A stretch of 64,000 nt of DNA from Rhizobium jaguaris (GTDB lineage Bacteria; Pseudomonadota; Alphaproteobacteria; Rhizobiales; Rhizobiaceae): the NCBI RefSeq assembly GCF_003627755.1, contig NZ_CP032695.1:806001-870000 (forward strand), read 5' to 3'. Position 1 is the stretch's first letter. Each line of letters opens with the position of its first letter. The notes under the pieces were generated by a model that saw only the letters and a program-made list of their open reading frames with translations, searched no databases and had not been told where the DNA came from. The position numbers and the translations under genes were made by a program. This document shows, piece after piece, positions 1-64,000 of the stretch.

Positions 1-702
1 CTCGCAGCCCATGACCGAGCCGTGGCGGGGCTGACGTCAACGCGGCGCCGGTTCGGCCTCGGCATCGCAAGCCATGTCGGCGGACCGGAGCTCCCGACGC
101 TGCTGGCTCGCCTGCACGCCCACGACCCTTCTCTCACCATTGAAGTCCGGCTCGACGACTCCCGCGACTTGCTCAACGCGTTCGACCGTGGCGAGATCGA
201 TGCGGCGATCATCCGTCGCGAAGACGACCGACGGGACGGCGAAGTCCTCGCGCCGGAGCATTTCGGCTGGTTCGCAACTCCTGATTTCGAGTTTCGCGCC
301 GGCGAGCCGCTGCGGCTCGCGGCCTCCTCGGCGACCTGTGCCATTCGCAATCTCACGAACCGGGCGCTGGATGAGGCTGGAATTCCCTGGACGGAAGTCT
401 TCCTCGGCTGCGGGAACTTCGCTGTTGCGGAAGCGGTCTCCGCCGGCCTGGCCACCTCGGTTTTCTCCTGCCGGCTGGCGCCGCCTGGTACGGTGGAAGT
501 CAGCCGGCGGTTCGGATTGCCTGCGGTTCCCTCATCGGAGATCGTTCTGCTCTCGACGCTTTCGGACGCAAAGTCTCGCGCGGCGCTCCGAACACTTGCA
601 GCAGCCTTCCGCGAACATCGTCCGCCCGTGGCCGCAGGCGCCGCTCCGAGACCTGAGCCCGCGCGCCGTCGTGGCGTCCGCCCGCTGAGCAGCGTCTCGT
701 GA
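1..702 (+). CDS. LysR-type regulator, C-terminal part (cut by window edge)
   Basis: The reading frame is open from base 1, so the gene begins before the window. About 233 codons are visible and correspond to a LysR substrate-binding domain: a stretch starting FGLGIASHVGG, then the typical LLNAFDRGEIDAAII segment, and a second lobe with ASHVGG- and AVSAGLATSVF-like strands. The DNA-binding N-terminus is outside the window. The tail after about residue 200 is Ala/Pro/Arg-rich and looks like a low-complexity extension. It converges on the next gene, which is also a LysR regulator but on the minus strand. The ligand and targets cannot be read from this fragment. Confidence 0.75.
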   Translation, partial: LAAHDRAVAGLTSTRRRFGLGIASHVGGPELPTLLARLHAHDPSLTIEVRLDDSRDLLNAFDRGEIDAAIIRREDDRRDGEVLAPEHFGWFATPDFEFRAGEPLRLAASSATCAIRNLTNRALDEAGIPWTEVFLGCGNFAVAEAVSAGLATSVFSCRLAPPGTVEVSRRFGLPAVPSSEIVLLSTLSDAKSRAALRTLAAAFREHRPPVAAGAAPRPEPARRRGVRPLSSVS

Positions 703-751
703 AGGCGATCACCTCGTCACTGTCGAGTGACGGGCCTATGTCATTGCCCGT

Positions 752-1663
752 CTAGCGCCGGGCGCGTGGGAGCGAGGGCTTAATTTGCTTTCCCTCGAAC
801 AGTGCCCGGTCCGAGGCGAACGCCTTCGCCAGGAAGTCGAGCGTCGCGCGGATGCGGGCGGTGCGCCGTAGGTCGTTATGGGTGAGCAGCCAGAGCGTCG
901 ACCGCGGCTCCGTCAGCGCTTTCGGCGCGAGACGCCGAAGCCCGGGCGTGGGGTCGCCTAGGTAACAGGGGAGCAAGGCGAGGCCCAGGCCGGCGAGCGT
1001 CGCGTCGCGCAACGCGGGCAGCGCGTCGACGCGGCAGGTGATGCGCGCCGCGCGCAGGTTCTCGTAAATCCAACGGCCGATCACTGTGCTCGCCAGGGCA
1101 TCGTCGAGCCCGATCCACTCGTGAGCCAATAGGTCTTTTTCTTCGTTCCGGGACAGATAGGCCCGCGACCCATAAATCGCGTGCGCGATGTCCGCGACGC
1201 GCCGCCCCACCAAGATCTCGGGCGGCTCCGGGGTGGGCCGGATTGCGATTTCCGCTTCCCGGCGCGTGAGGTTTGCCATCGTATTCGAAACGGCGACTTC
1301 GACTTGAATTTCCGGATGGACCGCCCGCATCGCCGGCAGGTGCCGCATTAGAATCGTGCCAAGTGTATCCGTCGTGGTGATCCGAACGACGCCCGAAGGC
1401 CTCAGGTCCTGGCCGGAAAGCCTCCGTTCTAGGCTGAGCACCTCGTCTTCAAGACGGGCCGCTGTCTCGGCCGCTGTCTCGCCAGCAGGCGTCGGCACAT
1501 AGCCGTCACGGAAACGATCGAACAGCCGAACCCCGATCTGTTCCTCGACTGCACCCAACCTACGGAACACGGTCGAGTGAGTTACGCCGAGCCGTCGTGC
1601 GGCGCCCGAAAGGGTGCCTTCGCGTGAGACCGCGAGAACAACACGGAGATCGTCCCATTCCAT
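752..1663 (-). CDS. LysR-type transcriptional regulator
   Basis: Full-length LysR regulator of 303 residues. The N-terminal winged helix-turn-helix spans about residues 2-60 (GTLSGAARRLGVTHSTVFRR), followed by a linker helix and a two-lobed effector domain. It is divergently transcribed from the MFS efflux gene at 2013. LysR proteins commonly control a divergent neighbour, so regulation of that pump is a reasonable inference. The start ATG at 1663 gives the usual family N-terminus MEWDDLRVVLAV. The effector is unknown. Confidence 0.88.
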   Translation of the reverse strand: MEWDDLRVVLAVSREGTLSGAARRLGVTHSTVFRRLGAVEEQIGVRLFDRFRDGYVPTPAGETAAETAARLEDEVLSLERRLSGQDLRPSGVVRITTTDTLGTILMRHLPAMRAVHPEIQVEVAVSNTMANLTRREAEIAIRPTPEPPEILVGRRVADIAHAIYGSRAYLSRNEEKDLLAHEWIGLDDALASTVIGRWIYENLRAARITCRVDALPALRDATLAGLGLALLPCYLGDPTPGLRRLAPKALTEPRSTLWLLTHNDLRRTARIRATLDFLAKAFASDRALFEGKQIKPSLPRARR

Positions 1664-1773
1664 CAGCTGTCCATTTCTGCGAACACGGTTTGCCGAAACT
1701 CAGAATACCTGTTCGGCAGCGGACATGCTAGATGATCGGTGCCGACGGCATTGCCGATGTCCGGAGAGACTTG

Positions 1774-1962
1774 ATGGTTCAGATGAGAGGGCCCCGCCGC
1801 GCTACGGGTCTGCGTGCATCTCGATCCTTTCCGCTTCTCTGGCTCGCATTGGCGGTCGCGGCGGCCTTGCTCGCGTGGCTCGCGATATCGGCTGTGAAGT
1901 CGGGCGGCTTGGACCGTCTGCTGCCGAAGGACCAGCCCTTCGCCCCTTATTTCACGACCTGA
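1774..1962 (+). CDS. possible small membrane protein
   Basis: A 62-codon frame lies in the space between the divergent LysR and MFS genes. A purine-rich GGAGAG stands five bases before the ATG. The product has a basic N-terminus (GPRRATGLRASR) and one clear hydrophobic segment (about residues 19-37, LLWLALAVAAALLAWLAI), then a short polar tail. No family is recognised. It could be a genuine single-pass small protein, or chance coding in a GC-rich spacer. Its upstream part overlaps the region where the divergent promoters should lie, which lowers confidence. Confidence 0.3.
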   Translation: MVQMRGPRRATGLRASRSFPLLWLALAVAAALLAWLAISAVKSGGLDRLLPKDQPFAPYFTT

Positions 1963-2012
1963 CGCTGCCGCCACGAACAGGAGCTGCAACAGGTTTTCAA
2001 CGGAGATTGGCA

Positions 2013-3455
2013 TTGTCGACGGAGACTATCGAAATCCAGCCGGTCAGTTACGCAAAGGAGCAAGTCGGCGATCCGCGTCGCTGGCTCGCACTGCCCGTTC
2101 TCCTCACGGGAGCCTTTCTTCCGATCCTCGACTTCAACGTCGTGAACCTGGCGCTCCCGGCCATTCGGCAGAATCTCGGCGCCACCTCGAGCGAGGTGCA
2201 GTTCGTCATCTCCGCCTACGCTGCGACCTACGCCGTGTTCTTGATTACTGGCGGGCGGCTTGGCGACCTGTTCGGCCGGCGGCGCCTGTTCCTGCTCGGT
2301 GTCGCCGGATTCACGATCGCGTCGCTGCTATGCGGAGTCTCACCTTCGCCAGCCTTCCTCGTCGCGGCGCGCATCCTCCAAGGCTTGACGGCGACAGCGA
2401 TGGCGCCGCAGGTGCTCGCTTCGATCCGCGTGCTCTTTCCGCCGGCCGAGCAGGGGCGCGCGCTCGGCTTCTATGGCGCCACCTTCGGCTTGGCCAACAT
2501 CTGCGGCCAGGTTCTCGGCGGCGTACTGGTCTCGTCTCATCCCTTTGGCTGGGCTTGGCAGGCGATCTTCCTCATCAATGTGCCGATCGGCCTGACGGCG
2601 TTCATCGGGGGCCTGCTCTTCCTTCGCGACTCGCACGCGCAGCATGCGCAAAAGCTCGATGTCGGCGGCGTCTTCCTTCTGTCGCTGACCCTCGCCCTGC
2701 TGGTCTATCCGCTGGTCGAAGGCCGCGAGTCCGGCTGCCCCACATGGATCATCGCGATGCTCGTGGGGTGTCCGTTCGCTCTCACGGCGTTCGTCCGCTA
2801 CGAGGCGCGCCTCTCCGCGCGGGGCGGCGATCCGCTGGTTGCTCTGCCCCTCCTGCGCAATACGCCTTTTGTGATCGGGCTCGTCATGGCGCTGGCGTTC
2901 TACATGCTCTCCTCATTCTATCTGACGTTCGCGGTCTATCTGCAGAGCGGACTGCACGAGACGCCGCTGGCGGCCGGTCTTGCCACCTTGCCCTTCGCAA
3001 CGGGCTTCTTCGTCGCCTCGCTCGTGTCGTCCTATGTCATGCAGCGACTCGGCGTGCGCGCCCTGACGCTGGGCTTTGCCCTTCAGGTGCTGGGCTTCGG
3101 CGTTGTGATGCTTTCGGTCGCCAAAATTCTTCCCGAGAGCCTGGAACTCGGTTTGTTTTGCGCCGGCCTGGGGTTCGGGACCGTCATGCCGTCTGTCATC
3201 AAGGCCGTGATTGGCAGCCTCGACCCGCAGCATGCCGGCCTCGCGTCGGGCATCATGATCTCCACCTTTCAGATCGGCGCCGCGCTCGGTGTCGCCATCA
3301 TCGGCGGCGTCTTCTACAGCGCACTTGGTAACGCGGGGGATCCGGCCGCCTACGCCCACACCTTCGTGCTCGCCCTCAGCTGCAACGTGGCGCTGCTCCT
3401 GCTCGGCGGGCTGTTGTCCCTGTGGCTGCCCGGCGAGCGCCGCGCGGGCGCCTGA
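2013..3455 (+). CDS. MFS transporter, DHA2 (14-TMS) drug:H+ antiporter family
   Basis: Inner-membrane efflux protein of about 480 residues. Motif A appears as GGRLGDLFGRRR after the second membrane helix, and a motif-C-like glycine-rich helix (LANICGQVLGGVL) follows. Hydrophobic segments continue to the C-terminus, consistent with 14 helices. The reading frame stays open upstream to 1614, but that part is not membrane-like. A TTG at 2013 with ACGGAG eight bases upstream gives the sensible N-terminus STETIEIQPVSY and is preferred. The divergent LysR gene at 752-1663 is its likely regulator. The substrate is unknown; drug or toxic-metabolite export is inferred from the family. Confidence 0.85.
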   Translation: MSTETIEIQPVSYAKEQVGDPRRWLALPVLLTGAFLPILDFNVVNLALPAIRQNLGATSSEVQFVISAYAATYAVFLITGGRLGDLFGRRRLFLLGVAGFTIASLLCGVSPSPAFLVAARILQGLTATAMAPQVLASIRVLFPPAEQGRALGFYGATFGLANICGQVLGGVLVSSHPFGWAWQAIFLINVPIGLTAFIGGLLFLRDSHAQHAQKLDVGGVFLLSLTLALLVYPLVEGRESGCPTWIIAMLVGCPFALTAFVRYEARLSARGGDPLVALPLLRNTPFVIGLVMALAFYMLSSFYLTFAVYLQSGLHETPLAAGLATLPFATGFFVASLVSSYVMQRLGVRALTLGFALQVLGFGVVMLSVAKILPESLELGLFCAGLGFGTVMPSVIKAVIGSLDPQHAGLASGIMISTFQIGAALGVAIIGGVFYSALGNAGDPAAYAHTFVLALSCNVALLLLGGLLSLWLPGERRAGA

Positions 3456-3481
3456 GATCGTCCATGGCCATGGAGGCAGTG

Positions 3482-3592
3482 ATGAAACTGTTGGTCGATG
3501 GGACTTGGCGCCGCGACGTCGCGCCGACGCCCGAACTCGACGCGCACGCGCCACAAAGTGTGCGACGTGAAGCGAGGGAGGCATCACGGTGA
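3482..3592 (+). pseudogene. N-terminal remnant of a glutathione S-transferase / glutathionyl-hydroquinone reductase-like gene
   Basis: A 36-codon frame begins MKLLVDGTWRRDVAPTPELD, which resembles the start of Xi-class glutathione transferases (ECM4/YqjG-type), where it precedes the GRYHLYVSLACPW active-site region. Here the similarity stops after about 22 residues, the frame runs into unrelated sequence and ends at a TGA. The catalytic Cys region is absent. It starts 26 bases after the MFS stop, suggesting it was once the next gene of that operon. Identification rests on a short stretch, so confidence is moderate. Confidence 0.4.
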
Positions 3593-4036
3593 AAAATTAC
3601 AGACACGATTTTGGACTGAGGTGGAAATGAATACCGTAGAAACCGTCAAACAGCTTCGCTCGATGCGCAGGGCTTCATTGATTGAAGGGACTAGGCGAGC
3701 CGCATGGGAACTCCGCCGAGGTTGATTTGCTTAATCCTCTCGTTCGCGCTGGACGCCTTGGCCAATTGACGAGTCAGACAAATCCAAAGGCGACGGCCAC
3801 CTTCCCGAAGCTGTCTCGTTCCGACGCTGCTGTCGCGTACCGCAAGAATCGTAGATCAAGGCAAGAAAAACTCCCTGTCCTCCGAGTGCATTGCGCCGAT
3901 TCGTTCACTAGGCAAAAGGCGGAATCCCGCCAGCGTATCAAGCAAATAGTTTTCGTACCGGGTGAAAGACGCGAACGAGCTCCGGGCGACGATCGGCAGA
4001 TCGCCAAGGATGGCACAGCCCGGAAGGGTGAGCACC
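3593..4036. other. spacer of about 440 bp with no supported gene
   Basis: Several short frames exist on both strands, for example a minus-strand one ending near 3856, but none has a recognisable domain, a good ribosome-binding site or family-like composition. It lies between the GST remnant and the 3' end of the DUF3095 gene and may be decayed coding sequence. Confidence 0.5.
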
Positions 4037-5299
4037 CTAGACGGAGCGTCCGATGGGTTGGCCCCACGGATCTGAAGCATGAACTCCTTGGGTACCGAGG
4101 CTGTTCGCAATATTTCGCTTCAAGTTGACGGCAGCGGAAGCGTACCCCCCGGAAGCGCCATCAATGAAGTGAACGTGATCGGCTTGCGTGGGCGACGGCA
4201 CAAAGCACGTAAGATTTGCTGCCAACTGTCGATGGGTTCCAAAAAAACATGCCCCTCGTCGTTGAGCCTCTTCCAAATATGCCTCTATGATGTCGGCCAG
4301 CTCGGGTGAGCAGTCGAGCGTCATGCGTAGGCCGTCATCGAATTTTCGGAAGTCTGTATTTTCCACACGCTCCCGTCGGAACCGAGCTTCTTGAAAGCCC
4401 CCGCCAGGAATTCCGAGAAGAGTGGTCACCCGCGCCGGAATGGTTCGTAAGCGCTTCTCAGCCCAAGCCGCAAAGGGCCTCTTTCGGCTGCTCGTCCTGA
4501 TGGCATGATCAAGATGGTCACCAGTCAATGCCGGGAGCGGGCCTTCCGCAGGCAATGGATTCAGGCCGGGATCGTCTGAATGGAGAGTCCGCAAGAGCTC
4601 CTGTATGACTTCGACGAACGAAGTCTGATCATCGCGCGAAACGACGATCAGAGACAATATGACGCCGCGATTGGTACTGATCGGCGCGAACTGGCACGAC
4701 AGGCCTGTGAGATCGGCTGTTACTCCCATGGGCGCGCGTGGAACGGTGTAGGCGCCTTGCTTGAGTTTGCGCTCGGCCCAGGCGAGTCCTCCGCCAGCAA
4801 ACATCGCGTAGGTGACATTCAGAGAGGGGGCGAAGCGGGCTACCAGGACGTCCAAGCACTGAGCGCGAATGTCCGCGATGGGAATGACCGCTATGCGCAA
4901 CGTGAGGCCCAATTCGTCTTCAGCCCAAGCGGCAGTTTTCGCCAATGTATCCCTGATGATGGACGAATAGGAAGCGGGTGTGGCGAAGCTCGCGCCATCT
5001 CCTCCGAACGTGAACGGAAACTGTAGTTCGGGAAGTGCATTGCTGACGGCAGCAAGAACTGCCGCACCAGCCGTATTCACCTCGCGGTACCGTCCTTGTT
5101 CAATGGCTTCGGTCGAATGGCTAACGTCCGTAACGGCGATGATCCAGTCATCAGGTAAAGGGCGATAGCGATCGCGCCGCGTTACGTCTTCAAAAGAGTC
5201 GAAGGGCAAAAGCGCCTGATAGAAGCGGTTGTCCTCTGGCTCTTGGTCAACCTTTGTCCGGAAATGACCGACTTCGGGCGATGGTCCATCCGTCATCAT
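4037..5299 (-). CDS. DUF3095 family protein (adenylate cyclase-like)
   Basis: Protein of about 420 residues. It carries the hallmarks of DUF3095: FYQALLPFDSFEDVTRRDRY near the N-terminus, then YRPLPDDWIIAVTDVSHST, and a GGDGASFATP segment resembling the metal/nucleotide site of class III cyclases. The family is widespread but its function is not established; a nucleotidyl-cyclase-like fold is inferred from the DVxxST and GGDGA motifs. The start ATG at 5299 is preferred because GGGAG precedes it by six bases. The last 20 or so residues after AAVNLKRNIA do not look family-like, so the end may be slightly altered. Confidence 0.8.
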   Translation of the reverse strand: MMTDGPSPEVGHFRTKVDQEPEDNRFYQALLPFDSFEDVTRRDRYRPLPDDWIIAVTDVSHSTEAIEQGRYREVNTAGAAVLAAVSNALPELQFPFTFGGDGASFATPASYSSIIRDTLAKTAAWAEDELGLTLRIAVIPIADIRAQCLDVLVARFAPSLNVTYAMFAGGGLAWAERKLKQGAYTVPRAPMGVTADLTGLSCQFAPISTNRGVILSLIVVSRDDQTSFVEVIQELLRTLHSDDPGLNPLPAEGPLPALTGDHLDHAIRTSSRKRPFAAWAEKRLRTIPARVTTLLGIPGGGFQEARFRRERVENTDFRKFDDGLRMTLDCSPELADIIEAYLEEAQRRGACFFGTHRQLAANLTCFVPSPTQADHVHFIDGASGGYASAAVNLKRNIANSLGTQGVHASDPWGQPIGRSV

Positions 5300-5501
5300 T
5301 TGCACTCCCTTTGGTCGTCGTCGGCGTTCATCACCGAGCTACTACCTCAGCGACACAGACGCATCGAGGTTCACATAGGTTGCCCTACCCATCGGCGCTA
5401 GGCCACCGCGCCCATATCACCACCTGCTTCGGCACAATACCATTGCGACGGATGACTGATGCGCAAATCGGATTCGCGGCTAGCAGGGGTGACCGCGATG
5501 A

Positions 5502-6113
5502 TTACACACCACGTGCACTCCGGACCCGGTCCAGTATCGGAAGGAGGTCCGACGGGTTTGAGCGGTGAGTTTGATCCGGATCGACTTCGGAGTAGACGAT
5601 GATCCCGCGTTGATCGACAACGAACCGCGCGGGGATTGGAAGCGTCCAACTGTCCTCCCCGTGAAGGCTGGGCAGATCGATTCCGCTCTTCAGATGCAAT
5701 GTCTGAAGCAGTTCGGGAATGCGCCAACGTACACCGAACTGCTGCGCGACCTTCCCGCCTTTGTCGCTCAAGATTGGAAGCGACAGCTGCGCGGTCCTTC
5801 GGGTTCTCGCGTTCTCCCCAATAGTCTGCTGCGAGATGGCGGCCAGCGAAGCTCCACGTGCCTCGATCAATGGGCGGACCTCTTCGAGCGCCCTTAAGCC
5901 GAGAATGCAACCGGGACACCAACCGCCGCTGCAGAAGATCAAAAGGAGCGGACCGCGGCGCAATATCGATGCCGAGGAGGTCTTCACACCATCTTGGTCG
6001 GGTAGACAGAAGTCCGGCGCGCGTCGTCCGGCGGCTAATGCCTTCTCAGTTTGACCGGAGGCCTTCAGGTATTCCGCGGCCTGCGCTAGGGCAGTTGTGA
6101 TATCAGCGTTCAT
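5502..6113 (-). CDS. peroxiredoxin-like / AhpC-TSA thioredoxin-fold protein
   Basis: A 203-residue thioredoxin-fold protein. The redox motif GGWCPGC (about residues 87-93) sits in the position of the peroxidatic cysteine of AhpC/TSA proteins, here as CPxC. The later segments SWTLPIPARFVVDQRGIIVY and the C-terminal SNPSDLLPIL match the family. Reduction of peroxides is the family expectation, but the CPxC arrangement suggests a thiol-disulfide cycle within one loop. Two paralogues lie at 12929 and 14747 in this window. It lies about 200 bases upstream of, and on the same strand as, the DUF3095 gene. Confidence 0.85.
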   Translation of the reverse strand: MNADITTALAQAAEYLKASGQTEKALAAGRRAPDFCLPDQDGVKTSSASILRRGPLLLIFCSGGWCPGCILGLRALEEVRPLIEARGASLAAISQQTIGENARTRRTAQLSLPILSDKGGKVAQQFGVRWRIPELLQTLHLKSGIDLPSLHGEDSWTLPIPARFVVDQRGIIVYSEVDPDQTHRSNPSDLLPILDRVRSARGV

Positions 6114-6458
6114 TTCCGGCGTCCTGTATTCCGAACAGCTCGCATTTCAATCCCGAGCCGGGCGATAGGGGCTTCTCTCAGTAGTGACCTTCCGCAACTT
6201 CGACTTATTCGGCCCCGTCATGACCCGGTCGCAGATCGCCTGAGCCGGCGGATCGGACACCGAGCCCGCAACATGGCAGCCCAAATCGCGCGAGCTGCGC
6301 GTCTTGTTGGACGCTCGCGTATCAATGGACAGAACGGAACGTTCGGTAATCGCCAACGAAATGCCAATCGAAGTGAAGGAGCAAAAGTCAGAGCCCAAGA
6401 GGGGTTCTTGCGGGCGCGTATGCAATCACCAGCGCTTCCCGCGTGCTTGCGCTCGGGA
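6114..6458. other. spacer of 345 bp with no supported gene
   Basis: It holds only unrecognised short frames on both strands, none with a convincing start. The 3' end of dps lies at its right edge and the start of the peroxiredoxin gene at its left, so it should contain the promoter of the latter; no clear -35/-10 pair was identified. Confidence 0.5.
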
Positions 6459-6974
6459 TTAAGTTCCCCTGGTCGCCTCGAACAAGAACCATATGCGACG
6501 TTCGGCCTCGTCAATCCAGTTTTCGATCAGGCTGGCCGTGGAGACATCGCCATGCTCGTCGCAGACACCGTGGGTCTGCCGCATGCGTTGGGTAAGTGCC
6601 AAGTTGTCTTCCTTCAGCTCGGCCAGCATGTCTTCGGGCGTGACAAAATCCGCGTCATTGTCCTGGATATGCTTCAGCCTGGCGATATGGCCGATCGAGC
6701 GGAGTGTTGTGCCGCCGATCTTGCGTGCTCTTTCCGCCAATTCGTCCGTCATCGCGAAAATCTGGGCGGCCTGCTCGTCCAGAAGGAGGTGATAATCCCG
6801 GAAATGCGGGCCTGATATGTGCCAATGGAAGTTTTTGGACTTGACATAAAGCGCGAACACGTCTGCCAGAAGCCCCGTGAGGGCGGCCGAAATATCCTTA
6901 GCGGCATTGGAGCCGAGGGTGCTCGGTGTATCGAGCGGCGCCTCGCGGCGCTTCCTCGCGTCTTCTATGCTCAT
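6459..6974 (-). CDS. dps: Dps family DNA-binding ferritin-like protein
   Basis: A 171-residue Dps/mini-ferritin that stores iron and uses H2O2 to oxidise Fe(II), protecting DNA. The ferroxidase signature is visible: NFHWH (residues 48-52) and RDYHLLLDEQA with D66 and E67 region ligands, followed by the family end EAERRIWFLFEA. The frame is open further upstream, but the ATG at 6974 is chosen because GGAGGGATCAAT precedes it directly and the product then starts MSIEDARKRR. A conserved regulatory module lies about 113 bp upstream (7087-7128) in the same orientation. Confidence 0.93.
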   Translation of the reverse strand: MSIEDARKRREAPLDTPSTLGSNAAKDISAALTGLLADVFALYVKSKNFHWHISGPHFRDYHLLLDEQAAQIFAMTDELAERARKIGGTTLRSIGHIARLKHIQDNDADFVTPEDMLAELKEDNLALTQRMRQTHGVCDEHGDVSTASLIENWIDEAERRIWFLFEATRGT

Positions 6975-7086
6975 ATTGATCCCTCCTTCAGGTTTGACGC
7001 AGCCGTGCTGTTGGCAGCGGAATGGCTCCGCACTGAAAGTGTTCGGTTCGACAATGCTTTGCAGAATGACCTTGCAATGCCGGCGA

Positions 7087-7128
7087 GGGAAATCACCTCT
7101 CGCCATAGAGTCGATAGACGATCGTTAT
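7087..7128 (-). promoter_or_regulatory. conserved promoter module, copy A (upstream of dps)
   Basis: Read on the minus strand: a T-N11-A box ATAACGATCGTCTAT (7128-7114), then CGACTCTATGGCGAG and AGGTGATTTCCC. The end of the module is 113 nt from the dps ATG. Four other copies occur at 24597, 32089, 33048 and 33200. Similarity to copy B continues on both sides for several tens of bases. The box is a near-palindrome (ATA-N9-TAT), as expected for LysR-type regulators. Confidence 0.65.
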
Positions 7129-7274
7129 CGCCGATCGCCGCACGGCGCGATGCCACGGCGAGGAATATGCCATACGCGGCTTAGCATCTCGGAACCGATG
7201 TTCTTGCTCTGCAGCCAAGCCTAAGCCGTGTTCACTCGCTGTCTCCGGTATAGCTACCTGAGGCGTGCGACGGC

Positions 7275-8060
7275 TCATGTCGATGGGGCAATCGGGATCA
7301 GGCGCTGATGAAGAAAGGCGGTCGGGGTCATTTTCGTTACTTGCCGGAAGGCAAACGAGAACGCGGCGGTGCTGCCGAAGCCTGTATCTTCCGCGACGCG
7401 CGAGATTGTACGCCCCGCCGACAGTTGATCGATTGCAAGGGCTATTCTTGCTCTTTGCCGCCAGGTCTTGAAGGTCAGTCCCGTTTCTGCCGGGAAAATC
7501 CGGCTGATCGTGCGGATCGACGTTGCCGCGCGAATGGCAAGGTCACTAACGCCGAGGTGCATCCGCGAATCCGCTAAAGCCAGATCAGCGACGCGTCTGC
7601 CGATCGTGCCCATTGGCATTGGAAGGAACACCGGAATGTCGGGTGTCTCGGTCAGCTCGTGAAGAATCAATCGGACGGCAAGCTCGGCTTTTTCGAACGG
7701 TATATCGTCCTTACAGGCGCAGAGGATCAGTTCCCGTAGAAGCGGTGTAACCGCAAGCGCGAATATGTAATCGAGCGGCCTTTTCGGCGCCCACTTCTGT
7801 AAAGCCGACGGGTGCCAGTAGATCATCCGCAATTCGGTATCGGAAAGCATATCGACCCGATGAGCTATGCGGGCTGGCATCCAGAGTGCAAGCTGGGGCG
7901 GGACGAACCACCGTCCAGATTCGGTGTAGACCTGCACCGTTCCTGAAGCAGCGAAGATCACTTGTGATTCTGCATGCGCGTGCCATGCGACGGCCTCACC
8001 CCGGGGGAACGTCCTGCGAAGAATGCCGAACGGCGTGGGTATCTGCGCCTGGCGTGTCAT
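7275..8060 (-). CDS. AraC family regulator with N-terminal cupin domain
   Basis: A 261-residue regulator. The N-terminal half is a cupin-like sensor (WHAHAESQVIFAASGTVQV). The C-terminal half has the two AraC helix-turn-helix motifs: LAIRAATSIRTISRIFPAET and then RVAEDTGFGSTAAFSFAFRQ, ending MTPTAFL in the usual place. It stands alone between dps (same strand, downstream) and a gap of about 550 bp. Such short cupin/AraC proteins often control a neighbouring efflux or reductase gene, but no divergent target is visible here. Confidence 0.88.
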   Translation of the reverse strand: MTRQAQIPTPFGILRRTFPRGEAVAWHAHAESQVIFAASGTVQVYTESGRWFVPPQLALWMPARIAHRVDMLSDTELRMIYWHPSALQKWAPKRPLDYIFALAVTPLLRELILCACKDDIPFEKAELAVRLILHELTETPDIPVFLPMPMGTIGRRVADLALADSRMHLGVSDLAIRAATSIRTISRIFPAETGLTFKTWRQRARIALAIDQLSAGRTISRVAEDTGFGSTAAFSFAFRQVTKMTPTAFLHQRLIPIAPST

Positions 8061-8614
8061 ATATATCGAATGGCCTCACATCGTTGAGGCGCCCTGGTAT
8101 CATCGCGCGATGAGTTGGTCGAGCGGCCTGTCGCCCAGACCTTCTTGTCCGTGTCCATCCCAAGGAGTTCTAACGAGAGCGCTAAGGTGAAGAGAATGCT
8201 GGCCACTGATGTGCGACGATGGCTAATCCGGCTCAACTGTTCCCGCAACACCAACTTTCGATCTACGGAAGCCGCTTCCGAGGGTAGGCGGAAGTTCGGC
8301 GGCCCAAAGTTCGCGCCAGGTCCAGATGGACCGTATCGAACCCTTAACGGTGTCGAAGCTCAAAGGAGCGTTCGCTAGCTCAACGACGATGGTGACCGCC
8401 AAGAAAAGGGGCAGCGGACGCGGACAGCTCCCCCGCTGAAGATCGGTCGGAGAACGGGCAGGTGCCGCCATCGACGGCGCGGCCGCGCCTGCTGCCTTTA
8501 TCCTCTCAAAAAACGAGAGATAGTGTCTCACGTCGCGGGTATTATCTTCGTGGACGAGAGGTGGCATTTTAGCCCCTAGACCCCGCGAGGAAATAGGACA
8601 AATTTAGAGAAGCG
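8061..8614. other. spacer of about 550 bp with no supported gene
   Basis: It separates the AraC gene (minus) from a LysR gene (plus) and must contain both promoters. Short frames on both strands have no recognisable product. The last 80 bases before the LysR start are AT-richer and may hold its promoter. Confidence 0.45.
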
Positions 8615-9496
8615 ATGAACGACCGACTTTTAGCACTGAAGCTGTTTTCTCGCGCGGGTCGCGTGGGCAACTTTTCGAGCGCCGGCCGCGAACTCGGTCT
8701 CTCTCAGCCCTCCGCCTCACGCCTTATCGCCGCGTTGGAAGCCGATGTTGGCGCGGCGCTCTTCAGCCGGACTACCCGTGCGGTCACGCTGACGGACGCT
8801 GGAGCAACCTATCTGATGCGTGTGGAGGCGATCCTGGCCGCCCTTGACGAGGCCGACCACGAGGCTCGCGGCACCGGAGAGCTTCGAGGGGTAGTTCGCG
8901 TGGGCACGCCGATAAGTTTCGCGCTGAGAGAAATCATCCCGCGGCTTCCCGCATTTATGAAGCAGCACCCGGCGTTGAAGATCGAGCTCCGGGTGACTGA
9001 CCGCTACCCAGACCTCGTCACTGAGGGCATCGACGTGTCGATCCAGTTCGGCGCGCTCCCCGATTCGAGCGCGACGGCGCGCAAGCTCATCCGCCAGCCA
9101 AGGATACTCACCGCTTCCCCGGACTACCTGCGCGAGCGCGGCACGCCCGCGATGCCGTCGGACCTCGCACATCACGTCGTGATCATCAGTCCAGCGCATC
9201 CCTCGCCGACTTTCTCGTTCCGCAAGGACGGGCGTGTCGTGTCCGTGCGCGTTGACGGTCAGCTCGCCATCACCATCAACGAAGGCGCCATTGCAAGCGC
9301 CGTCGTCGGGTTGGGGATCGCCGCGTCGAGCGAAAGTAGCGCGCGGGCAGAGCTCGAGGCCGGGGAGCTCGTACGGGTGCTGCCGGACTGGGACGTCGGC
9401 TCGATGGAAGTCACCGCCGTGTTCGTGAGCGGAAAGACCATCAAGCCGGCAGCCCGCGCCTTCACGGATTTCCTCGCCACGGAGCTTCGAAACTGA
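8615..9496 (+). CDS. LysR-type transcriptional regulator
   Basis: A 293-residue LysR protein. The helix-turn-helix is at about residues 18-40 (NFSSAGRELGLSQPSASRLI) and the effector domain contains VRVGTPISFALREIIPRLP and a GLGIAASSES lobe. It lies upstream of, and on the same strand as, the molybdopterin oxidoreductase / flavin reductase / OsmC genes at 9732-11639. A perfect 14-bp palindrome lies between this gene and that operon and could be its target site. Confidence 0.88.
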   Translation: MNDRLLALKLFSRAGRVGNFSSAGRELGLSQPSASRLIAALEADVGAALFSRTTRAVTLTDAGATYLMRVEAILAALDEADHEARGTGELRGVVRVGTPISFALREIIPRLPAFMKQHPALKIELRVTDRYPDLVTEGIDVSIQFGALPDSSATARKLIRQPRILTASPDYLRERGTPAMPSDLAHHVVIISPAHPSPTFSFRKDGRVVSVRVDGQLAITINEGAIASAVVGLGIAASSESSARAELEAGELVRVLPDWDVGSMEVTAVFVSGKTIKPAARAFTDFLATELRN

Positions 9497-9668
9497 CGCC
9501 ACCGACCATTCCTGCCGGTTATGGATATGATAGCTTTACCCGAATGGTCGTCGAATTTAACTAAAGAACGCACGAGCCGGGCGGATGCGGCGCCGAGATC
9601 TCCCTCGAATAGCAAGCCCTATTTTTGGGCTGCTGGCGACCTGCCCATTCGTCCAAGCCGGTGGACCA

Positions 9669-9682
9669 ATCGTTCGAACGAT
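9669..9682. promoter_or_regulatory. perfect 14-bp palindrome upstream of the oxidoreductase operon
   Basis: ATCGTTCGAACGAT is a perfect inverted repeat centred 56 bp before the ATG at 9732. It is the only such palindrome noticed in the 235-bp gap. A short hairpin-forming sequence (AGCAAGCCC / GGGCTGCT) precedes it near 9610-9635. An operator role is inferred from position and symmetry only. Confidence 0.4.
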
Positions 9683-9731
9683 CGGATCTAATCGCGAACA
9701 AGGCACCCGCAACGCTGCAAAGGAACCCAAC

Positions 9732-10337
9732 ATGGTGACTAGAGGCTTTACCGGCCGAAATTCGGCAGGCGACCAGTTGGATCGAATTCCGCCGGGCCAG
9801 CACCTTGTCGAGCACTTCCCCGTGCTGACGGCGGGGCCGACCCCGCGCGTCGAGACAGCCGATTGGAAATTTACCCTTAAGATCGGGCCGAGGACTATTA
9901 AGGTTTGGAATTGGAATGAGTTCAACGCGCTGCCCAAGACCAAGATGACGAGAGACATTCATTGCGTCACATCGTGGTCGAAACTCAACACCGCCTGGGA
10001 GGGCGTGATCGTGGACGACATCCTAGCTGACGCCGGCATCGAGCGTCCCAGCGATTTCGTGCTCGCACACTCCTACGATGGCTACTCGACAAATGTTCCT
10101 CTTGCAGATCTTGCGTCCGGAAAGGCCATGGTTGCTCTGAATTACGAGGGGCAGCCACTTGCGCGCGACCATGGCGGCCCGGCACGACTCCTCGTCCCAC
10201 ACCTCTACTTCTGGAAGTCCGCGAAGTGGCTAAATGCACTCCAATTTACCGAACGCGACGAGGCGGGCTTCTGGGAGTTGCGCGGATATCACATTTATGG
10301 CGACCCGTGGCGTGAGCAGCGATACACCGATGACTGA
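9732..10337 (+). CDS. sulfite oxidase-like molybdopterin-dependent oxidoreductase
   Basis: A 201-residue single-domain protein of the oxidoreductase molybdopterin-binding family (YuiH-like). The conserved cofactor Cys is C78 in RDIHCVTSWS, and GGPARLLVPHLYFWKSAKWL near residues 150-170 is characteristic. No signal peptide is present, so it is probably cytoplasmic. The frame is open upstream, but ATG 9732 gives the family N-terminus. The 3' end overlaps the flavin reductase gene by 8 bases, so the two are translationally coupled, and the reductase is the likely electron partner. The substrate is not established. Confidence 0.85.
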   Translation: MVTRGFTGRNSAGDQLDRIPPGQHLVEHFPVLTAGPTPRVETADWKFTLKIGPRTIKVWNWNEFNALPKTKMTRDIHCVTSWSKLNTAWEGVIVDDILADAGIERPSDFVLAHSYDGYSTNVPLADLASGKAMVALNYEGQPLARDHGGPARLLVPHLYFWKSAKWLNALQFTERDEAGFWELRGYHIYGDPWREQRYTDD

Positions 10338-11076
10338 GGGTGGCGCGCGACCGGCGTCCTGGCAGACATGCACCATCGCCCGGATCATTCAGCAAACGCC
10401 AAGCATCAAAAGCTTCTTCCTGCGGCTCAACGAGCCATTCGTGCATGTCGCCGGTCAACACGTCGATGTGCGACTGACCGCGCCAGACGGCTACGTGGCT
10501 CTGCGGAGCTATTCGATCGCCTCCTCGCCGAGTGCCTCGAATGTCATCGAGCTTGCGATCGAACGCCTCCCGGACGGCGAAGTCTCTCCGTTCTTCCATG
10601 ACTTCGCGGCCGTGGGCGACGAAATCGAACTGCGTGGCCCGCTCGGCGGCCACTTCCTGTGGCCTGAACGTTCAACAGCACCGGTACTGTTGATTGGGGC
10701 GGGGTCTGGCGTCGTGCCGCTGATGGCGATGATCCGGCAACGCCGCGACCTGGCGCAGACTGCGCCGACGGCGCTGCTCCTGTCATCGCGGACGCGACGC
10801 GACGTGTTGTTCGCCGATGAGTTGCTCTCGCTGGAGACGGCTGACCCGACCTTCAAGCTGGCGCTGGCGATTACTCGTGAGGCCCCGGTGCGCGCCTGCG
10901 ACTTTGGGCGGCGCATCGATAACGCGATGGTGGCCGAGTTAATTGCCCGGCTCCGTCACATGCCAGCACATGTCTTTATCTGTGGATCAAACCCATTCGT
11001 CGAAATCGCGGCCGATGGCGCGCTGATGGCAGGATTGGACGCCGCGGTGATCAAGACCGAACGCTATGGCGGCTAG
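10330..11076 (+). CDS. FAD/NAD(P)-binding ferredoxin-reductase-type oxidoreductase
   Basis: A 248-residue ferredoxin:NADP+ reductase-fold protein. The FAD site is RSYSIASSP (about residues 57-65), the nucleotide-binding loop IGAGSGVVPLMAM is near residue 120, and the C-terminal FICGSNPFVE is the family signature. There is no plant-type 2Fe-2S domain, so electrons must pass directly to a partner. The ATG at 10330 overlaps the end of the preceding sulfite-oxidase-like gene by 8 bases. This gene pair recurs in bacteria as a two-part molybdenum oxidoreductase; the match here is inferred from order and family. Confidence 0.87.
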   Translation: MTEGGARPASWQTCTIARIIQQTPSIKSFFLRLNEPFVHVAGQHVDVRLTAPDGYVALRSYSIASSPSASNVIELAIERLPDGEVSPFFHDFAAVGDEIELRGPLGGHFLWPERSTAPVLLIGAGSGVVPLMAMIRQRRDLAQTAPTALLLSSRTRRDVLFADELLSLETADPTFKLALAITREAPVRACDFGRRIDNAMVAELIARLRHMPAHVFICGSNPFVEIAADGALMAGLDAAVIKTERYGG

Positions 11077-11129
11077 CGACGCCGTTTGCGAGACACGCCC
11101 AATACACAATACAATGGAAGGAAAGCTCC

Positions 11130-11639
11130 ATGACATCACAGGATAGCGCACCCAGGCTCCGCGAAGTTGTTGTCGCAAGCGACCCCGCCAATCATGGCGC
11201 ATTGGTTGGCCATGTCGACACATCTCAGTTTGCTATCGGCGGCCCGGATGGAGCCGGTCACCTATCTCCCGGTCCCAATCCTTATGACCTTCTGAGCGCA
11301 TCTCTCGCCGCATGCACCGCTATGACCGTCCGATTTCAGGCTCGGCGCCAGAAACTACCGTTGGAGGGGGTGGAAGTGGGCGTCAGCTTCCACCACGGCG
11401 CGAAGGGCGAAAGAGATTCGTTCAAGCGCACACTCCTCCTGGAGGGAGAACTCGACGCCGGGCAGCGCGCCTTCTTGCTCGAGGCCGCAAACCTCTGCCC
11501 CGTTGGCGAAATTCTCGGCATCAGTGCGGATATTCACACAGATTTGGGCGTGGATACCTCCGGCCACGACGCAAGCACTCAGGCCACTTATGCGGATGAT
11601 CTGGCTGAACTCGAGATCCCGAATATCAATCCGGATTGA
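11130..11639 (+). CDS. OsmC family peroxidase-like protein
   Basis: A 169-residue OsmC/Ohr-type protein that reduces organic hydroperoxides through two cysteines. Both are visible: one in SLAACTAMTVR and the second in ANLCPVGEIL. The spacing and the preceding GPNPYDLLSASLAAC segment are family-typical. An AAGGAAAG sequence lies before the ATG. It follows the flavin reductase gene by about 50 bases and is probably in the same operon, adding hydroperoxide removal to that redox set. Confidence 0.88.
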   Translation: MTSQDSAPRLREVVVASDPANHGALVGHVDTSQFAIGGPDGAGHLSPGPNPYDLLSASLAACTAMTVRFQARRQKLPLEGVEVGVSFHHGAKGERDSFKRTLLLEGELDAGQRAFLLEAANLCPVGEILGISADIHTDLGVDTSGHDASTQATYADDLAELEIPNINPD

Positions 11640-11848
11640 GCGTCACGCAGACTATGATACTCGCGGGGTCTCAGGTTTCGTACAATGCACGAGCCTCGAT
11701 GCCTGCGCTCTCTTGCCATCGACCCGCAAGCCGGTGCTTTTTCCGCTGTCACGGCTCACCAGTCGCGGTCCTGAAACCAGGAAGGCCTACTGCTCATCCC
11801 AATAATAGGTTAATCAGGCGAGGACGCCCTCTCGAAAAGTGAGAGAAG

Positions 11849-12769
11849 ATGGATCGTTTGGAAGCAATGGAATATTTCGTCGCCGCGGTTGAAGCCGGGA
11901 GCTTCTCCGCGGCTGGGCGGCAGCTTAACGTTCCTCTTCCGACGGTCAGCCGCAAGGTTGCGGATCTCGAGGCGCACCTCAATACCCAGCTCCTGATCCG
12001 CTCGACCCGAAAGCTTGCGCTGACGGAGGCGGGGGTCTCCTATCTCGCCGCTTGCAAACGCATCCTCGATGACGTCGACGAAGCCGAATCTCAGGCCGCT
12101 GGAGAACACAACATCCCACGCGGTGGTCTTTCGATAACGGCGCCGATCGTCTTCGGTCGGCTTTATGTCGTCCCGGTGGTGACGGCGTTCCTGGCGGAGT
12201 TTCCGCAGATAAGTATTTTTTTGACGCTGTCGGATCGTACACTGGACCTAGTTGATGAGCACGTCGACCTTGCGGTTCGGACGGGGCTTTTGTCTGATAG
12301 TACGCTCGTTGCGACCAAGGTTGGCGAAATTCGCCGGGTCGTGTGCGGGAGTCCCGCTTATTTTTCGGCGCACGGAACGCCAAAGACGTTGGACGATTTG
12401 GCCAAGCATATGTGTGTCACCTACACAGCGCTCGCGTCTGGGTCGACATGGATTTTCAACCCTCGGGACGGCAAGCCGAGCCGCGGAGTCCGTCCGCGGT
12501 GCCGATTGAAGATCAATACAGCCGAAGCGGCGATAGACGCCGCCATCGCGGGTATTGGCGTTACAAACGTCCTCTCATATCAAGTCGTCAAGCCAGTCTC
12601 CGAGGGGAAGCTGTCCCTCATCCTTGAAGATTTTGAGCCCGAACCGACGCCGGTCCATATTATTCACGCCCGACAGGCGCTCTTGCCATTGAAAATTCGC
12701 CTCTTCATCGATTTTGCGGTTTCGCATCTGCGCAAGTCCTTGGACGACGACCTCGCGAAGTTGAGATGA
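11849..12769 (+). CDS. LysR-type transcriptional regulator
   Basis: A 306-residue LysR protein with helix-turn-helix GSFSAAGRQLNVPLPTVSRK and an effector domain of the CrgA/DmlR-like group (RTGLLSDSTLVATKVGEIRR). The 200 bp before it hold no gene. It lies immediately upstream of the second peroxiredoxin-like gene on the same strand, which it might regulate together with the OsmC operon behind it. Confidence 0.88.
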   Translation: MDRLEAMEYFVAAVEAGSFSAAGRQLNVPLPTVSRKVADLEAHLNTQLLIRSTRKLALTEAGVSYLAACKRILDDVDEAESQAAGEHNIPRGGLSITAPIVFGRLYVVPVVTAFLAEFPQISIFLTLSDRTLDLVDEHVDLAVRTGLLSDSTLVATKVGEIRRVVCGSPAYFSAHGTPKTLDDLAKHMCVTYTALASGSTWIFNPRDGKPSRGVRPRCRLKINTAEAAIDAAIAGIGVTNVLSYQVVKPVSEGKLSLILEDFEPEPTPVHIIHARQALLPLKIRLFIDFAVSHLRKSLDDDLAKLR

Positions 12770-12928
12770 GGTCGTAGGAGTGGCGCGAGACCACGATTGG
12801 CGCCGAGCGATAGAGTCTCGCTCATGTCGTGCGCGAATATCTCAAATTTGCGTTTCAGCACTACCGCCACAGCGACGCGACGCTCAATGTCGATAAGGGG
12901 CCTGCCGAATACGGTGAGGATAACCGCA

Positions 12929-13591
12929 ATGCGACTCCAGGACGAACTCGACGCGCTTAGGGACAAGTGTCGTGAAAACACTCCTCCGCATATTTGGCGT
13001 GTCCGCCAGGAAGCTATTGATGACCTGGTTTCCTCGGGCATCGCCGAAAGAGCGGTCCACGCCGGAGACCAAGCTCCAGGATTCCGCCTGCGCGATCCCG
13101 ATGGCAAATTGATTTCATCCTGCGACCTTCTAGGCACCGGGTCAGTTCTCATCGTCTTCTATAGGGGCGGATGGTGCCCCTATTGCAACCTCGATTTGCG
13201 CGCGGTCGAGGCTGTCGCATGGCAGCTCCGCTCTTTGGGTGCATCGATCGTCGCGGTTTCTCAACAATCCGCGCACGAGAGCCGCTCCACCGAGCGAACG
13301 AATGGCTTGTCGTTCCCCAGCCTCGTCGACCGCGGTGGGAAGGTAGCACACGCGTTCGGCCTGCGTTGGAAGCTGTCTCGAGAGCTGCGCGCCACTGAAA
13401 TGGAATCTGGTCTCGACCTTGCCACCGTGAATGCCGAGGCGAGTTGGACACTCACGATGCCAGCTCTGTACGTCGTAAATCCGGAAGGAATCGTCGAGTA
13501 CGCCGACGTCAGCGCCGACTACACCCGACGCTGCGACCCAACCGAGCTCATTCCCATCCTTAACGATATTCGCTCATGCCAAATGCACTAA
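12929..13591 (+). CDS. peroxiredoxin-like / AhpC-TSA thioredoxin-fold protein
   Basis: About 220 residues. The CPxC motif is in YRGGWCPYCNLDLRAVEA, and the later SWTLTMPALYVVNPEGIVEY and CDPTELIPIL segments parallel the paralogue at 5502. The frame is open upstream to 12797, but ATG 12929, preceded by GTGAGGA, gives the family-like start MRLQDELDALRDK. It is probably a cytoplasmic thiol peroxidase or disulfide reductase. It is the second of three paralogues in 10 kb. Confidence 0.85.
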   Translation: MRLQDELDALRDKCRENTPPHIWRVRQEAIDDLVSSGIAERAVHAGDQAPGFRLRDPDGKLISSCDLLGTGSVLIVFYRGGWCPYCNLDLRAVEAVAWQLRSLGASIVAVSQQSAHESRSTERTNGLSFPSLVDRGGKVAHAFGLRWKLSRELRATEMESGLDLATVNAEASWTLTMPALYVVNPEGIVEYADVSADYTRRCDPTELIPILNDIRSCQMH

Positions 13592-13777
13592 TCCTCGACG
13601 CTGCCTGCGCCGGATTCCATAAAGCGTGTCCGCCCGTCCAGGAATGCCCGACGCGGGTTTCATCTCGACGGCACCGGTGGCAACGTAGTTTTCGGATCTA
13701 GCGCCCTGCGGCTGGTGTGACGCTGCGTCGCCATCGCCCGGGCTCAGTAGTCACGGAAATAGTTGACGGTGAACACC

Positions 13778-14737
13778 ATGGAACTCCATCAGGTTCGGTA
13801 CTTTCTAGCTGTCGCAAGCACGCTGAACTTCACGCGTGCCGCGGAGATGTGTAACGTTACGCAACCGTCACTGACCAAGGGCGTGCAAAAGCTCGAGCAG
13901 GAACTTGGGGGCGAGCTCATCTACCGGGAACGTCAGCTCACCCATCTCACCGACTTGGGCAAAGCTGTGCTGCCCATGCTCGAGCGCGCCCTTGCATCGA
14001 CCGAGGCCGTTCGACGCCGGGCGCGTGAGTTTCGGCAAAAGGAAGTCGCTCCATTAACGATCGGTCTCGCCCCATCGATTTCCGCGTCGCTCATTGTCGA
14101 GCCGATTGCGGAAATTCGCAAATTCGTCCCCGGCCTCTATGTCGAGCTTCGAGAAGAGCCGCCAAGCCGCCTTGTCGAACTCCTGCTGGAGGGCGAAGTC
14201 AATGTCGCCCTGGTCGGCGATCTTGACGATACGCCAGAACGGATCGACGATTGGGCGCTGTTCGAAGAGCGCTGTGTCGCCGTCCTCGCTCCGTCGCATG
14301 AACTTGCAGACCTTCCAGAGATCGGAATGGACGCGCTTCGCGAAGCCACTATCCTGGATCGCTCCTACTGTGACATGGCTCCAAAGTTTCATCGTCTCTA
14401 CTTTCCCGACGCGCCGCCGCATCACAATCATCGCAGTTGCCGGGACTTGCACCTGCAGCATTTGGCAGCCGCCGGGTTTGGAATAGTCCTCGCTCCCGAG
14501 CATATGCCCCTGCTACCCTCACTGAAGGCGCTTCCGATCGAAGGGGATCCGGTATGGCGAGAGGTCCGGCTTCTTGCGGTACAGGGCCGCCGCTACTCAC
14601 CGGCGCTTGATGCCTTCATAAAGGTGGTGCGGTTGCGCGACTGGTCGCTCCACACAGAAGCGCCCCGCCAAACAGAACATCACATAACAGCCACCTCGAA
14701 GCCACCGGTCTGTCCGCATGACCCCGCATATTGCTAA
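13778..14737 (+). CDS. LysR-type transcriptional regulator
   Basis: About 319 residues starting MELHQVRYFLAVASTLNFTR, the classic N-terminus of this LysR subgroup, so ATG 13778 is preferred over the in-frame TTG 15 bases upstream. Helix-turn-helix NFTRAAEMCNVTQPSLTKGV. The effector domain contains LAPSISASLIVEPIAEIRKF. The last 25 residues (TEHHITATSKPPVCPHDPAYC) are an atypical extension. The stop is 9 bases before the third peroxiredoxin-like gene, so the regulator and that gene are probably cotranscribed. Confidence 0.87.
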   Translation: MELHQVRYFLAVASTLNFTRAAEMCNVTQPSLTKGVQKLEQELGGELIYRERQLTHLTDLGKAVLPMLERALASTEAVRRRAREFRQKEVAPLTIGLAPSISASLIVEPIAEIRKFVPGLYVELREEPPSRLVELLLEGEVNVALVGDLDDTPERIDDWALFEERCVAVLAPSHELADLPEIGMDALREATILDRSYCDMAPKFHRLYFPDAPPHHNHRSCRDLHLQHLAAAGFGIVLAPEHMPLLPSLKALPIEGDPVWREVRLLAVQGRRYSPALDAFIKVVRLRDWSLHTEAPRQTEHHITATSKPPVCPHDPAYC

Positions 14738-14746
14738 TTTCTTGAG

Positions 14747-15466
14747 ATGCCCGGTGTGCAGATGAACGTCGAATTGATGTCCGACCATTTAACCAAGACC
14801 CTCAGTCAGATGCGTCACGAGCTTTTGGCGGGCCTCAGTGGCGCTGACCGTGAAGCGTACATTCAGCTCGTCGATTGGCTTCGCAAGATTGATGTCGCGT
14901 CACGCGCATTGCAGGTTGGCGACACGGCGCCAGATTTTCTTCTGCCCGATGCGCATGGACGACTTCATTCGTCCGAACAGCTTCGTCGCGAAGCGCCGCT
15001 TGTGGTTAGCTTCTACCGGGGTGGATGGTGCCCATTCTGCAACGCCGAGCTTAGCGCTCTTCAGGCGGTCAAGGCCGAATTTGATAGTCTGAAGACGAAC
15101 ATTGTTGTCGTGTCTCCGGAGACCCGTGATCTGCCGAGGCAGTTGAAACGGCAGTTGAACCTCGACCTGACGATGCTCGCCGACGTCGACCATGGCGCGG
15201 CAATATCCTACGGCGTCCTATTTCGTGTCCCTGACGAAACCAAGGCGCACTATGCGGGGCAAGGTTACGACTTCGGGCACCGTCATGGATCGACCGAGTG
15301 GATGCTGCCAATCCCGGCTACTTTCGTGATCGATCAAGACGGCGTCGTCAGGGGTGCCTTCGTCGAGCCCGATTTTACAATCCGCCAAGAGCCAACCGAC
15401 ATTCTCAACAAAGTGCGTCAACTTGCCGGATCTCAGGCAGAGGATGCTTCCGCCTCCGACGAATGA
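14747..15466 (+). CDS. peroxiredoxin-like / AhpC-TSA thioredoxin-fold protein
   Basis: Up to 239 residues; possible starts are 14747, 14762 and 14777, none with a strong ribosome-binding site. The redox motif is YRGGWCPFCNAELSALQA near residue 95. It differs from the other two paralogues in having an extra loop (YAGQGYDFGHRHGSTEWMLP) before the C-terminal strand, as in a separate subgroup of this family. It directly follows a LysR gene and precedes a damaged SDR gene. Confidence 0.85.
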   Translation: MPGVQMNVELMSDHLTKTLSQMRHELLAGLSGADREAYIQLVDWLRKIDVASRALQVGDTAPDFLLPDAHGRLHSSEQLRREAPLVVSFYRGGWCPFCNAELSALQAVKAEFDSLKTNIVVVSPETRDLPRQLKRQLNLDLTMLADVDHGAAISYGVLFRVPDETKAHYAGQGYDFGHRHGSTEWMLPIPATFVIDQDGVVRGAFVEPDFTIRQEPTDILNKVRQLAGSQAEDASASDE

Positions 15467-15512
15467 TATCGGCCAGAGCTCCCTGGCCCTAATACTAGCT
15501 AACGAGTACTCC

Positions 15513-16205
15513 ATGAAAATCGATATGTCGGGCAAAACCGCAGTCGTGACCGGCTCGACTAACGGCATCGGTCTTGCCATCGCAAGGGGGCTTGCGGGAA
15601 CCGGCGCGAGCGTTGTCGTCAATGGCCGAACGGAAGCCGGAGTGGATGCTGCAATGTTGTCGATCACGACGGTTGTGCCGTTTGCTGAAGTGCGCGGGGT
15701 CGCCGCCGATGTGTCGACAGCAACGGGCTGTGCGAAGCTGGTTGAAGCGGTGCCGAGCACCGACATCCTGATCAATAATTCCGGTATTTTCGAGCCGAAT
15801 GATTTCTTCGACACCACCGACGAAGACTGGACGCGCTTCTTCGATATCAATGTGATGTCGGGTGTGCGTCTGTCGCGCGCTTACCTGAAGGGGATGTTCC
15901 GGCGTAATTGGGGCCGTATCGTTTTCGTCTCGTCGGAATCCACGCTGAACATTCCGACGGAGATGATCCAACACGCTGCGAGCAAAAACGCGCAGCTTGC
16001 GATCGCACGGGCGATCGCAAAATTGACCGAAGGCACGGCCGTAACCGTCAATTCTATGTTGGCGGTGCCGACTTCGTTTGAAGGCGTCGAGACATTCGTG
16101 AACGAACTTGCAAAACAGAACGGAAAGCCAGAAGAGCAAGCTGTAGCGCCCGTTGTCGAGCAGCATCGTTCGCTGCCGCTAATCCAGCGTTTTCCAGTCG
16201 TCTGA
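15513..16205 (+). pseudogene. short-chain dehydrogenase, C-terminally truncated and lacking the catalytic Tyr
   Basis: An SDR frame of 230 residues. The NAD(P) site TGSTNGIGLAIARG is intact, as are INNSG and the catalytic Ser region VFVSSES. The usual YxxxK is replaced by HAASK in MIQHAASKNAQLAIARA, so the catalytic Tyr is His. The product ends at LIQRFPVV, about 35 residues before the family end, where a strand and glycine-rich C-terminus normally complete the fold; no continuation was seen in other frames. It is probably non-functional and marks a rearrangement breakpoint. ATG 15513 is taken as the start because it gives the family N-terminus. Confidence 0.65.
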
Positions 16206-16964
16206 ACTGGTCGGCCAGCCGTGGCGGCAACTAGTCGGCTGAGGGTCCCGCGGCCCCGATCCTTGAAGAACATGGCGCTTCGGTCCTCGGTCCGAAAAAA
16301 TGACTTCGCCAGTCTCGTCATTTTACCTGGCTCAGCCCACTTGATTTCGGGCGACGACCGAGTACTGGCCTGCGACTCTACCGCAGAGGCGCCGGTCAAT
16401 ACTTTCAAACTCCCGCTGCTTCACTGGCCATCTCCCGTGTTGGGGGGATTGGTTGTCGGGCGTCTGGGTTTGCCGCATGGCGCCGGCCGTCAGACCCCGA
16501 CGATGATCTGCTCCGCCGCAGATCGATGACGCCCGTTGGCATTCTCCAGTTCCCACACCCGTCCGCCAACGCTGCTTTCGACGTGAGAAGCAGATGTCTG
16601 TACCACCCATTGATTTTTGGGCACCGTGGCGATGGCATCAACTCCATAGCCAAAGGTCATTGGACCATCGCGTTTCGCCGGTCCTATTTTCGCTCGTCTG
16701 CAGAGGAATTCGGAAGATGACGAGCTACCACAGCAGGTGGACGGTAACGGCGATCTTTGTGACGGACCAGGCGGCGGGAACAGCCGGCCGGCGCTGTCCA
16801 AATCGGCTGGCCGCCTCCTGTCAACCCTGCCGAGGGCAATCCGCGAACCTACCCATGGCGCCGGGCGTGTGATGTCGAACTGGCTCCATACCTGCAGCAT
16901 ATCCAGCAACGAGAGAGGGAAACCGCTCTTTCAACGCAACCCTTCCCTTCACCGATAGGAATCA
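16206..16964. other. intergenic mosaic of about 760 bp
   Basis: No intact gene is supported. The right part, from about 16580, is a diverged copy of the quinone oxidoreductase promoter and start found at 23408 (see the repeat entry). The first 370 bp show only unrecognised short frames. It lies between a truncated SDR and the first copy of the 1,359-bp duplication and looks like a rearrangement scar. Confidence 0.5.
16580..16800 (+). repeat. diverged copy of the quinone oxidoreductase 5' region (remnant)
   Basis: The segment aligns by eye with 23408-23620 over about 200 bp, including GGTCATTGGACCATCG, CGGTCCTATTTTC, CGGAAGATGA and GTGACGGACCAGGC. In the other copy the last part encodes the first residues of the quinone oxidoreductase (AIVVTDQAAGMAG). 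Here it reads AIFVTDQAAGTAG without a start codon and then diverges. It is thus a decayed duplicate of that gene's promoter and start. Confidence 0.6.
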
Positions 16965-16966
16965 CC

Positions 16967-17602
16967 ATGACAGACGCAATCACCATGACCAACCCCGTGA
17001 TCGAAACGATTTTGAGCCGCAGTGCCGCCAAATACTACGACACTGCCGCCACTCTGAGCGACGATCAAATTCGTGAACTCGTGCGGATCGGCACCAGCGC
17101 ACCGACATCCTTCCACTTGCAGAACTGGCGCTTCATCGCGGTGCGCTCGCGTGAGGCCAAAGCTCGGCTGAGTCCGATCGCCTGGAGTCAGCCCGCGATC
17201 ACCGATGCGGCGGTTACCTTTATCGTCATCGGCCAATTGGCCGACTCCAGCGTCATACCGGATCGCCTGGCACCGGTGGTGGAAGCGGGAATCATGGCGG
17301 AGAGGTTGGTCCCGGAGTGGGAAATCCCTGCGCGCGATCTGTACATGGAATACCCGCAGCGCCAGCGCGACGAGGCGGTACGGTCCGCCACCTTTGGGGC
17401 GGCGGCGATGATCTACGCGGCCCGCTCGCTGGGCCTCGGTTCGACGCCGATGATCGGTTTCGATGCGGAAGCGGTACACCGCGAGTTCGGACTGGCCGAG
17501 GATGAAGTGCCGGTCATGCTGTTGTCCATAGGGGCGGAGCGTCCGGGAAACTGGCGGCAGAAGCCGCGCCGTCCGGTGGCCGACGTACTGGATTTCGTAT
17601 AA
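16967..17602 (+). CDS. nitroreductase family protein (copy 1)
   Basis: A 211-residue FMN-dependent nitroreductase-fold protein, expected to reduce nitro compounds or quinones with NAD(P)H. Family features include the N-terminal RSAAKYYD segment, GTSAPTSFHLQNWRFIAV (FMN-contacting) and GAAAMIYAARSLGLGSTPMIG. The start ATG 16967 is two bases inside the duplicated block; its own upstream sequence (ATAGGAATCACC) is not shared with copy 2. The AhpD-like gene follows after 34 bases, probably cotranscribed. The protein is identical to the copy at 21864. Confidence 0.9.
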   Translation: MTDAITMTNPVIETILSRSAAKYYDTAATLSDDQIRELVRIGTSAPTSFHLQNWRFIAVRSREAKARLSPIAWSQPAITDAAVTFIVIGQLADSSVIPDRLAPVVEAGIMAERLVPEWEIPARDLYMEYPQRQRDEAVRSATFGAAAMIYAARSLGLGSTPMIGFDAEAVHREFGLAEDEVPVMLLSIGAERPGNWRQKPRRPVADVLDFV

Positions 17603-17636
17603 TTAATAATAAAACCAATACCTTACGGAGATTATC

Positions 17637-18182
17637 ATGCCCAGAACTGCAGCACCGAGCCCGGAACAGGTGCCGGCCGATTCCAAGCCGACCCTCGATA
17701 TGTTCACCAAGAATATCGGCTTCACCCCAAATATGCTGGCGACCTTCGCGCTGAGCCCGATCGCATTCAACGCATGGGCCACCTTGCTCGGCTCCATGAG
17801 CAAGGCGCTCGACGTGAAGACGCGCGACAGCATCGGCCTTGCTGTCTCAGAAGTGAACGGCTGCAACTACTGCCTGACGGTTCACAGCTTCACCGCCGAG
17901 CATATGGCCAAGCTGCCAGCCGATGAAATCATTCTCGCTCGGAAGGGCCATGCCAGCGACCCGAAGCGGGACGCCGCCGTCCAGTTCGCGCGCAAAGTCA
18001 TCGAGACCCGCGGGCAGGTCAGTGACGCCGATGTGAAAGCCGTCCGCGATGCCGGCTACACGGATGCGAACATCATGGAGATCATCGCGCTGGTCGCAAT
18101 GTACTCCCTGACGAACTTTTTCAATAACGTGTTCGATCCCGAGAAGGACTTTCCCGCCGTCAGGCCAGCTGGATCGATCTGA
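17637..18182 (+). CDS. carboxymuconolactone decarboxylase / AhpD-like protein (copy 1)
   Basis: A 181-residue all-helical AhpD-like protein. The redox/proton-relay motif CNYCLTVH (about residues 75-82) is intact, which marks the alkylhydroperoxidase-type branch rather than the true decarboxylase. It follows the nitroreductase by 34 bases with ACGGAG before its ATG. A thiol-based role beside a flavin reductase suggests electrophile or peroxide detoxification. It is identical to the copy at 22534. Confidence 0.9.
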   Translation: MPRTAAPSPEQVPADSKPTLDMFTKNIGFTPNMLATFALSPIAFNAWATLLGSMSKALDVKTRDSIGLAVSEVNGCNYCLTVHSFTAEHMAKLPADEIILARKGHASDPKRDAAVQFARKVIETRGQVSDADVKAVRDAGYTDANIMEIIALVAMYSLTNFFNNVFDPEKDFPAVRPAGSI

Positions 18183-18252
18183 ACCCGATCCGGTCGCGTC
18201 GACCATCTCCGAGGGTCCTCGGGGCGTCATGTGACGCGAACGTAACGCCAAA

Positions 18253-18295
18253 GCCCGGATGCACCCAGGATAGAGCCTTGGGAATGCGTCCGGGC
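18253..18295. terminator. strong nested hairpin after the AhpD-like gene (copy 1)
   Basis: GCCCGGATGCA (18253-18263) pairs with TGCGTCCGGGC (18285-18295), with one wobble, and an inner CCCAGG/CCTTGGG stem nests inside. There is no T-run, so it may be a Rho-assisted or processing structure rather than a classical terminator. It is part of the duplicated block and recurs at 23150-23192. Confidence 0.5.
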
Positions 18296-18346
18296 GCTTC
18301 ATATGGGCCGACAACGTCAGGATAATTTATTTTCCGGGGTAAAAGC

Positions 18347-19057
18347 ATGAACAAGCCACAGAAGGTTGTCGTCGTCACCGGCGCGTCGCAAGGCATCGGC
18401 GCCAAAGTCGTCACGGCATTCCGAGAGCTCGACTATCGCATTGTCGCGACCTCGCGTTCGATCAAGCGGTCGGACGACGAGAACATCCTGAGCATCGCGG
18501 GTGATATCGGTGATCCCGCAACCGCCATACGCGTCATTTCCGAAGGCGTCGCGCGATTTGGCCGGATCGATACGCTGGTGAACAACGCCGGCATCTACAT
18601 CGGAAAGCCCTTCACCGAACATACTGCCCAAGATTACGACGCGGTGATGAATGTGAACATGGCCGGTTTCTATCACATCACGCAACGCGCGATCGCCGAA
18701 ATGGAAAAGCATTCGAGTGGCCATGTCGTGAGCGTCACGGCCGGCATAAGTCACACCGCGATCAGTGGGATCTACTCGGTCTTGGCGGCTATGACGAAGG
18801 GCGGCCTCGACGCTGCCACGAAGTCACTGGCGATCGAGTACGCGAAGAAGGGCATTCGCGTGAACGCCGTCGCTCCGGGGATCATAAAGACGCCTATGCA
18901 CGCACCCGAAACTCATGAAGCACTGGGAGCTTTCCACCCTATCGGACGCATGGGTGAAACAAGCGATATTGCCAACGCGATTCTCTTTCTCGACGCGGCA
19001 CCGTTCATCACTGGAGAGATCCTGCACGTCGACGGCGGGCTAAGTGCCGGCCGCTAA
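18347..19057 (+). CDS. short-chain dehydrogenase/reductase
   Basis: A 236-residue SDR. The cofactor site TGASQGIGAKV and VNNAG are intact, and the end LHVDGGLSAGR is typical. At the active site the sequence is AAMTKGGLDAATKSLAIEYA, so the Lys is kept but the position of the catalytic Tyr is Ala. Related proteins with this pattern are, to my knowledge, common, so the gene may be functional with altered chemistry. It starts 23 bases after duplication copy 1 and is followed by a GST gene, likely in one transcription unit. Confidence 0.85.
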   Translation: MNKPQKVVVVTGASQGIGAKVVTAFRELDYRIVATSRSIKRSDDENILSIAGDIGDPATAIRVISEGVARFGRIDTLVNNAGIYIGKPFTEHTAQDYDAVMNVNMAGFYHITQRAIAEMEKHSSGHVVSVTAGISHTAISGIYSVLAAMTKGGLDAATKSLAIEYAKKGIRVNAVAPGIIKTPMHAPETHEALGAFHPIGRMGETSDIANAILFLDAAPFITGEILHVDGGLSAGR

Positions 19058-19085
19058 GACGTGCCGCTCACATAGGAGGAAGAAA

Positions 19086-19781
19086 ATGACACACAATCAT
19101 CCAATTTTCGGGCGCTGGCCTGCGCGGTACCCCGATCGGCTGCAACTCTTTTCGCTCCCGACGCCCAATGGGGTGAAGGTGGGCATCATGCTCGAGGAGA
19201 CGGCTCTTGCCTACGAGCCGCACCGGATCGACATCATGGCGAATGAAAACCACGACCCGGCCTTTCTGGCGCTGAACCCCAACGGAAAGATCCCCGCAAT
19301 CTACGACCCCGACGGGCCGAGCGGCACACCGCTCGCGCTGTTCGAATCGGGCGCGATCCTCCTCTATCTTGCCGACAAGACTGGACAATTTATCTCGACC
19401 GATCCCAACACCCGCTATGAGACGATCCAGTGGGTGATGTGGCAGATGGGCGGAGTCGGGCCGATGTTCGGCCAGGTCGGCTTCTTCAATAAATTCGCAG
19501 GCAAGGCCTATGAGGACAAGCGCCCGCGCGACCGCTATGCAACCGAATCGGCGCGGCTGCTCGGTGTTTTGGACGAACGGCTTGCGGGCCGCGACTGGGT
19601 GATGGGTGCTGACTACAGCATCGCAGATATTTCGCTCCTCGGCTGGGTACGCAACCTGATCGGCTTTTACGAAGCGCGCGAGATCGTCGGCTTCGATCGC
19701 TTTCTTCATGTGCAAGCGTGGCTCGACCGCGGCCTCGCCCGTCCGGCGGTGCAGCGCGGGCTGGAAGTGACGGCAGTCTAG
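19086..19781 (+). CDS. glutathione S-transferase, YghU/Ure2p-like
   Basis: A 231-residue GST. The N-terminal thioredoxin-like domain contains LFSLPTPNGVKVGIMLEE (the Asn-containing motif of the YghU/Nu class) and the cis-Pro region NPNGKIPAIYD. The helical domain has QWVMWQMGGVGPMFGQ. Start ATG 19086 is preceded by AGGAGGAAGAAA. It conjugates glutathione to electrophiles or reduces peroxides in the family. It sits with an SDR, a nitroreductase and an AhpD-like gene. Confidence 0.9.
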   Translation: MTHNHPIFGRWPARYPDRLQLFSLPTPNGVKVGIMLEETALAYEPHRIDIMANENHDPAFLALNPNGKIPAIYDPDGPSGTPLALFESGAILLYLADKTGQFISTDPNTRYETIQWVMWQMGGVGPMFGQVGFFNKFAGKAYEDKRPRDRYATESARLLGVLDERLAGRDWVMGADYSIADISLLGWVRNLIGFYEAREIVGFDRFLHVQAWLDRGLARPAVQRGLEVTAV

Positions 19782-20004
19782 AGGAGGTCGGTGGAAGGGG
19801 AGCAAGCGGGAAGGGCAGGGGAAGGCCCTTCCGCGCCACCAGGAGCCGCCTCATGCCGTTTTCGGGGATGGAATTTGCAATGTCGACGGACCAAAGACGG
19901 CCGCAATACTTGTGTAAGGATTAATGAACACCTCGGACGCCGGCCCGTGCACGACTTCAGGCCGATTTTCAGATCCTTACCACCCTTCAGTTCAGGAGCA
20001 TTCC

Positions 20005-20454
20005 ATGCAATCGGTTGAGGTCAAACCCGTTCAAAGCAACGATTTCGATATTTGGCTTCCGCTGTGGAAAGGCTATCAGCGATTTTACGAAGTGGATATC
20101 CCCGAGTCCGTGACGCTTAACACTTGGGCACGCTTCCTGGACCCGGTCGAGCCGATGCATGCGGCGCTTGCCATGATGGGCGAACAAGCATCGGGGCTAG
20201 TGCATTCGATCTACCATCGATCCACCTGGACGACGGACGACTACTGCTATCTTCAGGACCTGTTTGTTGCCGACGATGCGCGTGGCGGCGGCATCGGCCG
20301 CGCTCTGATCGAACATGTCTATGCGGATGCAAGACGTCGCGGGGCGTGCCGTGTGTACTGGCTAACGCACGAATCCAACCATAACGCGATGCAGCTTTAC
20401 GATCGCATCGCTGATCGCTCGGGTTTCATCCAGTACCGAAAACGATTTGCATGA
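20005..20454 (+). CDS. GNAT family N-acetyltransferase
   Basis: A 149-residue acetyltransferase. The acetyl-CoA pyrophosphate-binding motif is LFVADDARGGGIGRALIEHV, and the C-terminal NHNAMQLYDRIADRSGFIQY is typical of the PhnO/aminoglycoside-acetyltransferase-like branch. ATG 20005 with CAGGAGC upstream is preferred to the longer frame starting 19924. The substrate is not predictable. It lies between the GST and a frameshifted AraC gene. Confidence 0.88.
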   Translation: MQSVEVKPVQSNDFDIWLPLWKGYQRFYEVDIPESVTLNTWARFLDPVEPMHAALAMMGEQASGLVHSIYHRSTWTTDDYCYLQDLFVADDARGGGIGRALIEHVYADARRRGACRVYWLTHESNHNAMQLYDRIADRSGFIQYRKRFA

Positions 20455-20723
20455 CAGGCCGCCACGGGTCCGTCCTCTCGGTGCATCGCTATCCTCCGCG
20501 ATCCCGGCACCGCAGCGATAGACGATTACCGTCACGCAGCCTTGGTGAACAAGACCCCGTGTGAACAAGCTCGCGACGGTGGTTTACGAAGTCTGGCCCG
20601 ATCAGTTCCCCGAAGGAGTTTGCTCAATATGCCTCGATCAGTTCGCACACGGTGCCACGTAGGGCGTATGCCCGGTGGGCAACTACGATAAGATGCTCGA
20701 ACGTTTCAAGTTCCCGAGGTCCT

Positions 20724-21679
20724 ATGTCCCAAGTCGACTGGCTAAGCCATCTGTCACAAATCATCACCATCACCGGCCAACTGGAGGTTCGCTGCGCCTA
20801 CGGTGCGCCGTGGCGCGTGGCCTGGCCCCGGTCCGCGGCGCACGAGGTTCCTTACCACGTCGTCCTCAACGGCCGAGCAATTATCGAGGATCCCGAGACG
20901 AAGATAGCCAAGGAGCTGGTGGCTGGAGATATCGTGCTGTTGCCTCACGGGTCGGCGCACGTCCTGCACGATGGCAGCGGCCACCCGCCGGGCCGTACCC
21001 ACGAACGCCGGGGCTCCGCGGGATGGACGCTAAGCGAGAATGATGGACAGGGCGAGCATCTCGATCTGCTGTGTGGGCGATTTTTTATCGCGCCGCCCCA
21101 CGATCGGCTGATCCGGAATTACCTGCCTACGAATCTGGTGGTACGCGCCATGGATAGCAATGGTGAAGAGGTTATCGGGTCCGCTTCGAGCCATCTGGCC
21201 AGTCTCGTAGGACTGATGCGGATGGAGTCCGCCGGCGACAAAGCGGGAGGACGCGCCGTTCTCAACGCGCTTTCTTCGGCGCTGTTCACACTGGTACTGC
21301 GCGCGGCAAGCGAATCCGAGCAAGCCCCGGCGGGCTTGATGGCGCTAGCCGGCAATCCCCGACTGGCCCGGCCATTTCAGCTTTGTTCGCCGATCCGACG
21401 CAGCCCTGGAAGCTGACCGATCTGGCCGACTTGTGCGGCATGTCGCGGGCCACCTTCATGCGCCATTTTCAGCACAAGTTGGGCCGCTCGGCAGCCGACT
21501 TATTGACCGATATCCGCATGAGCTTGGCCGCCAATGAGCTAAAGAAGCCGACAATGACCACCGAGGCCGTTGCCGAGTCCGTCGGGTATCAATCCATATC
21601 GGCATTCCGGCGTGTCTTCGCCGACAGGATGGGGATGACGCCGGGGGAATGGCGCCGACTGGCGCACGAGGGCGAGTAG
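20724..21679 (+). pseudogene. AraC family regulator with cupin domain, one-base frameshift
   Basis: The first part (20724 to about 21370) encodes a cupin-type sensor domain (VPYHVVLNGRAIIED, VLLPHGSAHVLHDG). The second part, in the next frame, encodes both AraC helix-turn-helix motifs (LADLCGMSRATFMRHFQ and VAESVGYQSISAFRRVF). The natural junction NPRLAR-AISALFADP is restored by adding one G at about 21371, so a single-base deletion separates sensor and DNA-binding domains. It is either a real inactivating mutation or a sequence error. It lies upstream of nitroreductase copy 2, its probable target. Confidence 0.8.
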
Positions 21680-21863
21680 ACGCGCTTTGTTTTCGTTGCG
21701 GTCTGAATGAGCGCCAGACACATTAGCCTATCGCGGTGGCCGCCGTTTGGCGAGAGCCGCGTCATATTGATCCTTTTGAGCATTTTATTGAGCTATTTAC
21801 GTCTCGAAAATACCATAGGCTAGGTCTAATTTCAGGCTCGTAACCACCTGATGAGGACGAGCC

Positions 21864-22499
21864 ATGACAGACGCAATCACCATGACCAACCCCGTGATCG
21901 AAACGATTTTGAGCCGCAGTGCCGCCAAATACTACGACACTGCCGCCACTCTGAGCGACGATCAAATTCGTGAACTCGTGCGGATCGGCACCAGCGCACC
22001 GACATCCTTCCACTTGCAGAACTGGCGCTTCATCGCGGTGCGCTCGCGTGAGGCCAAAGCTCGGCTGAGTCCGATCGCCTGGAGTCAGCCCGCGATCACC
22101 GATGCGGCGGTTACCTTTATCGTCATCGGCCAATTGGCCGACTCCAGCGTCATACCGGATCGCCTGGCACCGGTGGTGGAAGCGGGAATCATGGCGGAGA
22201 GGTTGGTCCCGGAGTGGGAAATCCCTGCGCGCGATCTGTACATGGAATACCCGCAGCGCCAGCGCGACGAGGCGGTACGGTCCGCCACCTTTGGGGCGGC
22301 GGCGATGATCTACGCGGCCCGCTCGCTGGGCCTCGGTTCGACGCCGATGATCGGTTTCGATGCGGAAGCGGTACACCGCGAGTTCGGACTGGCCGAGGAT
22401 GAAGTGCCGGTCATGCTGTTGTCCATAGGGGCGGAGCGTCCGGGAAACTGGCGGCAGAAGCCGCGCCGTCCGGTGGCCGACGTACTGGATTTCGTATAA
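21864..22499 (+). CDS. nitroreductase family protein (copy 2)
   Basis: Identical in sequence to the nitroreductase at 16967. This copy is preceded by about 185 bp of AT-richer DNA after the broken AraC gene, with an inverted pair TAGCCTAT (21724) / ATAGGCTA (21815), so it looks more like a native promoter context than copy 1 has. An AraC-type regulator directly upstream of an NAD(P)H nitroreductase is a common arrangement. FMN binding and quinone or nitro reduction are inferred from family. Confidence 0.9.
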   Translation: MTDAITMTNPVIETILSRSAAKYYDTAATLSDDQIRELVRIGTSAPTSFHLQNWRFIAVRSREAKARLSPIAWSQPAITDAAVTFIVIGQLADSSVIPDRLAPVVEAGIMAERLVPEWEIPARDLYMEYPQRQRDEAVRSATFGAAAMIYAARSLGLGSTPMIGFDAEAVHREFGLAEDEVPVMLLSIGAERPGNWRQKPRRPVADVLDFV

Positions 22500-22533
22500 T
22501 TAATAATAAAACCAATACCTTACGGAGATTATC

Positions 22534-23079
22534 ATGCCCAGAACTGCAGCACCGAGCCCGGAACAGGTGCCGGCCGATTCCAAGCCGACCCTCGATATGT
22601 TCACCAAGAATATCGGCTTCACCCCAAATATGCTGGCGACCTTCGCGCTGAGCCCGATCGCATTCAACGCATGGGCCACCTTGCTCGGCTCCATGAGCAA
22701 GGCGCTCGACGTGAAGACGCGCGACAGCATCGGCCTTGCTGTCTCAGAAGTGAACGGCTGCAACTACTGCCTGACGGTTCACAGCTTCACCGCCGAGCAT
22801 ATGGCCAAGCTGCCAGCCGATGAAATCATTCTCGCTCGGAAGGGCCATGCCAGCGACCCGAAGCGGGACGCCGCCGTCCAGTTCGCGCGCAAAGTCATCG
22901 AGACCCGCGGGCAGGTCAGTGACGCCGATGTGAAAGCCGTCCGCGATGCCGGCTACACGGATGCGAACATCATGGAGATCATCGCGCTGGTCGCAATGTA
23001 CTCCCTGACGAACTTTTTCAATAACGTGTTCGATCCCGAGAAGGACTTTCCCGCCGTCAGGCCAGCTGGATCGATCTGA
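22534..23079 (+). CDS. carboxymuconolactone decarboxylase / AhpD-like protein (copy 2)
   Basis: Identical to the protein at 17637, with the CNYCLTVH motif intact. It follows nitroreductase copy 2 with the same 34-base gap. Downstream, after the shared hairpin and a further spacer with a possible terminator, comes the interrupted quinone oxidoreductase gene, which would fit functionally as the next member of a quinone/nitro detoxification cluster. Confidence 0.9.
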   Translation: MPRTAAPSPEQVPADSKPTLDMFTKNIGFTPNMLATFALSPIAFNAWATLLGSMSKALDVKTRDSIGLAVSEVNGCNYCLTVHSFTAEHMAKLPADEIILARKGHASDPKRDAAVQFARKVIETRGQVSDADVKAVRDAGYTDANIMEIIALVAMYSLTNFFNNVFDPEKDFPAVRPAGSI

Positions 23080-23149
23080 ACCCGATCCGGTCGCGTCGAC
23101 CATCTCCGAGGGTCCTCGGGGCGTCATGTGACGCGAACGTAACGCCAAA

Positions 23150-23192
23150 GCCCGGATGCACCCAGGATAGAGCCTTGGGAATGCGTCCGGGC
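23150..23192. terminator. strong nested hairpin after the AhpD-like gene (copy 2)
   Basis: Second copy of the hairpin at 18253-18295, at exactly the same offset within the duplicated block. The 11-bp outer stem has one wobble, and no T-run follows. Confidence 0.5.
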
Positions 23193-23332
23193 GCTTCATA
23201 TGGGCCGACAACGTCAGGATGAATTGGCACCAAATCAGGGTTCCATGACTATCTCCGCACCCGAGCATGCAAAACCATATGCAAGGGGAGGACCGAACGG
23301 CGAAATCGAACAGAGTTGAGGCGACGGATGGG

Positions 23333-23355
23333 ATCACCCTCCGTGGTGATTTTTC
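23333..23355 (+). terminator. probable intrinsic terminator
   Basis: ATCACC (23333-23338) pairs with GGTGAT (23345-23350) across a 6-base loop, followed directly by TTTT. It lies about 250 bp after the AhpD-like gene copy 2 and before the quinone oxidoreductase promoter region, so it would end the nitroreductase transcript. The stem is short. Confidence 0.45.
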
Positions 23356-23407
23356 CCAATCCACAGGTGACAAGCAGCCGAATTTCACCATCGCGGCCGG
23401 CCGATAG

Positions 23408-23620
23408 ACGTCAGAAGCAGAAGTTTATTCGGGCCGTTGATTTTCGGGCGCCTCGTCGACGGCATCGATTCCATAGCCGCAGGTCATTGGACCATCGAGT
23501 TTTGCGGTCCTATTTTCACTTACATGCAACAAACTCGGAAGATGACCACGGACAAGGAGACGGACGGTGAAGGCGATCGTTGTGACGGACCAGGCTGCGG
23601 GAATGGCCGGGATGACGCTG
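23408..23620 (+). repeat. quinone oxidoreductase 5' region, counterpart of the remnant at 16580
   Basis: This is the better preserved copy: leader plus first codons of the oxidoreductase gene at 23567. It matches 16580-16800 at roughly three bases in four by eye. The two copies lie outside the 1,359-bp repeats, one upstream of copy 1 and one downstream of copy 2, so the region has been rearranged more than once. Confidence 0.6.
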
Positions 23621-24484
23621 ATGGAGCGGCCCGAGCCGCAGGCAGCGATAAACGACGTCGTCGTTCGGGTTCATGCGTCAGGATTCACTTCGGGCGAATT
23701 GACGTGGCCCTCGACCTGGACCGATCGCCTCGACCGTGACCGAACACCGTCGATTCCCGGCCAAGAGCTGGCCGGAGTGGTCACGGCTCTCGGCTACGGC
23801 ACGACGGGTCTATCGGTGGGACAGCGGGTGTTCGGTCTCTCGGACTAGTATCGCGGCGGCACGCTCGCCGAGTATGTGGCGATCGAGGCACGCAACCTCG
23901 CGCCCCTGCCGGGCGACGTCGACTTTACGGCGGGCGCCAGCGTGGCGATGCCGGGCCTGACTGCGTGGCAGGGGCTGTTCCAGCACGGCCGCCTTCAGGC
24001 GGGTCAGAGCATCCTCGCACACGGCGCGGCCGGAGCAGTCGGGACGATGGTGACGCAACTCGCGCGTGAAGCCGGTGCATATGTCATCGGCACCGGCCGT
24101 GCCGCCGACCGTCAGAAGGCGCTCGACTTCGGCGCTCAAGAATTCGTCGACCTCGACAACGACGTCCTCGAAGACGTCGGCGCAGTCGATCTGGTCTTCG
24201 ACGTCATTGGCGGCGACATCCAGAAGCGGTCCGCAGACCTGATCCGGGCCGGAGGAACACTGGTGACGATCGCTGGGCCAGCCGAGGCGCGCCCCGCCGA
24301 CGGCCTCGCGGTCGACTTTGTTCTCGTGTCCGACCGCGCCCAACTGGGCGAGATCATAGAGCGGTTGCGTGACGGGCGGCTGCGGACGAACATCGGCAAC
24401 ATCGCGACCCTCGACGAAGCCATCGCCGCCTTAAATCCGACCAAGCGGATCAGCGGGAAAACGATCATCCGCGTTCGTCCGTAA
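23567..24484 (+). pseudogene. NADP-dependent quinone oxidoreductase (zinc-type MDR superfamily), in-frame TAG
   Basis: A 305-codon frame of the quinone oxidoreductase branch of the MDR superfamily. N-terminal GroES-like domain (HASGFTSGELTW, GQELAGVV), then a nucleotide site AHGAAGAVGTMVTQLA, and an end ISGKTIIRVRP. Codon 94 is TAG (23846-23848) within FGLSD-stop-YRGGTLAEY, where relatives have Trp, so a single TGG to TAG change interrupts it. The frame is otherwise intact and uses the GTG start at 23567. It could be inactivated, suppressed, or a sequence error. Confidence 0.85.
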
Positions 24485-24596
24485 CGACCAACCGAACGCG
24501 AATTAGAAGTCTCGGCAAAATAACAATGTCGGTTGCGCAGGTGTAAATTGGATCGTGGCATTCCTACTACGGCATCGTGCCGCGCGGCGAGCGTCA

Positions 24597-24639
24597 ATAA
24601 CGATCCTCTATCGACTTTATGGCGAGAGGTGATTTCCCT
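24597..24639 (+). promoter_or_regulatory. conserved promoter module, copy B (upstream of GMC oxidoreductase)
   Basis: Box ATAACGATCCTCTAT (24597-24611), then CGACTTTATGGCGAG and AGGTGATTTCCCT. The module ends 130 nt before the ATG at 24769 and points to it. Similarity to copy A extends upstream (GGCATCGTGCCGCGCGGCGA versus a near-match in A) and about 45 bases downstream, so whole promoter regions are related, not just an operator. Confidence 0.65.
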
Positions 24640-24768
24640 CACGAGCATGGGAAAGTCATCCTCCAACGCATGATCCAATGAACCTCGGAATCAGGTGCCG
24701 CGATAGCGCGCGCCGTGGCGGGCGTTGATTGAACCACAATAGCGGTGCGAAAGAGAAGAAAGACACGG

Positions 24769-26379
24769 ATGTCCCAGGAAACCTACGACATTGTCATTGT
24801 TGGCGCGGGCGCGGCCGGCTGTGTCGTCGCGAGTTATCTCGCCGAGCACACCGATGCATCGATCGCCTTGATCGAAGCCGGCGATACGGATCGCGATCCG
24901 TTCATCCACATTCCCGCCGGCTTCGCCAAAATGCTGGCCCACGACCGGCATGTCTGGAAATACGAGACGGTTCCCCAACACGGCACCAAGCGAGCATATC
25001 GCTCGGGCAAGGTCCTCGGCGGCGGCTCCTCGATCAATGCAATGGCCTACGTGCGCGGGCAAAAAGGCGACTACGCTGCGTGGCAAGACGCGGTCGGCAA
25101 GACCGGCAAATGGTCGTATGAAGACCTGCTTCCCGCCTTCATGGCGCAGGAAGATAACGACACCTTCCATGACGAATATCACGGCATCAATGGTGGCCTG
25201 GCGGTCCAGTTGCCGAAGGGAATCAATAAGCTGAACCAATATTGTCTCAAGGCATTCCAGGAATATGGGATTCCTTATAATCCCGACTACAATGGCAAAA
25301 GCCAGATCGGCGTCTCGCCGGTGCAGTCTACGGTCGGAAATCAACGGCGGTGCAGCGCGGTCGATGCTTATCTGCGTCCGCACCTCGCGTCGGGCCGAGT
25401 GATCCTACTCACAGGCAAGACCGTCGTTCGCATCCTCGTCGAGAACAAGCGGGCGGTTGGTGTCGAGCTTTTGAGCAAGGACCCCGAGAGGATCATGGCC
25501 GGCGAGGTTGTGCTCTCGGCCGGCAGCGTCCATAGCCCGACGATCCTCATGCATTCGGGCATCGGGCCAGCCGAGCAGCTTCGCCAGCACGGCATCCCGG
25601 TGATCGTCGATTCCCCGGAGGTGGGCGAAAATCTCCAGGACCATCCGATGGTACCTGTCCGTGGTTATGTGACGGGTGATCTCGGCTATCAGGCAGCCGC
25701 GCATGGCCTTGGCAGCGTGAAGGCGGGCCTCCGCTATTTGGTGACCAAGGATGGCCCTGCGTCGGGCAATGGTATCGAGACGGTCTCCCACTGGAATCCG
25801 TCCGACTTCACCGCCGACCCCACGATCCAATGCTATCACGCTCCTATCATCGCGAACCAGGAACTCAGCCCGACGGGGGACCGCTCCGGCATTACCTTCG
25901 AACTCGTAGTGCTTCGGCCCAAGAGCCGTGGCTGGGTACGGTTGGCCGATAGCGACCCGACGTCGATGCCCCTCATCCACCCGAACTTCATCGGCGAGGA
26001 GGAAGACTTGAGGGCCGTCGTGGGTGCGGTACGCGCGATCCGCAAGGTTATGGCGCAGGAGTCGTTGGCGCCGGTGATCGAGGAAGAAATCGAGCCCGGG
26101 CTGCACATCCAGTCGGACGCCGAGATCGGTGAATGGGTAAAGCGTGCCGTGACGACAATGTGGCACCCGGTCGGCACGTGCCGGATGGGTCAGGACGCGC
26201 GAGCGGTAGTTGACGCGAGGCTCAGGGTCCGCGGGATCGAGCGCCTCCGGGTGATCGACGCCTCAATCATGCCGAACATCACCAGCGGCAATACCAACGC
26301 CCCGACACAGGCGCTCGCGCGGCACGCAACGGCGATGCTGGTCAAGGATCTGAAGCGGACCCAAGCAGTTCTCGTGTGA
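24769..26379 (+). CDS. GMC family oxidoreductase (choline dehydrogenase-like)
   Basis: A 536-residue FAD-dependent alcohol dehydrogenase of the glucose-methanol-choline family. The FAD site is IVIVGAGAAGCVVASYLAE at the N-terminus, followed by the GMC signature region GKVLGGGSSINAMAYVRG. The C-terminal catalytic segment contains TMWHPVGTCRMG and then NITSGNTNAPTQALA. It oxidises primary or aromatic alcohols in the family; the substrate is unknown. ATG 24769 is preferred to the GTG at 24745. Its promoter carries module copy B. Confidence 0.9.
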   Translation: MSQETYDIVIVGAGAAGCVVASYLAEHTDASIALIEAGDTDRDPFIHIPAGFAKMLAHDRHVWKYETVPQHGTKRAYRSGKVLGGGSSINAMAYVRGQKGDYAAWQDAVGKTGKWSYEDLLPAFMAQEDNDTFHDEYHGINGGLAVQLPKGINKLNQYCLKAFQEYGIPYNPDYNGKSQIGVSPVQSTVGNQRRCSAVDAYLRPHLASGRVILLTGKTVVRILVENKRAVGVELLSKDPERIMAGEVVLSAGSVHSPTILMHSGIGPAEQLRQHGIPVIVDSPEVGENLQDHPMVPVRGYVTGDLGYQAAAHGLGSVKAGLRYLVTKDGPASGNGIETVSHWNPSDFTADPTIQCYHAPIIANQELSPTGDRSGITFELVVLRPKSRGWVRLADSDPTSMPLIHPNFIGEEEDLRAVVGAVRAIRKVMAQESLAPVIEEEIEPGLHIQSDAEIGEWVKRAVTTMWHPVGTCRMGQDARAVVDARLRVRGIERLRVIDASIMPNITSGNTNAPTQALARHATAMLVKDLKRTQAVLV

Positions 26380-26542
26380 GCCAACGGTCAGCCGCTTCGC
26401 ACAGCCGGGTGTCGGGCCCGGAAGTCGCACGTGGTCGAAAGGTGAACCGTCCGTTCGGGGACCCCTCCAGCGAGCTGCACGAACCGTACGACGTCAGAAA
26501 CTTCGGTACGAGGACGTAACACAAGCTCGTGGGAGAGTAGAC

Positions 26543-27322
26543 ATGAACATCACCGGCAAGCGCGTCCTCATCACCGGCGGGTCAAGTGGAATCGGCCTTG
26601 CCCTGGCGCGGATACTGTTGGCGAAGGGAGCGAAAGTGGCGATCAGCGGACGCTGCCCGGAAGTCGTCGCCAAAGTTGTCGGATCCCTGCAAAGCGTTAG
26701 CGCCGAGGTCCACGGCATAGTGTCTGATGCCGTGACCATCCGAGGCCGCGACGCGAGGCTCGAGCAGGCTCTTGCCACCCTCGGCGGCCTGGATGTCCTT
26801 GTGCATTCTGCCGGCGGGATGCCGGGCGGTGGTCGCCTGGAGAACATGGATGACGCCGAGCTGCAGGCGATGACCGACGTGACCGCCCCACTCCTCCTGA
26901 CCCGGACGGCGTTGCCACTGCTGCGCGACAGCGGAGACGCAATGGTGGTGGATGTTTTCTCCGGTATCGCGCGGATCGGCGCGCCGTTCTACGCGACCTA
27001 CGCTGCGGCGAAGATCAGGCTAGGGCATTTCGGGGAGGCGCTGCGGCGTGACTTAAAAAGGAAGGGCATCCATGTCCTGACCGTCTACCCCGAAGGAATG
27101 GAGATGCCGATGCTGAACTCGAACCTCGCCGGGCCAAAACTTGGCTTTGTGCGTGAATCGACCTCCGCGATTGCCGAGGCCATTTCAAGGGGCATTGAAA
27201 CCAGGGCGTTCCAGGTGATCCTGGCGGCCAGACCGGGCTCGGATGATCGTGCAAAATCGCGACAGCCCCAGCTGCGGTCGACGAGCGTTCTCAGACAGTT
27301 CAAACAAGGAGTACGATTGTGA
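26543..27322 (+). CDS. short-chain dehydrogenase/reductase
   Basis: A 259-residue SDR. Cofactor motif TGGSSGIGLALARI, then VHSAGG in place of NNAG, catalytic YAAAK within FYATYAAAKIRLGHFG, and LTVYPEGMEMPM after it. It resembles the DltE-like group. The last 35 residues (RPGSDDRAKSRQPQLRS and on) are more polar than usual. The start ATG follows GGGAGAGTAGAC. It lies alone between the GMC oxidoreductase and an MFS gene on the same strand. Confidence 0.87.
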   Translation: MNITGKRVLITGGSSGIGLALARILLAKGAKVAISGRCPEVVAKVVGSLQSVSAEVHGIVSDAVTIRGRDARLEQALATLGGLDVLVHSAGGMPGGGRLENMDDAELQAMTDVTAPLLLTRTALPLLRDSGDAMVVDVFSGIARIGAPFYATYAAAKIRLGHFGEALRRDLKRKGIHVLTVYPEGMEMPMLNSNLAGPKLGFVRESTSAIAEAISRGIETRAFQVILAARPGSDDRAKSRQPQLRSTSVLRQFKQGVRL

Positions 27323-27500
27323 TGCCGCAAAATGTATTTCCCTCTCTTGCCTCTGCTCACGCCGGCGGCGGCGAGATCCGTTGCCTGGCCATTTGGTCGG
27401 CGAGTTCCGTCTGGTCCTGTTCAACCGCTTTTGCTCAGGTTTATTCAAATGTTCTGCGAATAACGGAGGAACAGCAGAAGATTGGCGGGGAGGTCGATGA

Positions 27501-28961
27501 ATGACGCAGTCGTTTATAGAGCAGTGTGGCCGCGGCGTTATCGATGCCGAGCCCTGCCCGCGTGAGCTCGGGAGGGAAGCGCCGTGCCAGCGGGGCATGG
27601 TGCTCACGGCCTGTGTGCTCGCGTCCTCAATGGCGTTCATAGATGCGACCGCGCTGCCCGTTGCGCTGCCGAGACTGCGCGCCGATTTTGGTGCGGACCT
27701 CGCCTCGGTTCAATGGGTTCTCAACGGGTATATGCTGGCGCTCGCCTCGCTGACATTGATCGGCGGCGCGCTTGCGGATGTTTACGGCAAGGCGCGGATG
27801 CTCGCGCTCGGCTGCGTCCTGTTCGGTCTGGCATCCGCATCTTGCGCGTTGGCGCCTTCGCCCGCCTGGCTGATCGCTGCACGCGTCGTGCAAGGAGCGG
27901 CCGCCGCGATCGTCACCCCTGCCAGCCTCGCCCTGATCGGGGCCACATATCCGCGCGCGGAGCGGAACCGGGCAATCGGCATTTGGGCGGCGGCGTCGGC
28001 TCTCACCACCGCCGGTGGCCCCGTCCTGGGCGGTTGGCTGACCGAGACCTTTGGCTGGCCATCCGTGTTCTGGATCAATCCGCCGATCGCAGTCGTAACA
28101 GTGGGAGTTCTGGTGGTCTTCGCGCCTAAAGATGGCCGCATCCAACGCAGGTTCGACGTGATTGGCGCGGCGGTCCTGGCTTCAACGCTCGGGGCGCTCG
28201 CCTGGGCGCTCAGCCAGATCGGCCCTGCTGAAGCTCAGGTCGCGGCAGATACACCGGCCCAAAAGGGTACGGTGCTTGCGACCGTCGCTGCGCTTGGCAT
28301 TGTCGGCCTCGCCGTCTATGCGTTCTGGGAACGCAGAAGCAAACACCCGATGACACCACCTCGCCTGGCGGAGAACCGCGCTTTCCTCGGGCTGAACGTC
28401 GCCACTCTGATGATCTACGGGGCGGTTTCGATCATGTTCTTCCTACTCCCATTCGATCTCGTCGATCGCCGCGGCCTGCCGGCGACCGATGCCGGATTGG
28501 CGTTCCTGCCCTTCGCGCTCGGCGTCGGACTCCTGTCGGGCGTGTTCGGCGGGGTGGCGGACAAGATTGGCGCGCGGGTCATGCTCGTCGCGGGGCCCGC
28601 TGGCGCGGCACTAGCCTATGTCTGGATGGCGCTCGGTCAGGAGGAATCTTTGATGCTCGGCGTGATCGGGCCAATGACACTGCTCGGCTTGTCCTTCGCC
28701 GTGCTCGTGGCACCGCTCACCGCGTCTGTCCTGTCGAGCGTTGACCAGATGGACGAAGGGCTTGCCTCCGGAATCAACAATGCTGCGAGCCGGATTGCAC
28801 AGCTCGCCGGCGTGGCGCTGGCCGCTGGTGTCGCGTCTTTCGAGTCTGGCTACGAAGTCGGCCTCTTATTAGCCGCCGTGATCTCGATCGGTGGCGCCTT
28901 TACAGCTGCAATAACCCCGACGCTGGACTTGGCGAAAGCAGGCGACAGGGGAGGCGCTTAG
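27501..28961 (+). CDS. MFS transporter, DHA2 (14-TMS) family
   Basis: A 486-residue efflux-type MFS protein. Motif A is GGALADVYGKARM after the second helix; motif C-like GGPVLGGWLTE is in the fifth helix; a DHA2-typical D in FIDATALPVALP is in the first helix. The N-terminal 30 residues are a hydrophilic cytoplasmic extension. GGGAGGTCGATGA precedes the ATG. It is a second DHA2 pump, distinct from that at 2013, with no adjacent regulator. Confidence 0.88.
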   Translation: MTQSFIEQCGRGVIDAEPCPRELGREAPCQRGMVLTACVLASSMAFIDATALPVALPRLRADFGADLASVQWVLNGYMLALASLTLIGGALADVYGKARMLALGCVLFGLASASCALAPSPAWLIAARVVQGAAAAIVTPASLALIGATYPRAERNRAIGIWAAASALTTAGGPVLGGWLTETFGWPSVFWINPPIAVVTVGVLVVFAPKDGRIQRRFDVIGAAVLASTLGALAWALSQIGPAEAQVAADTPAQKGTVLATVAALGIVGLAVYAFWERRSKHPMTPPRLAENRAFLGLNVATLMIYGAVSIMFFLLPFDLVDRRGLPATDAGLAFLPFALGVGLLSGVFGGVADKIGARVMLVAGPAGAALAYVWMALGQEESLMLGVIGPMTLLGLSFAVLVAPLTASVLSSVDQMDEGLASGINNAASRIAQLAGVALAAGVASFESGYEVGLLLAAVISIGGAFTAAITPTLDLAKAGDRGGA

Positions 28962-29335
28962 AAAGCAATATCGGACACATAGGGGCGCGGAGTTATGACC
29001 GCCCTTGGGCCTGATAACATTTCAGCAGATCGGCAACGAAGCCGGAGGCCCACGATCCACGATCCAACGATGCGTTGCCGTTCGGGGATGACCGCTGAAC
29101 GAGATATCGGTTGGCGATCCATCGCGTTGCGCTCGATACGAGCGCAGATGTCGATGCGTCGGCATTGTGGCAAAGCAAGGTCGTCACCGAAATGGTATCG
29201 CGCGGAGGCTTGAGATGCTTGCAGGTAATGGAATCCATGCCTTCGAGGAGCGGGACGAACCATCGAAATACTGGCAAAATCTGGCTTGGCACAGACTATT
29301 TAAGCTCTGTCGGATCGAACGTGAGGCGGGTAGGT
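28962..29335. other. spacer of about 370 bp with no supported gene
   Basis: A minus-strand frame covers most of it (28958-29263), but its product has no recognisable motif and no ribosome-binding site. It may be decayed coding sequence. Confidence 0.45.
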
Positions 29336-29641
29336 ATGCGGCCGGATTGGGTGCCATATTTTTTTCTATCCGCCGCAACCAGTCTAAGCTTGCCCCAACT
29401 CATAACATTATTCGAAACAGGTCAGGTGTCCCTGACTTCGAGGTTCCTTCGGGTTCTCGCGGGGCTGGTTGTGGTCTCTGCGATTGCACTTGGCGTGCGA
29501 GAAAATGGACTTCTGGCGAGCCTGGTGATCTTTGTCTGCAGTTACTCCATTTCTCCGTTACTGCGCTTCCAAGATCGCTCTCGCGTCGCGTCCGTTTGCG
29601 CGTCCGCTGTTTGCCTCCTGATTTTTATTGGGCCCCTGTAA
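29336..29641 (+). CDS. small hypothetical membrane protein
   Basis: A 101-residue product with probably three hydrophobic helices (around LSAATSLSLPQLITLF, FLRVLAGLVVVSAIALGV and LLASLVIFVCSYSI) and short polar loops, ending in another hydrophobic stretch at LLIFIGPL. The frame is open further upstream, but ATG 29336 with GAGGCGGG nearby gives a clean membrane protein. No family is recognised. Base composition is lower in GC than its neighbours. Confidence 0.45.
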   Translation: MRPDWVPYFFLSAATSLSLPQLITLFETGQVSLTSRFLRVLAGLVVVSAIALGVRENGLLASLVIFVCSYSISPLLRFQDRSRVASVCASAVCLLIFIGPL

Positions 29642-29994
29642 ATTGAGCAAAATTGGCCAGTCTGAGATCGCATACAACCTACGAGGCGTGCGTCCTGGCG
29701 TTCCAGACACATTTGCGAACCTCTCAACCGCCAATGCTTTGACCCGTCCCAATAACTTTGTGTTATTGACTTCATTGCGGCTCGGCATTTCCAATTTACC
29801 GTCGCAGGCGACAATCTGTTGGCGATACGGCTGTACCAACTAAAACATCAGTTCTCATTCCGCGTAGTCGTTGGTCTACGATTTTGAACGCCGCGCAATG
29901 CGACTGTCTCCGGTCATCGACCGCGTATGGTTGAGGCTGTTTCAGCGCCGTTGAATAATTGTCTGTCTTTGACTAAGTCCCTACGGAGGTTGTT
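29642..29994. other. spacer of about 350 bp upstream of the osmF-like gene
   Basis: No gene is supported. It is AT-richer than the surroundings and should contain the promoter of the binding-protein gene; ACGGAGG is visible just before that gene's TTG start. Otherwise nothing stands out. Confidence 0.45.
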
Positions 29995-30906
29995 TTGTCC
30001 CTGAAGAAGTTTGCAGTTGCAGTCTCACTATATGCCCTTGCCGCCGGCGCGGCGCATGCCGCAGATGTCGTCGTCTCGTCTAAGATCGATACCGAAGGGA
30101 CCCTCCTCGGCAATGTCATTGCACTCGCGCTCGAGGCGAATGGCATCAAGACACAGGATCGCATCGCTCTTGGTGCGACGCCCGTTGTTCGCAAAGCAAT
30201 CACTGCCGGTGAGATCGATATCTATCCGGAATACACTGGCAATGCCGGCTTTTTTTTCAACAAGCCAGATGACCCCGCCTGGAAAAACATCAACCAGGGC
30301 TATGCCATGGCAAAAAAGCTCGACTACGACGCCAACAAGATCGTCTGGTTGACGCCGTCGCCGGCCAACAATACCTGGGCGCTCGCTGTACGACGCGACG
30401 TCGCAGGCCCCAACAATCTGAAGACGATGTCGGATTTCGGTAAGTGGGTTGGCCAGGGCGGAGCCGTGAAGCTTGCGGCGTCGGCAGAATTCGTCAATTC
30501 CGCCGGCGCGCTTCCGGCCTTTCAAACGACTTACCGCTTCATGCTGAAGCCTGAACAGGAAATCGTACTTTCAGGAGGAGATACCGCGGCCACGATCAAG
30601 GCTGCAGCCGACCAAACCAACGGTGTCAACACAGCGATGGTTTACGGCACCGACGGCGCGATTGAAGCAGCCGAGCTGACGGTCCTCGAGGACGACAAAA
30701 GTGTGCAGCAGGTCTATGCGCCAACGCCGATCATCCGCGAGGCTGTGCTGAAGGCCTACCCGAAGATCGAGGAGATCCTCGCACCGATCTTCAAGGGCCT
30801 GACCGCCGACGAGTTGCGTAAGCTTAACGCCAAGATCCAAGTTGACGGCGAGCCGGCAAAGTCGGTTGCCACGGACTATCTGAAGGAAAATGGCTTTCTG
30901 AAATAA
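29995..30906 (+). CDS. osmF: glycine betaine/choline-type ABC substrate-binding protein (OsmF/YehZ-like)
   Basis: A 303-residue periplasmic binding protein. A signal peptide is clear (MSLKKFAVAVSLYALAAGAAHA, cleaved near residue 22), followed by the OsmF-type start ADVVVSSKIDTEGTLLGNVI and EIDIYPEYTGNAGFFF, then the aromatic-box region. The TTG start at 29995 has ACGGAGG seven bases before it. No permease or ATPase gene is adjacent, so it is an orphan component. Quaternary-ammonium osmoprotectant uptake is the family role. An IS3 remnant abuts its 3' end. Confidence 0.88.
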   Translation: MSLKKFAVAVSLYALAAGAAHAADVVVSSKIDTEGTLLGNVIALALEANGIKTQDRIALGATPVVRKAITAGEIDIYPEYTGNAGFFFNKPDDPAWKNINQGYAMAKKLDYDANKIVWLTPSPANNTWALAVRRDVAGPNNLKTMSDFGKWVGQGGAVKLAASAEFVNSAGALPAFQTTYRFMLKPEQEIVLSGGDTAATIKAAADQTNGVNTAMVYGTDGAIEAAELTVLEDDKSVQQVYAPTPIIREAVLKAYPKIEEILAPIFKGLTADELRKLNAKIQVDGEPAKSVATDYLKENGFLK

Positions 30907-31020
30907 CCCGTCGCTGGACTGCGCCGAATGGAGCCGTTGCTTGTTATAGGTTTCTTCAATGAAGTGAGGAAGATGATCGATGACATCGTCAATGGATTCG
31001 AACGCCATCACCGACCCCAC
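30907..31020 (-). mobile_element. IS3-family transposase (OrfB) C-terminal remnant
   Basis: Read on the minus strand, about 33 codons give FESIDDVIDHLPHFIEETYN and KQRLHSA, the well-known C-terminal end of IS3-family DDE transposases just before the LGY.SP motif. The similarity stops at Ala, and the remnant begins directly after the stop codon of the osmF-like gene. Nothing else of the IS was found. Confidence 0.65.
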
Positions 31021-31266
31021 GGACGCAGTCCAGTCGCTCCAATTGAATGCAAAAGCGACAACGATCTGTGGCCGAGACCCGTCGCCGACAGGCCCTCTGC
31101 CCGAGCACTAACCGCGGCTGAGGCGCTCGTTGCCAGGCGCTAGAGCCATCGCAAGCCAACCTAGGATAACAGTATCTTGCTGCTAATCCATAACGCGGAT
31201 TGTTCGTAATGGGCCTGGACGCGTTTAGCGACTTCCCCGCGCTGCTCGCCCGTTTGCGGAGCCGTG

Positions 31267-31952
31267 TCAAGCGCGGAGGGTCTCGCCGCCCTTCGCGTCC
31301 GCGTAGTACCGAGGCGCCTCACGACGGTCGCATTTGCCGTAATCGCGCACGATCCGCACTCTGCGGACGCTCGCCTTGTCATTCGGCCCGGAAGCGTCCT
31401 CGTAGGCCTGCGCCGCGGCGGCGTCTTTCCAGGATATGAGCAGGATCAGGTTGCCGGGCGTGAGCACGGCATCGAAGATGTCCCAGGACGTGCTGTCGGC
31501 GGCCCACGGGTTCAGGCCGAGCCATTCGCCGCAGTCGTACGGGTTCTCGGTCTGCTTCCATTCCGCCGGGCGAGTCGCATTGATCAGCGTGACCGTCGTT
31601 CCGTCCCCGACTTCGGTCTCGTCGAGCCGCTGCTCTGCGAGGACTTATCCGGCAGGCACCTGATTGTCGGCGGTGACCTGGCCGACGCGCAGGTGGTAGT
31701 CCGCGAGGATTTCGTCGCGGCCCTTCTGCTGGACGTCATGATGGCGCACACGGGTGCGCCATCGGACGAGCGACTTCTCGTCCCGCCAGTTCGAAAGCGA
31801 AACGATCCAGCCCTCACGAGTCAGGCTCTTGTAGCGGATGTTGTCGACGAAACCCTCGACCTGCTCCAACTCGGGGCGCAGCATCCTGGCATTTTCGAAG
31901 TAGTCATCCCAGTTCTCTTTATTAGGGGGACCTCGAATATCACTGAAAACAT
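31267..31952 (-). pseudogene. antibiotic biosynthesis monooxygenase (ABM)-domain protein, frameshift and in-frame stop
   Basis: The reading order on the minus strand is MFSVIFEV, then in another frame NKENWDDYFENARMLRPELE through ADYHLRVGQVTAD, then an in-frame TAA (31645-31647), then EQRLDETEVGDGTTVTLINA and onward to RIVRDYGKCDRREAPRYY. This fits a two-ABM-domain protein of about 230 residues. The frameshift lies at a five-G run (31925-31929). Two independent lesions make it a real pseudogene. It still has module copy C upstream. Confidence 0.8.
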
Positions 31953-32088
31953 GGTCGTATCTCGTTGCGACGCCATCTGTCGCGATGTCGAAGTGCCCCA
32001 CCCAGACGCGCCGTCGTCACAGCAGAAGACATGATTGTGCGCTGGGTGAGCACGGTACCGTTCAAGCATGGAATTCCGTGCGGCGAAT

Positions 32089-32130
32089 GGGAAACAATGT
32101 CGCGCCATGGAGTCGATAGCTGCGCGTTAT
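32089..32130 (-). promoter_or_regulatory. conserved promoter module, copy C (upstream of the ABM pseudogene)
   Basis: Minus strand: ATAACGCGCAGCTAT (32130-32116), CGACTCCATGGCGCG, then TTTCCC. The module ends 137 nt before the pseudogene start. Similarity to copy D continues for over 150 bp, including GATGGTCGTAGGCAC and GTCTTCGCGG upstream of the box. Confidence 0.6.
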
Positions 32131-32523
32131 GATGGTCGTAGGCACACAAACACGTCTTCGCGGTCGCTGATAGTTCTGCCCCGGTGAGTGTCCTTAGCGA
32201 AGCGACGCACTCCCACCGCAACGTGCCAAACGGTGATGGCACTGGTTGGCGACCTCGCGACGATTGAGCAGGGTGCCGACGGCTCGGCTGCTCTTGTCGG
32301 TGCCCCGCATGCGCTGTTCAACGAGATCGGATTATTGCTGACAACGAGGCGCGTTGAAGCACTTCAGCGCTACCGCAGCGATGCGCAAGTTGGTCCGAAG
32401 CTGAGGCTGTTGGGCGTACCGGGCCGGCGCCTGGACTCAATCATCTCGCGTGGTCGCGAGCGGCCGGCGACCAGGCCCGTGCGGGCGCGCGGTCGCGAAC
32501 GCCGCGCTCCGCGGTTCCCGGTC
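32131..32523. other. spacer of about 390 bp, no supported gene
   Basis: The left part is the upstream extension of module C. A plus-strand frame starting 32188 yields a fairly protein-like stretch (DGSAALVGAPHALFNEIGLL) but no family is recognised and it runs antisense into the cupin gene. I do not call it a gene. Confidence 0.4.
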
Positions 32524-32937
32524 CTAGGGGAACGTCAGGCCGAAAGCGGCTGGATCGGGCTGCTCGCCGTTCTGGGGCACCAAGAAGCGCTCCAGCCCAC
32601 CCGGCACGAAGCTGGCCAGCAGGGTCGCCTGGTCGCCGACCACCTCGATCGTATGCGGCACACCGCGGGGAAGAGCCGCGAAGGCACCCGGCCCCACTTC
32701 GACGCGGGCATCGCCGACCTGTGCGATTAGCTGCCCCTGGACCACATAGACTAGCTCGTCCTCGAGCGAGTGGGTGTGAAGTGGCGGCTCCTCCCCGGCT
32801 CGCACTGTCCACAGGACAACGCCATATTCGCCCCCGGACTGGCTGCTCTCCACTTTGATCTCGATGCTCGAACCGCCGCTCGAGGTCGCTGTCGCGCCGC
32901 CGTTAGGCGGGGTTAGAACCGGCTTCTGAACTGACAT
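32524..32937 (-). CDS. cupin domain protein
   Basis: A 137-residue single cupin. Motif 1 appears as PPLHTHSLEDELVYVVQG (metal ligands His-His-Glu) and motif 2 as ALPRGVPHTIEVVG. A flexible Gly/Ser/Thr-rich N-terminus precedes the barrel. AGGAGACTACAA stands directly before ATG 32937, so the longer frame to 33126 is rejected. The enzymatic role is unknown; such cupins often act on quinones or serve as dioxygenase-like proteins. Its promoter carries module copy D. Confidence 0.88.
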   Translation of the reverse strand: MSVQKPVLTPPNGGATATSSGGSSIEIKVESSQSGGEYGVVLWTVRAGEEPPLHTHSLEDELVYVVQGQLIAQVGDARVEVGPGAFAALPRGVPHTIEVVGDQATLLASFVPGGLERFLVPQNGEQPDPAAFGLTFP

Positions 32938-33047
32938 TTGTAGTCTCCTGATTGTGAACCTTTGTTTGAGTATCGCAGCGGCAGCGAAAGGTTGCCGCTC
33001 ACGCCCATCAGCATGGGCCCATAAGCATGGGACTGTCCGCGGCGAGT

Positions 33048-33089
33048 GGGAAGTGACGTCACGCCATGGAGTCGATAGCCGTGCGTTAT
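33048..33089 (-). promoter_or_regulatory. conserved promoter module, copy D (upstream of cupin)
   Basis: Minus strand: ATAACGCACGGCTAT (33089-33075), CGACTCCATGGCGTG, then a CACTTCCCACT end in which TTTCCC is CTTCCC. It ends 111 nt before the cupin ATG. It is closest to copy C. Copy E lies 110 bp away in the opposite orientation, so this is a divergent pair. Confidence 0.6.
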
Positions 33090-33199
33090 GATGGTTGTAG
33101 GCACGTGAACAGGTCTTCGCGGCCACTGACCGCTCGGCTCTGGTAGTCCTCGTCTGGGAAGCGCCGCAGTCGCTCCGTCGCGTCCCAAGCCTCTTTCCG

Positions 33200-33242
33200 A
33201 TAACGGTCGGCTATCGACTCCATGGCGAAAGGTGATTTCCCT
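33200..33242 (+). promoter_or_regulatory. conserved promoter module, copy E
   Basis: Plus strand: ATAACGGTCGGCTAT (33200-33214), CGACTCCATGGCGAA, AGGTGATTTCCCT. The box is part of a longer palindrome CGATA-N9-TATCG. It ends 102 nt before an ATG at 33344 that has an AGGAGG ribosome-binding site. It forms a divergent pair with copy D. Confidence 0.6.
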
Positions 33243-33343
33243 TTAGTCCCTTAAAGATCCAAGTTTCGACGTATTGTCGCCCGCTCGCCTGTGGGGGCTC
33301 AAATCAGCATTCCGTCGAGCGATCCGAAGTCAGGAGGTCTGAC

Positions 33344-33604
33344 ATGCAGACCAAAGAAGCACCCGACGTCTCGTACGCCCACGCGGCCAAGTGCTCTCCA
33401 CCAGACAATGTCGTTGCGCTTGCGGTCTGCGCCGACGCCTCGCTTGGAGTTCAGCGCCCATTCAGCGCGAGGATCCAGAGCGTCCGCGATGATCGCAAAT
33501 TCCTCATCGCCTCCAGGCGGGTGCAGGTTCTCGTCGGTGGCGACGGCGAGCTGTGGGATCCCGTGCCTGACCGTCGCGGGCTCCGACACGCGCGGGGAGG
33601 GTGA
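33344..33604 (+). CDS. hypothetical 86-residue protein downstream of module E
   Basis: No family is recognised. Support comes from position: a strong AGGAGGTCTGAC lies directly before the ATG, and promoter module E ends 102 nt upstream, the same geometry as at the other targets. The product begins MQTKEAPDVSYAHAAKCSPP and ends in an Arg/Gly-rich tail, so it may be the start of a longer gene truncated by a frameshift. A minus-strand frame across the same DNA is also open, which weakens the call. Confidence 0.4.
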   Translation: MQTKEAPDVSYAHAAKCSPPDNVVALAVCADASLGVQRPFSARIQSVRDDRKFLIASRRVQVLVGGDGELWDPVPDRRGLRHARGG

Positions 33605-33776
33605 TCGGCATAGTGAGCAAGCTGGGTGCCGGGCACACTGGTGCGTCTCTGTCTCCACAGCTCTGCTCTGAAGGGCTGTGCGCCGGGAGCTTTCCAAAGG
33701 CGGGCCACAAATCGTTGGGCGCGCAAATGTCATAACCGGCCGGCGTCCCGCCGGACCGTGGACAGGAGGAATTTCG

Positions 33777-34271
33777 ATGACTTTATCTAGTGGTACGACA
33801 GTAGCAGTCGCTGATCGCGAGACGACCCCGCAGATCGGCGACAGGATCACCGACAAATTACCACCGCCCGATGACATCGCCGTCTGCGACTGGATCGGGC
33901 CGGAGGCGTTCGAGCATTGGACCGAACTGCGGAACTGGATCGAGGAATTCTACCCCGGTGTTTTCGCGCCGGATTGGCTCTATGGTGGCAAGAAACGCGG
34001 TTGGTCCCTGCGCTACAAGAAGACCAAGGCTTTCTGCACCTTGCTGCCGGAATATAGGATGTTTTCGGCCGTGGTGGTCTTGGGGAGAGCGGAACGAGAG
34101 AAGTTCGAAGAGCGGCGTTATGTCTGGCGTCCGCATCTGGTCAAGCTCTACGATCAAGCGAAAACCTACATTGACGGGAAATGGCTCACAGTTGCCATCT
34201 CCTCGGAAGATGACCTGCATGATGTGACGGAGCTTTTGACTATGAAGCGCCCTCCACGGGCACAGGGTTGA
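33777..34271 (+). CDS. DUF3788 family protein
   Basis: A 164-residue protein with the DUF3788 pattern: WIEEFYPGVFAPDWLYGGKK, GWSLRYKKTKAFCTLLPEYR and FSAVVVLGRAEREKFE. The family is small, cytoplasmic and of unknown function; a YdhG/DUF1801-like fold is suspected. ATG 33777 follows CAGGAGGAATTTCG, so the longer frame to 33678 is rejected. It stands alone before the toxin-antitoxin pair. Confidence 0.82.
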   Translation: MTLSSGTTVAVADRETTPQIGDRITDKLPPPDDIAVCDWIGPEAFEHWTELRNWIEEFYPGVFAPDWLYGGKKRGWSLRYKKTKAFCTLLPEYRMFSAVVVLGRAEREKFEERRYVWRPHLVKLYDQAKTYIDGKWLTVAISSEDDLHDVTELLTMKRPPRAQG

Positions 34272-34368
34272 ATGTCCGGGAAATCCTAAGCGTTGCGGCG
34301 AAATCAGCGCGTCGGGCTCCGGGAATCCGGCAGCGTGCCTGATTGTCCCTTTGTCGGTAGCAAGGTTT

Positions 34369-34387
34369 GTATTGCATTTAGCGATAC
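34369..34387. promoter_or_regulatory. inverted repeat, probable toxin-antitoxin operator
   Basis: GTATTGC (34369-34375) and GCGATAC (34381-34387) form an imperfect 7-bp inverted repeat with a 5-base spacer, 33 bp before the antitoxin ATG. DUF1778 antitoxins are ribbon-helix-helix proteins that repress their own operon at such sites. Confidence 0.5.
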
Positions 34388-34419
34388 CAGATATTTTCTT
34401 CCGTACAAGGAGATTAGCC

Positions 34420-34719
34420 ATGGCCGGCACCCCCAAACGCAAGGAATACCCGATCGCTATGCGTCTGCCCGCTGCAGACGTCGCAATGATTGATCGCGCG
34501 GCCAGCCTACGGGGCCGCTCGCGCACCGATTTCGTTCGAGACGCCGCCGTACGCGCGGCCGAGCAGGTGGTGATGGAGCAGGGGCTCGTTCGCATGAGCT
34601 CCGAAGGATTTGCTGATTTTATGGAAGTGTTATCACGTCCGGCAACTTCAGTTCCTGAGATGGTGAAGTTGGCCCAGCGACCCGCCCCTTGCGAGCCAGG
34701 CTACGTGGCGAAGCGGTGA
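34420..34719 (+). CDS. DUF1778 antitoxin (TacA-like)
   Basis: A 99-residue ribbon-helix-helix antitoxin. The DNA-binding part is YPIAMRLPAADVAMIDRAAS with the DUF1778 continuation GRSRTDFVRDAAVRAAE. The C-terminal segment (about 60-99) is expected to wrap the toxin. ACAAGGAGATTAGCC precedes the ATG. The toxin gene starts 3 bases after its stop, and the palindrome at 34369 is the likely autoregulatory site. Confidence 0.88.
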   Translation: MAGTPKRKEYPIAMRLPAADVAMIDRAASLRGRSRTDFVRDAAVRAAEQVVMEQGLVRMSSEGFADFMEVLSRPATSVPEMVKLAQRPAPCEPGYVAKR

Positions 34720-34722
34720 GAC

Positions 34723-35232
34723 GTGTCGCTATCGGCTCCCGGACTCCTCAATGCCACGCATGATATTTCCGACTTCTCCTGCGGTAAACCCACACTCGAT
34801 CACTGGCTGAAAACGCGTGCGCTCTCCAAACAGCAAAAAGGCTTCACGGCGGTTCTCGTTGTCCATGAGGTAGGGCGGGTAGTTGGATATTATGGTCTTG
34901 CGCCGACCGCAGTGGTTCCTGCGATACTGCCCCGCGCAATCCGTACCGGGCAACCACCGGATCCGGTTCCTTGCCTACTTCTCGGTCAACTCGCAACGGA
35001 TAGCAATTGGGCAGGGCGAGGCATTGGCGCAGGTCTCGTAAAGCATGCCCTGGAGCGCTGTGTCGAGGCCGCCGCCTTGGTCGGGGGACGGGCCTTGATG
35101 GTCAATGCCGTCGACGAGGAGGCCGCTGAGTTTTGGCGTCGGCGAGGTTTCGGACTTTCCAAGGATGACCCATTGATCCTGTTTCGCTCCATTGCCGATA
35201 TCGCTGCTTCGCTTGCCGCAGCCAAAGACTAG
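34723..35232 (+). CDS. GNAT toxin (TacT-like), type II toxin-antitoxin
   Basis: A 169-residue GNAT acetyltransferase of the tRNA-acetylating toxin group. Family features: ISDFSCGKPTLDHWLKTRA at the start, GYYGLAPTAV, the acetyl-CoA loop ATDSNWAGRGIGAGLVKHA, and the C-terminal FWRRRGFGLSKDDPLILFR. TacT relatives acetylate the amino group of charged tRNAs and block translation. It uses a GTG start three bases after the antitoxin stop, so the two are coupled. Confidence 0.88.
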   Translation: MSLSAPGLLNATHDISDFSCGKPTLDHWLKTRALSKQQKGFTAVLVVHEVGRVVGYYGLAPTAVVPAILPRAIRTGQPPDPVPCLLLGQLATDSNWAGRGIGAGLVKHALERCVEAAALVGGRALMVNAVDEEAAEFWRRRGFGLSKDDPLILFRSIADIAASLAAAKD

Positions 35233-35285
35233 AAGCGTCTTTGGAATGCAGTCCCTAACCTGCGAGAAATTGGACGACCCATGGC

Positions 35286-36103
35286 GGCACTGTAAACTTA
35301 ACGCTACGAAGACGGGAGCTGGGATTAGCGCTTTGATTTAGACGGGGCGAAGGCGTGCGATCTGATGCCAGGTGTCCATCGCGATTGTTCGCAGCCGTCG
35401 ATGATCGATGGATGGGATGTCGTTTCGGGGGATATGAAAGAGGTTGGCAATCGGATCGTGGATGGAAACGAAACGTTGAACATGCCTCGCTGACTTGAAG
35501 CGCTTCATGATCCTTTCTCGCCTTCGAGTTGGCTGATGTGAGTCTTCAGCCCGATTGTTCAGGCCTTTGTGCGAGCGATGCTCGACGCCGGGCATGATCT
35601 CCCGCTTCGCCGCATTATAGGATCGAAGCTTGTCGGTGATCATCACACGCGGCGAACGGCCTTGTCCTTTCATGAGCTTTCGCATCAAATGCTTTGCAGC
35701 CTTGGCATTGCGCCGGCTCTGGACGAGGACGTCAAGGACGAAACCCTCCTGATCTACGGCGCGCCAGAGCCAATGTTTCTTGCCGGCGATCATGATCACA
35801 ACCTCATCAAGGTACCATTTGTCACCGAGCCTGCCGGCCGAACGCCTGCGAATATCATTGGCGAAATGTCGACCGAACTTCTCCGCCCATAGCCTCACCG
35901 TCTGGTGCGAAACAATGACCCCACGTACTGCCAGCATATCTTCAACCATACGCAGGCTGAGTGGGAACCGAAAATAGAGCCAAACCGCATGGGCAATCAC
36001 GTCGGTTGGAAATCGATGCCGGCGGTAGAGAGGATCACGGGCAAACTTGGTCATGCCACCAGATCCCACATTTCGGTCGATGCTCAGTTAACGTTACGGT
36101 GCC
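35286..36103 (-). mobile_element. IS6-family insertion sequence, 818 bp
   Basis: The ends are GGCACTGTAAACTTAACG (35286) and, inverted, GGCACCGTAACGTTAAC (ending 36103), matching at about 14 of the first 17 positions. The single transposase gene lies between them on the minus strand. The 8 bases outside each end (CCCATGGC and TTTCGTCT) do not match, so no target duplication is visible, consistent with a later rearrangement or a copy left by cointegrate resolution. Confidence 0.85.
35338..36069 (-). CDS. IS6-family transposase
   Basis: A 243-residue DDE transposase. The N-terminal part has YRRHRFPTDVIAHAVWLYFR and the helix-turn-helix MLAVRGVIVSHQTVRLWAEK. The catalytic acidic residues are seen in WYLDEV, MITDKLRSY and NNRAEDSHQPTRRRER. 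The sequence appears intact, so the element may be active. IS6 elements move by replicative transposition and often mark plasmid or island borders. Confidence 0.92.
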   Translation of the reverse strand: MGSGGMTKFARDPLYRRHRFPTDVIAHAVWLYFRFPLSLRMVEDMLAVRGVIVSHQTVRLWAEKFGRHFANDIRRRSAGRLGDKWYLDEVVIMIAGKKHWLWRAVDQEGFVLDVLVQSRRNAKAAKHLMRKLMKGQGRSPRVMITDKLRSYNAAKREIMPGVEHRSHKGLNNRAEDSHQPTRRRERIMKRFKSARHVQRFVSIHDPIANLFHIPRNDIPSIDHRRLRTIAMDTWHQIARLRPV

Positions 36104-36164
36104 TTTCGTCTTATGCCAAAAGAGCTTCACACAAACAGCGGCTTAGCTAAACAAGGCCAGGATG

Positions 36165-36193
36165 TCGTCGGTTCACATCCCTTCAACTGCAAA
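36165..36193 (+). repeat. short tRNA-end-like repeat, site 1
   Basis: TCGTCGGTTC, three variable bases, then TCCCTTCAACTGCAAA. It agrees with site 2 (55207) at 25 of 29 positions and shares GTTC-N3-TCCCTTCAACTGC with site 3 (47111). GTTCNNNTCC resembles the T-arm box of tRNA 3' ends, the usual target of integrases. It lies just outside the IS6 right end, at the start of the redox cluster. Confidence 0.4.
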
Positions 36194-36370
36194 CACGACG
36201 GCCAGTGTCCGGAACTTCTGCGCCTAACCAAACTTTGAACAGGCCGCGCTAAACTGCTTGATCATTCTAGGGTCGCGATGTCACACCGACGGCACCTCCT
36301 TGTCGCGGATCATGCTGCAGCCGTGCTCCACTGCCCAGGCTGAGTAGTGGAGGCGAGAGGGTGAACCCCT

Positions 36371-37540
36371 CTACTTTAGCCGTAGCGCTATTGGCACAAC
36401 ACACAGCACGCAGATTGCGGCGACGAGAAACACCGCGCTGAAACCCGAATGACCGGCGATCAGACCGAGCAACGGTCCTGACACTCCCAGCGCCAGGTCG
36501 AGGCAGGCGGTATAGGCACCCATGGCTATTCCGCGGCTTGCAGGCGGCGCCCGCTTCACGGCTTCTACGCCGAGGCCCGGAAAGACGAGGGCATAACCGA
36601 GCCCGGTCAACGCCGCACCGACCGCTGCCGGCACGACCGAAGACGACAACCCCATGATGGCCAGACCGGAAGCCTCGACGATCGCGCATGCCAGCGCGAC
36701 CCGTGCGCCGCCGACTTTGTCGGGCAGGTGGCCGAACAGCAGCCGCGCCAGGATCAGAGCCACGGCATAGGAGCTGAAGGCCAGCCAGACCGGCATCCAT
36801 CCATGGCTGGCAAACAGGAGTGAGGCAAACGAGACAATGACGCCAAAGCCGATGCTGCTGAGTGCCGCGCCGAGGCCGGGAGCCCAGATCTTGCTGATGA
36901 CCGAGAACATGCTGGCTGCGTTTTTGCGGTCGGGGATCACGCCGCGAAGCGGCCATACGACCAAAAGGGTCAGGACTGGGGCAAGCGTCGTGATCGCCGC
37001 GATCCCGGCAAAGCCGGCGCGGCTGTAAACAACGACGCCGATCGGCGCGCTGATCGCAAAGGCCGCGAACATAGCCGTACCCATCCAAGCGATCACTTTG
37101 CCGGCGCTGGCCGCGCCTGCGCGACTGAGCCCCCAGACGGTCGCGCCGGTGATGACGATGCTCTCCGCAGCCCCGAGCAGCGCGCGGCCGGCAATCAGCG
37201 CGATGACCGAGACGGTGGGGTTCGCGATATAGAGGGACAGGCCATAGATGAGGCCGGATGCCGAAGCCGCGGCCAGACCGGCGATGACGGCCACTTTCGG
37301 CCCGTGGGTGTCGCAGGTTCGGCCGGACCAGAAGCGCGACAGCAACGATGCCACAAACTGGCTGCCGGTAACGACGCCGACGATCAGCGTGCCGAAGCCA
37401 AGCGTGGTGTGGACATGCAGGGGCAGCACCGGCAGGCCGAGCCCGATGACCAGGAAGGCGACCAGCACCACCGCCATGATCGGCAGCAGGGCGACGGTCA
37501 CTGACTCCCTGGCGGAGGAGACGGAAAGAGCAGTTGTCAT
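36371..37540 (-). CDS. MFS transporter (12-TMS, arabinose-exporter-like group)
   Basis: A 389-residue MFS protein. Motif A is represented by SRFWSGRTCDTHGPK after the second helix, and hydrophobic segments throughout fit 12 helices. It resembles the YfcJ/YhhS-type sugar or drug efflux proteins. It is the last gene of a four-gene minus-strand operon (cupin, SDR, tautomerase, MFS). It starts 3 bases after the tautomerase stop. The substrate is unknown. Confidence 0.85.
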   Translation of the reverse strand: MTTALSVSSARESVTVALLPIMAVVLVAFLVIGLGLPVLPLHVHTTLGFGTLIVGVVTGSQFVASLLSRFWSGRTCDTHGPKVAVIAGLAAASASGLIYGLSLYIANPTVSVIALIAGRALLGAAESIVITGATVWGLSRAGAASAGKVIAWMGTAMFAAFAISAPIGVVVYSRAGFAGIAAITTLAPVLTLLVVWPLRGVIPDRKNAASMFSVISKIWAPGLGAALSSIGFGVIVSFASLLFASHGWMPVWLAFSSYAVALILARLLFGHLPDKVGGARVALACAIVEASGLAIMGLSSSVVPAAVGAALTGLGYALVFPGLGVEAVKRAPPASRGIAMGAYTACLDLALGVSGPLLGLIAGHSGFSAVFLVAAICVLCVVPIALRLK

Positions 37541-37543
37541 GGT

Positions 37544-37780
37544 TTATAGGTCGGACAGCTTGTATCCGGGCTGCTTGTAGAGGGTCGCCGCCTTGCCGGT
37601 GATGTCTGGCTTGAAGACGTTCTCGGCCCAATCCTTCGGCGCGACATCCTCGATGCCAACCGATACGGAATTCGGGCCATAGCCGAGCGTTTTGGTGACG
37701 GCGCGGGTGATCTCCTCGGCCAAGGCGGATTTCTCAGCCTCGGACCGGCCTGCATACATTTTGACGATGATGTGGGGCAT
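37544..37780 (-). CDS. tautomerase family protein (4-oxalocrotonate tautomerase-like)
   Basis: A 78-residue protein of the tautomerase superfamily. The catalytic N-terminal proline is present right after Met (MPHIIVKMYAGRSEAEKSAL) and the ITRAVTKTLGYGPNSVSVGI segment is typical of PptA-like members. It is a small trimer or hexamer that interconverts keto/enol forms. Third gene of the cupin-SDR-tautomerase-MFS operon, which suggests handling of quinone-like or dicarbonyl compounds. Confidence 0.88.
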   Translation of the reverse strand: MPHIIVKMYAGRSEAEKSALAEEITRAVTKTLGYGPNSVSVGIEDVAPKDWAENVFKPDITGKAATLYKQPGYKLSDL

Positions 37781-37792
37781 GGTAGCTGTCTC

Positions 37793-38536
37793 TTACCAAG
37801 GTTGATTGGCCGGGCCGACGGTGAACTCGTTGACCGTGGTGTCCGCTGGCAGGTCGAGCGCAAAGGCGACGATGTCGGCAATGCGGTCCGGAGAAATGCC
37901 AAACTTGGCATATAGCCCGCGCATCGCGTCGGACGCGCCCTTGTCGGTGATGGTGTCCAGCAATCCGGTGTTGATTGCGGCGGGGTAGATCGTCGCGGTG
38001 CGGATGTTCGTCCCTTCCATGGCCGATTCCATGCGCAGGACTTCCATGAAGTTGCGCACGAACCATTTGGTGCCGCCGTAGACCGCACCGTTCGGATAGG
38101 CCTTCAGTCCCGCAACCGACGAGGTGGCGATGATGTGCCCGGACTTCTGGGCGACGAATGTCGGCATGACGGCCGCGACGCCGTGGAGCACGCCCTTGAT
38201 GTTCACGTCCACCATCTTGTCCCATTCGTCGGTCTTCAACGCAGAAACGGGCGAACTCGGCATCAGGCCGGCGTTCAGGAAGATCGCATCGACGCGGCCG
38301 AAGGTTTCCCTGGCGAGCTTTACGATGGCGTCGTTTTCGGACGGGTTCGTCACGTTCAGCACCTGGTAGACGGCCTGTCCGCCGTCCCGGTCGATCGCCT
38401 TGGTGAGAGCCTTGAGGTTGTCTTCGCGCCGAGCGCCAAGCACGACCTTGGCGCCTTTCTCGGCGAGCAGCTTGGCGGTTGCCTCGCCGATGCCCGACGA
38501 GGCACCGGTGATAATCACTACTTTATCCTTGATCAT
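37793..38536 (-). CDS. short-chain dehydrogenase/reductase
   Basis: A 247-residue classical SDR, NADP-type. TGASSGIGEATAKLLAEKGA, LGARRED (the Arg after the second strand favours NADP+), NAGLMPSS, and the catalytic YGGTK in GAVYGGTKWFVRNF are all intact. It resembles the YdfG-like group. ATG 38536 is chosen because GGAGA lies eight bases upstream, giving MIKDKVVIITG. It follows the cupin gene by 32 bases in the same operon. Confidence 0.9.
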   Translation of the reverse strand: MIKDKVVIITGASSGIGEATAKLLAEKGAKVVLGARREDNLKALTKAIDRDGGQAVYQVLNVTNPSENDAIVKLARETFGRVDAIFLNAGLMPSSPVSALKTDEWDKMVDVNIKGVLHGVAAVMPTFVAQKSGHIIATSSVAGLKAYPNGAVYGGTKWFVRNFMEVLRMESAMEGTNIRTATIYPAAINTGLLDTITDKGASDAMRGLYAKFGISPDRIADIVAFALDLPADTTVNEFTVGPANQPW

Positions 38537-38568
38537 GGTCATTCTCCGAGTTCTAGTTTGAGCGGCGA

Positions 38569-38964
38569 TCACGCGCCGTATTGTTCATCAGTGACCTGTT
38601 CCATCCAGTCGACGACCTTGCCGTCGAGATTTTCCTGGATGGCGATATGGCTCATGGCGTTCTTGGGTGCGGCCCCGTGCCAATGCTTTTCACCGGGTTC
38701 GAACCACACCACGTCGCCGGGGCGAATTTCCTCGACCGGGCCGCCTTCGCGCTGGACCAGGCCAAGGCCGGCGGTGACGATCAGGGTCTGGCCGAGCGGA
38801 TGGGTGTGCCAGGCGGTGCGGGCTCCGGGTTCGAAGGTGACCAGTGCCGATGCGCCACGCCGCGCGTCGTTGGCTTGGAAGAGAGGATCGATGCGGACGG
38901 TGCCGGTGAACCAGTCAGAAGGTCCCTTGCCGGAAGGCTGGGAGCCGTTACGGGTAATATTCAT
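38569..38964 (-). CDS. cupin domain protein
   Basis: A 131-residue cupin resembling the manganese cupins of the hydroxynitrile-lyase-like group. Metal ligands are seen in [16 protein letters not shown] and in [14 protein letters not shown]. First gene of the minus-strand operon leading to SDR, tautomerase and MFS genes. Its promoter region of 126 bp is shared with the divergent LysR gene at 39091 and contains an ATTA-N7-TAAT box. Confidence 0.88.
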
Positions 38965-39045
38965 AGTCGTTTCTTTCTGTTGATGCCCTGGCGCCAGGCC
39001 CGGGCTTGATCTCGTGAGGGAAATTTAACCTCTGCCGAGCCATTT

Positions 39046-39062
39046 GATTAGATGCTATAATC
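39046..39062. promoter_or_regulatory. LysR-type operator between cupin operon and LysR gene
   Basis: GATTAGATGCTATAATC is a palindrome (GATTA-N7-TAATC) with the T-N11-A spacing of LysR regulators, 28 bp before the LysR start. The same element with one base changed is at 41827 before the paralogous LysR gene, and the bases after it (ATGNACNTAT) are also conserved. Confidence 0.65.
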
Positions 39063-39090
39063 CAAATGAACTTATAGGCAGAGCCAATAA

Positions 39091-39990
39091 ATGGCCGACG
39101 AACTCGACGGATTGACGGAATTCCTAACAGTCGCGCGCGAGCGGAGTTTCACGCGGGCGGCCGCCAAACTGGGAATAGCGCAGCCGACGCTGAGCCAGAC
39201 CATCCGCGCCCTGGAAGACCGGCTCGGCGTCCGGCTGCTGATCCGGACCACGCGCAGCGTGTCGCCGACTGAGGCCGGGGAACGGCTGCTGCAGACCGCC
39301 GGCCCGCGCCTGGACGACATCCGCGCCGAGCTGGAAGCGATGCGCGAGCTGCGCGACAAACCGGCGGGCACCTTCCGCATCTCGGCGATCGACTTCACCG
39401 TGGATTACATCATCTGGCCGAAACTAGCGCCCTTCCTGGAGAGATATCCGGATATCAAGGTGGAAATCACCATCGACTACGCCATGACCGACATCGCGGC
39501 CGCCGGCTACGACGCCGGGGTACGGCTCGGCGGTGTCGTCGCAAAAGACATGATCGCCGTGCCGCTTACCGGTGATTCACGGTTCGCCGTCGTGGGCTCG
39601 CCGGCGTATTTCGCGCGGTATCCCGCGCCGGTCGTGCCGCAGGACCTGACCGGCCATCGTTGCATCAACCTCCGCCTGCCGACCTATGGCAATACCTATG
39701 CTTGGGAATTTGAAAAGGACGGGCAGGAGCTGCGCGTCCGCGTCGACGGCCAGCTGGTGTTCAACGGGATTTTCCAGGTACTCAATGCTGCACTCGACGG
39801 GTTTGGGCTGGCCTTTATACCCGAGACAATGGCTACACCACACCTCGAGACGGGCCGTCTGCGGCGCGCGCTCGACGACTGGTGCCCGTACTGGGAAGGT
39901 TATCACCTCTATTATCCGACCCGCCGGCAATCCTCCCCGGCGTTTGCTCTGCTCGTCGAGGCTCTGCGGTATCGCGCGCCGACGGTATAG
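39091..39990 (+). CDS. LysR-type transcriptional regulator
   Basis: A 299-residue LysR protein. Helix-turn-helix RSFTRAAAKLGIAQPTLSQT. The effector domain has GYDAGVRLGGVVAKDMIAVP, typical of the group that controls aldo/keto reductase and SDR genes. It is paralogous along its whole length to the regulator at 41872. It is divergent from the cupin-SDR-tautomerase-MFS operon and probably autoregulates through the box at 39046. Confidence 0.9.
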   Translation: MADELDGLTEFLTVARERSFTRAAAKLGIAQPTLSQTIRALEDRLGVRLLIRTTRSVSPTEAGERLLQTAGPRLDDIRAELEAMRELRDKPAGTFRISAIDFTVDYIIWPKLAPFLERYPDIKVEITIDYAMTDIAAAGYDAGVRLGGVVAKDMIAVPLTGDSRFAVVGSPAYFARYPAPVVPQDLTGHRCINLRLPTYGNTYAWEFEKDGQELRVRVDGQLVFNGIFQVLNAALDGFGLAFIPETMATPHLETGRLRRALDDWCPYWEGYHLYYPTRRQSSPAFALLVEALRYRAPTV

Positions 39991-40041
39991 TTGCCAACTG
40001 TCAGCCTCAGTCAACTCGAGTGTTGTTCTGTCCAAACTCTG

Positions 40042-40656
40042 TCATTTGATCGTGGGAAGACCTCCAAGCCACGATGTGACTGTTTCCAGCGTTCGCCGTT
40101 CCTGGTCCGCTTCCATGACGAAAGGCGGCTCGATGCGTGCGCCCGGCGAATGGGCGGCAAGCACGGCGAGGCTCGACCCGACACCATAGCCGCCGTAGGT
40201 GATGAAGGGTCGAACCGTCTTGCCGGATAAGTCGTGCTTGCTCAGGAAGGAGCGGATGACCGATGGGGCGGTTTCGCCCCAGACCGGAAAGCCCAAAAAG
40301 ACAGTGTCATAGGCCTGAAGGTTCGCAACCGTCGCCTTGAGCGGCGGCTCGAAGTCCTCCTGCCGCTCTTTCTCCGCCTGGGCGACCGTTTGCCTATAGT
40401 CGGCCGGGTAAGGCTTGGCGGTTTCGATCTCAAACAGGTCTGCCTCAAGTGCCCGGCTGATCTGGCCCGCGATGACACGAGTGTTGCCGGAGCGCGTGAG
40501 ATAGGCGACCAGCACCTTGCTTTGGCCGGAGGCCTGGGCGTTAGCCGGATCTCCGGCCGCGGCGAGACCGGCGGTCATGCCGAGGAGGAGCGCTCCCCTG
40601 AGCCCTTCCCGCCGCGTGATGGTTGGCTTGTTGTCTGGGATAAGTCTCTCCGGCAT
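40042..40656 (-). CDS. exported flavodoxin (Tat signal)
   Basis: A 204-residue flavodoxin. The N-terminus carries a twin-arginine signal (TRREGLRGALLLGMTAGLAA, cleaved after about residue 40, ANAQA). The FMN phosphate loop is AYLTRSGNTRVIAG, and VFLGFPVWGETAPSVIRSFL is the aromatic isoalloxazine region. Tat export implies folding with FMN in the cytoplasm and action in the periplasm. It follows the aldo/keto reductase gene by one base, so they form an operon. Confidence 0.88.
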   Translation of the reverse strand: MPERLIPDNKPTITRREGLRGALLLGMTAGLAAAGDPANAQASGQSKVLVAYLTRSGNTRVIAGQISRALEADLFEIETAKPYPADYRQTVAQAEKERQEDFEPPLKATVANLQAYDTVFLGFPVWGETAPSVIRSFLSKHDLSGKTVRPFITYGGYGVGSSLAVLAAHSPGARIEPPFVMEADQERRTLETVTSWLGGLPTIK

Positions 40657-40657
40657 C

Positions 40658-41716
<1,059 letters not shown>

Positions 41717-41826
41717 TTACGGGGTGCTGCGGTGGAATGGGATGTATGCGGCATGGGTGCTTTCCGGCTGGTTCGCTGGGCCGCTCCTGATCTGGTGCTC
41801 TGAATGTAGCGTTTGCCGACGCTTTC

Positions 41827-41843
41827 GATTAGCTGCTATAATC
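41827..41843. promoter_or_regulatory. LysR-type operator between AKR operon and LysR gene
   Basis: GATTAGCTGCTATAATC, one base different from the box at 39046 and placed 29 bp before the LysR start, where the other is 28 bp before. The following ATGGACCTATTAGACGGA resembles the other site as well. The paralogous regulators may therefore bind each other's sites. Confidence 0.65.
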
Positions 41844-41871
41844 CGCATGGACCTATTAGACGGACTAATGA

Positions 41872-42765
41872 GTGACGCAGGCAAATCTCAACGATCTCGT
41901 GGCCTTCCTGACGGTGGCGCGCGAACAAAGTTTCACGAAAGCGGCGGCCAAGCTCGGCGTGTCCCAGTCGGCTCTGAGCCAGACCGTGCGCGGCCTTGAG
42001 GAGCGGCTGGGCATCCGTCTGCTGATGCGCACCACGCGCAGCGTCTCTCCAACCGAGGCAGGCGAGCGGCTTAGGATGTCACTCGGGCCGCATTTCGAAG
42101 AGATCAACGCCGAACTGGCCGCCATCAGTGAGTTGCGGGACAAGCCTTCGGGCACGGTCCGTATCACAGCCGGAGAACACGCCGCGATTTCCATCCTGGC
42201 GCCGGCCATCCGCCGGCTGGCGCCGCGATATCCGGACGTCCACGTCGAAGTCATTGTCGACTATGGGCTGACCGACATCGTCGCCGAACGCTACGATGCC
42301 GGCATCCGTCTGGGTGAACAGGTCGCCAAGGACATGATCGCGGTCAAGGTCAGCGGCGACATGCGCATGGCCGTCGTGGGGTCCCCGGACTATCTTGAAC
42401 GTTATGGGCGGCCCGAGACGCCGCAGGATCTCACCCGGCACAACTGCATCAACATGCGCCTGCCGACCCATGGCGGGATTTTCCCCTGGGAGTTCGAGCA
42501 TGGCGGCCGGGAACTCAAGGTCCGGGTCGACGGCCAGCTGACCTTCAACAACATCGCCATGCGACTCGATGCGGCGCTGGCGGGCCTCGGCCTTGCCTAC
42601 CTGCCGGAGGACCAGGCGTCACCGTATTTCGACGGCAAGGGCTTGGAGCGGGTGCTCGGAGACTGGTGCGAACCGTTCCCAGGCTACCACCTTTATTATC
42701 CAAACCGCAGGCATGCGTCGCCAGCGTTCGCCGTCGTCATCGAGGCGCTGCGCTACCGCGAATGA
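41872..42765 (+). CDS. LysR-type transcriptional regulator
   Basis: A 297-residue paralogue of the regulator at 39091. Helix-turn-helix QSFTKAAAKLGVSQSALSQT, and effector segment YDAGIRLGEQVAKDMIAVKV. It begins with GTG at 41872. It is divergent from the aldo/keto reductase-flavodoxin operon and lies before the haem protein / membrane cytochrome / exported AKR genes, so it could control both sides. Confidence 0.9.
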   Translation: MTQANLNDLVAFLTVAREQSFTKAAAKLGVSQSALSQTVRGLEERLGIRLLMRTTRSVSPTEAGERLRMSLGPHFEEINAELAAISELRDKPSGTVRITAGEHAAISILAPAIRRLAPRYPDVHVEVIVDYGLTDIVAERYDAGIRLGEQVAKDMIAVKVSGDMRMAVVGSPDYLERYGRPETPQDLTRHNCINMRLPTHGGIFPWEFEHGGRELKVRVDGQLTFNNIAMRLDAALAGLGLAYLPEDQASPYFDGKGLERVLGDWCEPFPGYHLYYPNRRHASPAFAVVIEALRYRE

Positions 42766-42900
42766 TTGCCGCATTGCGGCTAATCAACAACCCATGATTA
42801 ATAAGCAGACCTAATAGCTTCATGCGGTTTCCGGCGTCTAATGCCCGGCTGTGTTGTCGCCTACCTTGTCATCACCGCTATTCTGACAGGGTTTGAGCAC

Positions 42901-43368
42901 ATGAGCTTCCGCCGCTTCGTTCTCGCACTTCTCTTTTCCGTCGCTGGCTGGGCGGCTCACGCCGAATCCAACCGCGTCGAGTTCCCGGCCGACCTGGACA
43001 AGCTCGTGCACTACACCACGATCCGGCGCGGCGAAGTCACCGAGCATATCCTCACTACGTCGGAAGCCCTTGCGGCCGTCAAGAACGGCCAGCCGATCCC
43101 CGATGGCACGCATTTTGTGCTCGTCGATTACCGCGACGGCAAGGTCTACCGCTATTTCGTGATGCAGAAGGGTCCCGGCTGGGGCAACGATTACGACGAG
43201 GTTCGCCGCACTGCCGACTGGCAATTTCAATGGTTCTGGGCGGACGAGTCGATCAACATGGACGAGAACACCGCCCGCTGCCAGTCCTGCCACACGGCCC
43301 GGGCGGAACGGAACTACCTCTATACTTTCGACGCGCTCGGCGCGTTCGATGGCGCGGCCATGGAATAG
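42901..43368 (+). CDS. exported cytochrome P460-like c-type haem protein
   Basis: A 155-residue protein with a signal peptide (MSFRRFVLALLFSVAGWAAHA). The mature part has the cytochrome P460 layout: KVYRYFVMQKGPGWGNDYDE, TADWQFQWFWADES and one haem c motif CQSCH near the C-terminus. P460 relatives oxidise hydroxylamine or handle NO in some bacteria, but the crosslinking Lys was not assigned here. ATG 42901 is preferred to 42841 because it yields a clean signal peptide. The next gene starts 9 bases after the stop. Confidence 0.82.
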   Translation: MSFRRFVLALLFSVAGWAAHAESNRVEFPADLDKLVHYTTIRRGEVTEHILTTSEALAAVKNGQPIPDGTHFVLVDYRDGKVYRYFVMQKGPGWGNDYDEVRRTADWQFQWFWADESINMDENTARCQSCHTARAERNYLYTFDALGAFDGAAME

Positions 43369-43377
43369 GGCACGCCC

Positions 43378-44064
43378 ATGAGCCCGTTCCTCCTGCTGCG
43401 CCTGGTGCTGGATTTCCTCGCGGTCGGTCTGCTGATGGTCGCGATGGCCTACTGGTGGCTGGACAACCGGACCCATGAGCTGGTCGGCACGGCCATGTTC
43501 GCGCTGCTCGTGCTGCACAACATTTTCAATCGCCGCTGGTGGGGGAGCCTTCCCCGGACCCGGCGACAGCCGATGCCGGTGGCGACACTGGTGCTCAACT
43601 TCACGCTCGCCGCCACCATGGTCGCCCTGCTGATCACCAGCCTGCTGATCTCGCGGTCCCTGTTCGGGTTCCTGTTTATCGGCGGCCCGACGGCGCGCGA
43701 TCTCCATATCCTCGCCGCCTATTGGGGCGTCATCATCGCCGCGATCCACCTCGGCATGCATTGGCCGGTCATCATGGGCGTTGCCGCACGGCTCGCCGGG
43801 ATCACGCGCCTGAGCCAGGCCCGACGCGTCGTGCTGAGGATCCTCGCGGCTGGCGTTGCCATGCTCGGGGTCTTGAGCTTCCTCGGGCTGGATATTGCCT
43901 CACGGCTGTTGCTCGTCCCGACCATCGTGTTCTGGGACTTCAATGAAGATGCCACGGGCTTCTTCCTCCGCCTCGGCGCAATTGCCGGCCTCGCCGCCGT
44001 GATCGGCCACTACGGGCTGATTATTCTCCAGGCCCTGCAATGTCGCCGGCGGGCCGCGGCGTAA
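43378..44064 (+). CDS. DUF4405 membrane protein (cytochrome b-like)
   Basis: A 228-residue membrane protein with about six hydrophobic helices. Histidines placed within helices fit haem ligation as in cytochrome b: one in FALLVLHNIFNRRW and others in LHILAAYWGVIIAAIHLGMH. DUF4405 proteins are thought to be membrane cytochromes that move electrons between the quinone pool and periplasmic partners. It sits between a haem c protein and an exported reductase, which supports that role here. Confidence 0.82.
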   Translation: MSPFLLLRLVLDFLAVGLLMVAMAYWWLDNRTHELVGTAMFALLVLHNIFNRRWWGSLPRTRRQPMPVATLVLNFTLAATMVALLITSLLISRSLFGFLFIGGPTARDLHILAAYWGVIIAAIHLGMHWPVIMGVAARLAGITRLSQARRVVLRILAAGVAMLGVLSFLGLDIASRLLLVPTIVFWDFNEDATGFFLRLGAIAGLAAVIGHYGLIILQALQCRRRAAA

Positions 44065-44106
44065 GCGCCCGACCCGCCCACCATCTAGCAACAAAAGGAT
44101 GATGAT

Positions 44107-45252
<1,146 letters not shown>

Positions 45253-45814
45253 ATCGGCGCACCCTCATCTGAATGAAGAAAAGCAGGCTGTCGCCCTGGC
45301 AGCCTGCGTGTTGCATGTGTGCAATATGCGGCACTCAAACGGTCTGGGCGAAAAATTCCTTCAGCCGCGGCATCGACGTATTTGGGCACCCTGTAGGTTT
45401 GATATGGATCGCCCCGCGAATAAATTTAGTCCGATGATAAGGACATTATTATAAGTAGTTACACGATGCCCGCCGGTCGTCAGTAACTCGCATCCCTTCA
45501 AGAGCTGCATTCCTTCCGTTTGTTACAAGCTGGTCGGCTTGGCGGTGTGATGGAAATATGCGCAAATTTGCTTTCGCTTCGCTCCTGATCAGATGCCCCT
45601 CCGTTGAGGATCAGCTGGGTCAGTTCCGGTGACCAATCAGCGAAGGTCCAGCAGCGTCTGCATGGCCTCCCGCCTCCCTCATGCCGCAATCTGGCATGCC
45701 ACCTACTTTTGGTTTCTCGTTTCAATCAGCCACCATTTCGATTTCAAATGGCCGCGCCTTGACTTTCAATCGGTCATCACCGTAGTTTCAAACAGTCATC
45801 AAAGGAATGAAGCT
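45253..45814. other. spacer of about 560 bp
   Basis: No gene is supported. A partial match to the short repeat (GCATCCCTTCAAGAGCTGC) is at about 45490. The last 180 bp before the ATPase start are open in the same frame as that gene, but the encoded sequence is not family-like. Confidence 0.45.
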
Positions 45815-47038
45815 GTGGCGCTGTATCCAAGGCTCGTTGAGCAACGCGTTGCCGACGCCATGTCAGACACGCGAGTCGTACTGATCGTGGGTCCCCGACA
45901 ATCAGGAAAAACGACGTTGGCCAAGAAGATGGCCAACGAGGTGATGGAGTATTACACGCTGGATAATGCGACGACCCTGGACGCAGCGCGACAGGATCCA
46001 GTTGGCTTTGTAAGAGGTATGGATCGCGCCATCATCGATGAAATTCAGCGCGCTCCCGAGCTGTTGTTGGCCATCAAGGAAAGCGTGGATACCGACCAGC
46101 GCCCAGGGCGTTTCCTCCTGACCGGTTCAGCCAATCTCATGACGCTGCCACGCGTGGCGGATTCGCTCGCAGGGCGCATGGAGGTCGTTCGATTGCTGCC
46201 GCTTGCGCAAAGCGAGATCAGAACCGCCGGCAGCAGCTTCCTGCGCGACGCCTTTCAAAACGAAGCCAAGGCCGGAGAGCCATTCGTCGGAGACGACCTG
46301 ATGGCTGCGGTTCTGGCCGGTGGATATCCCGAGGCATTGGGCCGCAAAACCTTGAGCCGCAGACAGGACTGGTATGCGAATTATATCCAGGCGATCGTTC
46401 AACGCGACGTTCGCGATGTCGCGCAAATCGAGCAGATTGCTCAAATGCCGCGCCTGCTACGCATTCTGGCAGAGCATTCGGGACAACTGGTGAACTATTC
46501 CGGAATTGGCGCCGCCATCGGGATGAACCACATCACAACGCAGAAATATGTCGGCATATTCGAGAGCCTGTTCCTGGCCCGAACTGTTCAACCCTGGTTT
46601 TCCAACAAACTGAAACGTCTTACGAAGACGCCGAAAATACATTTCCTCGATTCTGGTCTTCTCGCATCCCTTCGTGACCTCTCTCTCGACCGCCTCCGCG
46701 ACGACAGGGGGCAGTTCGGGGCATTGCTGGAGACTTTCGTTCTTGGCGAGATCCTTAAACTCGCCAGCGGCGGGCAAACCCGCTTCGAGTTTTCGCATTT
46801 TCGTGACAAGCAGCAGAACGAAGTCGATATCGTCATCGAAGATAGAAGAGGGCGGATCGTCGGTATCGAGATAAAAGCGGCAGCATCCGTCTCGAATTCC
46901 GATTTTTCGGGATTGCGAATTTTGGCCGAAGCATCCGGAGAACGGTTTGTTTCGGGCATGGTCTTGTATGACTATCACAAGGTGATCCCTTTCGGGGAAC
47001 GTCTGTCCGCTGTTCCAATATCGGCATTGTGGCGTTAG
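45815..47038 (+). CDS. AAA-type ATPase with DUF4143 domain
   Basis: About 407 residues. An N-terminal P-loop domain with Walker A GPRQSGKTTLAKKM and Walker B-like DRAIIDEIQRAPEL is followed by LLTGSANLMTLPRVADSLAG and the C-terminal DUF4143 domain (FLDSGLLASLR, a nuclease-like DEVDIVIED-type segment seen as QNEVDIVIEDRRGRIVGIEI). The function is not known; the C-terminus resembles a restriction-endonuclease-type fold. GTG 45815 with AAAGGAATG upstream is chosen over the longer frame to 45629. Confidence 0.85.
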   Translation: MALYPRLVEQRVADAMSDTRVVLIVGPRQSGKTTLAKKMANEVMEYYTLDNATTLDAARQDPVGFVRGMDRAIIDEIQRAPELLLAIKESVDTDQRPGRFLLTGSANLMTLPRVADSLAGRMEVVRLLPLAQSEIRTAGSSFLRDAFQNEAKAGEPFVGDDLMAAVLAGGYPEALGRKTLSRRQDWYANYIQAIVQRDVRDVAQIEQIAQMPRLLRILAEHSGQLVNYSGIGAAIGMNHITTQKYVGIFESLFLARTVQPWFSNKLKRLTKTPKIHFLDSGLLASLRDLSLDRLRDDRGQFGALLETFVLGEILKLASGGQTRFEFSHFRDKQQNEVDIVIEDRRGRIVGIEIKAAASVSNSDFSGLRILAEASGERFVSGMVLYDYHKVIPFGERLSAVPISALWR

Positions 47039-47110
47039 CGCGTGGGAATTTCGCTTCAGTCTCCAGACCCGAGCATTCTTGAAACTTCGACCGTTTCGAT
47101 AAAAAATGGG

Positions 47111-47139
47111 CCGCAAGTTCGATTCCCTTCAACTGCCAT
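47111..47139 (+). repeat. short tRNA-end-like repeat, site 3
   Basis: GTTCGATTCCCTTCAACTGC, where GTTCGATTCC is a perfect tRNA T-arm box. It shares GTTC-N3-TCCCTTCAACTGC with site 1 at 36165. No complete tRNA can be folded around it. It lies between the DUF4143 ATPase and vapBC. Confidence 0.4.
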
Positions 47140-47290
47140 ATGCGATAGTGCAGGTGAAACTCCATCCAGCACCTCGGCAAGGATTGACTACTAGCCGATT
47201 GCCCCAGCAAGAAAAAGCATCCGCGCTCGCGCTCTCGTATGTGCTATCGCTGAGCTGGGAGGTTTGCCATTGAAGTGAACTATCAGCAAT

Positions 47291-47316
47291 GATATATATT
47301 GCCGATATCATATATC
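47291..47316. promoter_or_regulatory. inverted repeat, probable VapBC operator
   Basis: GATATAT (47291-47297) and ATATATC (47310-47316) form a perfect 7-bp inverted repeat with a 12-base spacer, ending 11 bp before the antitoxin ATG. The AT-rich run also fits a promoter -10 region. VapBC complexes bind such sites to repress themselves. Confidence 0.55.
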
Positions 47317-47327
47317 GGAGCTTTCTC

Positions 47328-47543
47328 ATGAGAACGTTGGTGGATATCGGCGACCCGGAAGTCAAAGCGCTGGACCGGCTGGCACAGCGAGAAAAAATGT
47401 CGCGGGCGGCACTGATTCGCAAGGCGATTGATGACTTTCTGGCCAGGAACAACGCCGATAGTGAAGCAGAGGCATTCGGGCTCTGGGGTGATCGAAAGAT
47501 CGATGGTTTGGCGTATCAGGAAAACATGCGCGGCGAATGGTAA
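47328..47543 (+). CDS. vapB: VapB-like ribbon-helix-helix antitoxin
   Basis: A 71-residue antitoxin. MRTLVDIGDPEVKALDRLAQ and MSRAALIRKAIDDFLARN form a ribbon-helix-helix DNA-binding domain; the acidic tail EAEAFGLWGDRKIDGLAYQE is the usual toxin-binding part. CGGAGC precedes ATG 47328. Its stop overlaps the start of the toxin gene by 7 bases, the standard type II arrangement. Confidence 0.88.
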   Translation: MRTLVDIGDPEVKALDRLAQREKMSRAALIRKAIDDFLARNNADSEAEAFGLWGDRKIDGLAYQENMRGEW

Positions 47544-47902
47544 AGTCTCTCTTCGACACCAATGTCTTGATCGACTATCTCAATGCCGTACCGCAAGCGC
47601 GAGACGAGCTGACAAAATATCGCGAAAAGGCGATAAGCATCATTACCTGGATGGAGGTTCTCGTTGGTGCCAAGGCTGAGGTGGCAATCGGAACGCGCGC
47701 TTTCCTGGCAGGCTTTGCAGTCATCGCTGTCGACGACGCGATAGCAGAACGAGCGGTATCTCTGCGACAACTGCATCGTATCAAGCTTCCAGATGCTATT
47801 ATCTGGGCAACGGCCAATGTCCACTCGATGTTGCTGATCACCCGAAACACGAAGGATTTCCCGCGGGAAATGCCGGACATTCGGGTGCCTTACGAAATCT
47901 GA
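47537..47902 (+). CDS. vapC: VapC-like PIN-domain toxin ribonuclease
   Basis: A 121-residue PIN-domain RNase. The acidic metal-binding residues are in SLFDTNVLIDYL, WMEVLVGA, KLPDAIIWATA and TRNTKDF. VapC enzymes cleave tRNA or rRNA to stop translation. The ATG overlaps the antitoxin end by 7 bases. The pair lies between the DUF4143 ATPase and the keto-acid dehydrogenase operon. Confidence 0.92.
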   Translation: MVKSLFDTNVLIDYLNAVPQARDELTKYREKAISIITWMEVLVGAKAEVAIGTRAFLAGFAVIAVDDAIAERAVSLRQLHRIKLPDAIIWATANVHSMLLITRNTKDFPREMPDIRVPYEI

Positions 47903-48095
47903 CCGCATTGTCTGCGCTGTTGTCAGTGCGTTAGTAGGCAACATCCCTCATGCAGCATCGGTTAGATTCTCATCAAGAGCAGGATTGTCTCCGCTGTCGG
48001 TCCATATTCGCGAAACCAAGCAACCATCATGGCTCATAACTTGATTGGGAGCCCCTCGGTTGCCGTTGCGGCGGCATGGAAAGCACAACGAATGC

Positions 48096-48116
48096 GCCCT
48101 ATCTCCTTGATAGGGC
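48096..48116. promoter_or_regulatory. perfect 8-bp hairpin in the leader of the bkd operon
   Basis: GCCCTATC (48096-48103), loop TCCTT, GATAGGGC (48109-48116). It ends 60 bp before the acyl-CoA dehydrogenase ATG. It could be an operator or an RNA leader element; no T-run follows. Confidence 0.4.
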
Positions 48117-48176
48117 TCGTGGCGGCTACAAGAGGCGATCATTGTCGAGCAGCGCGAGCGGAAAGGGAAGGAACAG

Positions 48177-50601
<2,425 letters not shown>

Positions 50602-50603
50602 GA

Positions 50604-51617
50604 ATGGCCAGGATGACGATGATCGAGGCGGTGCGTAGCGCCATGGACGTCTCGATGGCGCAGGACGACAATGTCGTCGTTTTTGGTGAGGATGTGGGTT
50701 ATTTCGGTGGCGTTTTCCGATGCACGCAGGGACTTCAGGCAAAATACGGCAAGACGCGCTGTTTCGACACGCCGATAAGCGAATCGGGCATCGTCGGCAC
50801 GGCGATCGGCATGGCCGCCTATGGCCTGAAGCCCTGTGTCGAGATCCAGTTTGCCGATTACATGTATCCGGCTTATGACCAGCTAACGCAGGAGGCGGCG
50901 CGCATCCGCTACCGTTCCAACGGGGATTTTACCTGTCCGATCGTTGTGCGCATGCCGACAGGCGGCGGTATCTTTGGCGGCCAGACGCACAGCCAGAGCC
51001 CGGAGGCGCTTTTCACCCATGTCTGTGGGCTAAAGGTGATCGTGCCATCCAATCCCTATGACGCCAAAGGCCTGCTGATTGCTGCGATTGAAGATCCGGA
51101 TCCGGTGATGTTCCTGGAGCCGAAGCGGCTCTATAACGGCCCCTTCGACGGCCATCACGAGCGGCCGGTGACGCCTTGGTCTAAACATGATCTCGGAGAG
51201 GTGCCTGAGGGCCATTACACGATCCCGATCGGCAAGGCCGAGATCCGGCGCGCGGGCTCGGCGGTGACCGTCGTCGCCTATGGTACGATGGTACATGTGG
51301 CGCTCGCCGCGGCCGAGGATGCCGGCATCGATGCCGAGGTGATCGATCTCAGGAGTCTGCTGCCGCTTGATCTGGACACGATCACCAATTCGGTCCGGAA
51401 GACCGGACGCTGTGTCGTCGTGCATGAAGCAACGCTGACTTCGGGCTTTGGGGCCGAGGTCGTGGCGCTGGTACAGGAAAATTGCTTTTACCATCTGGAG
51501 GCGCCAATCGTGCGCGTTGCCGGTTGGGACACGCCTTATCCGCACGCGCAGGAATGGGATTATTTCCCAAGCCCTGGCCGTCTCGGACAGGCGCTTGCCG
51601 AAGTCATGGGGGCGTGA
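50604..51617 (+). CDS. bkdA2: branched-chain 2-oxoacid dehydrogenase E1 subunit beta
   Basis: A 337-residue transketolase-like subunit that pairs with E1 alpha. Typical parts: VVVFGEDVGYFGGVFRCTQG, CFDTPISESGIVGTAIGMAA, and MPTGGGIFGGQTHSQSPEA with the catalytic His. The C-terminal domain begins near AGSAVTVVAYGTMV. The gene lies between E1 alpha and E2 with gaps of 2 and 3 bases, so translation is coupled. Confidence 0.95.
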   Translation: MARMTMIEAVRSAMDVSMAQDDNVVVFGEDVGYFGGVFRCTQGLQAKYGKTRCFDTPISESGIVGTAIGMAAYGLKPCVEIQFADYMYPAYDQLTQEAARIRYRSNGDFTCPIVVRMPTGGGIFGGQTHSQSPEALFTHVCGLKVIVPSNPYDAKGLLIAAIEDPDPVMFLEPKRLYNGPFDGHHERPVTPWSKHDLGEVPEGHYTIPIGKAEIRRAGSAVTVVAYGTMVHVALAAAEDAGIDAEVIDLRSLLPLDLDTITNSVRKTGRCVVVHEATLTSGFGAEVVALVQENCFYHLEAPIVRVAGWDTPYPHAQEWDYFPSPGRLGQALAEVMGA

Positions 51618-51620
51618 GCC

Positions 51621-52847
51621 ATGAGCGAATTTGTCATCGAGATGCCTGATGTGGGGGAGGGACTTGCCGAGGCCGAGCTCGTGGAGTGGTATGTGAAGGT
51701 AGGAGATCCTGTTCGCGAGGACATGGTCGTTGCCGCCGTCATGACAGACAAAGCCACCGTAGAAATCCCGTCTCCCGTCAACGGTATCGTCACCTGGCTT
51801 GCCGGCGGAGTCGGAGAGCGTATCGCGGTTAAGGCCGCGCTGGTGCGTATCGATACGGCCGGAGATACCGGCAGAGCTCGGTCCGAGGAGATCCCGGCGG
51901 CGATTATCGAAGTGACGAAGGCGGAGAGCTCAAAGCCAGCTCCAACAACGTCGGATCCTGTGACACCGCAAGCCGAAAAGCCGCTTGCCGCTCCCCCGGT
52001 GCGGCTCTTCGCCAAGGAAAGCGGTGTCGACCTCGCACACGTGCAAGGGACTGGACCAGCCGGCCGTATCCTGCGGGAGGATATCGAGCAATTTTTGAAC
52101 CTCGGAGCCGCTCCCACAATATCAAGGGGCGGCTTTACCACGAAGCTTGCGAACGAAGAGATTAAACTGAGCGGGCTGCGCCGCCGGATCGCCGAGAAAA
52201 TGGCACTTTCCGCCTCGCGCATTCCTCACATTACCTATGTGGAGGAGGTGGACATGACCTCGCTTGAGGAGTTGCGCGCCATCATGAACGCTGACCGCAA
52301 GGCGGATCATCCGAAACTGACGGTTCTGCCTTTCCTGGTACAGGCGGTGGTGAAGGCCATTTCCGAGCAGCCCAACGTCAACGCCACCTTTGATGACGAA
52401 GCCGGCGTCGTCACGCGCTATGGCGCGGTCCATATGGGTATCGCAACACAGACGCCGGCCGGATTGACCGTGCCTGTCGTGCGGCATGCGGAGGCACGCG
52501 GCATCTGGGATTGCGCCGTTGAGATGAACCGGCTGGCGGAGGCAGCGCGATCCGGCGCTGCTACGCGTGAAGAGCTTTCCGGCTCGACGATCACCATCAG
52601 CTCGCTCGGGGCGCTCGGCGGGATCGTCTCCACGCCTATTATCAATTATCCGGAAGTGGCGATCATCGGCGTCAACAAGATCGCCACACGGCCGGTCTGG
52701 GATGGTGCGCAGTTCGTGCCGCGCAAGATCATGAATCTCTCATCCAGCTTCGATCATCGCATCGTCGACGGCTGGGATGCGGCGACCTTCGTGCAGCGCG
52801 TCCGCACACTGCTCGAAACGCCGGCGCTCATATTCATCGAAGGCTGA
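51621..52847 (+). CDS. bkdB: branched-chain 2-oxoacid dehydrogenase E2 (dihydrolipoyl acyltransferase)
   Basis: A 408-residue E2 core protein. A single lipoyl domain with the lipoylated Lys at about residue 44 (MTDKATVEIPSPVNG), a Pro/Ala linker, a peripheral subunit-binding domain (VRLFAKESGVDLAHVQGTGP, about 125-155), and the catalytic domain ending in FDHRIVDGWDAA with the active-site His near 379. No E3 (lpdV) gene follows, unlike many bkd operons, so E3 must be supplied from elsewhere. Confidence 0.95.
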   Translation: MSEFVIEMPDVGEGLAEAELVEWYVKVGDPVREDMVVAAVMTDKATVEIPSPVNGIVTWLAGGVGERIAVKAALVRIDTAGDTGRARSEEIPAAIIEVTKAESSKPAPTTSDPVTPQAEKPLAAPPVRLFAKESGVDLAHVQGTGPAGRILREDIEQFLNLGAAPTISRGGFTTKLANEEIKLSGLRRRIAEKMALSASRIPHITYVEEVDMTSLEELRAIMNADRKADHPKLTVLPFLVQAVVKAISEQPNVNATFDDEAGVVTRYGAVHMGIATQTPAGLTVPVVRHAEARGIWDCAVEMNRLAEAARSGAATREELSGSTITISSLGALGGIVSTPIINYPEVAIIGVNKIATRPVWDGAQFVPRKIMNLSSSFDHRIVDGWDAATFVQRVRTLLETPALIFIEG

Positions 52848-52924
52848 TACCATCAAAGGGTTCGAAACTCTTGCCGTATGCAAACCCGTTGTTTCCGCTG
52901 TCGCGCCGGGCTTGTCGGCAGGCT

Positions 52925-52948
52925 GAGCGCGGCCCGAGGGCCGCGCTC
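52925..52948 (+). terminator. strong hairpin after the bkd operon
   Basis: GAGCGCGGCCC pairs perfectly with GGGCCGCGCTC (11 bp, 2-base apparent loop), followed by TTCTC. It lies 78 bp after the E2 stop and before the convergent cyclase gene, so it could terminate from the left side. The T-run is weak. Confidence 0.6.
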
Positions 52949-53081
52949 TTCTCGGGCGGCTTCGCAGCTTCCTGAAAGCAGACCGTGTTGGCGATCACGC
53001 TGGAGGTCGTGGTTACGCCGGCGCTGGTTATTGCTCATCCTATGAGCAAATGGCGGCAACAGGTTCAAGATCGGACTTTAG

Positions 53082-54845
53082 TCACCCGTCTTGTACGACA
53101 CCGGCCTTGCGCAGCCCCTCTATGACGAGCTCGAAATCGGCGGGGTTCTTGAAGGGCAAGACTTTGCGACGGTATTCCAAGGAATAGCCGGGATTGACGC
53201 GCAGCACCTCTTGCCACGTCGCGCGAGCCTCTTCGAAACGGCCGAGGTGCCCGTAACAGGCAGCCAGAAGCGCGCGCGAGACATCTGTGACGGGATTGCG
53301 GCTCACGCGCTGCAGCAACAGTTCGACGGCCTCTTCGTACCTTCCCAGTTGAAACAAGGCCCAGGCCTGAAAGTGGAGAACGATATCCGGAAAGTACGGG
53401 TTCAGGACCCTCGCACGATCGAAATAGGCGAGTGCCTCCTCGGATCTGCCTGAGTAGAGAAGTGCCTCGCCAAGGCTGACCTGCCCTTCGGCGAAGTTCG
53501 GATTGAGGACTATCGTACGCTCGGCCTCGCTAATGGCTCCATCGTGCTGTCGCGAGTAAAGGTTGACCAGACCCAGCGCCCAGTGCGCCACGGGATCGCT
53601 ATCATCCCGCGCCACCGCCAACGTCGCGGCGTCCTGGGCTTGCTCGATCGAGCGCTGCGGCGACGCGCTCCACCGGTTCAGGTAGTCGAGCCCGTGGGTA
53701 AGGGCGAGGAAGGCGTGTGCCGAGGCGAAGTTCGGGTCCAGTTCGACAGCATGTTGCAAAAGGTCGCGGGCATCGCTGTTGGTTTGCTTCGTCAGCCTGT
53801 GCCACAGCTCCCGGCCACGCAAGAAGCAGTCATACGCCTCGGGGTGCCGGGTCCGCCCTGGCGCCAGTCTCTGCCGATCGCCCTCTGTCAGGCTGACCGC
53901 CAGCGCGTCGACGATCTGCTGCGTGACATCGTCCTGAACCGCAAATATGTCGGTCAGGTCGCGATCGAACCGCTCCGCCCATAGATGCCCGCCGGTGGTC
54001 GCGTCGATCAGCTGCGCGGTGATGCGTACCCTGTTCCCCGATTTGCGTACGCTGCCCTCAAGTACATGCCGCACGCCGAGCTTCGTGCCCACCTCCTGCA
54101 CATGGACGTTCTTGCCCTTGAAAGTGAACGACGAATTGCGGGCGATGACGAAGAGCTGCGACAGCTTCGATAGCGCCGTGATGATGTCTTCCGAGATGCC
54201 GTCGGCAAAATAGTCCTGCTCGGCGTCACCACTCATGTTGGCGAAGGGCAGGACGGCGATCGACAGCTTCGGCGACGCTGCCGTTGCCGGGTGGCTCGTC
54301 GCGGCTGCCTTGGTCCCGGCGCTGCCCACTTGCAGCGAATAGACCCGGATCGGCTCGGCGATGTTCTTGAGCTGCGTGCTGCCGAGATCGCTGACCGAGA
54401 GGTCGAGCCTCGCCTTGACTTGGCGATAGGCATCCTCGGACAGGCAGATCGCGCCCGCCGCGGCGACGCCCTCCAATCGCGAGGCGATGTTCACGCCGTC
54501 GCCCATCAGATCGCCGTCGCTTTCCTCGACGACGTCTCCCAAATGGATACCGATCCGGAATTCGATGCGACGGTCCTGCGGCACGCCGTCATTGCGCTCC
54601 ACCATACCGTTCTGCACCTCAATGGCGCAGCGCACGGCGTCCACCACGCTGCGGAACTCGACCAGCGCACCATCGCCGGTGCGCTTCACCATCCGGCCAT
54701 TGTGCACGGCGATCGTCGGATCGATGAGATCGCTGCGCAGTGCCCGCAACCTCGCCAGGGTGCGTTCCTCGTCAGCGCCGGCAAGCCGACTGTACCCAAC
54801 CACGTCCGCGGCCAGGATTGCAGCCAGCTTTCGGTTCTCGCTCAT
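53082..54845 (-). CDS. class III adenylate/guanylate cyclase with TPR domain
   Basis: A 587-residue protein. Residues 6-170 form a class III cyclase domain (LAAILAADVVGYSRLAGADE with the metal Asp, KRTGDGALVEF, GDGVNIASRLE). Residues about 195-320 are the TolB-like domain common in these proteins (IAVLPFANMSGDAEQDYFAD, ARNSSFTFKGK, VRITAQLIDATTGGHLWAER). The rest is TPR repeats (PNFAEGQVSLGEALLYSGRS, YFDRARVLNPYFPD). There is no transmembrane segment. It is widespread in rhizobia, with unknown inputs. Confidence 0.9.
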   Translation of the reverse strand: MSENRKLAAILAADVVGYSRLAGADEERTLARLRALRSDLIDPTIAVHNGRMVKRTGDGALVEFRSVVDAVRCAIEVQNGMVERNDGVPQDRRIEFRIGIHLGDVVEESDGDLMGDGVNIASRLEGVAAAGAICLSEDAYRQVKARLDLSVSDLGSTQLKNIAEPIRVYSLQVGSAGTKAAATSHPATAASPKLSIAVLPFANMSGDAEQDYFADGISEDIITALSKLSQLFVIARNSSFTFKGKNVHVQEVGTKLGVRHVLEGSVRKSGNRVRITAQLIDATTGGHLWAERFDRDLTDIFAVQDDVTQQIVDALAVSLTEGDRQRLAPGRTRHPEAYDCFLRGRELWHRLTKQTNSDARDLLQHAVELDPNFASAHAFLALTHGLDYLNRWSASPQRSIEQAQDAATLAVARDDSDPVAHWALGLVNLYSRQHDGAISEAERTIVLNPNFAEGQVSLGEALLYSGRSEEALAYFDRARVLNPYFPDIVLHFQAWALFQLGRYEEAVELLLQRVSRNPVTDVSRALLAACYGHLGRFEEARATWQEVLRVNPGYSLEYRRKVLPFKNPADFELVIEGLRKAGVVQDG

Positions 54846-55206
54846 GGCGCGGTCTCCTCACTTCCACGATAGCAGGGAGACAGAAGGCGAGAAAGAACTT
54901 TGAGCCGCTGCTCAGACCTATCTTGGTTGAGATCGAGTTGGCCATGGCTCGTGTGGACGCTGCCGAACTTGCAGTCCCAGGCTATGAGCGCTCCATCAGG
55001 CTCCCGGCCGTTCGACGCGGTCGTTCCGAAAGCCCACTCAGGGTCAGATCGCGACGATGCCCGCGCCCACCCAAATGTCCGCTCTTTGAAGATCCGCAGC
55101 CTGAAGTTCCCAGTCCGCAACCGGCCCCAAACCAGTAATAGCAATCAGGCCAACCACTTGGCTTGCCGAACAATTCAGTTTCAGAGGGAGTTCGGAAATA
55201 ACAGGG

Positions 55207-55235
55207 TCGTCGGTTCCAGTCCTTTCAACTGCAAA
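55207..55235 (+). repeat. short tRNA-end-like repeat, site 2
   Basis: TCGTCGGTTC, CAG, TCCTTTCAACTGCAAA: 25 of 29 positions agree with site 1 at 36165, in the same orientation. Together sites 1, 3 and 2 would delimit 36.2-47.1 kb and 47.1-55.2 kb. Confidence 0.4.
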
Positions 55236-55247
55236 AAGGCATTTGCG

Positions 55248-55270
55248 CCGTCGCCGGCGGACGGCGACGG
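55248..55270. other. 9-bp perfect hairpin
   Basis: CCGTCGCCG, loop GCGGA, CGGCGACGG. It lies 12 bases after short repeat site 2. There is no T-run and no gene directly upstream to terminate. Confidence 0.4.
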
Positions 55271-55458
55271 CACTGCGCTCGCCACGAGCCCGCCGCAGAC
55301 GCTTCTCCAATCGACCTTGCCAAGGCTATCGCCGAAGGATGGGAAGGGGGTAGCGATGGGACGGCGTCATTCAGCACCGATGATTGATCACCAATGGGGA
55401 GTACCGCCCCCCTCGCGCCGCTCATCCAATCACGGTGCGGCATGGAGGGAATGATGCT

Positions 55459-55590
55459 ATGCTGCATATCGAGTGGTGGCACCATGCGGCCTACGGCTGC
55501 ATATGGCAGCTTGCCGCCTTCGGCTTCGCTTGGGAGTATCTGCGCCGCAACGACGATGTCGCTTGGCACTTAACGGTGAGATTCCGGCCA
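55459..55590 (+). pseudogene. DUF6499-type protein N-terminal fragment, cut by the ISKra4-like element
   Basis: From the ATG at 55459 the frame gives YGCIWQLAAFGFAWEYLRRN, which matches the short conserved N-terminus (AWE.LRRN) of DUF6499 proteins found next to conjugation and integration genes in alphaproteobacteria. The match ends at the left IS end (55591). The remainder was not found on the right side of the IS. The motif is short, so the call is tentative. Confidence 0.5.
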
Positions 55591-57156
55591 TTGAGACCGG
55601 TAACTTCTCTGGGGTCGCATATAGGTTGTTAAGTCCGAACGGTCCATGACCATCGCTCCATTAAAGGAGGCGACAGTGGCGGTGGAATGGACGATTACGA
55701 TTGAGGGGAAGAATGAGTTCGGCGACACCTGCCGGAAAGAAGTTCGAGTCGACAAAAGCTGGGAGCGCCTGTTCGACGGAGAAATTGGCTTCTCGATCAA
55801 TGACGGCAAAAAGATCATCGCTGCGCTGCAGAGCGCGGCCGTGGCCCACGAGGCGGAGACTTTTTGTCTCTATCGTCGAGTCTGCCCCGATTGCCATGCG
55901 TTCCGGCCAGTCAAGGATTACACGACGCGCCGGCTCCGGACCGTGTTCGGCACGGTAGAGGTGCGCAATCCTCGCTGGACGTTGTGCCGAGATTGCTATC
56001 CGGGCATGATTGCTGCCTTCGCGCCGCTGAAGGAAATTTGTCCCGATCGAGCGACGCCTGAATTGATGGAACTGACGGCGCGGCTGGGGAGCACGATGCC
56101 ATATCGCCAGGCGCCGAAGGTGCTAACCGATTTTCTGCCCATCGAACCTACCGAGATGCACGCGACCGTGCGTAAGCGCACCATCAAGATTGGAGAACGC
56201 CTCGACGACCAGACCGTCCAGGAAATATGGCGCGCGAGGGCTCAAGCGGAAGAACGACACCAGCTTGAAATGCAGCTTCCTGGCGATCTGCGCAAAGAGT
56301 TTGTCATCAGCATCGATACGGCCCATGTTCGTAACGCCGAGCCCAATTCAGCGCGAAATTTCGAGCTCGTTGTGGCCAGATGCGGCCGCGGTGGCCGAGG
56401 TGAAACCGACAGCCGCTATTTCGTCACCAGCAGCACCGAGCAACATGCAATCCGCGATCGCGCTCTTCATGCTCTCCAAGAAATCGGATATCGCGGCTTT
56501 GGCGTTGTAACGGTGATTTCGGACGGCGCCGACATCCTGAAGCGACTTCCCCGCGCCATGCCGCAACCGACGGCCCACATCATAGACTGGTTCCACATCG
56601 CCATGAAGATCCAGCCCATGCAGCAGATCGCCGATCACATCGCTCGATCCCAATCCGATCTCGCTGAAATTTTACCCTCCATCGATAGGGACATCAGAGC
56701 CCTGAAATGGCGCCTATGGCACGGGCGGGTCGATCGCACGATTCACGACTTAGAGAGACTTCTCTCCAGTTTGAAGCAATCAGAGGGGAAAGGCGACTTC
56801 TTGATCGTACGCCTTCGCAACCTTGGCACGCATCTCTTGACCTATGTCCGATCGAACCGTAGCTCGATCATCGACTACGGAAAGCGCCACCGCGCCGGCC
56901 TTCGGGTTGCCACGACCCTCGCCGAATCAGCGGTGAACTCGCTCGTCGCAAAACGGATGTTAAAAAGCAGCAAATGCGCTGGTCCCTTCACGGTGCCCAC
57001 ATGCTCATGCAGGTCCGGGCGGCCGAACTGGACGGTGAGCTCCGCAACCGACTTCGGGTTCCTTTCCGGCTGCCAGAACCGAACGTGCCACCAATTTTCA
57101 AGCCGAAGCCGCCTCTGCACAATGCCGCCTGACCCCAGGGAAATTACCGGTCTCAA
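55591..57156 (+). mobile_element. ISKra4-family-like insertion sequence, about 1,566 bp
   Basis: Imperfect 26-bp terminal inverted repeats: TTGAGACCGGTAACTTCTCT at 55591 onward, and at 57156 read inward TTGAGACCGGTAATTTCCCT, both continuing GGGGTC. The transposase gene fills the interior. No flanking target duplication was seen (left GGCCA, right ACTAT). The left end interrupts a DUF6499-like gene; the right end is 27 bp before the alginate lyase frame. Confidence 0.8.
55646..57132 (+). CDS. ISKra4-family-like transposase, read in two frames
   Basis: Frame 1 runs from ATG 55646 (family start VAVEWTITIEGKNEFGDTCR) through a CPDC zinc-like pair, a DDE-type core (EFVISIDTAHV, VISDGADILKRLP, AHIIDWFHIAMK) to SLVAKRM at 56959. 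There the family end continues in the -1 frame: QMRWSLHGAHMLMQVRAAEL and on to LHNAA, stop at 57130-57132. The shift falls at a TTAAAAAG stretch. It may be a one-base deletion that kills the element, or -1 ribosomal slippage. The undisturbed frame would run on to 57280. Confidence 0.8.
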
Positions 57157-57183
57157 ACTATTGTCGTCAGAGTCTTCGGTTAA

Positions 57184-58443
57184 ATGCAAAACGACACCCG
57201 CTTCGGCGGGCCTTCGCGTTCGGATTTTCTCGTGTGCCCGCAAAGGATTAGCCAATTGGATTATTTATTCAGATGCGTAGGTGCTTTCGCCGGCACAGTC
57301 AGCATGACCCTGCTAGGCGCGAGTTCCGTCAGCGCGGCTTCAAACGCTTTCATCCATCCGGGCGCTCTGCATACCCTAGTCGATTTCGCACGGATGAAGG
57401 CCAAGATTGCTGAGAATGCTCAGCCCTGGACGAATGGCTGGGACATTCTAATAAAGAATTCACATTCATCGTTGACTTGGACGCCCCGTGCAGTCGAGAC
57501 GCTCTATCGCGGAGCCGATGGAACCCATCCGGAAAACTATTCCGCGCTGTTCAACGACGCAGCCGCCGCTTACGCGCTTGCATTGCGCTGGAAGATTAGC
57601 GGCGACAACGCCTATGCAGATAAAACCGTCGCCATTCTCGACGAGTGGTCCGCCAAATTGACGCGAATTGAGGGAACGTCGGATAAGTTTCTCGCTTCGG
57701 GCCTCTATGGCTATCAGCTTGCCGACGTGGCTGAAATCATGCGCGATTATCAGGGGTGGCCGGCGCAGAACCTCGATCGTTTCAAGACGATGATGCTGAA
57801 GGTTTTTTATCCGATGAACCACGACTTTCTGGTCAGACATAACGGCGCGAAGATAGATCACTACTGGGCCAATTGGGATCTGGCGAACATGGATTCGATG
57901 ATCGCCATCGGCATTCTGACCGACCGCCGCGACATTTACAACGAGGCGGTCGATTATTTCAAACGCGGCAAGGGCAACGGTGCCATCGACCATGTCGTCT
58001 GGAAACTATATCCGGGCGGATTGGGACAGACCCAGGAAAGCGGTCGCGATCAGGGACACAACACGCTCGCCGTCGCCCTGTTGGGCGCGTTTTGCCAGAT
58101 GGCATGGAACCAGCATGACGATCTCTTCGGCTACGAAGACAACCGGGTGCTCAAGGGCGTCGAATACATCGCTAGATATAACCAGGGAGCTAACGTTCCC
58201 TACACGCCTTACAGCAACAGCGATGTCACGCAGAACGTGATTTCAAGCAATGGTCGCGGCGACAAGCGACCGGTTTGGGAATTGTTCTACAACCACTATG
58301 TCGTTCTAAAAGGCCTCGAGGCGCCCTCTCTTACAATGGCGGCCAAAGCAACGCGTCCGGAAGGCGGCGGCGGCAACTACGGCCCTAACAGCGGCGGCTT
58401 TGACCAACTTGGCTATGGAACTCTCACCCACACATTGAAATAG
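57184..58443 (+). CDS. alginate lyase family protein (secreted)
   Basis: Up to 419 residues; other starts are TTG 57256 and ATG 57304. A hydrophobic signal (CVGAFAGTVSMTLLGASSVSA) precedes a mature alpha/alpha-barrel domain of the alginate lyase family: LYRGADGTHPENYSALFNDA, YWANWDLANMDSMIAIGIL, GRDQGHNTLAVALLGAFCQM and KRPVWELFYNHYV. It cleaves uronate polysaccharides in the family, but the substrate here is not certain. It lies directly beside the ISKra4-like element, so its native promoter may have been displaced. Confidence 0.82.
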   Translation: MQNDTRFGGPSRSDFLVCPQRISQLDYLFRCVGAFAGTVSMTLLGASSVSAASNAFIHPGALHTLVDFARMKAKIAENAQPWTNGWDILIKNSHSSLTWTPRAVETLYRGADGTHPENYSALFNDAAAAYALALRWKISGDNAYADKTVAILDEWSAKLTRIEGTSDKFLASGLYGYQLADVAEIMRDYQGWPAQNLDRFKTMMLKVFYPMNHDFLVRHNGAKIDHYWANWDLANMDSMIAIGILTDRRDIYNEAVDYFKRGKGNGAIDHVVWKLYPGGLGQTQESGRDQGHNTLAVALLGAFCQMAWNQHDDLFGYEDNRVLKGVEYIARYNQGANVPYTPYSNSDVTQNVISSNGRGDKRPVWELFYNHYVVLKGLEAPSLTMAAKATRPEGGGGNYGPNSGGFDQLGYGTLTHTLK

Positions 58444-59121
58444 ACTCAGATCGACTACTCGGGATGTAGGAAGGTCGAAGGGAAGGCATGGTGTAATAGG
58501 CGGATCTGCCCATCTGTGTAGCAGGCCCAATTCCGGTCGCACCGCATCGAGCGATGCGACCGGAAGACGATGCGAGCGGCTCACCCGTCACGCAGGGTGA
58601 TTTGCGTTCACTCGTCCGAATCGTCAATAAGAGGACAAAGGTTTTGAGGCAAAAGCAGCCGCGCCGTGCCAGCCGGCGCTACCGGAAAAGATCGGCCTTT
58701 CCGGCTGTCGCTTTTGCTTACCAATTTCAATTGAGCGCCAAGCTGAAAATCCTTGCTGTAATTTTGACTTAACGATTTCAAACCAGGGCAGGAGAGGAGC
58801 CTCTCAAACGCACTGAGGCTCTTGTGAGATTAAGGCAGAAGTGGTCACGCCGGCGCTGGTAGAAGACTAATGATTGCCAGATCGACTGCTCGCGAGGCGA
58901 CGTTGCTTGGCAGAATCTGCCACTTGATTGGCATACCCCGTCACTGCAAACCCTGCAGCCAATCACTACCCTTCGCACCAACGGTGATGATTGATCTATC
59001 TTGGATTGCTTGATTGTCATCAAGGCTTTGTCGAAGAAATTTGGAAGCGGCAGCAGGTTGGTAAGTAGCTGCATACTCATTCAAACCGCATTCCGTTTCC
59101 GCCACATTCGCAGGGGGCGAG
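58444..59121. other. spacer of about 680 bp with two structured segments
   Basis: No gene is supported. It contains a perfect 10-bp hairpin at 58532-58564 and a larger inverted structure at 58649-58717 (GCAAAAGC and GCTTTTGC arms, with an inner CCGGAAA/TTTCCGG stem at 58682-58704). These could be terminators of the lyase gene or a small structured RNA. Confidence 0.45.
58532..58564. terminator. 10-bp hairpin after the alginate lyase gene
   Basis: TCCGGTCGCA (58532-58541) pairs perfectly with TGCGACCGGA (58555-58564). No T-run follows. It lies about 90 bp after the lyase stop. Confidence 0.45.
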
Positions 59122-59694
59122 ATGCAGAGCGATAGCTTGGTTTTCTTTCGGGCTTGGGTCGCGCGACCGTTTCAGATAGCCGCCATCGTGCCGTCGGGAC
59201 GGGCGCTTGCCGAGATTATTACGCGGGAGATCACGCCGCAAACGGGGCATGTCATCGAACTCGGGCCGGGCACCGGCGTGTTCACGACCAAGATGATCGA
59301 TCGCGGCGTAAGGCCCGAAGACATGACTTTGGTTGAATACAGCCAGGAGTTCGCCGGGCGGCTGTTCAGCCGCTTTTCAGGCGCCCGCGTGCTGTCGATG
59401 GATGCTGCGCGTCTGCGGGATCTGGAATTTCCACCAGAGACGTCGGTGGGTGCCGTCGTTAGCGGCCTTCCGCTACTGACCATGCGGGCAAGCAAGGTGA
59501 CGGAGATACTCGAAGGAGCTTTGCGGCACTTGCGGCACGGCGGCGCATTCTACCAGTTCACCTATATGAGCAAGTGTCCTGTCCCCCAGTCAGTTCTTGA
59601 TCATCTCGATCTGACCGCAACGTTGATCGGCCGAACCTTTCTGAATCTCCCACCAGCCGCGGTCTATCGGATCACCGCCGGTCGGCACAGTTAG
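59122..59694 (+). CDS. pmtA: phospholipid N-methyltransferase (PmtA-like)
   Basis: A 190-residue S-adenosylmethionine-dependent methyltransferase of the rhizobial PmtA/rRNA-dimethylase-like group. Motif I is HVIELGPGTGVFTTKMIDRG; the N-terminal FRAWVARPFQIAAIVPSGRA is the membrane-proximal helix typical of PmtA. It converts phosphatidylethanolamine stepwise to phosphatidylcholine in the family. The start ATG 59122 follows GGGGGCGAG. It stands as a single gene. Confidence 0.8.
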   Translation: MQSDSLVFFRAWVARPFQIAAIVPSGRALAEIITREITPQTGHVIELGPGTGVFTTKMIDRGVRPEDMTLVEYSQEFAGRLFSRFSGARVLSMDAARLRDLEFPPETSVGAVVSGLPLLTMRASKVTEILEGALRHLRHGGAFYQFTYMSKCPVPQSVLDHLDLTATLIGRTFLNLPPAAVYRITAGRHS

Positions 59695-59921
59695 CTCGTT
59701 GGCGGGCGTTGCAACTGGATTGACGTGTTCGGTCACTGCTGAAGGCCCTGGAGGCCATTAGTCTTTCTAGCGTCCGCCGACAACACACAGCATCGGACAT
59801 ACCCCAGGCCGGTGCAAATCGGCCTGTAATGTACTCGCGAGAGAGATGGCAAGCCGGAGCGAGGCTTCTCGTCTTTTTGCGCGGATGCACCAACATCGAT
59901 TTATTCAAGAGGTTTTCATCT

Positions 59922-60395
59922 ATGAACGTGTCAAAGGTCTCAAGGCGATCTGCCCTTTTCCTGGCATTGGCAACGATCGGACTGGCCGCTGTGCCGGCGG
60001 CTCAAGCGCAGCAGGCTTCGCCGGCCGACGCCATCGTCGGCACATGGCAGGCCGACGACGGAAGCGTGAAGCTCGATATGTTCAAGGCGGGAACAGAGTT
60101 CCGCGCACGCCTGCTGCATGGCAACGAACTGATGGAGGCGGATAACTCCACCTTCAAGAAGGATGCCAAAAATCCTGATCCGGCCTTGCGCTCTCGCTCA
60201 ATGAAGAATGTCGTCTTCATCTCCGGCCTGCATTGGAATGATGGGAGCTGGACTGACGGCTCTCTTTACGATGGCTCCTCGGGCCGCACCTATAATTGCC
60301 AGATCACCATGCAGGGCACCAAAATGAATCTCCGCGGCTATATCGGCATCTCCGCTCTCGGACAGACACGAGCTTTCCACCGCGTTGGCGCCTAA
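59922..60395 (+). CDS. DUF2147 family exported protein
   Basis: A 157-residue protein with a signal peptide (MNVSKVSRRSALFLALATIG through VPAAQA). The mature part has the DUF2147 pattern: IVGTWQADDGSVKLDMFKAG, FISGLHWNDGSWTDGSLYDG, RTYNCQITMQGTKMNLRGYI. It is a small beta-barrel-like envelope protein of unknown function. ATG 59922 is chosen over the longer frame at 59829 because it starts the signal peptide. Confidence 0.88.
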   Translation: MNVSKVSRRSALFLALATIGLAAVPAAQAQQASPADAIVGTWQADDGSVKLDMFKAGTEFRARLLHGNELMEADNSTFKKDAKNPDPALRSRSMKNVVFISGLHWNDGSWTDGSLYDGSSGRTYNCQITMQGTKMNLRGYIGISALGQTRAFHRVGA

Positions 60396-60481
60396 CTCTG
60401 CGATTGCGGACATGCGCTCAGCCGACAAGTTTCCAACATAAAAAGCACCCGCGCACATGCTGGGAACTCGCCGGTTCGGCG

Positions 60482-60516
60482 TCGGGCGGATGCCGCATGA
60501 GGCGGCATCCGCCCGA
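60482..60516 (+). terminator. perfect 15-bp hairpin after the DUF2147 gene
   Basis: TCGGGCGGATGCCGC (60482-60496), loop ATGAG, GCGGCATCCGCCCGA (60502-60516). It is one of the strongest structures in the window, 87 bp after the stop. The following TTAG is only weakly T-rich. Confidence 0.6.
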
Positions 60517-60731
60517 TTAGTTGAGGATAGCCGACTTGTTTTCCTGGGATGCGACGGAACCGTTGCTGGCTTGTCTCCCGACTACGAAACGGCGCTGCTC
60601 CTTCGAACAGCAATTTTTCTTGGCGCCATCGAGGTCCTCATTGGCGCAATATGCCACAGTGATGGCATGTTCCGTCAATGACCCCATGCTGGCAGGGCCT
60701 TATCTGTAATCTCACAAACAGAGGGGCAAAC

Positions 60732-61562
60732 ATGATCGACAATCGCAAGAAAACAGCACTCGTGACCGGTGCATCCTCCGGCATGGGCAAGGAAATCGCC
60801 AAGCGCCTCATCGCCGACGGCTTCAGGGTTTACGTGGCGGCTCGCAGCGTCGATAAGATGCGTGATCTGGAGAAGATCGGTGCGCGCAGCCTGCAGATGG
60901 ATATTTCCGACGACAATGAGATTCAGGCTGCCGTTAACACAATCCTGACGGAAAGCGGCGGCATCGATGTCCTTGTCAACAATGCAGGTTTTGGACTCTA
61001 CGGGCCGGTCGAGGACATTCCGCTCGACGAGGCGAGATACCAGTTCGCTGTCAACGTGTTCGGCCCGGCCCGCTTGACCCAACTACTCTTGCCGGCGATG
61101 CGCCAGAGGGGATCGGGGACCATCGTCAACATCACGTCGATGGGCGGCAAGATCTATACATTGCTTGGTGCATGGTATCATGCCACCAAGCATGCGCTCG
61201 AGGGCTGGTCGGATAGCCTGCGGCTGGAACTAGCGCCCTTCGGCATCAATGTCGTGATCGTGGAACCGGGCCTGATCGAGACCGGATTCGGCGATGTGGT
61301 CGCCGACGGCCTTGTCAAGCGCTCGGGTGCTGGCGCCTACGCCAAGGCTTCGCAGGCCGTCGCCAAGATCACCAAGGCGACCTATGGCCATGGCCGCGGC
61401 ACGGATCCGAAGGTCATTGCGGATGTCGTCTCCACGGCAGTCAGCGCAAGACGGCCACGCACGCGCTATGTTGCCGGCAAATACGCCAAGCCGATGATCG
61501 CGATTCGCAAGTGGTTTGGCGACCGCATGTTTGATCGCATTATCATGAGCCAAATGCGATAA
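60732..61562 (+). CDS. short-chain dehydrogenase/reductase
   Basis: A 276-residue SDR of the type often seen beside AraC regulators. VTGASSGMGKEIAKRL, ARSVDKM, VNNAGFGLYG, catalytic YHATK in GAWYHATKHALEGWSD, and VEPGLIETGF are intact. The C-terminus (KYAKPMIAIRKWFGDRMFDR) is typical. ATG 60732 lies in GGGGCAAACATG. The AraC gene follows after 30-57 bases. The substrate is unknown. Confidence 0.9.
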   Translation: MIDNRKKTALVTGASSGMGKEIAKRLIADGFRVYVAARSVDKMRDLEKIGARSLQMDISDDNEIQAAVNTILTESGGIDVLVNNAGFGLYGPVEDIPLDEARYQFAVNVFGPARLTQLLLPAMRQRGSGTIVNITSMGGKIYTLLGAWYHATKHALEGWSDSLRLELAPFGINVVIVEPGLIETGFGDVVADGLVKRSGAGAYAKASQAVAKITKATYGHGRGTDPKVIADVVSTAVSARRPRTRYVAGKYAKPMIAIRKWFGDRMFDRIIMSQMR

Positions 61563-61591
61563 AGTTTAGGCAATCAACTCGGCATCCCTTT

Positions 61592-62653
61592 ATGCGCATT
61601 CCGAAAAGGCCAACCCGGATGACGGCAATACCGGCGGATAAATGCAGGGTTCCTCAGGCATTCTGGCGTGCGGTCGAGAGGATCGGTTTACCGCCGTCTG
61701 CGGTCCTACGTCAGGCCCGGCTTCCCGGCACGCTGCATCTGGGCGAGAACGGCATGGTGACGACGGCGCAGTATTTCGCGATATTCCGGGCGCTTGAAGA
61801 GCTGGCGCCGGAGCATGCCCTCGGGCTTCGGCTGGTCCGCGAAGCCGATACCGCCGTCCATCCACCGTCCACTTTGGCGGCTTTTCATGCCAGGGATTAT
61901 CGCGATGGTCTCTACCGTGTCGCGCGCTTCAAGCGTCTCTGCACCCCCGAGCAGTTGAGTTTCAGCGAGGAGAATGGTGAAGTCTCAATCACGAGTAACT
62001 GGATTCACGCGACCGAGACGGAACCGGGCATCGCCACGGATGTCGCCTTTGCGTTCCTGGTTGAACTCGGCCGCCGTGGCACCGGCCAGCCCCTGACTCC
62101 TATCCGGGTCGAGTTCATGCGTGCCGGCCCAAAGAGCGATCTCTATCGGCTCTTCTTCGGATGCCCCATCCGATATAGGGCGCCACGCAACAAGCTTGTC
62201 CTGAAGTCCGCCGATCTTGACCGGCCCTTTCCGGGGCACAACCCCGAGCTCCTGGATATCCTCACGCCTGCGCTTGCCGCTGCCATGGGTGAACTGGAGG
62301 CGCGGAGTTCCGTCGGTGACCAGGTCAAGGTCGTGCTGAAACGAAGTCTGGCAAGCGGGCGGCCGGAGCTGTCGCAGATCGCCCGGGATCTCAATATGAG
62401 CGAACGAACGCTCCAGCGCCGCATCACCGACGAGGGCAAGACGTTCCGCGAGCTTCTGTCGGAAGCGCGCCAGGAACTGGGACGGCAACTCCTCTCCAAT
62501 CCATCCACTGACATCGACGAGGTAGCGTGTCTGCTGGGCTATCAGGATCGTAGTTCCTTCTATCGTGCGTTTCACGACTGGGAGGGGCTGACACCATTGC
62601 AATGGCGTGAATTGAACGGGCGTGACACTCCCGCAGCCCACTCCTTGCATTGA
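61592..62653 (+). CDS. AraC family regulator, OruR/arabinose-binding-domain type
   Basis: About 344-353 residues (ATG at 61592, or 61619, which gives MTAIPADKCRVPQAFW). The N-terminal domain (about 15-200) is the AraC-ligand type found in OruR/ArgR-like regulators. The C-terminal DNA-binding part has LSQIARDLNMSERTLQRRIT and IDEVACLLGYQDRSSFYRAF. It lies between two SDR genes on the same strand and probably controls one or both. Confidence 0.9.
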   Translation: MRIPKRPTRMTAIPADKCRVPQAFWRAVERIGLPPSAVLRQARLPGTLHLGENGMVTTAQYFAIFRALEELAPEHALGLRLVREADTAVHPPSTLAAFHARDYRDGLYRVARFKRLCTPEQLSFSEENGEVSITSNWIHATETEPGIATDVAFAFLVELGRRGTGQPLTPIRVEFMRAGPKSDLYRLFFGCPIRYRAPRNKLVLKSADLDRPFPGHNPELLDILTPALAAAMGELEARSSVGDQVKVVLKRSLASGRPELSQIARDLNMSERTLQRRITDEGKTFRELLSEARQELGRQLLSNPSTDIDEVACLLGYQDRSSFYRAFHDWEGLTPLQWRELNGRDTPAAHSLH

Positions 62654-62842
62654 TGCCGATCGGAGTGGACGCGCTCCATTCCCAGCGCCGAACCGTGAAA
62701 CAATCTCCAGTATCAAACAGACGAAATCCTTGGCGCCTTGCGCAATTCGATTGGCGCCGCCGGCGACTGCGCCGGCACGCCCTCGCTGGTACCAAAAGGT
62801 GCCGGGGCATCCGAAGCAAGCAATCAAGTTAAGGAGATTAGA

Positions 62843-63694
62843 ATGTCTGACAAAGTCTGGTTCATCACCGGCGCCTCACGAGGCTTCGGTCGTATCTGGG
62901 CGGAAGCTGCCCTCAACCGCGGTGACAAGGTCGCAGCGACGGCACGCTCGCTCGAAAGTGTCGCCGATCTCGCCGTTCGGTATGGCAATACGGTTCTGCC
63001 GCTCGCCCTTGATGTCACCGATGCCAATCAAGTTCGTGGCGTCGTGGAACGCGCACATCGCCATTTCGGCAGACTGGATGTCATCCTGAACAACGCCGGC
63101 TACGCGCTGGTCGGTGCAGTCGAGGAAACGGCCGAAGCCGACATCAAGGCGGAATTCGAAACCAACTTCTTCGGCACGCTTCGCGTGATCCAGGCCGCTC
63201 TGCCGCTGCTGCGTAAGCAGGGGAACGGCCATATCATCGGCGTTTCCAGTGTCGCTGGCCTGGTCGCGAGCCCGATCATCGGGTTCTATCACGCCTCCAA
63301 ATGGGCGTTCGAGGCGATGCACGAAAGTCTTGCACAAGAAGTCGCCGGCTTTGGCATCAAGGTGACGATGCTGGAGCCCGGCGCCTATGCGACCGGCTTC
63401 TCCAGCCAAACGTCTCTAAGAGTCTCGGCAGGTCTTGATGCTTACACGGACCTCAGGGCCAGCATCTTCGCGCGTGCGGCCAACATCGCTTTTGGCGATC
63501 CCGAGGCAACGGTGGATGCCGTTCTGAAGATCGTCGACATGGAGGCTCCGCCGCTTAGACTGTTCCTTGGCACCGAAGGGCTTCCGGTCGTACAATCTGC
63601 CTATTCGGCACGTCTCGCAACCTGGGAAGCATGGGAAAGCGTCTCGAACGCAGCTCAGGGTCAGCCTAAGACGCGGGAAATCGCTTCTCCGTGA
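62843..63694 (+). CDS. short-chain dehydrogenase/reductase
   Basis: A 283-residue SDR. ITGASRGFGRIWAEAALNRG, NNAGYALVG and catalytic YHASK in GFYHASKWAFEAMHES are present; it belongs to the YbbO-like group with the C-terminal PPLRLFLGTEG. AAGGAGATTAGA before ATG 62843 decides the start. It is related to, but not a copy of, the SDR at 60732. The AraC gene lies between them. Confidence 0.9.
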   Translation: MSDKVWFITGASRGFGRIWAEAALNRGDKVAATARSLESVADLAVRYGNTVLPLALDVTDANQVRGVVERAHRHFGRLDVILNNAGYALVGAVEETAEADIKAEFETNFFGTLRVIQAALPLLRKQGNGHIIGVSSVAGLVASPIIGFYHASKWAFEAMHESLAQEVAGFGIKVTMLEPGAYATGFSSQTSLRVSAGLDAYTDLRASIFARAANIAFGDPEATVDAVLKIVDMEAPPLRLFLGTEGLPVVQSAYSARLATWEAWESVSNAAQGQPKTREIASP

Positions 63695-63743
63695 ATGCCG
63701 CGGAGTTTTCGGATACCTTCTTTGTCCGCGTCTAAGGCGCAAT

Positions 63744-63776
63744 CCTGGCGGCGACCTGAAATAGGTCGCTGCCGGG
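63744..63776. terminator. hairpin between convergent genes
   Basis: CCTGGCGGCGACCT (63744-63757), loop GAAAT, AGGTCGCTGCCGGG (63763-63776), a 14-bp stem with two wobble pairs. It lies between the stops of the SDR and the convergent gene at the window end and could serve both. Confidence 0.6.
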
Positions 63777-63782
63777 AGGTTC

Positions 63783-64000
63783 TTAAACTTTGCGGGCGGG
63801 CCAGGAATAGAGTGCTGCACCGCCCCGCAGCCCTGGTCCTTCCCGCGATGCTTCGACCTGCCGGTCGCGAAACCAGAATGTCAACGAAACCACTGGCGTT
63901 CCGTCTTTGAGCATTTTGTCGAGGAAGCTGCCGATCTTTTGCATCGGCTTGATCATGAGATAACACGTCACGGCGTCCGCATCACTTATATCCTGGTCGA
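63783..64000 (-). CDS. unidentified protein, C-terminal part (cut by window edge)
   Basis: The minus-strand frame is open from the edge to a TAA at 63783-63785, about 72 codons. The visible end reads YLMIKPMQKIGSFLDKMLKD, SLTFWFRDRQVEASREG and finally ALYSWPARKV. It looks like real protein, and the strong hairpin just outside its stop supports a gene. No family is recognised with confidence; a small SnoaL/NTF2-like domain is one guess. Confidence 0.5.
   Translation of the reverse strand, partial: DQDISDADAVTCYLMIKPMQKIGSFLDKMLKDGTPVVSLTFWFRDRQVEASREGPGLRGGAALYSWPARKV

Follow-up and report, generated by a model that had tools for sequence, protein, structure and literature searches.

The window, i.e., the whole 64,000-nt stretch of Rhizobium jaguaris DNA analysed here, carries five copies (A to E) of a 43-bp module, whose places, orientations and spacing all match those given in a preliminary description of this DNA; they are collected in Table 1 together with the genes discussed below. 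Copies D and E form a divergent pair. With up to three mismatches allowed, the 28-base core ATAACGNNCNNCTATCGACTYYATGGCG finds five matches in the window, all of them perfect, vs none in 100 shuffles, a result that rules out a chance origin of the five copies; the first 15 bases alone (up to two mismatches) give 10 matches in the window against 6.9 expected, which is not beyond chance. What did not hold at the level of the genome is the idea of a five-copy set and of a dispersed regulon. The genome has eight good copies, seven perfect and an eighth at C2:788350-788377, all lying within one 72-kb region of a 2.58-Mb contig in a genome of 8 Mb, and the sites are thus local, not genome-wide; three more matches with three mismatches are treated as chance.

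Table 1. Module copies and genes in the window
Feature	Position	Strand	Remark (matrix scores of training sites are circular)
Copy A, 43-bp module	7128-7086	-	7063..7128 with -10-like box; 105.7 bits, matrix trained on sites including copy A
Copy A, site 1	7128-7114	-	
Copy A, site 2	7106-7092	-	
Copy A, TTTCCC	7091-7086	-	-35-like
Copy A, CATTCT	7068-7063	-	-10-like
Copy B, module	24597-24639	+	24597..24662 to -10-like box, CATCCT; 92.4 bits
Copy C, module	32130-32088	-	32065..32130 with -10-like box, CATGCT; 58.5 bits
Copy D, module	33089-33047	-	33024..33089 with -10-like box, CATGCT; 66.5 bits
Copy E, module	33200-33242	+	33200..33265 to -10-like box, CAAGTT; 82.0 bits
Weak candidate sixth site	29752..29794	+	3.8 bits; 200 nt before OpuAC substrate-binding protein gene (29995-30906)
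dps gene, 171 aa	6459..6974	-	target of copy A; best model Dps, score under cut-off
GMC oxidoreductase gene	24769..26379	+	target of copy B
ABM-type monooxygenase gene fragments	31645..31884 and 31267-31467	-	downstream of copy C
Cupin gene	32524..32937	-	target of copy D
86-aa ORF	33344..33604	+	target of copy E; without a Pfam match of its own
LysR-type regulator gene	13769..14737	+	candidate activator; family co-occurring with the motif
AhpC/TSA peroxiredoxin-like gene	14747..15466	+	directly after the regulator gene; same neighbour beside distant relatives

By our own gene calls, the end of the module lies 111, 129, 109 and 101 nt from the start codon for copies A, B, D and E, respectively. 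The targets had been listed earlier as dps, a GMC oxidoreductase, a cupin, a broken ABM gene and a small ORF. The first four stand; of the two ABM fragments that copy C faces, the first matches part of a 228-aa relative with 91% identity over 79 aa. The ORF after copy E is better described as a kinase remnant, resembling (41% over 92 aa) the N-terminus of a 355-aa kinase of the kind that is the commonest target elsewhere.

The complete element, of about 70 bases, is laid out as ATA-N9-TAT, N7, AT-N11-AT, and then TTTCCC-N17-CATTCT. If TTTCCC and CATTCT are the -35 and -10 boxes, arithmetic from these predicted boxes places the centre of site 1 (positions 1-15), which holds T-N11-A, at -65, the textbook LysR position, and that of site 2 (positions 23-37) at -43. 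The rule, as it appears in the cited portion of PMC4834489, is a T-N11-A site near -65 with contacts extending to the -35 box. T2-N11-A14 is present in site 1 of the window copies, and in the wider set it is fixed by the search pattern, which fixes positions 1-6, 13-18, 20, 23-25, 27 and 28 and restricts 12 and 19, conservation at these positions being by construction. It is kept in the class-2 sites and in the sites of the genomes G213 and G302, where the pattern did not force its presence, and is missing from a few weak sites. Among 120 sites the bases conserved outside the pattern are A36 (98%), T38 and T39 (100%), C61 (89%), A62 (87%) and T66 (86%), and when each of the 20 target groups contributes a single drawn site the values are 97% for A36, 95% for C61, 82% for A62 and 72% for T66. 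The earlier proposal of an activation site and a -35 box beyond ATA-N9-TAT is consistent with this conservation at 29-43, 61, 62 and 66, outside the search pattern. The two hexamers are poor matches to the sigma-70 consensus; a sigma-54 promoter is ruled out, the GG-N10-GC spacing being absent from the sequence. In layout the element looks like an entire LysR-type promoter, with predicted regulator binding.

The 144 pattern matches obtained across genomes reduce to 120 distinct sites, many of them related by descent, so that the counts are not independent. Random orientation and positions inside genes had been named as the marks of a mobile repeat; of the 120 sites none falls within our own called genes, and 116 of 119 point towards the gene that follows, most commonly from about 100 nt, though one S. 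mexicanum site is located inside a short annotated gene on the opposite strand, with the next same-strand start 696 nt away. Outside annotated records the genes were called with a home-made dicodon gene finder, and long site-to-gene distances may therefore reflect missed genes. A mobile or selfish repeat that stands upstream of genes by accident would agree with the likeness of copies C and D, which spans ~180 bp (-99 to about +80) despite their different genes, and with the partial conservation of spacer bases 44-60 before unrelated genes; nevertheless, the distribution and orientation of the sites, their preferred distance from start codons and the confinement of all eight good copies to one region disfavour a functionless repeat and make this origin very improbable. 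It is just as hard to credit that the module acts as a leader RNA, i.e., a riboswitch or leader element, as its strong conservation about 100 nt before the start codon might suggest: no Rfam match was found in the window at gathering thresholds, and the module would not be transcribed, because the promoter-like pair with 17-bp spacing comes after it.

The 99 targets found within 350 nt of a site sort into 20 groups, a good number of which are redox or efflux genes. The names of the RND, MFS and peroxiredoxin groups come from the sequence or from RefSeq names of relatives rather than from a family search. The islands bearing the module are patchily distributed among rhizobia; a plasmid search with the dps module (E 0.01) matched one record.

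As to the protein that would act on these sites, the statement that no regulator gene is next to any copy has to be amended: the window itself contains a gene of the candidate LysR family, at 6.6 kb from copy A, and genes of this family adjoin sites in some other genomes. Paralogues of the window regulator are found at C2:719566 and C2:739650. The NCBIfam OxyR model gives the regulator 80.2 bits vs a cut-off of 329 and is outscored by the GltC, HcaR, CynR and AlsR models, all under cut-off; OxyR chains are among its PDB matches, and its AlphaFold model is poor (mean pLDDT 51). Cys198 (199 in one) is present in 48 of 48 relatives and is comparable with Cys199 of OxyR. OxyR has two redox cysteines nine residues apart; a second Cys is found at 208 in five of six relatives of 58–63% identity, mostly at 219–221 in the others, and is lacking in a few. 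When the module was sought as the regulator genes' own promoter (four short regions dropped), one of 42 upstream regions held a copy, ~400 nt upstream and pointing away. With no module serving as promoter of the regulator genes themselves, there is no sign of the autorepression via a shared site that is usual, though not universal, in the LysR family.

Co-occurrence was asked with P0118, a paralogue 73% identical to the window regulator, and in the genome searches only the top few candidates of each genome are scored (11 in this regulator search). Within one genus (195 genomes) 29 genomes have both regulator and motif, three the motif only, two the regulator only and 161 neither (Fisher p 7e-29), the regulator thus being present in 29 of 32 motif-bearing vs 2 of 163 motif-free genomes and in every one of the 28 genomes that have at least two copies; in the 29 genomes with both, its identity to P0118 is 83–91% in 25 and only 58–61% in four. 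In an order sample of 297 genomes, exactly three have two or more copies and exactly the same three have the regulator. In G425 and G435 the one good copy is an orphan site, a cupin gene following in one case and a partial kinase gene in the other, and no regulator is found at E 1e-60. G482, one of the two regulator-only genomes, has a motif variant ~1 kb from the regulator gene. G213 and G302, whose only match is one three-mismatch site, carry next to that site a LysR relative 34–37% identical and peroxiredoxin-like genes; in G213 the site separates the LysR gene, which is divergent, from an SDR gene. Around the single three-mismatch match of G100, no such gene was seen in the 3 kb covered. 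Furthermore, on a Rhizobium plasmid a regulator with 56% identity has no module within 20 kb.

The co-occurrence is in part island linkage. The regulator tracks the motif better than three other island genes: another LysR gene (10/32 motif-bearing vs 6/163 motif-free genomes, E 1e-80), a target gene (18/32 vs 15/163, E 1e-70) and a response regulator (14/32 vs 5/163 below E 1e-100, a limit set after E 1e-50 gave 162/195). This weaker co-occurrence speaks against that response regulator and that LysR gene as the regulator, and bears on the premise that the module is bound by some other host or island protein, be it a kinase-fed response regulator, another LysR or the chromosomal OxyR. A HATPase sensor kinase is indeed the commonest target (22 of 99), response regulators are present in some islands and the 15 + 7 + 15 layout equals that of the published OxyR box; on the other hand, a T-N11-A at -65 is to be expected of LysR proteins and not of response regulators, and OxyR is widespread in rhizobia whereas the motif is rare, so that binding by another regulator appears unlikely.

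The module, repeated ahead of unrelated redox-defence genes, travels with one LysR family, which probably turns it on. We consider it likely that every copy works as a full promoter dependent on activation by the island's own LysR-type regulator, serving a local regulon inherited jointly with it; the original suggestion of trans control of redox genes through a LysR-type module is supported by layout, orientation, spacing and co-occurrence, the binding itself being predicted. As to binding, activation, start site and signal, we infer from sequence that a tetramer of the window regulator or of its paralogues, several of which could share or divide the sites, would bind sites 1 and 2, 22 bp apart in a layout like OxyR's; a redox or electrophile signal, perhaps sensed via Cys198, would trigger it to help RNA polymerase at the poor core promoter TTTCCC-N17-CATTCT. 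Some 20 gene kinds local to the islands would thereby be switched on, namely sensor kinase, GMC and sulfite-oxidase-like enzymes, cupins, PNPOx-like, RidA-like, ABM, Dps and peroxiredoxin genes as well as RND and MFS efflux, regulator and targets being inherited together in patchy rhizobial islands. A bolder formulation, which we hold at slightly under even chances, is that of a horizontally mobile, self-contained redox-defence regulon in which a ~70-bp promoter cassette has been copied before ~20 unrelated gene kinds and is served by one dedicated family, OxyR-like in layout but distinct, with paralogues having related operator classes.

A LysR family scoring below the cut-off of each NCBIfam model shown would thereby gain a proposed operator, a core promoter and a target list, and redox control matters for symbiosis in these bacteria. 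Copies C and D suggest that the cassette was copied; if so, the islands also offer a case for studying how a regulon grows by gaining copies of one promoter. Searches of the open-licence PubMed Central literature yielded no description of such a motif, regulator or regulon, and three known systems offer the closest comparison. The OxyR box, given as ATAGntnnnanCTAT-7 nt-ATAGntnnnanCTAT in the cited extract of PMC10580950, shares with the module the 15 + 7 + 15 bp layout and a first site bounded by ATA and TAT (site 1 reads ATAG-N7-CTAT in the distant relative G213), and Dps and a peroxiredoxin-like gene are among the targets here as with OxyR; it differs in that site 2 of the module is little more than AT-N11-AT, with the spacing kept, in place of two full ATAG-N7-CTAT sites, and in that the module has a fixed CGACTYY linker. 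LsrB of Sinorhizobium meliloti is, by its description in the cited part of a review (PMC8226930), likewise a LysR protein of rhizobia that has redox-active cysteines and acts on stress genes, but the targets named there are glutathione and lipopolysaccharide genes. Finally, the nod box, in the cited part of PMC5596368 a 47-bp NodD element of rhizobia, is like the module a long fixed LysR element upstream of target operons; unlike the module, it has ATC-N9-GAT instead of ATA-N9-TAT, its regulator is NodD and it governs nodulation rather than redox genes.

The five copies (A–E) of the putative LysR-type promoter module that the preliminary description had reported were all found in place, with constant internal spacing, and their 28-base core yielded five perfect matches in the window versus none in 100 shuffles. 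Throughout the source genome (8,025,568 bases, four contigs) the same core, with up to three mismatches allowed, has seven matches, all of them perfect and confined to the 2.58-Mb contig C2, from C2:766935 to C2:839227; a looser pattern added an eighth copy, which is backed by the weight matrix, and three scattered three-mismatch matches that were taken as chance. The two genome copies left of the window point at two related genes, and the one tested matches PNPOx_N. A DUF3788 gene adjoins copy E, and this stretch recurs at 76–86% DNA identity on many plasmids of rhizobia and on some others.

The placement of the module facing a start codon, noted for the copies in the window, holds for the wider set: none of 120 distinct sites lies inside a gene by our own gene calls (a home-made gene finder being used outside annotated records), and of the 119 sites for which a next gene exists, 116 point towards it in the same orientation, 78 doing so within 160 nt. 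Of the 116, 82 are within 200 nt, with a distance peak at 100–110 nt. The 99 targets within 350 nt fall into 20 groups, some of which were named from sequence or from the RefSeq names of relatives. The RefSeq annotation of two plasmids is mostly in accord with these assignments. Mesorhizobium sp. B2-1-1 has a site 110 nt upstream of a sulfite-oxidase-like gene, together with two sites of a variant operator (class-2, see below) whose distances to the following annotated start are 755 and 395 nt. Sinorhizobium mexicanum, for which about 191 kb of 436 kb were scanned, has sites 109 nt upstream of a GMC gene, 96 nt upstream of the gene of an ATP-binding protein and 106 nt upstream of a hypothetical gene, a class-2 site 160 nt upstream of DUF1993, and one site within a short annotated gene of the opposite strand, 696 nt from the next same-strand start.

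Coordinates of features and sizes of target groups
Feature	Location	Remark
Candidate LysR regulator	window 13769-14737 (+)	one copy in window
Regulator paralogue P0118	C2:719566	73% identical to window's
Regulator paralogue	C2:739650-740543	99.5% identical over 980 bp to window's copy (C2:819778-820671)
Eighth module copy	C2:788350-788377	2 mismatches; 97 nt upstream of HATPase-domain gene
Class-2 operator GATACCTCACGCCTATCGAATGCATGTCCAAAGGGAATTTC	L037 2149; L062 5646; L161 25036 and 27475; L008 13616; others
Possible third operator class ATGATAAATGGTTATCGGATAGATAGTCACACGGCATTTCCC	L021 832; L032 2433; L101 6623	3 occurrences among weak matches
Direct repeat, 1,364 bp	window 16965-18327 / 21862-23225	99.9% identity
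DUF3788 gene	window 33777-34271
HATPase sensor kinase	L076 4278-5345 and relatives	22 targets, commonest group; ~355 aa, HATPase domain C-terminal
GMC oxidoreductase		18 targets
Cupin		11 targets
RND adaptor-like		7 targets
Sulfite-oxidase-like		6 targets
PNPOx-like		5 targets
RidA-like		4 targets
MFS-like		4 targets
ABM		3 targets
Dps		3 targets
Peroxiredoxin-like		2 targets

An exact scan with a looser pattern, one genome per species, gave 94 stretches, and the 80 with listed titles belong to Bradyrhizobium, Mesorhizobium, Rhizobium or Afipia. In a sample of the order the motif occurs in 5 of 297 genomes, clustered in three (as 7, 3 and 8 copies) and as a single three-mismatch match in two (one match in the backwards control); in a single-genus sample it occurs in 32 of 195 genomes, with at least two copies in 28 (control 0). 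This patchy, clustered spread is as expected for putative acquired islands.

Clustering of the genes near sites brought out one LysR family, present in 17 loci (15 among the 94 stretches), often close to a site; its helix-turn-helix is 83–89% identical to that of the window's regulator in 15 of the 16 others and 66% in one. With P0118 as query, motif and regulator occur together in 29 of the 195 genomes, motif alone in 3, regulator alone in 2 and neither in 161; a relative of 83–91% identity is present in 25 of the 29, whereas G309, G377, G382 and G385 have relatives of 58–61% only. The exceptions are as follows: the orphan sites of G425 and G435, one in each, precede a cupin gene and a partial kinase gene; G302 has a three-mismatch site 1.4 kb from a 34% identical LysR relative, near a peroxiredoxin-like gene; G482 has an 85% identical regulator with a class-2 motif ~1 kb off, and G327 a relative of 42% identity. 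Across the order sample, three of the 297 genomes carry the regulator, and these are precisely the ones that have at least two motif copies. The candidate regulator tracks the motif better than the three other island genes compared, namely another LysR gene (10/32 motif-bearing versus 6/163 motif-free genomes), a target gene (18/32 versus 15/163) and a response regulator (14/32 versus 5/163 at E below 1e-100, a limit set after the run because E 1e-50 finds the gene in 162 of 195). In G213, of another family, a lone three-mismatch site reading ATAG-N7-CTAT is flanked by an SDR gene and by a divergent LysR gene of 37% identity, beyond which come two peroxiredoxin-like genes. Near the single match of G100 neither a LysR relative nor a peroxiredoxin-like neighbour is present in the 3 kb inspected, and a Rhizobium plasmid with a 56% identical relative has no site within 20 kb of it. 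In the upstream regions examined, the regulator genes themselves do not have the module as promoter. The 99.5% identical pair in the source genome is a recent duplication, and the paralogues may divide the work.

The class-2 operator, whose matrix was built from 18 sites, has the edges and spacing of the main module; where examined, its sites lie upstream of cytochrome P460 and DUF1993 genes, and in several loci near the regulator operon. Copies C and D are similar over −99 to about +80 despite their differing genes, and A and B have 84% identity across 101 bp; from these likenesses the promoter itself was probably copied, a process not fully separable here from strong constraint. The direct repeat in the window is a very recent duplication; each unit carries a carboxymuconolactone-decarboxylase-like gene and one that by eye is nitroreductase-like, the gene pairs of both units falling into the same two clusters.

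As to family, the candidate regulator scores 80.2 bits with the OxyR model against a cut-off of 329 and by that measure falls outside OxyR; the GltC, HcaR, CynR and AlsR models give it higher scores, none of the best 25 of 47 models reaches its own cut-off, and among PDB matches a LysR-family regulator (7w06) stands ahead of OxyR chains. Cys198 (199 in one) is kept in 48 of 48 relatives, and a second Cys is at 208 in five of the six relatives of 58–63% identity, at 219–221 in most others and absent in a few. E. coli OxyR makes use of Cys199 and Cys208. The Cys pattern, the target genes and the peroxiredoxin neighbour suggest a thiol-based redox or electrophile switch.

In a profile of the 120 sites, which are in part related and hence not independent, conservation begins at about position −1, is high through 43, drops at 44–60, is back up at 61–66 and has faded by ~75. 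It includes bases left free in the search: A36 (98%), T37 (97%), T38 and T39 (100%), C41 (96%), C61 (89%), A62 (87%) and T66 (86%); with one site drawn per target group, A36 is at 97%, C61 95%, A62 82% and T66 72%. The order is ATA-N9-TAT (1–15), 7 bases, AT-N11-AT (23–37), TTTCCC (38–43), 17 bases and CATTCT (61–66). If TTTCCC is the −35 and CATTCT the −10, the predicted start is at 73 and the T-N11-A sites are centred at −65 and −43. According to PMC4834489, LysR proteins as a rule have a T-N11-A site at around −65 and make more contacts up to the −35 box; the 15 + 7 + 15 layout is, by PMC10580950, that of the E. coli OxyR box.
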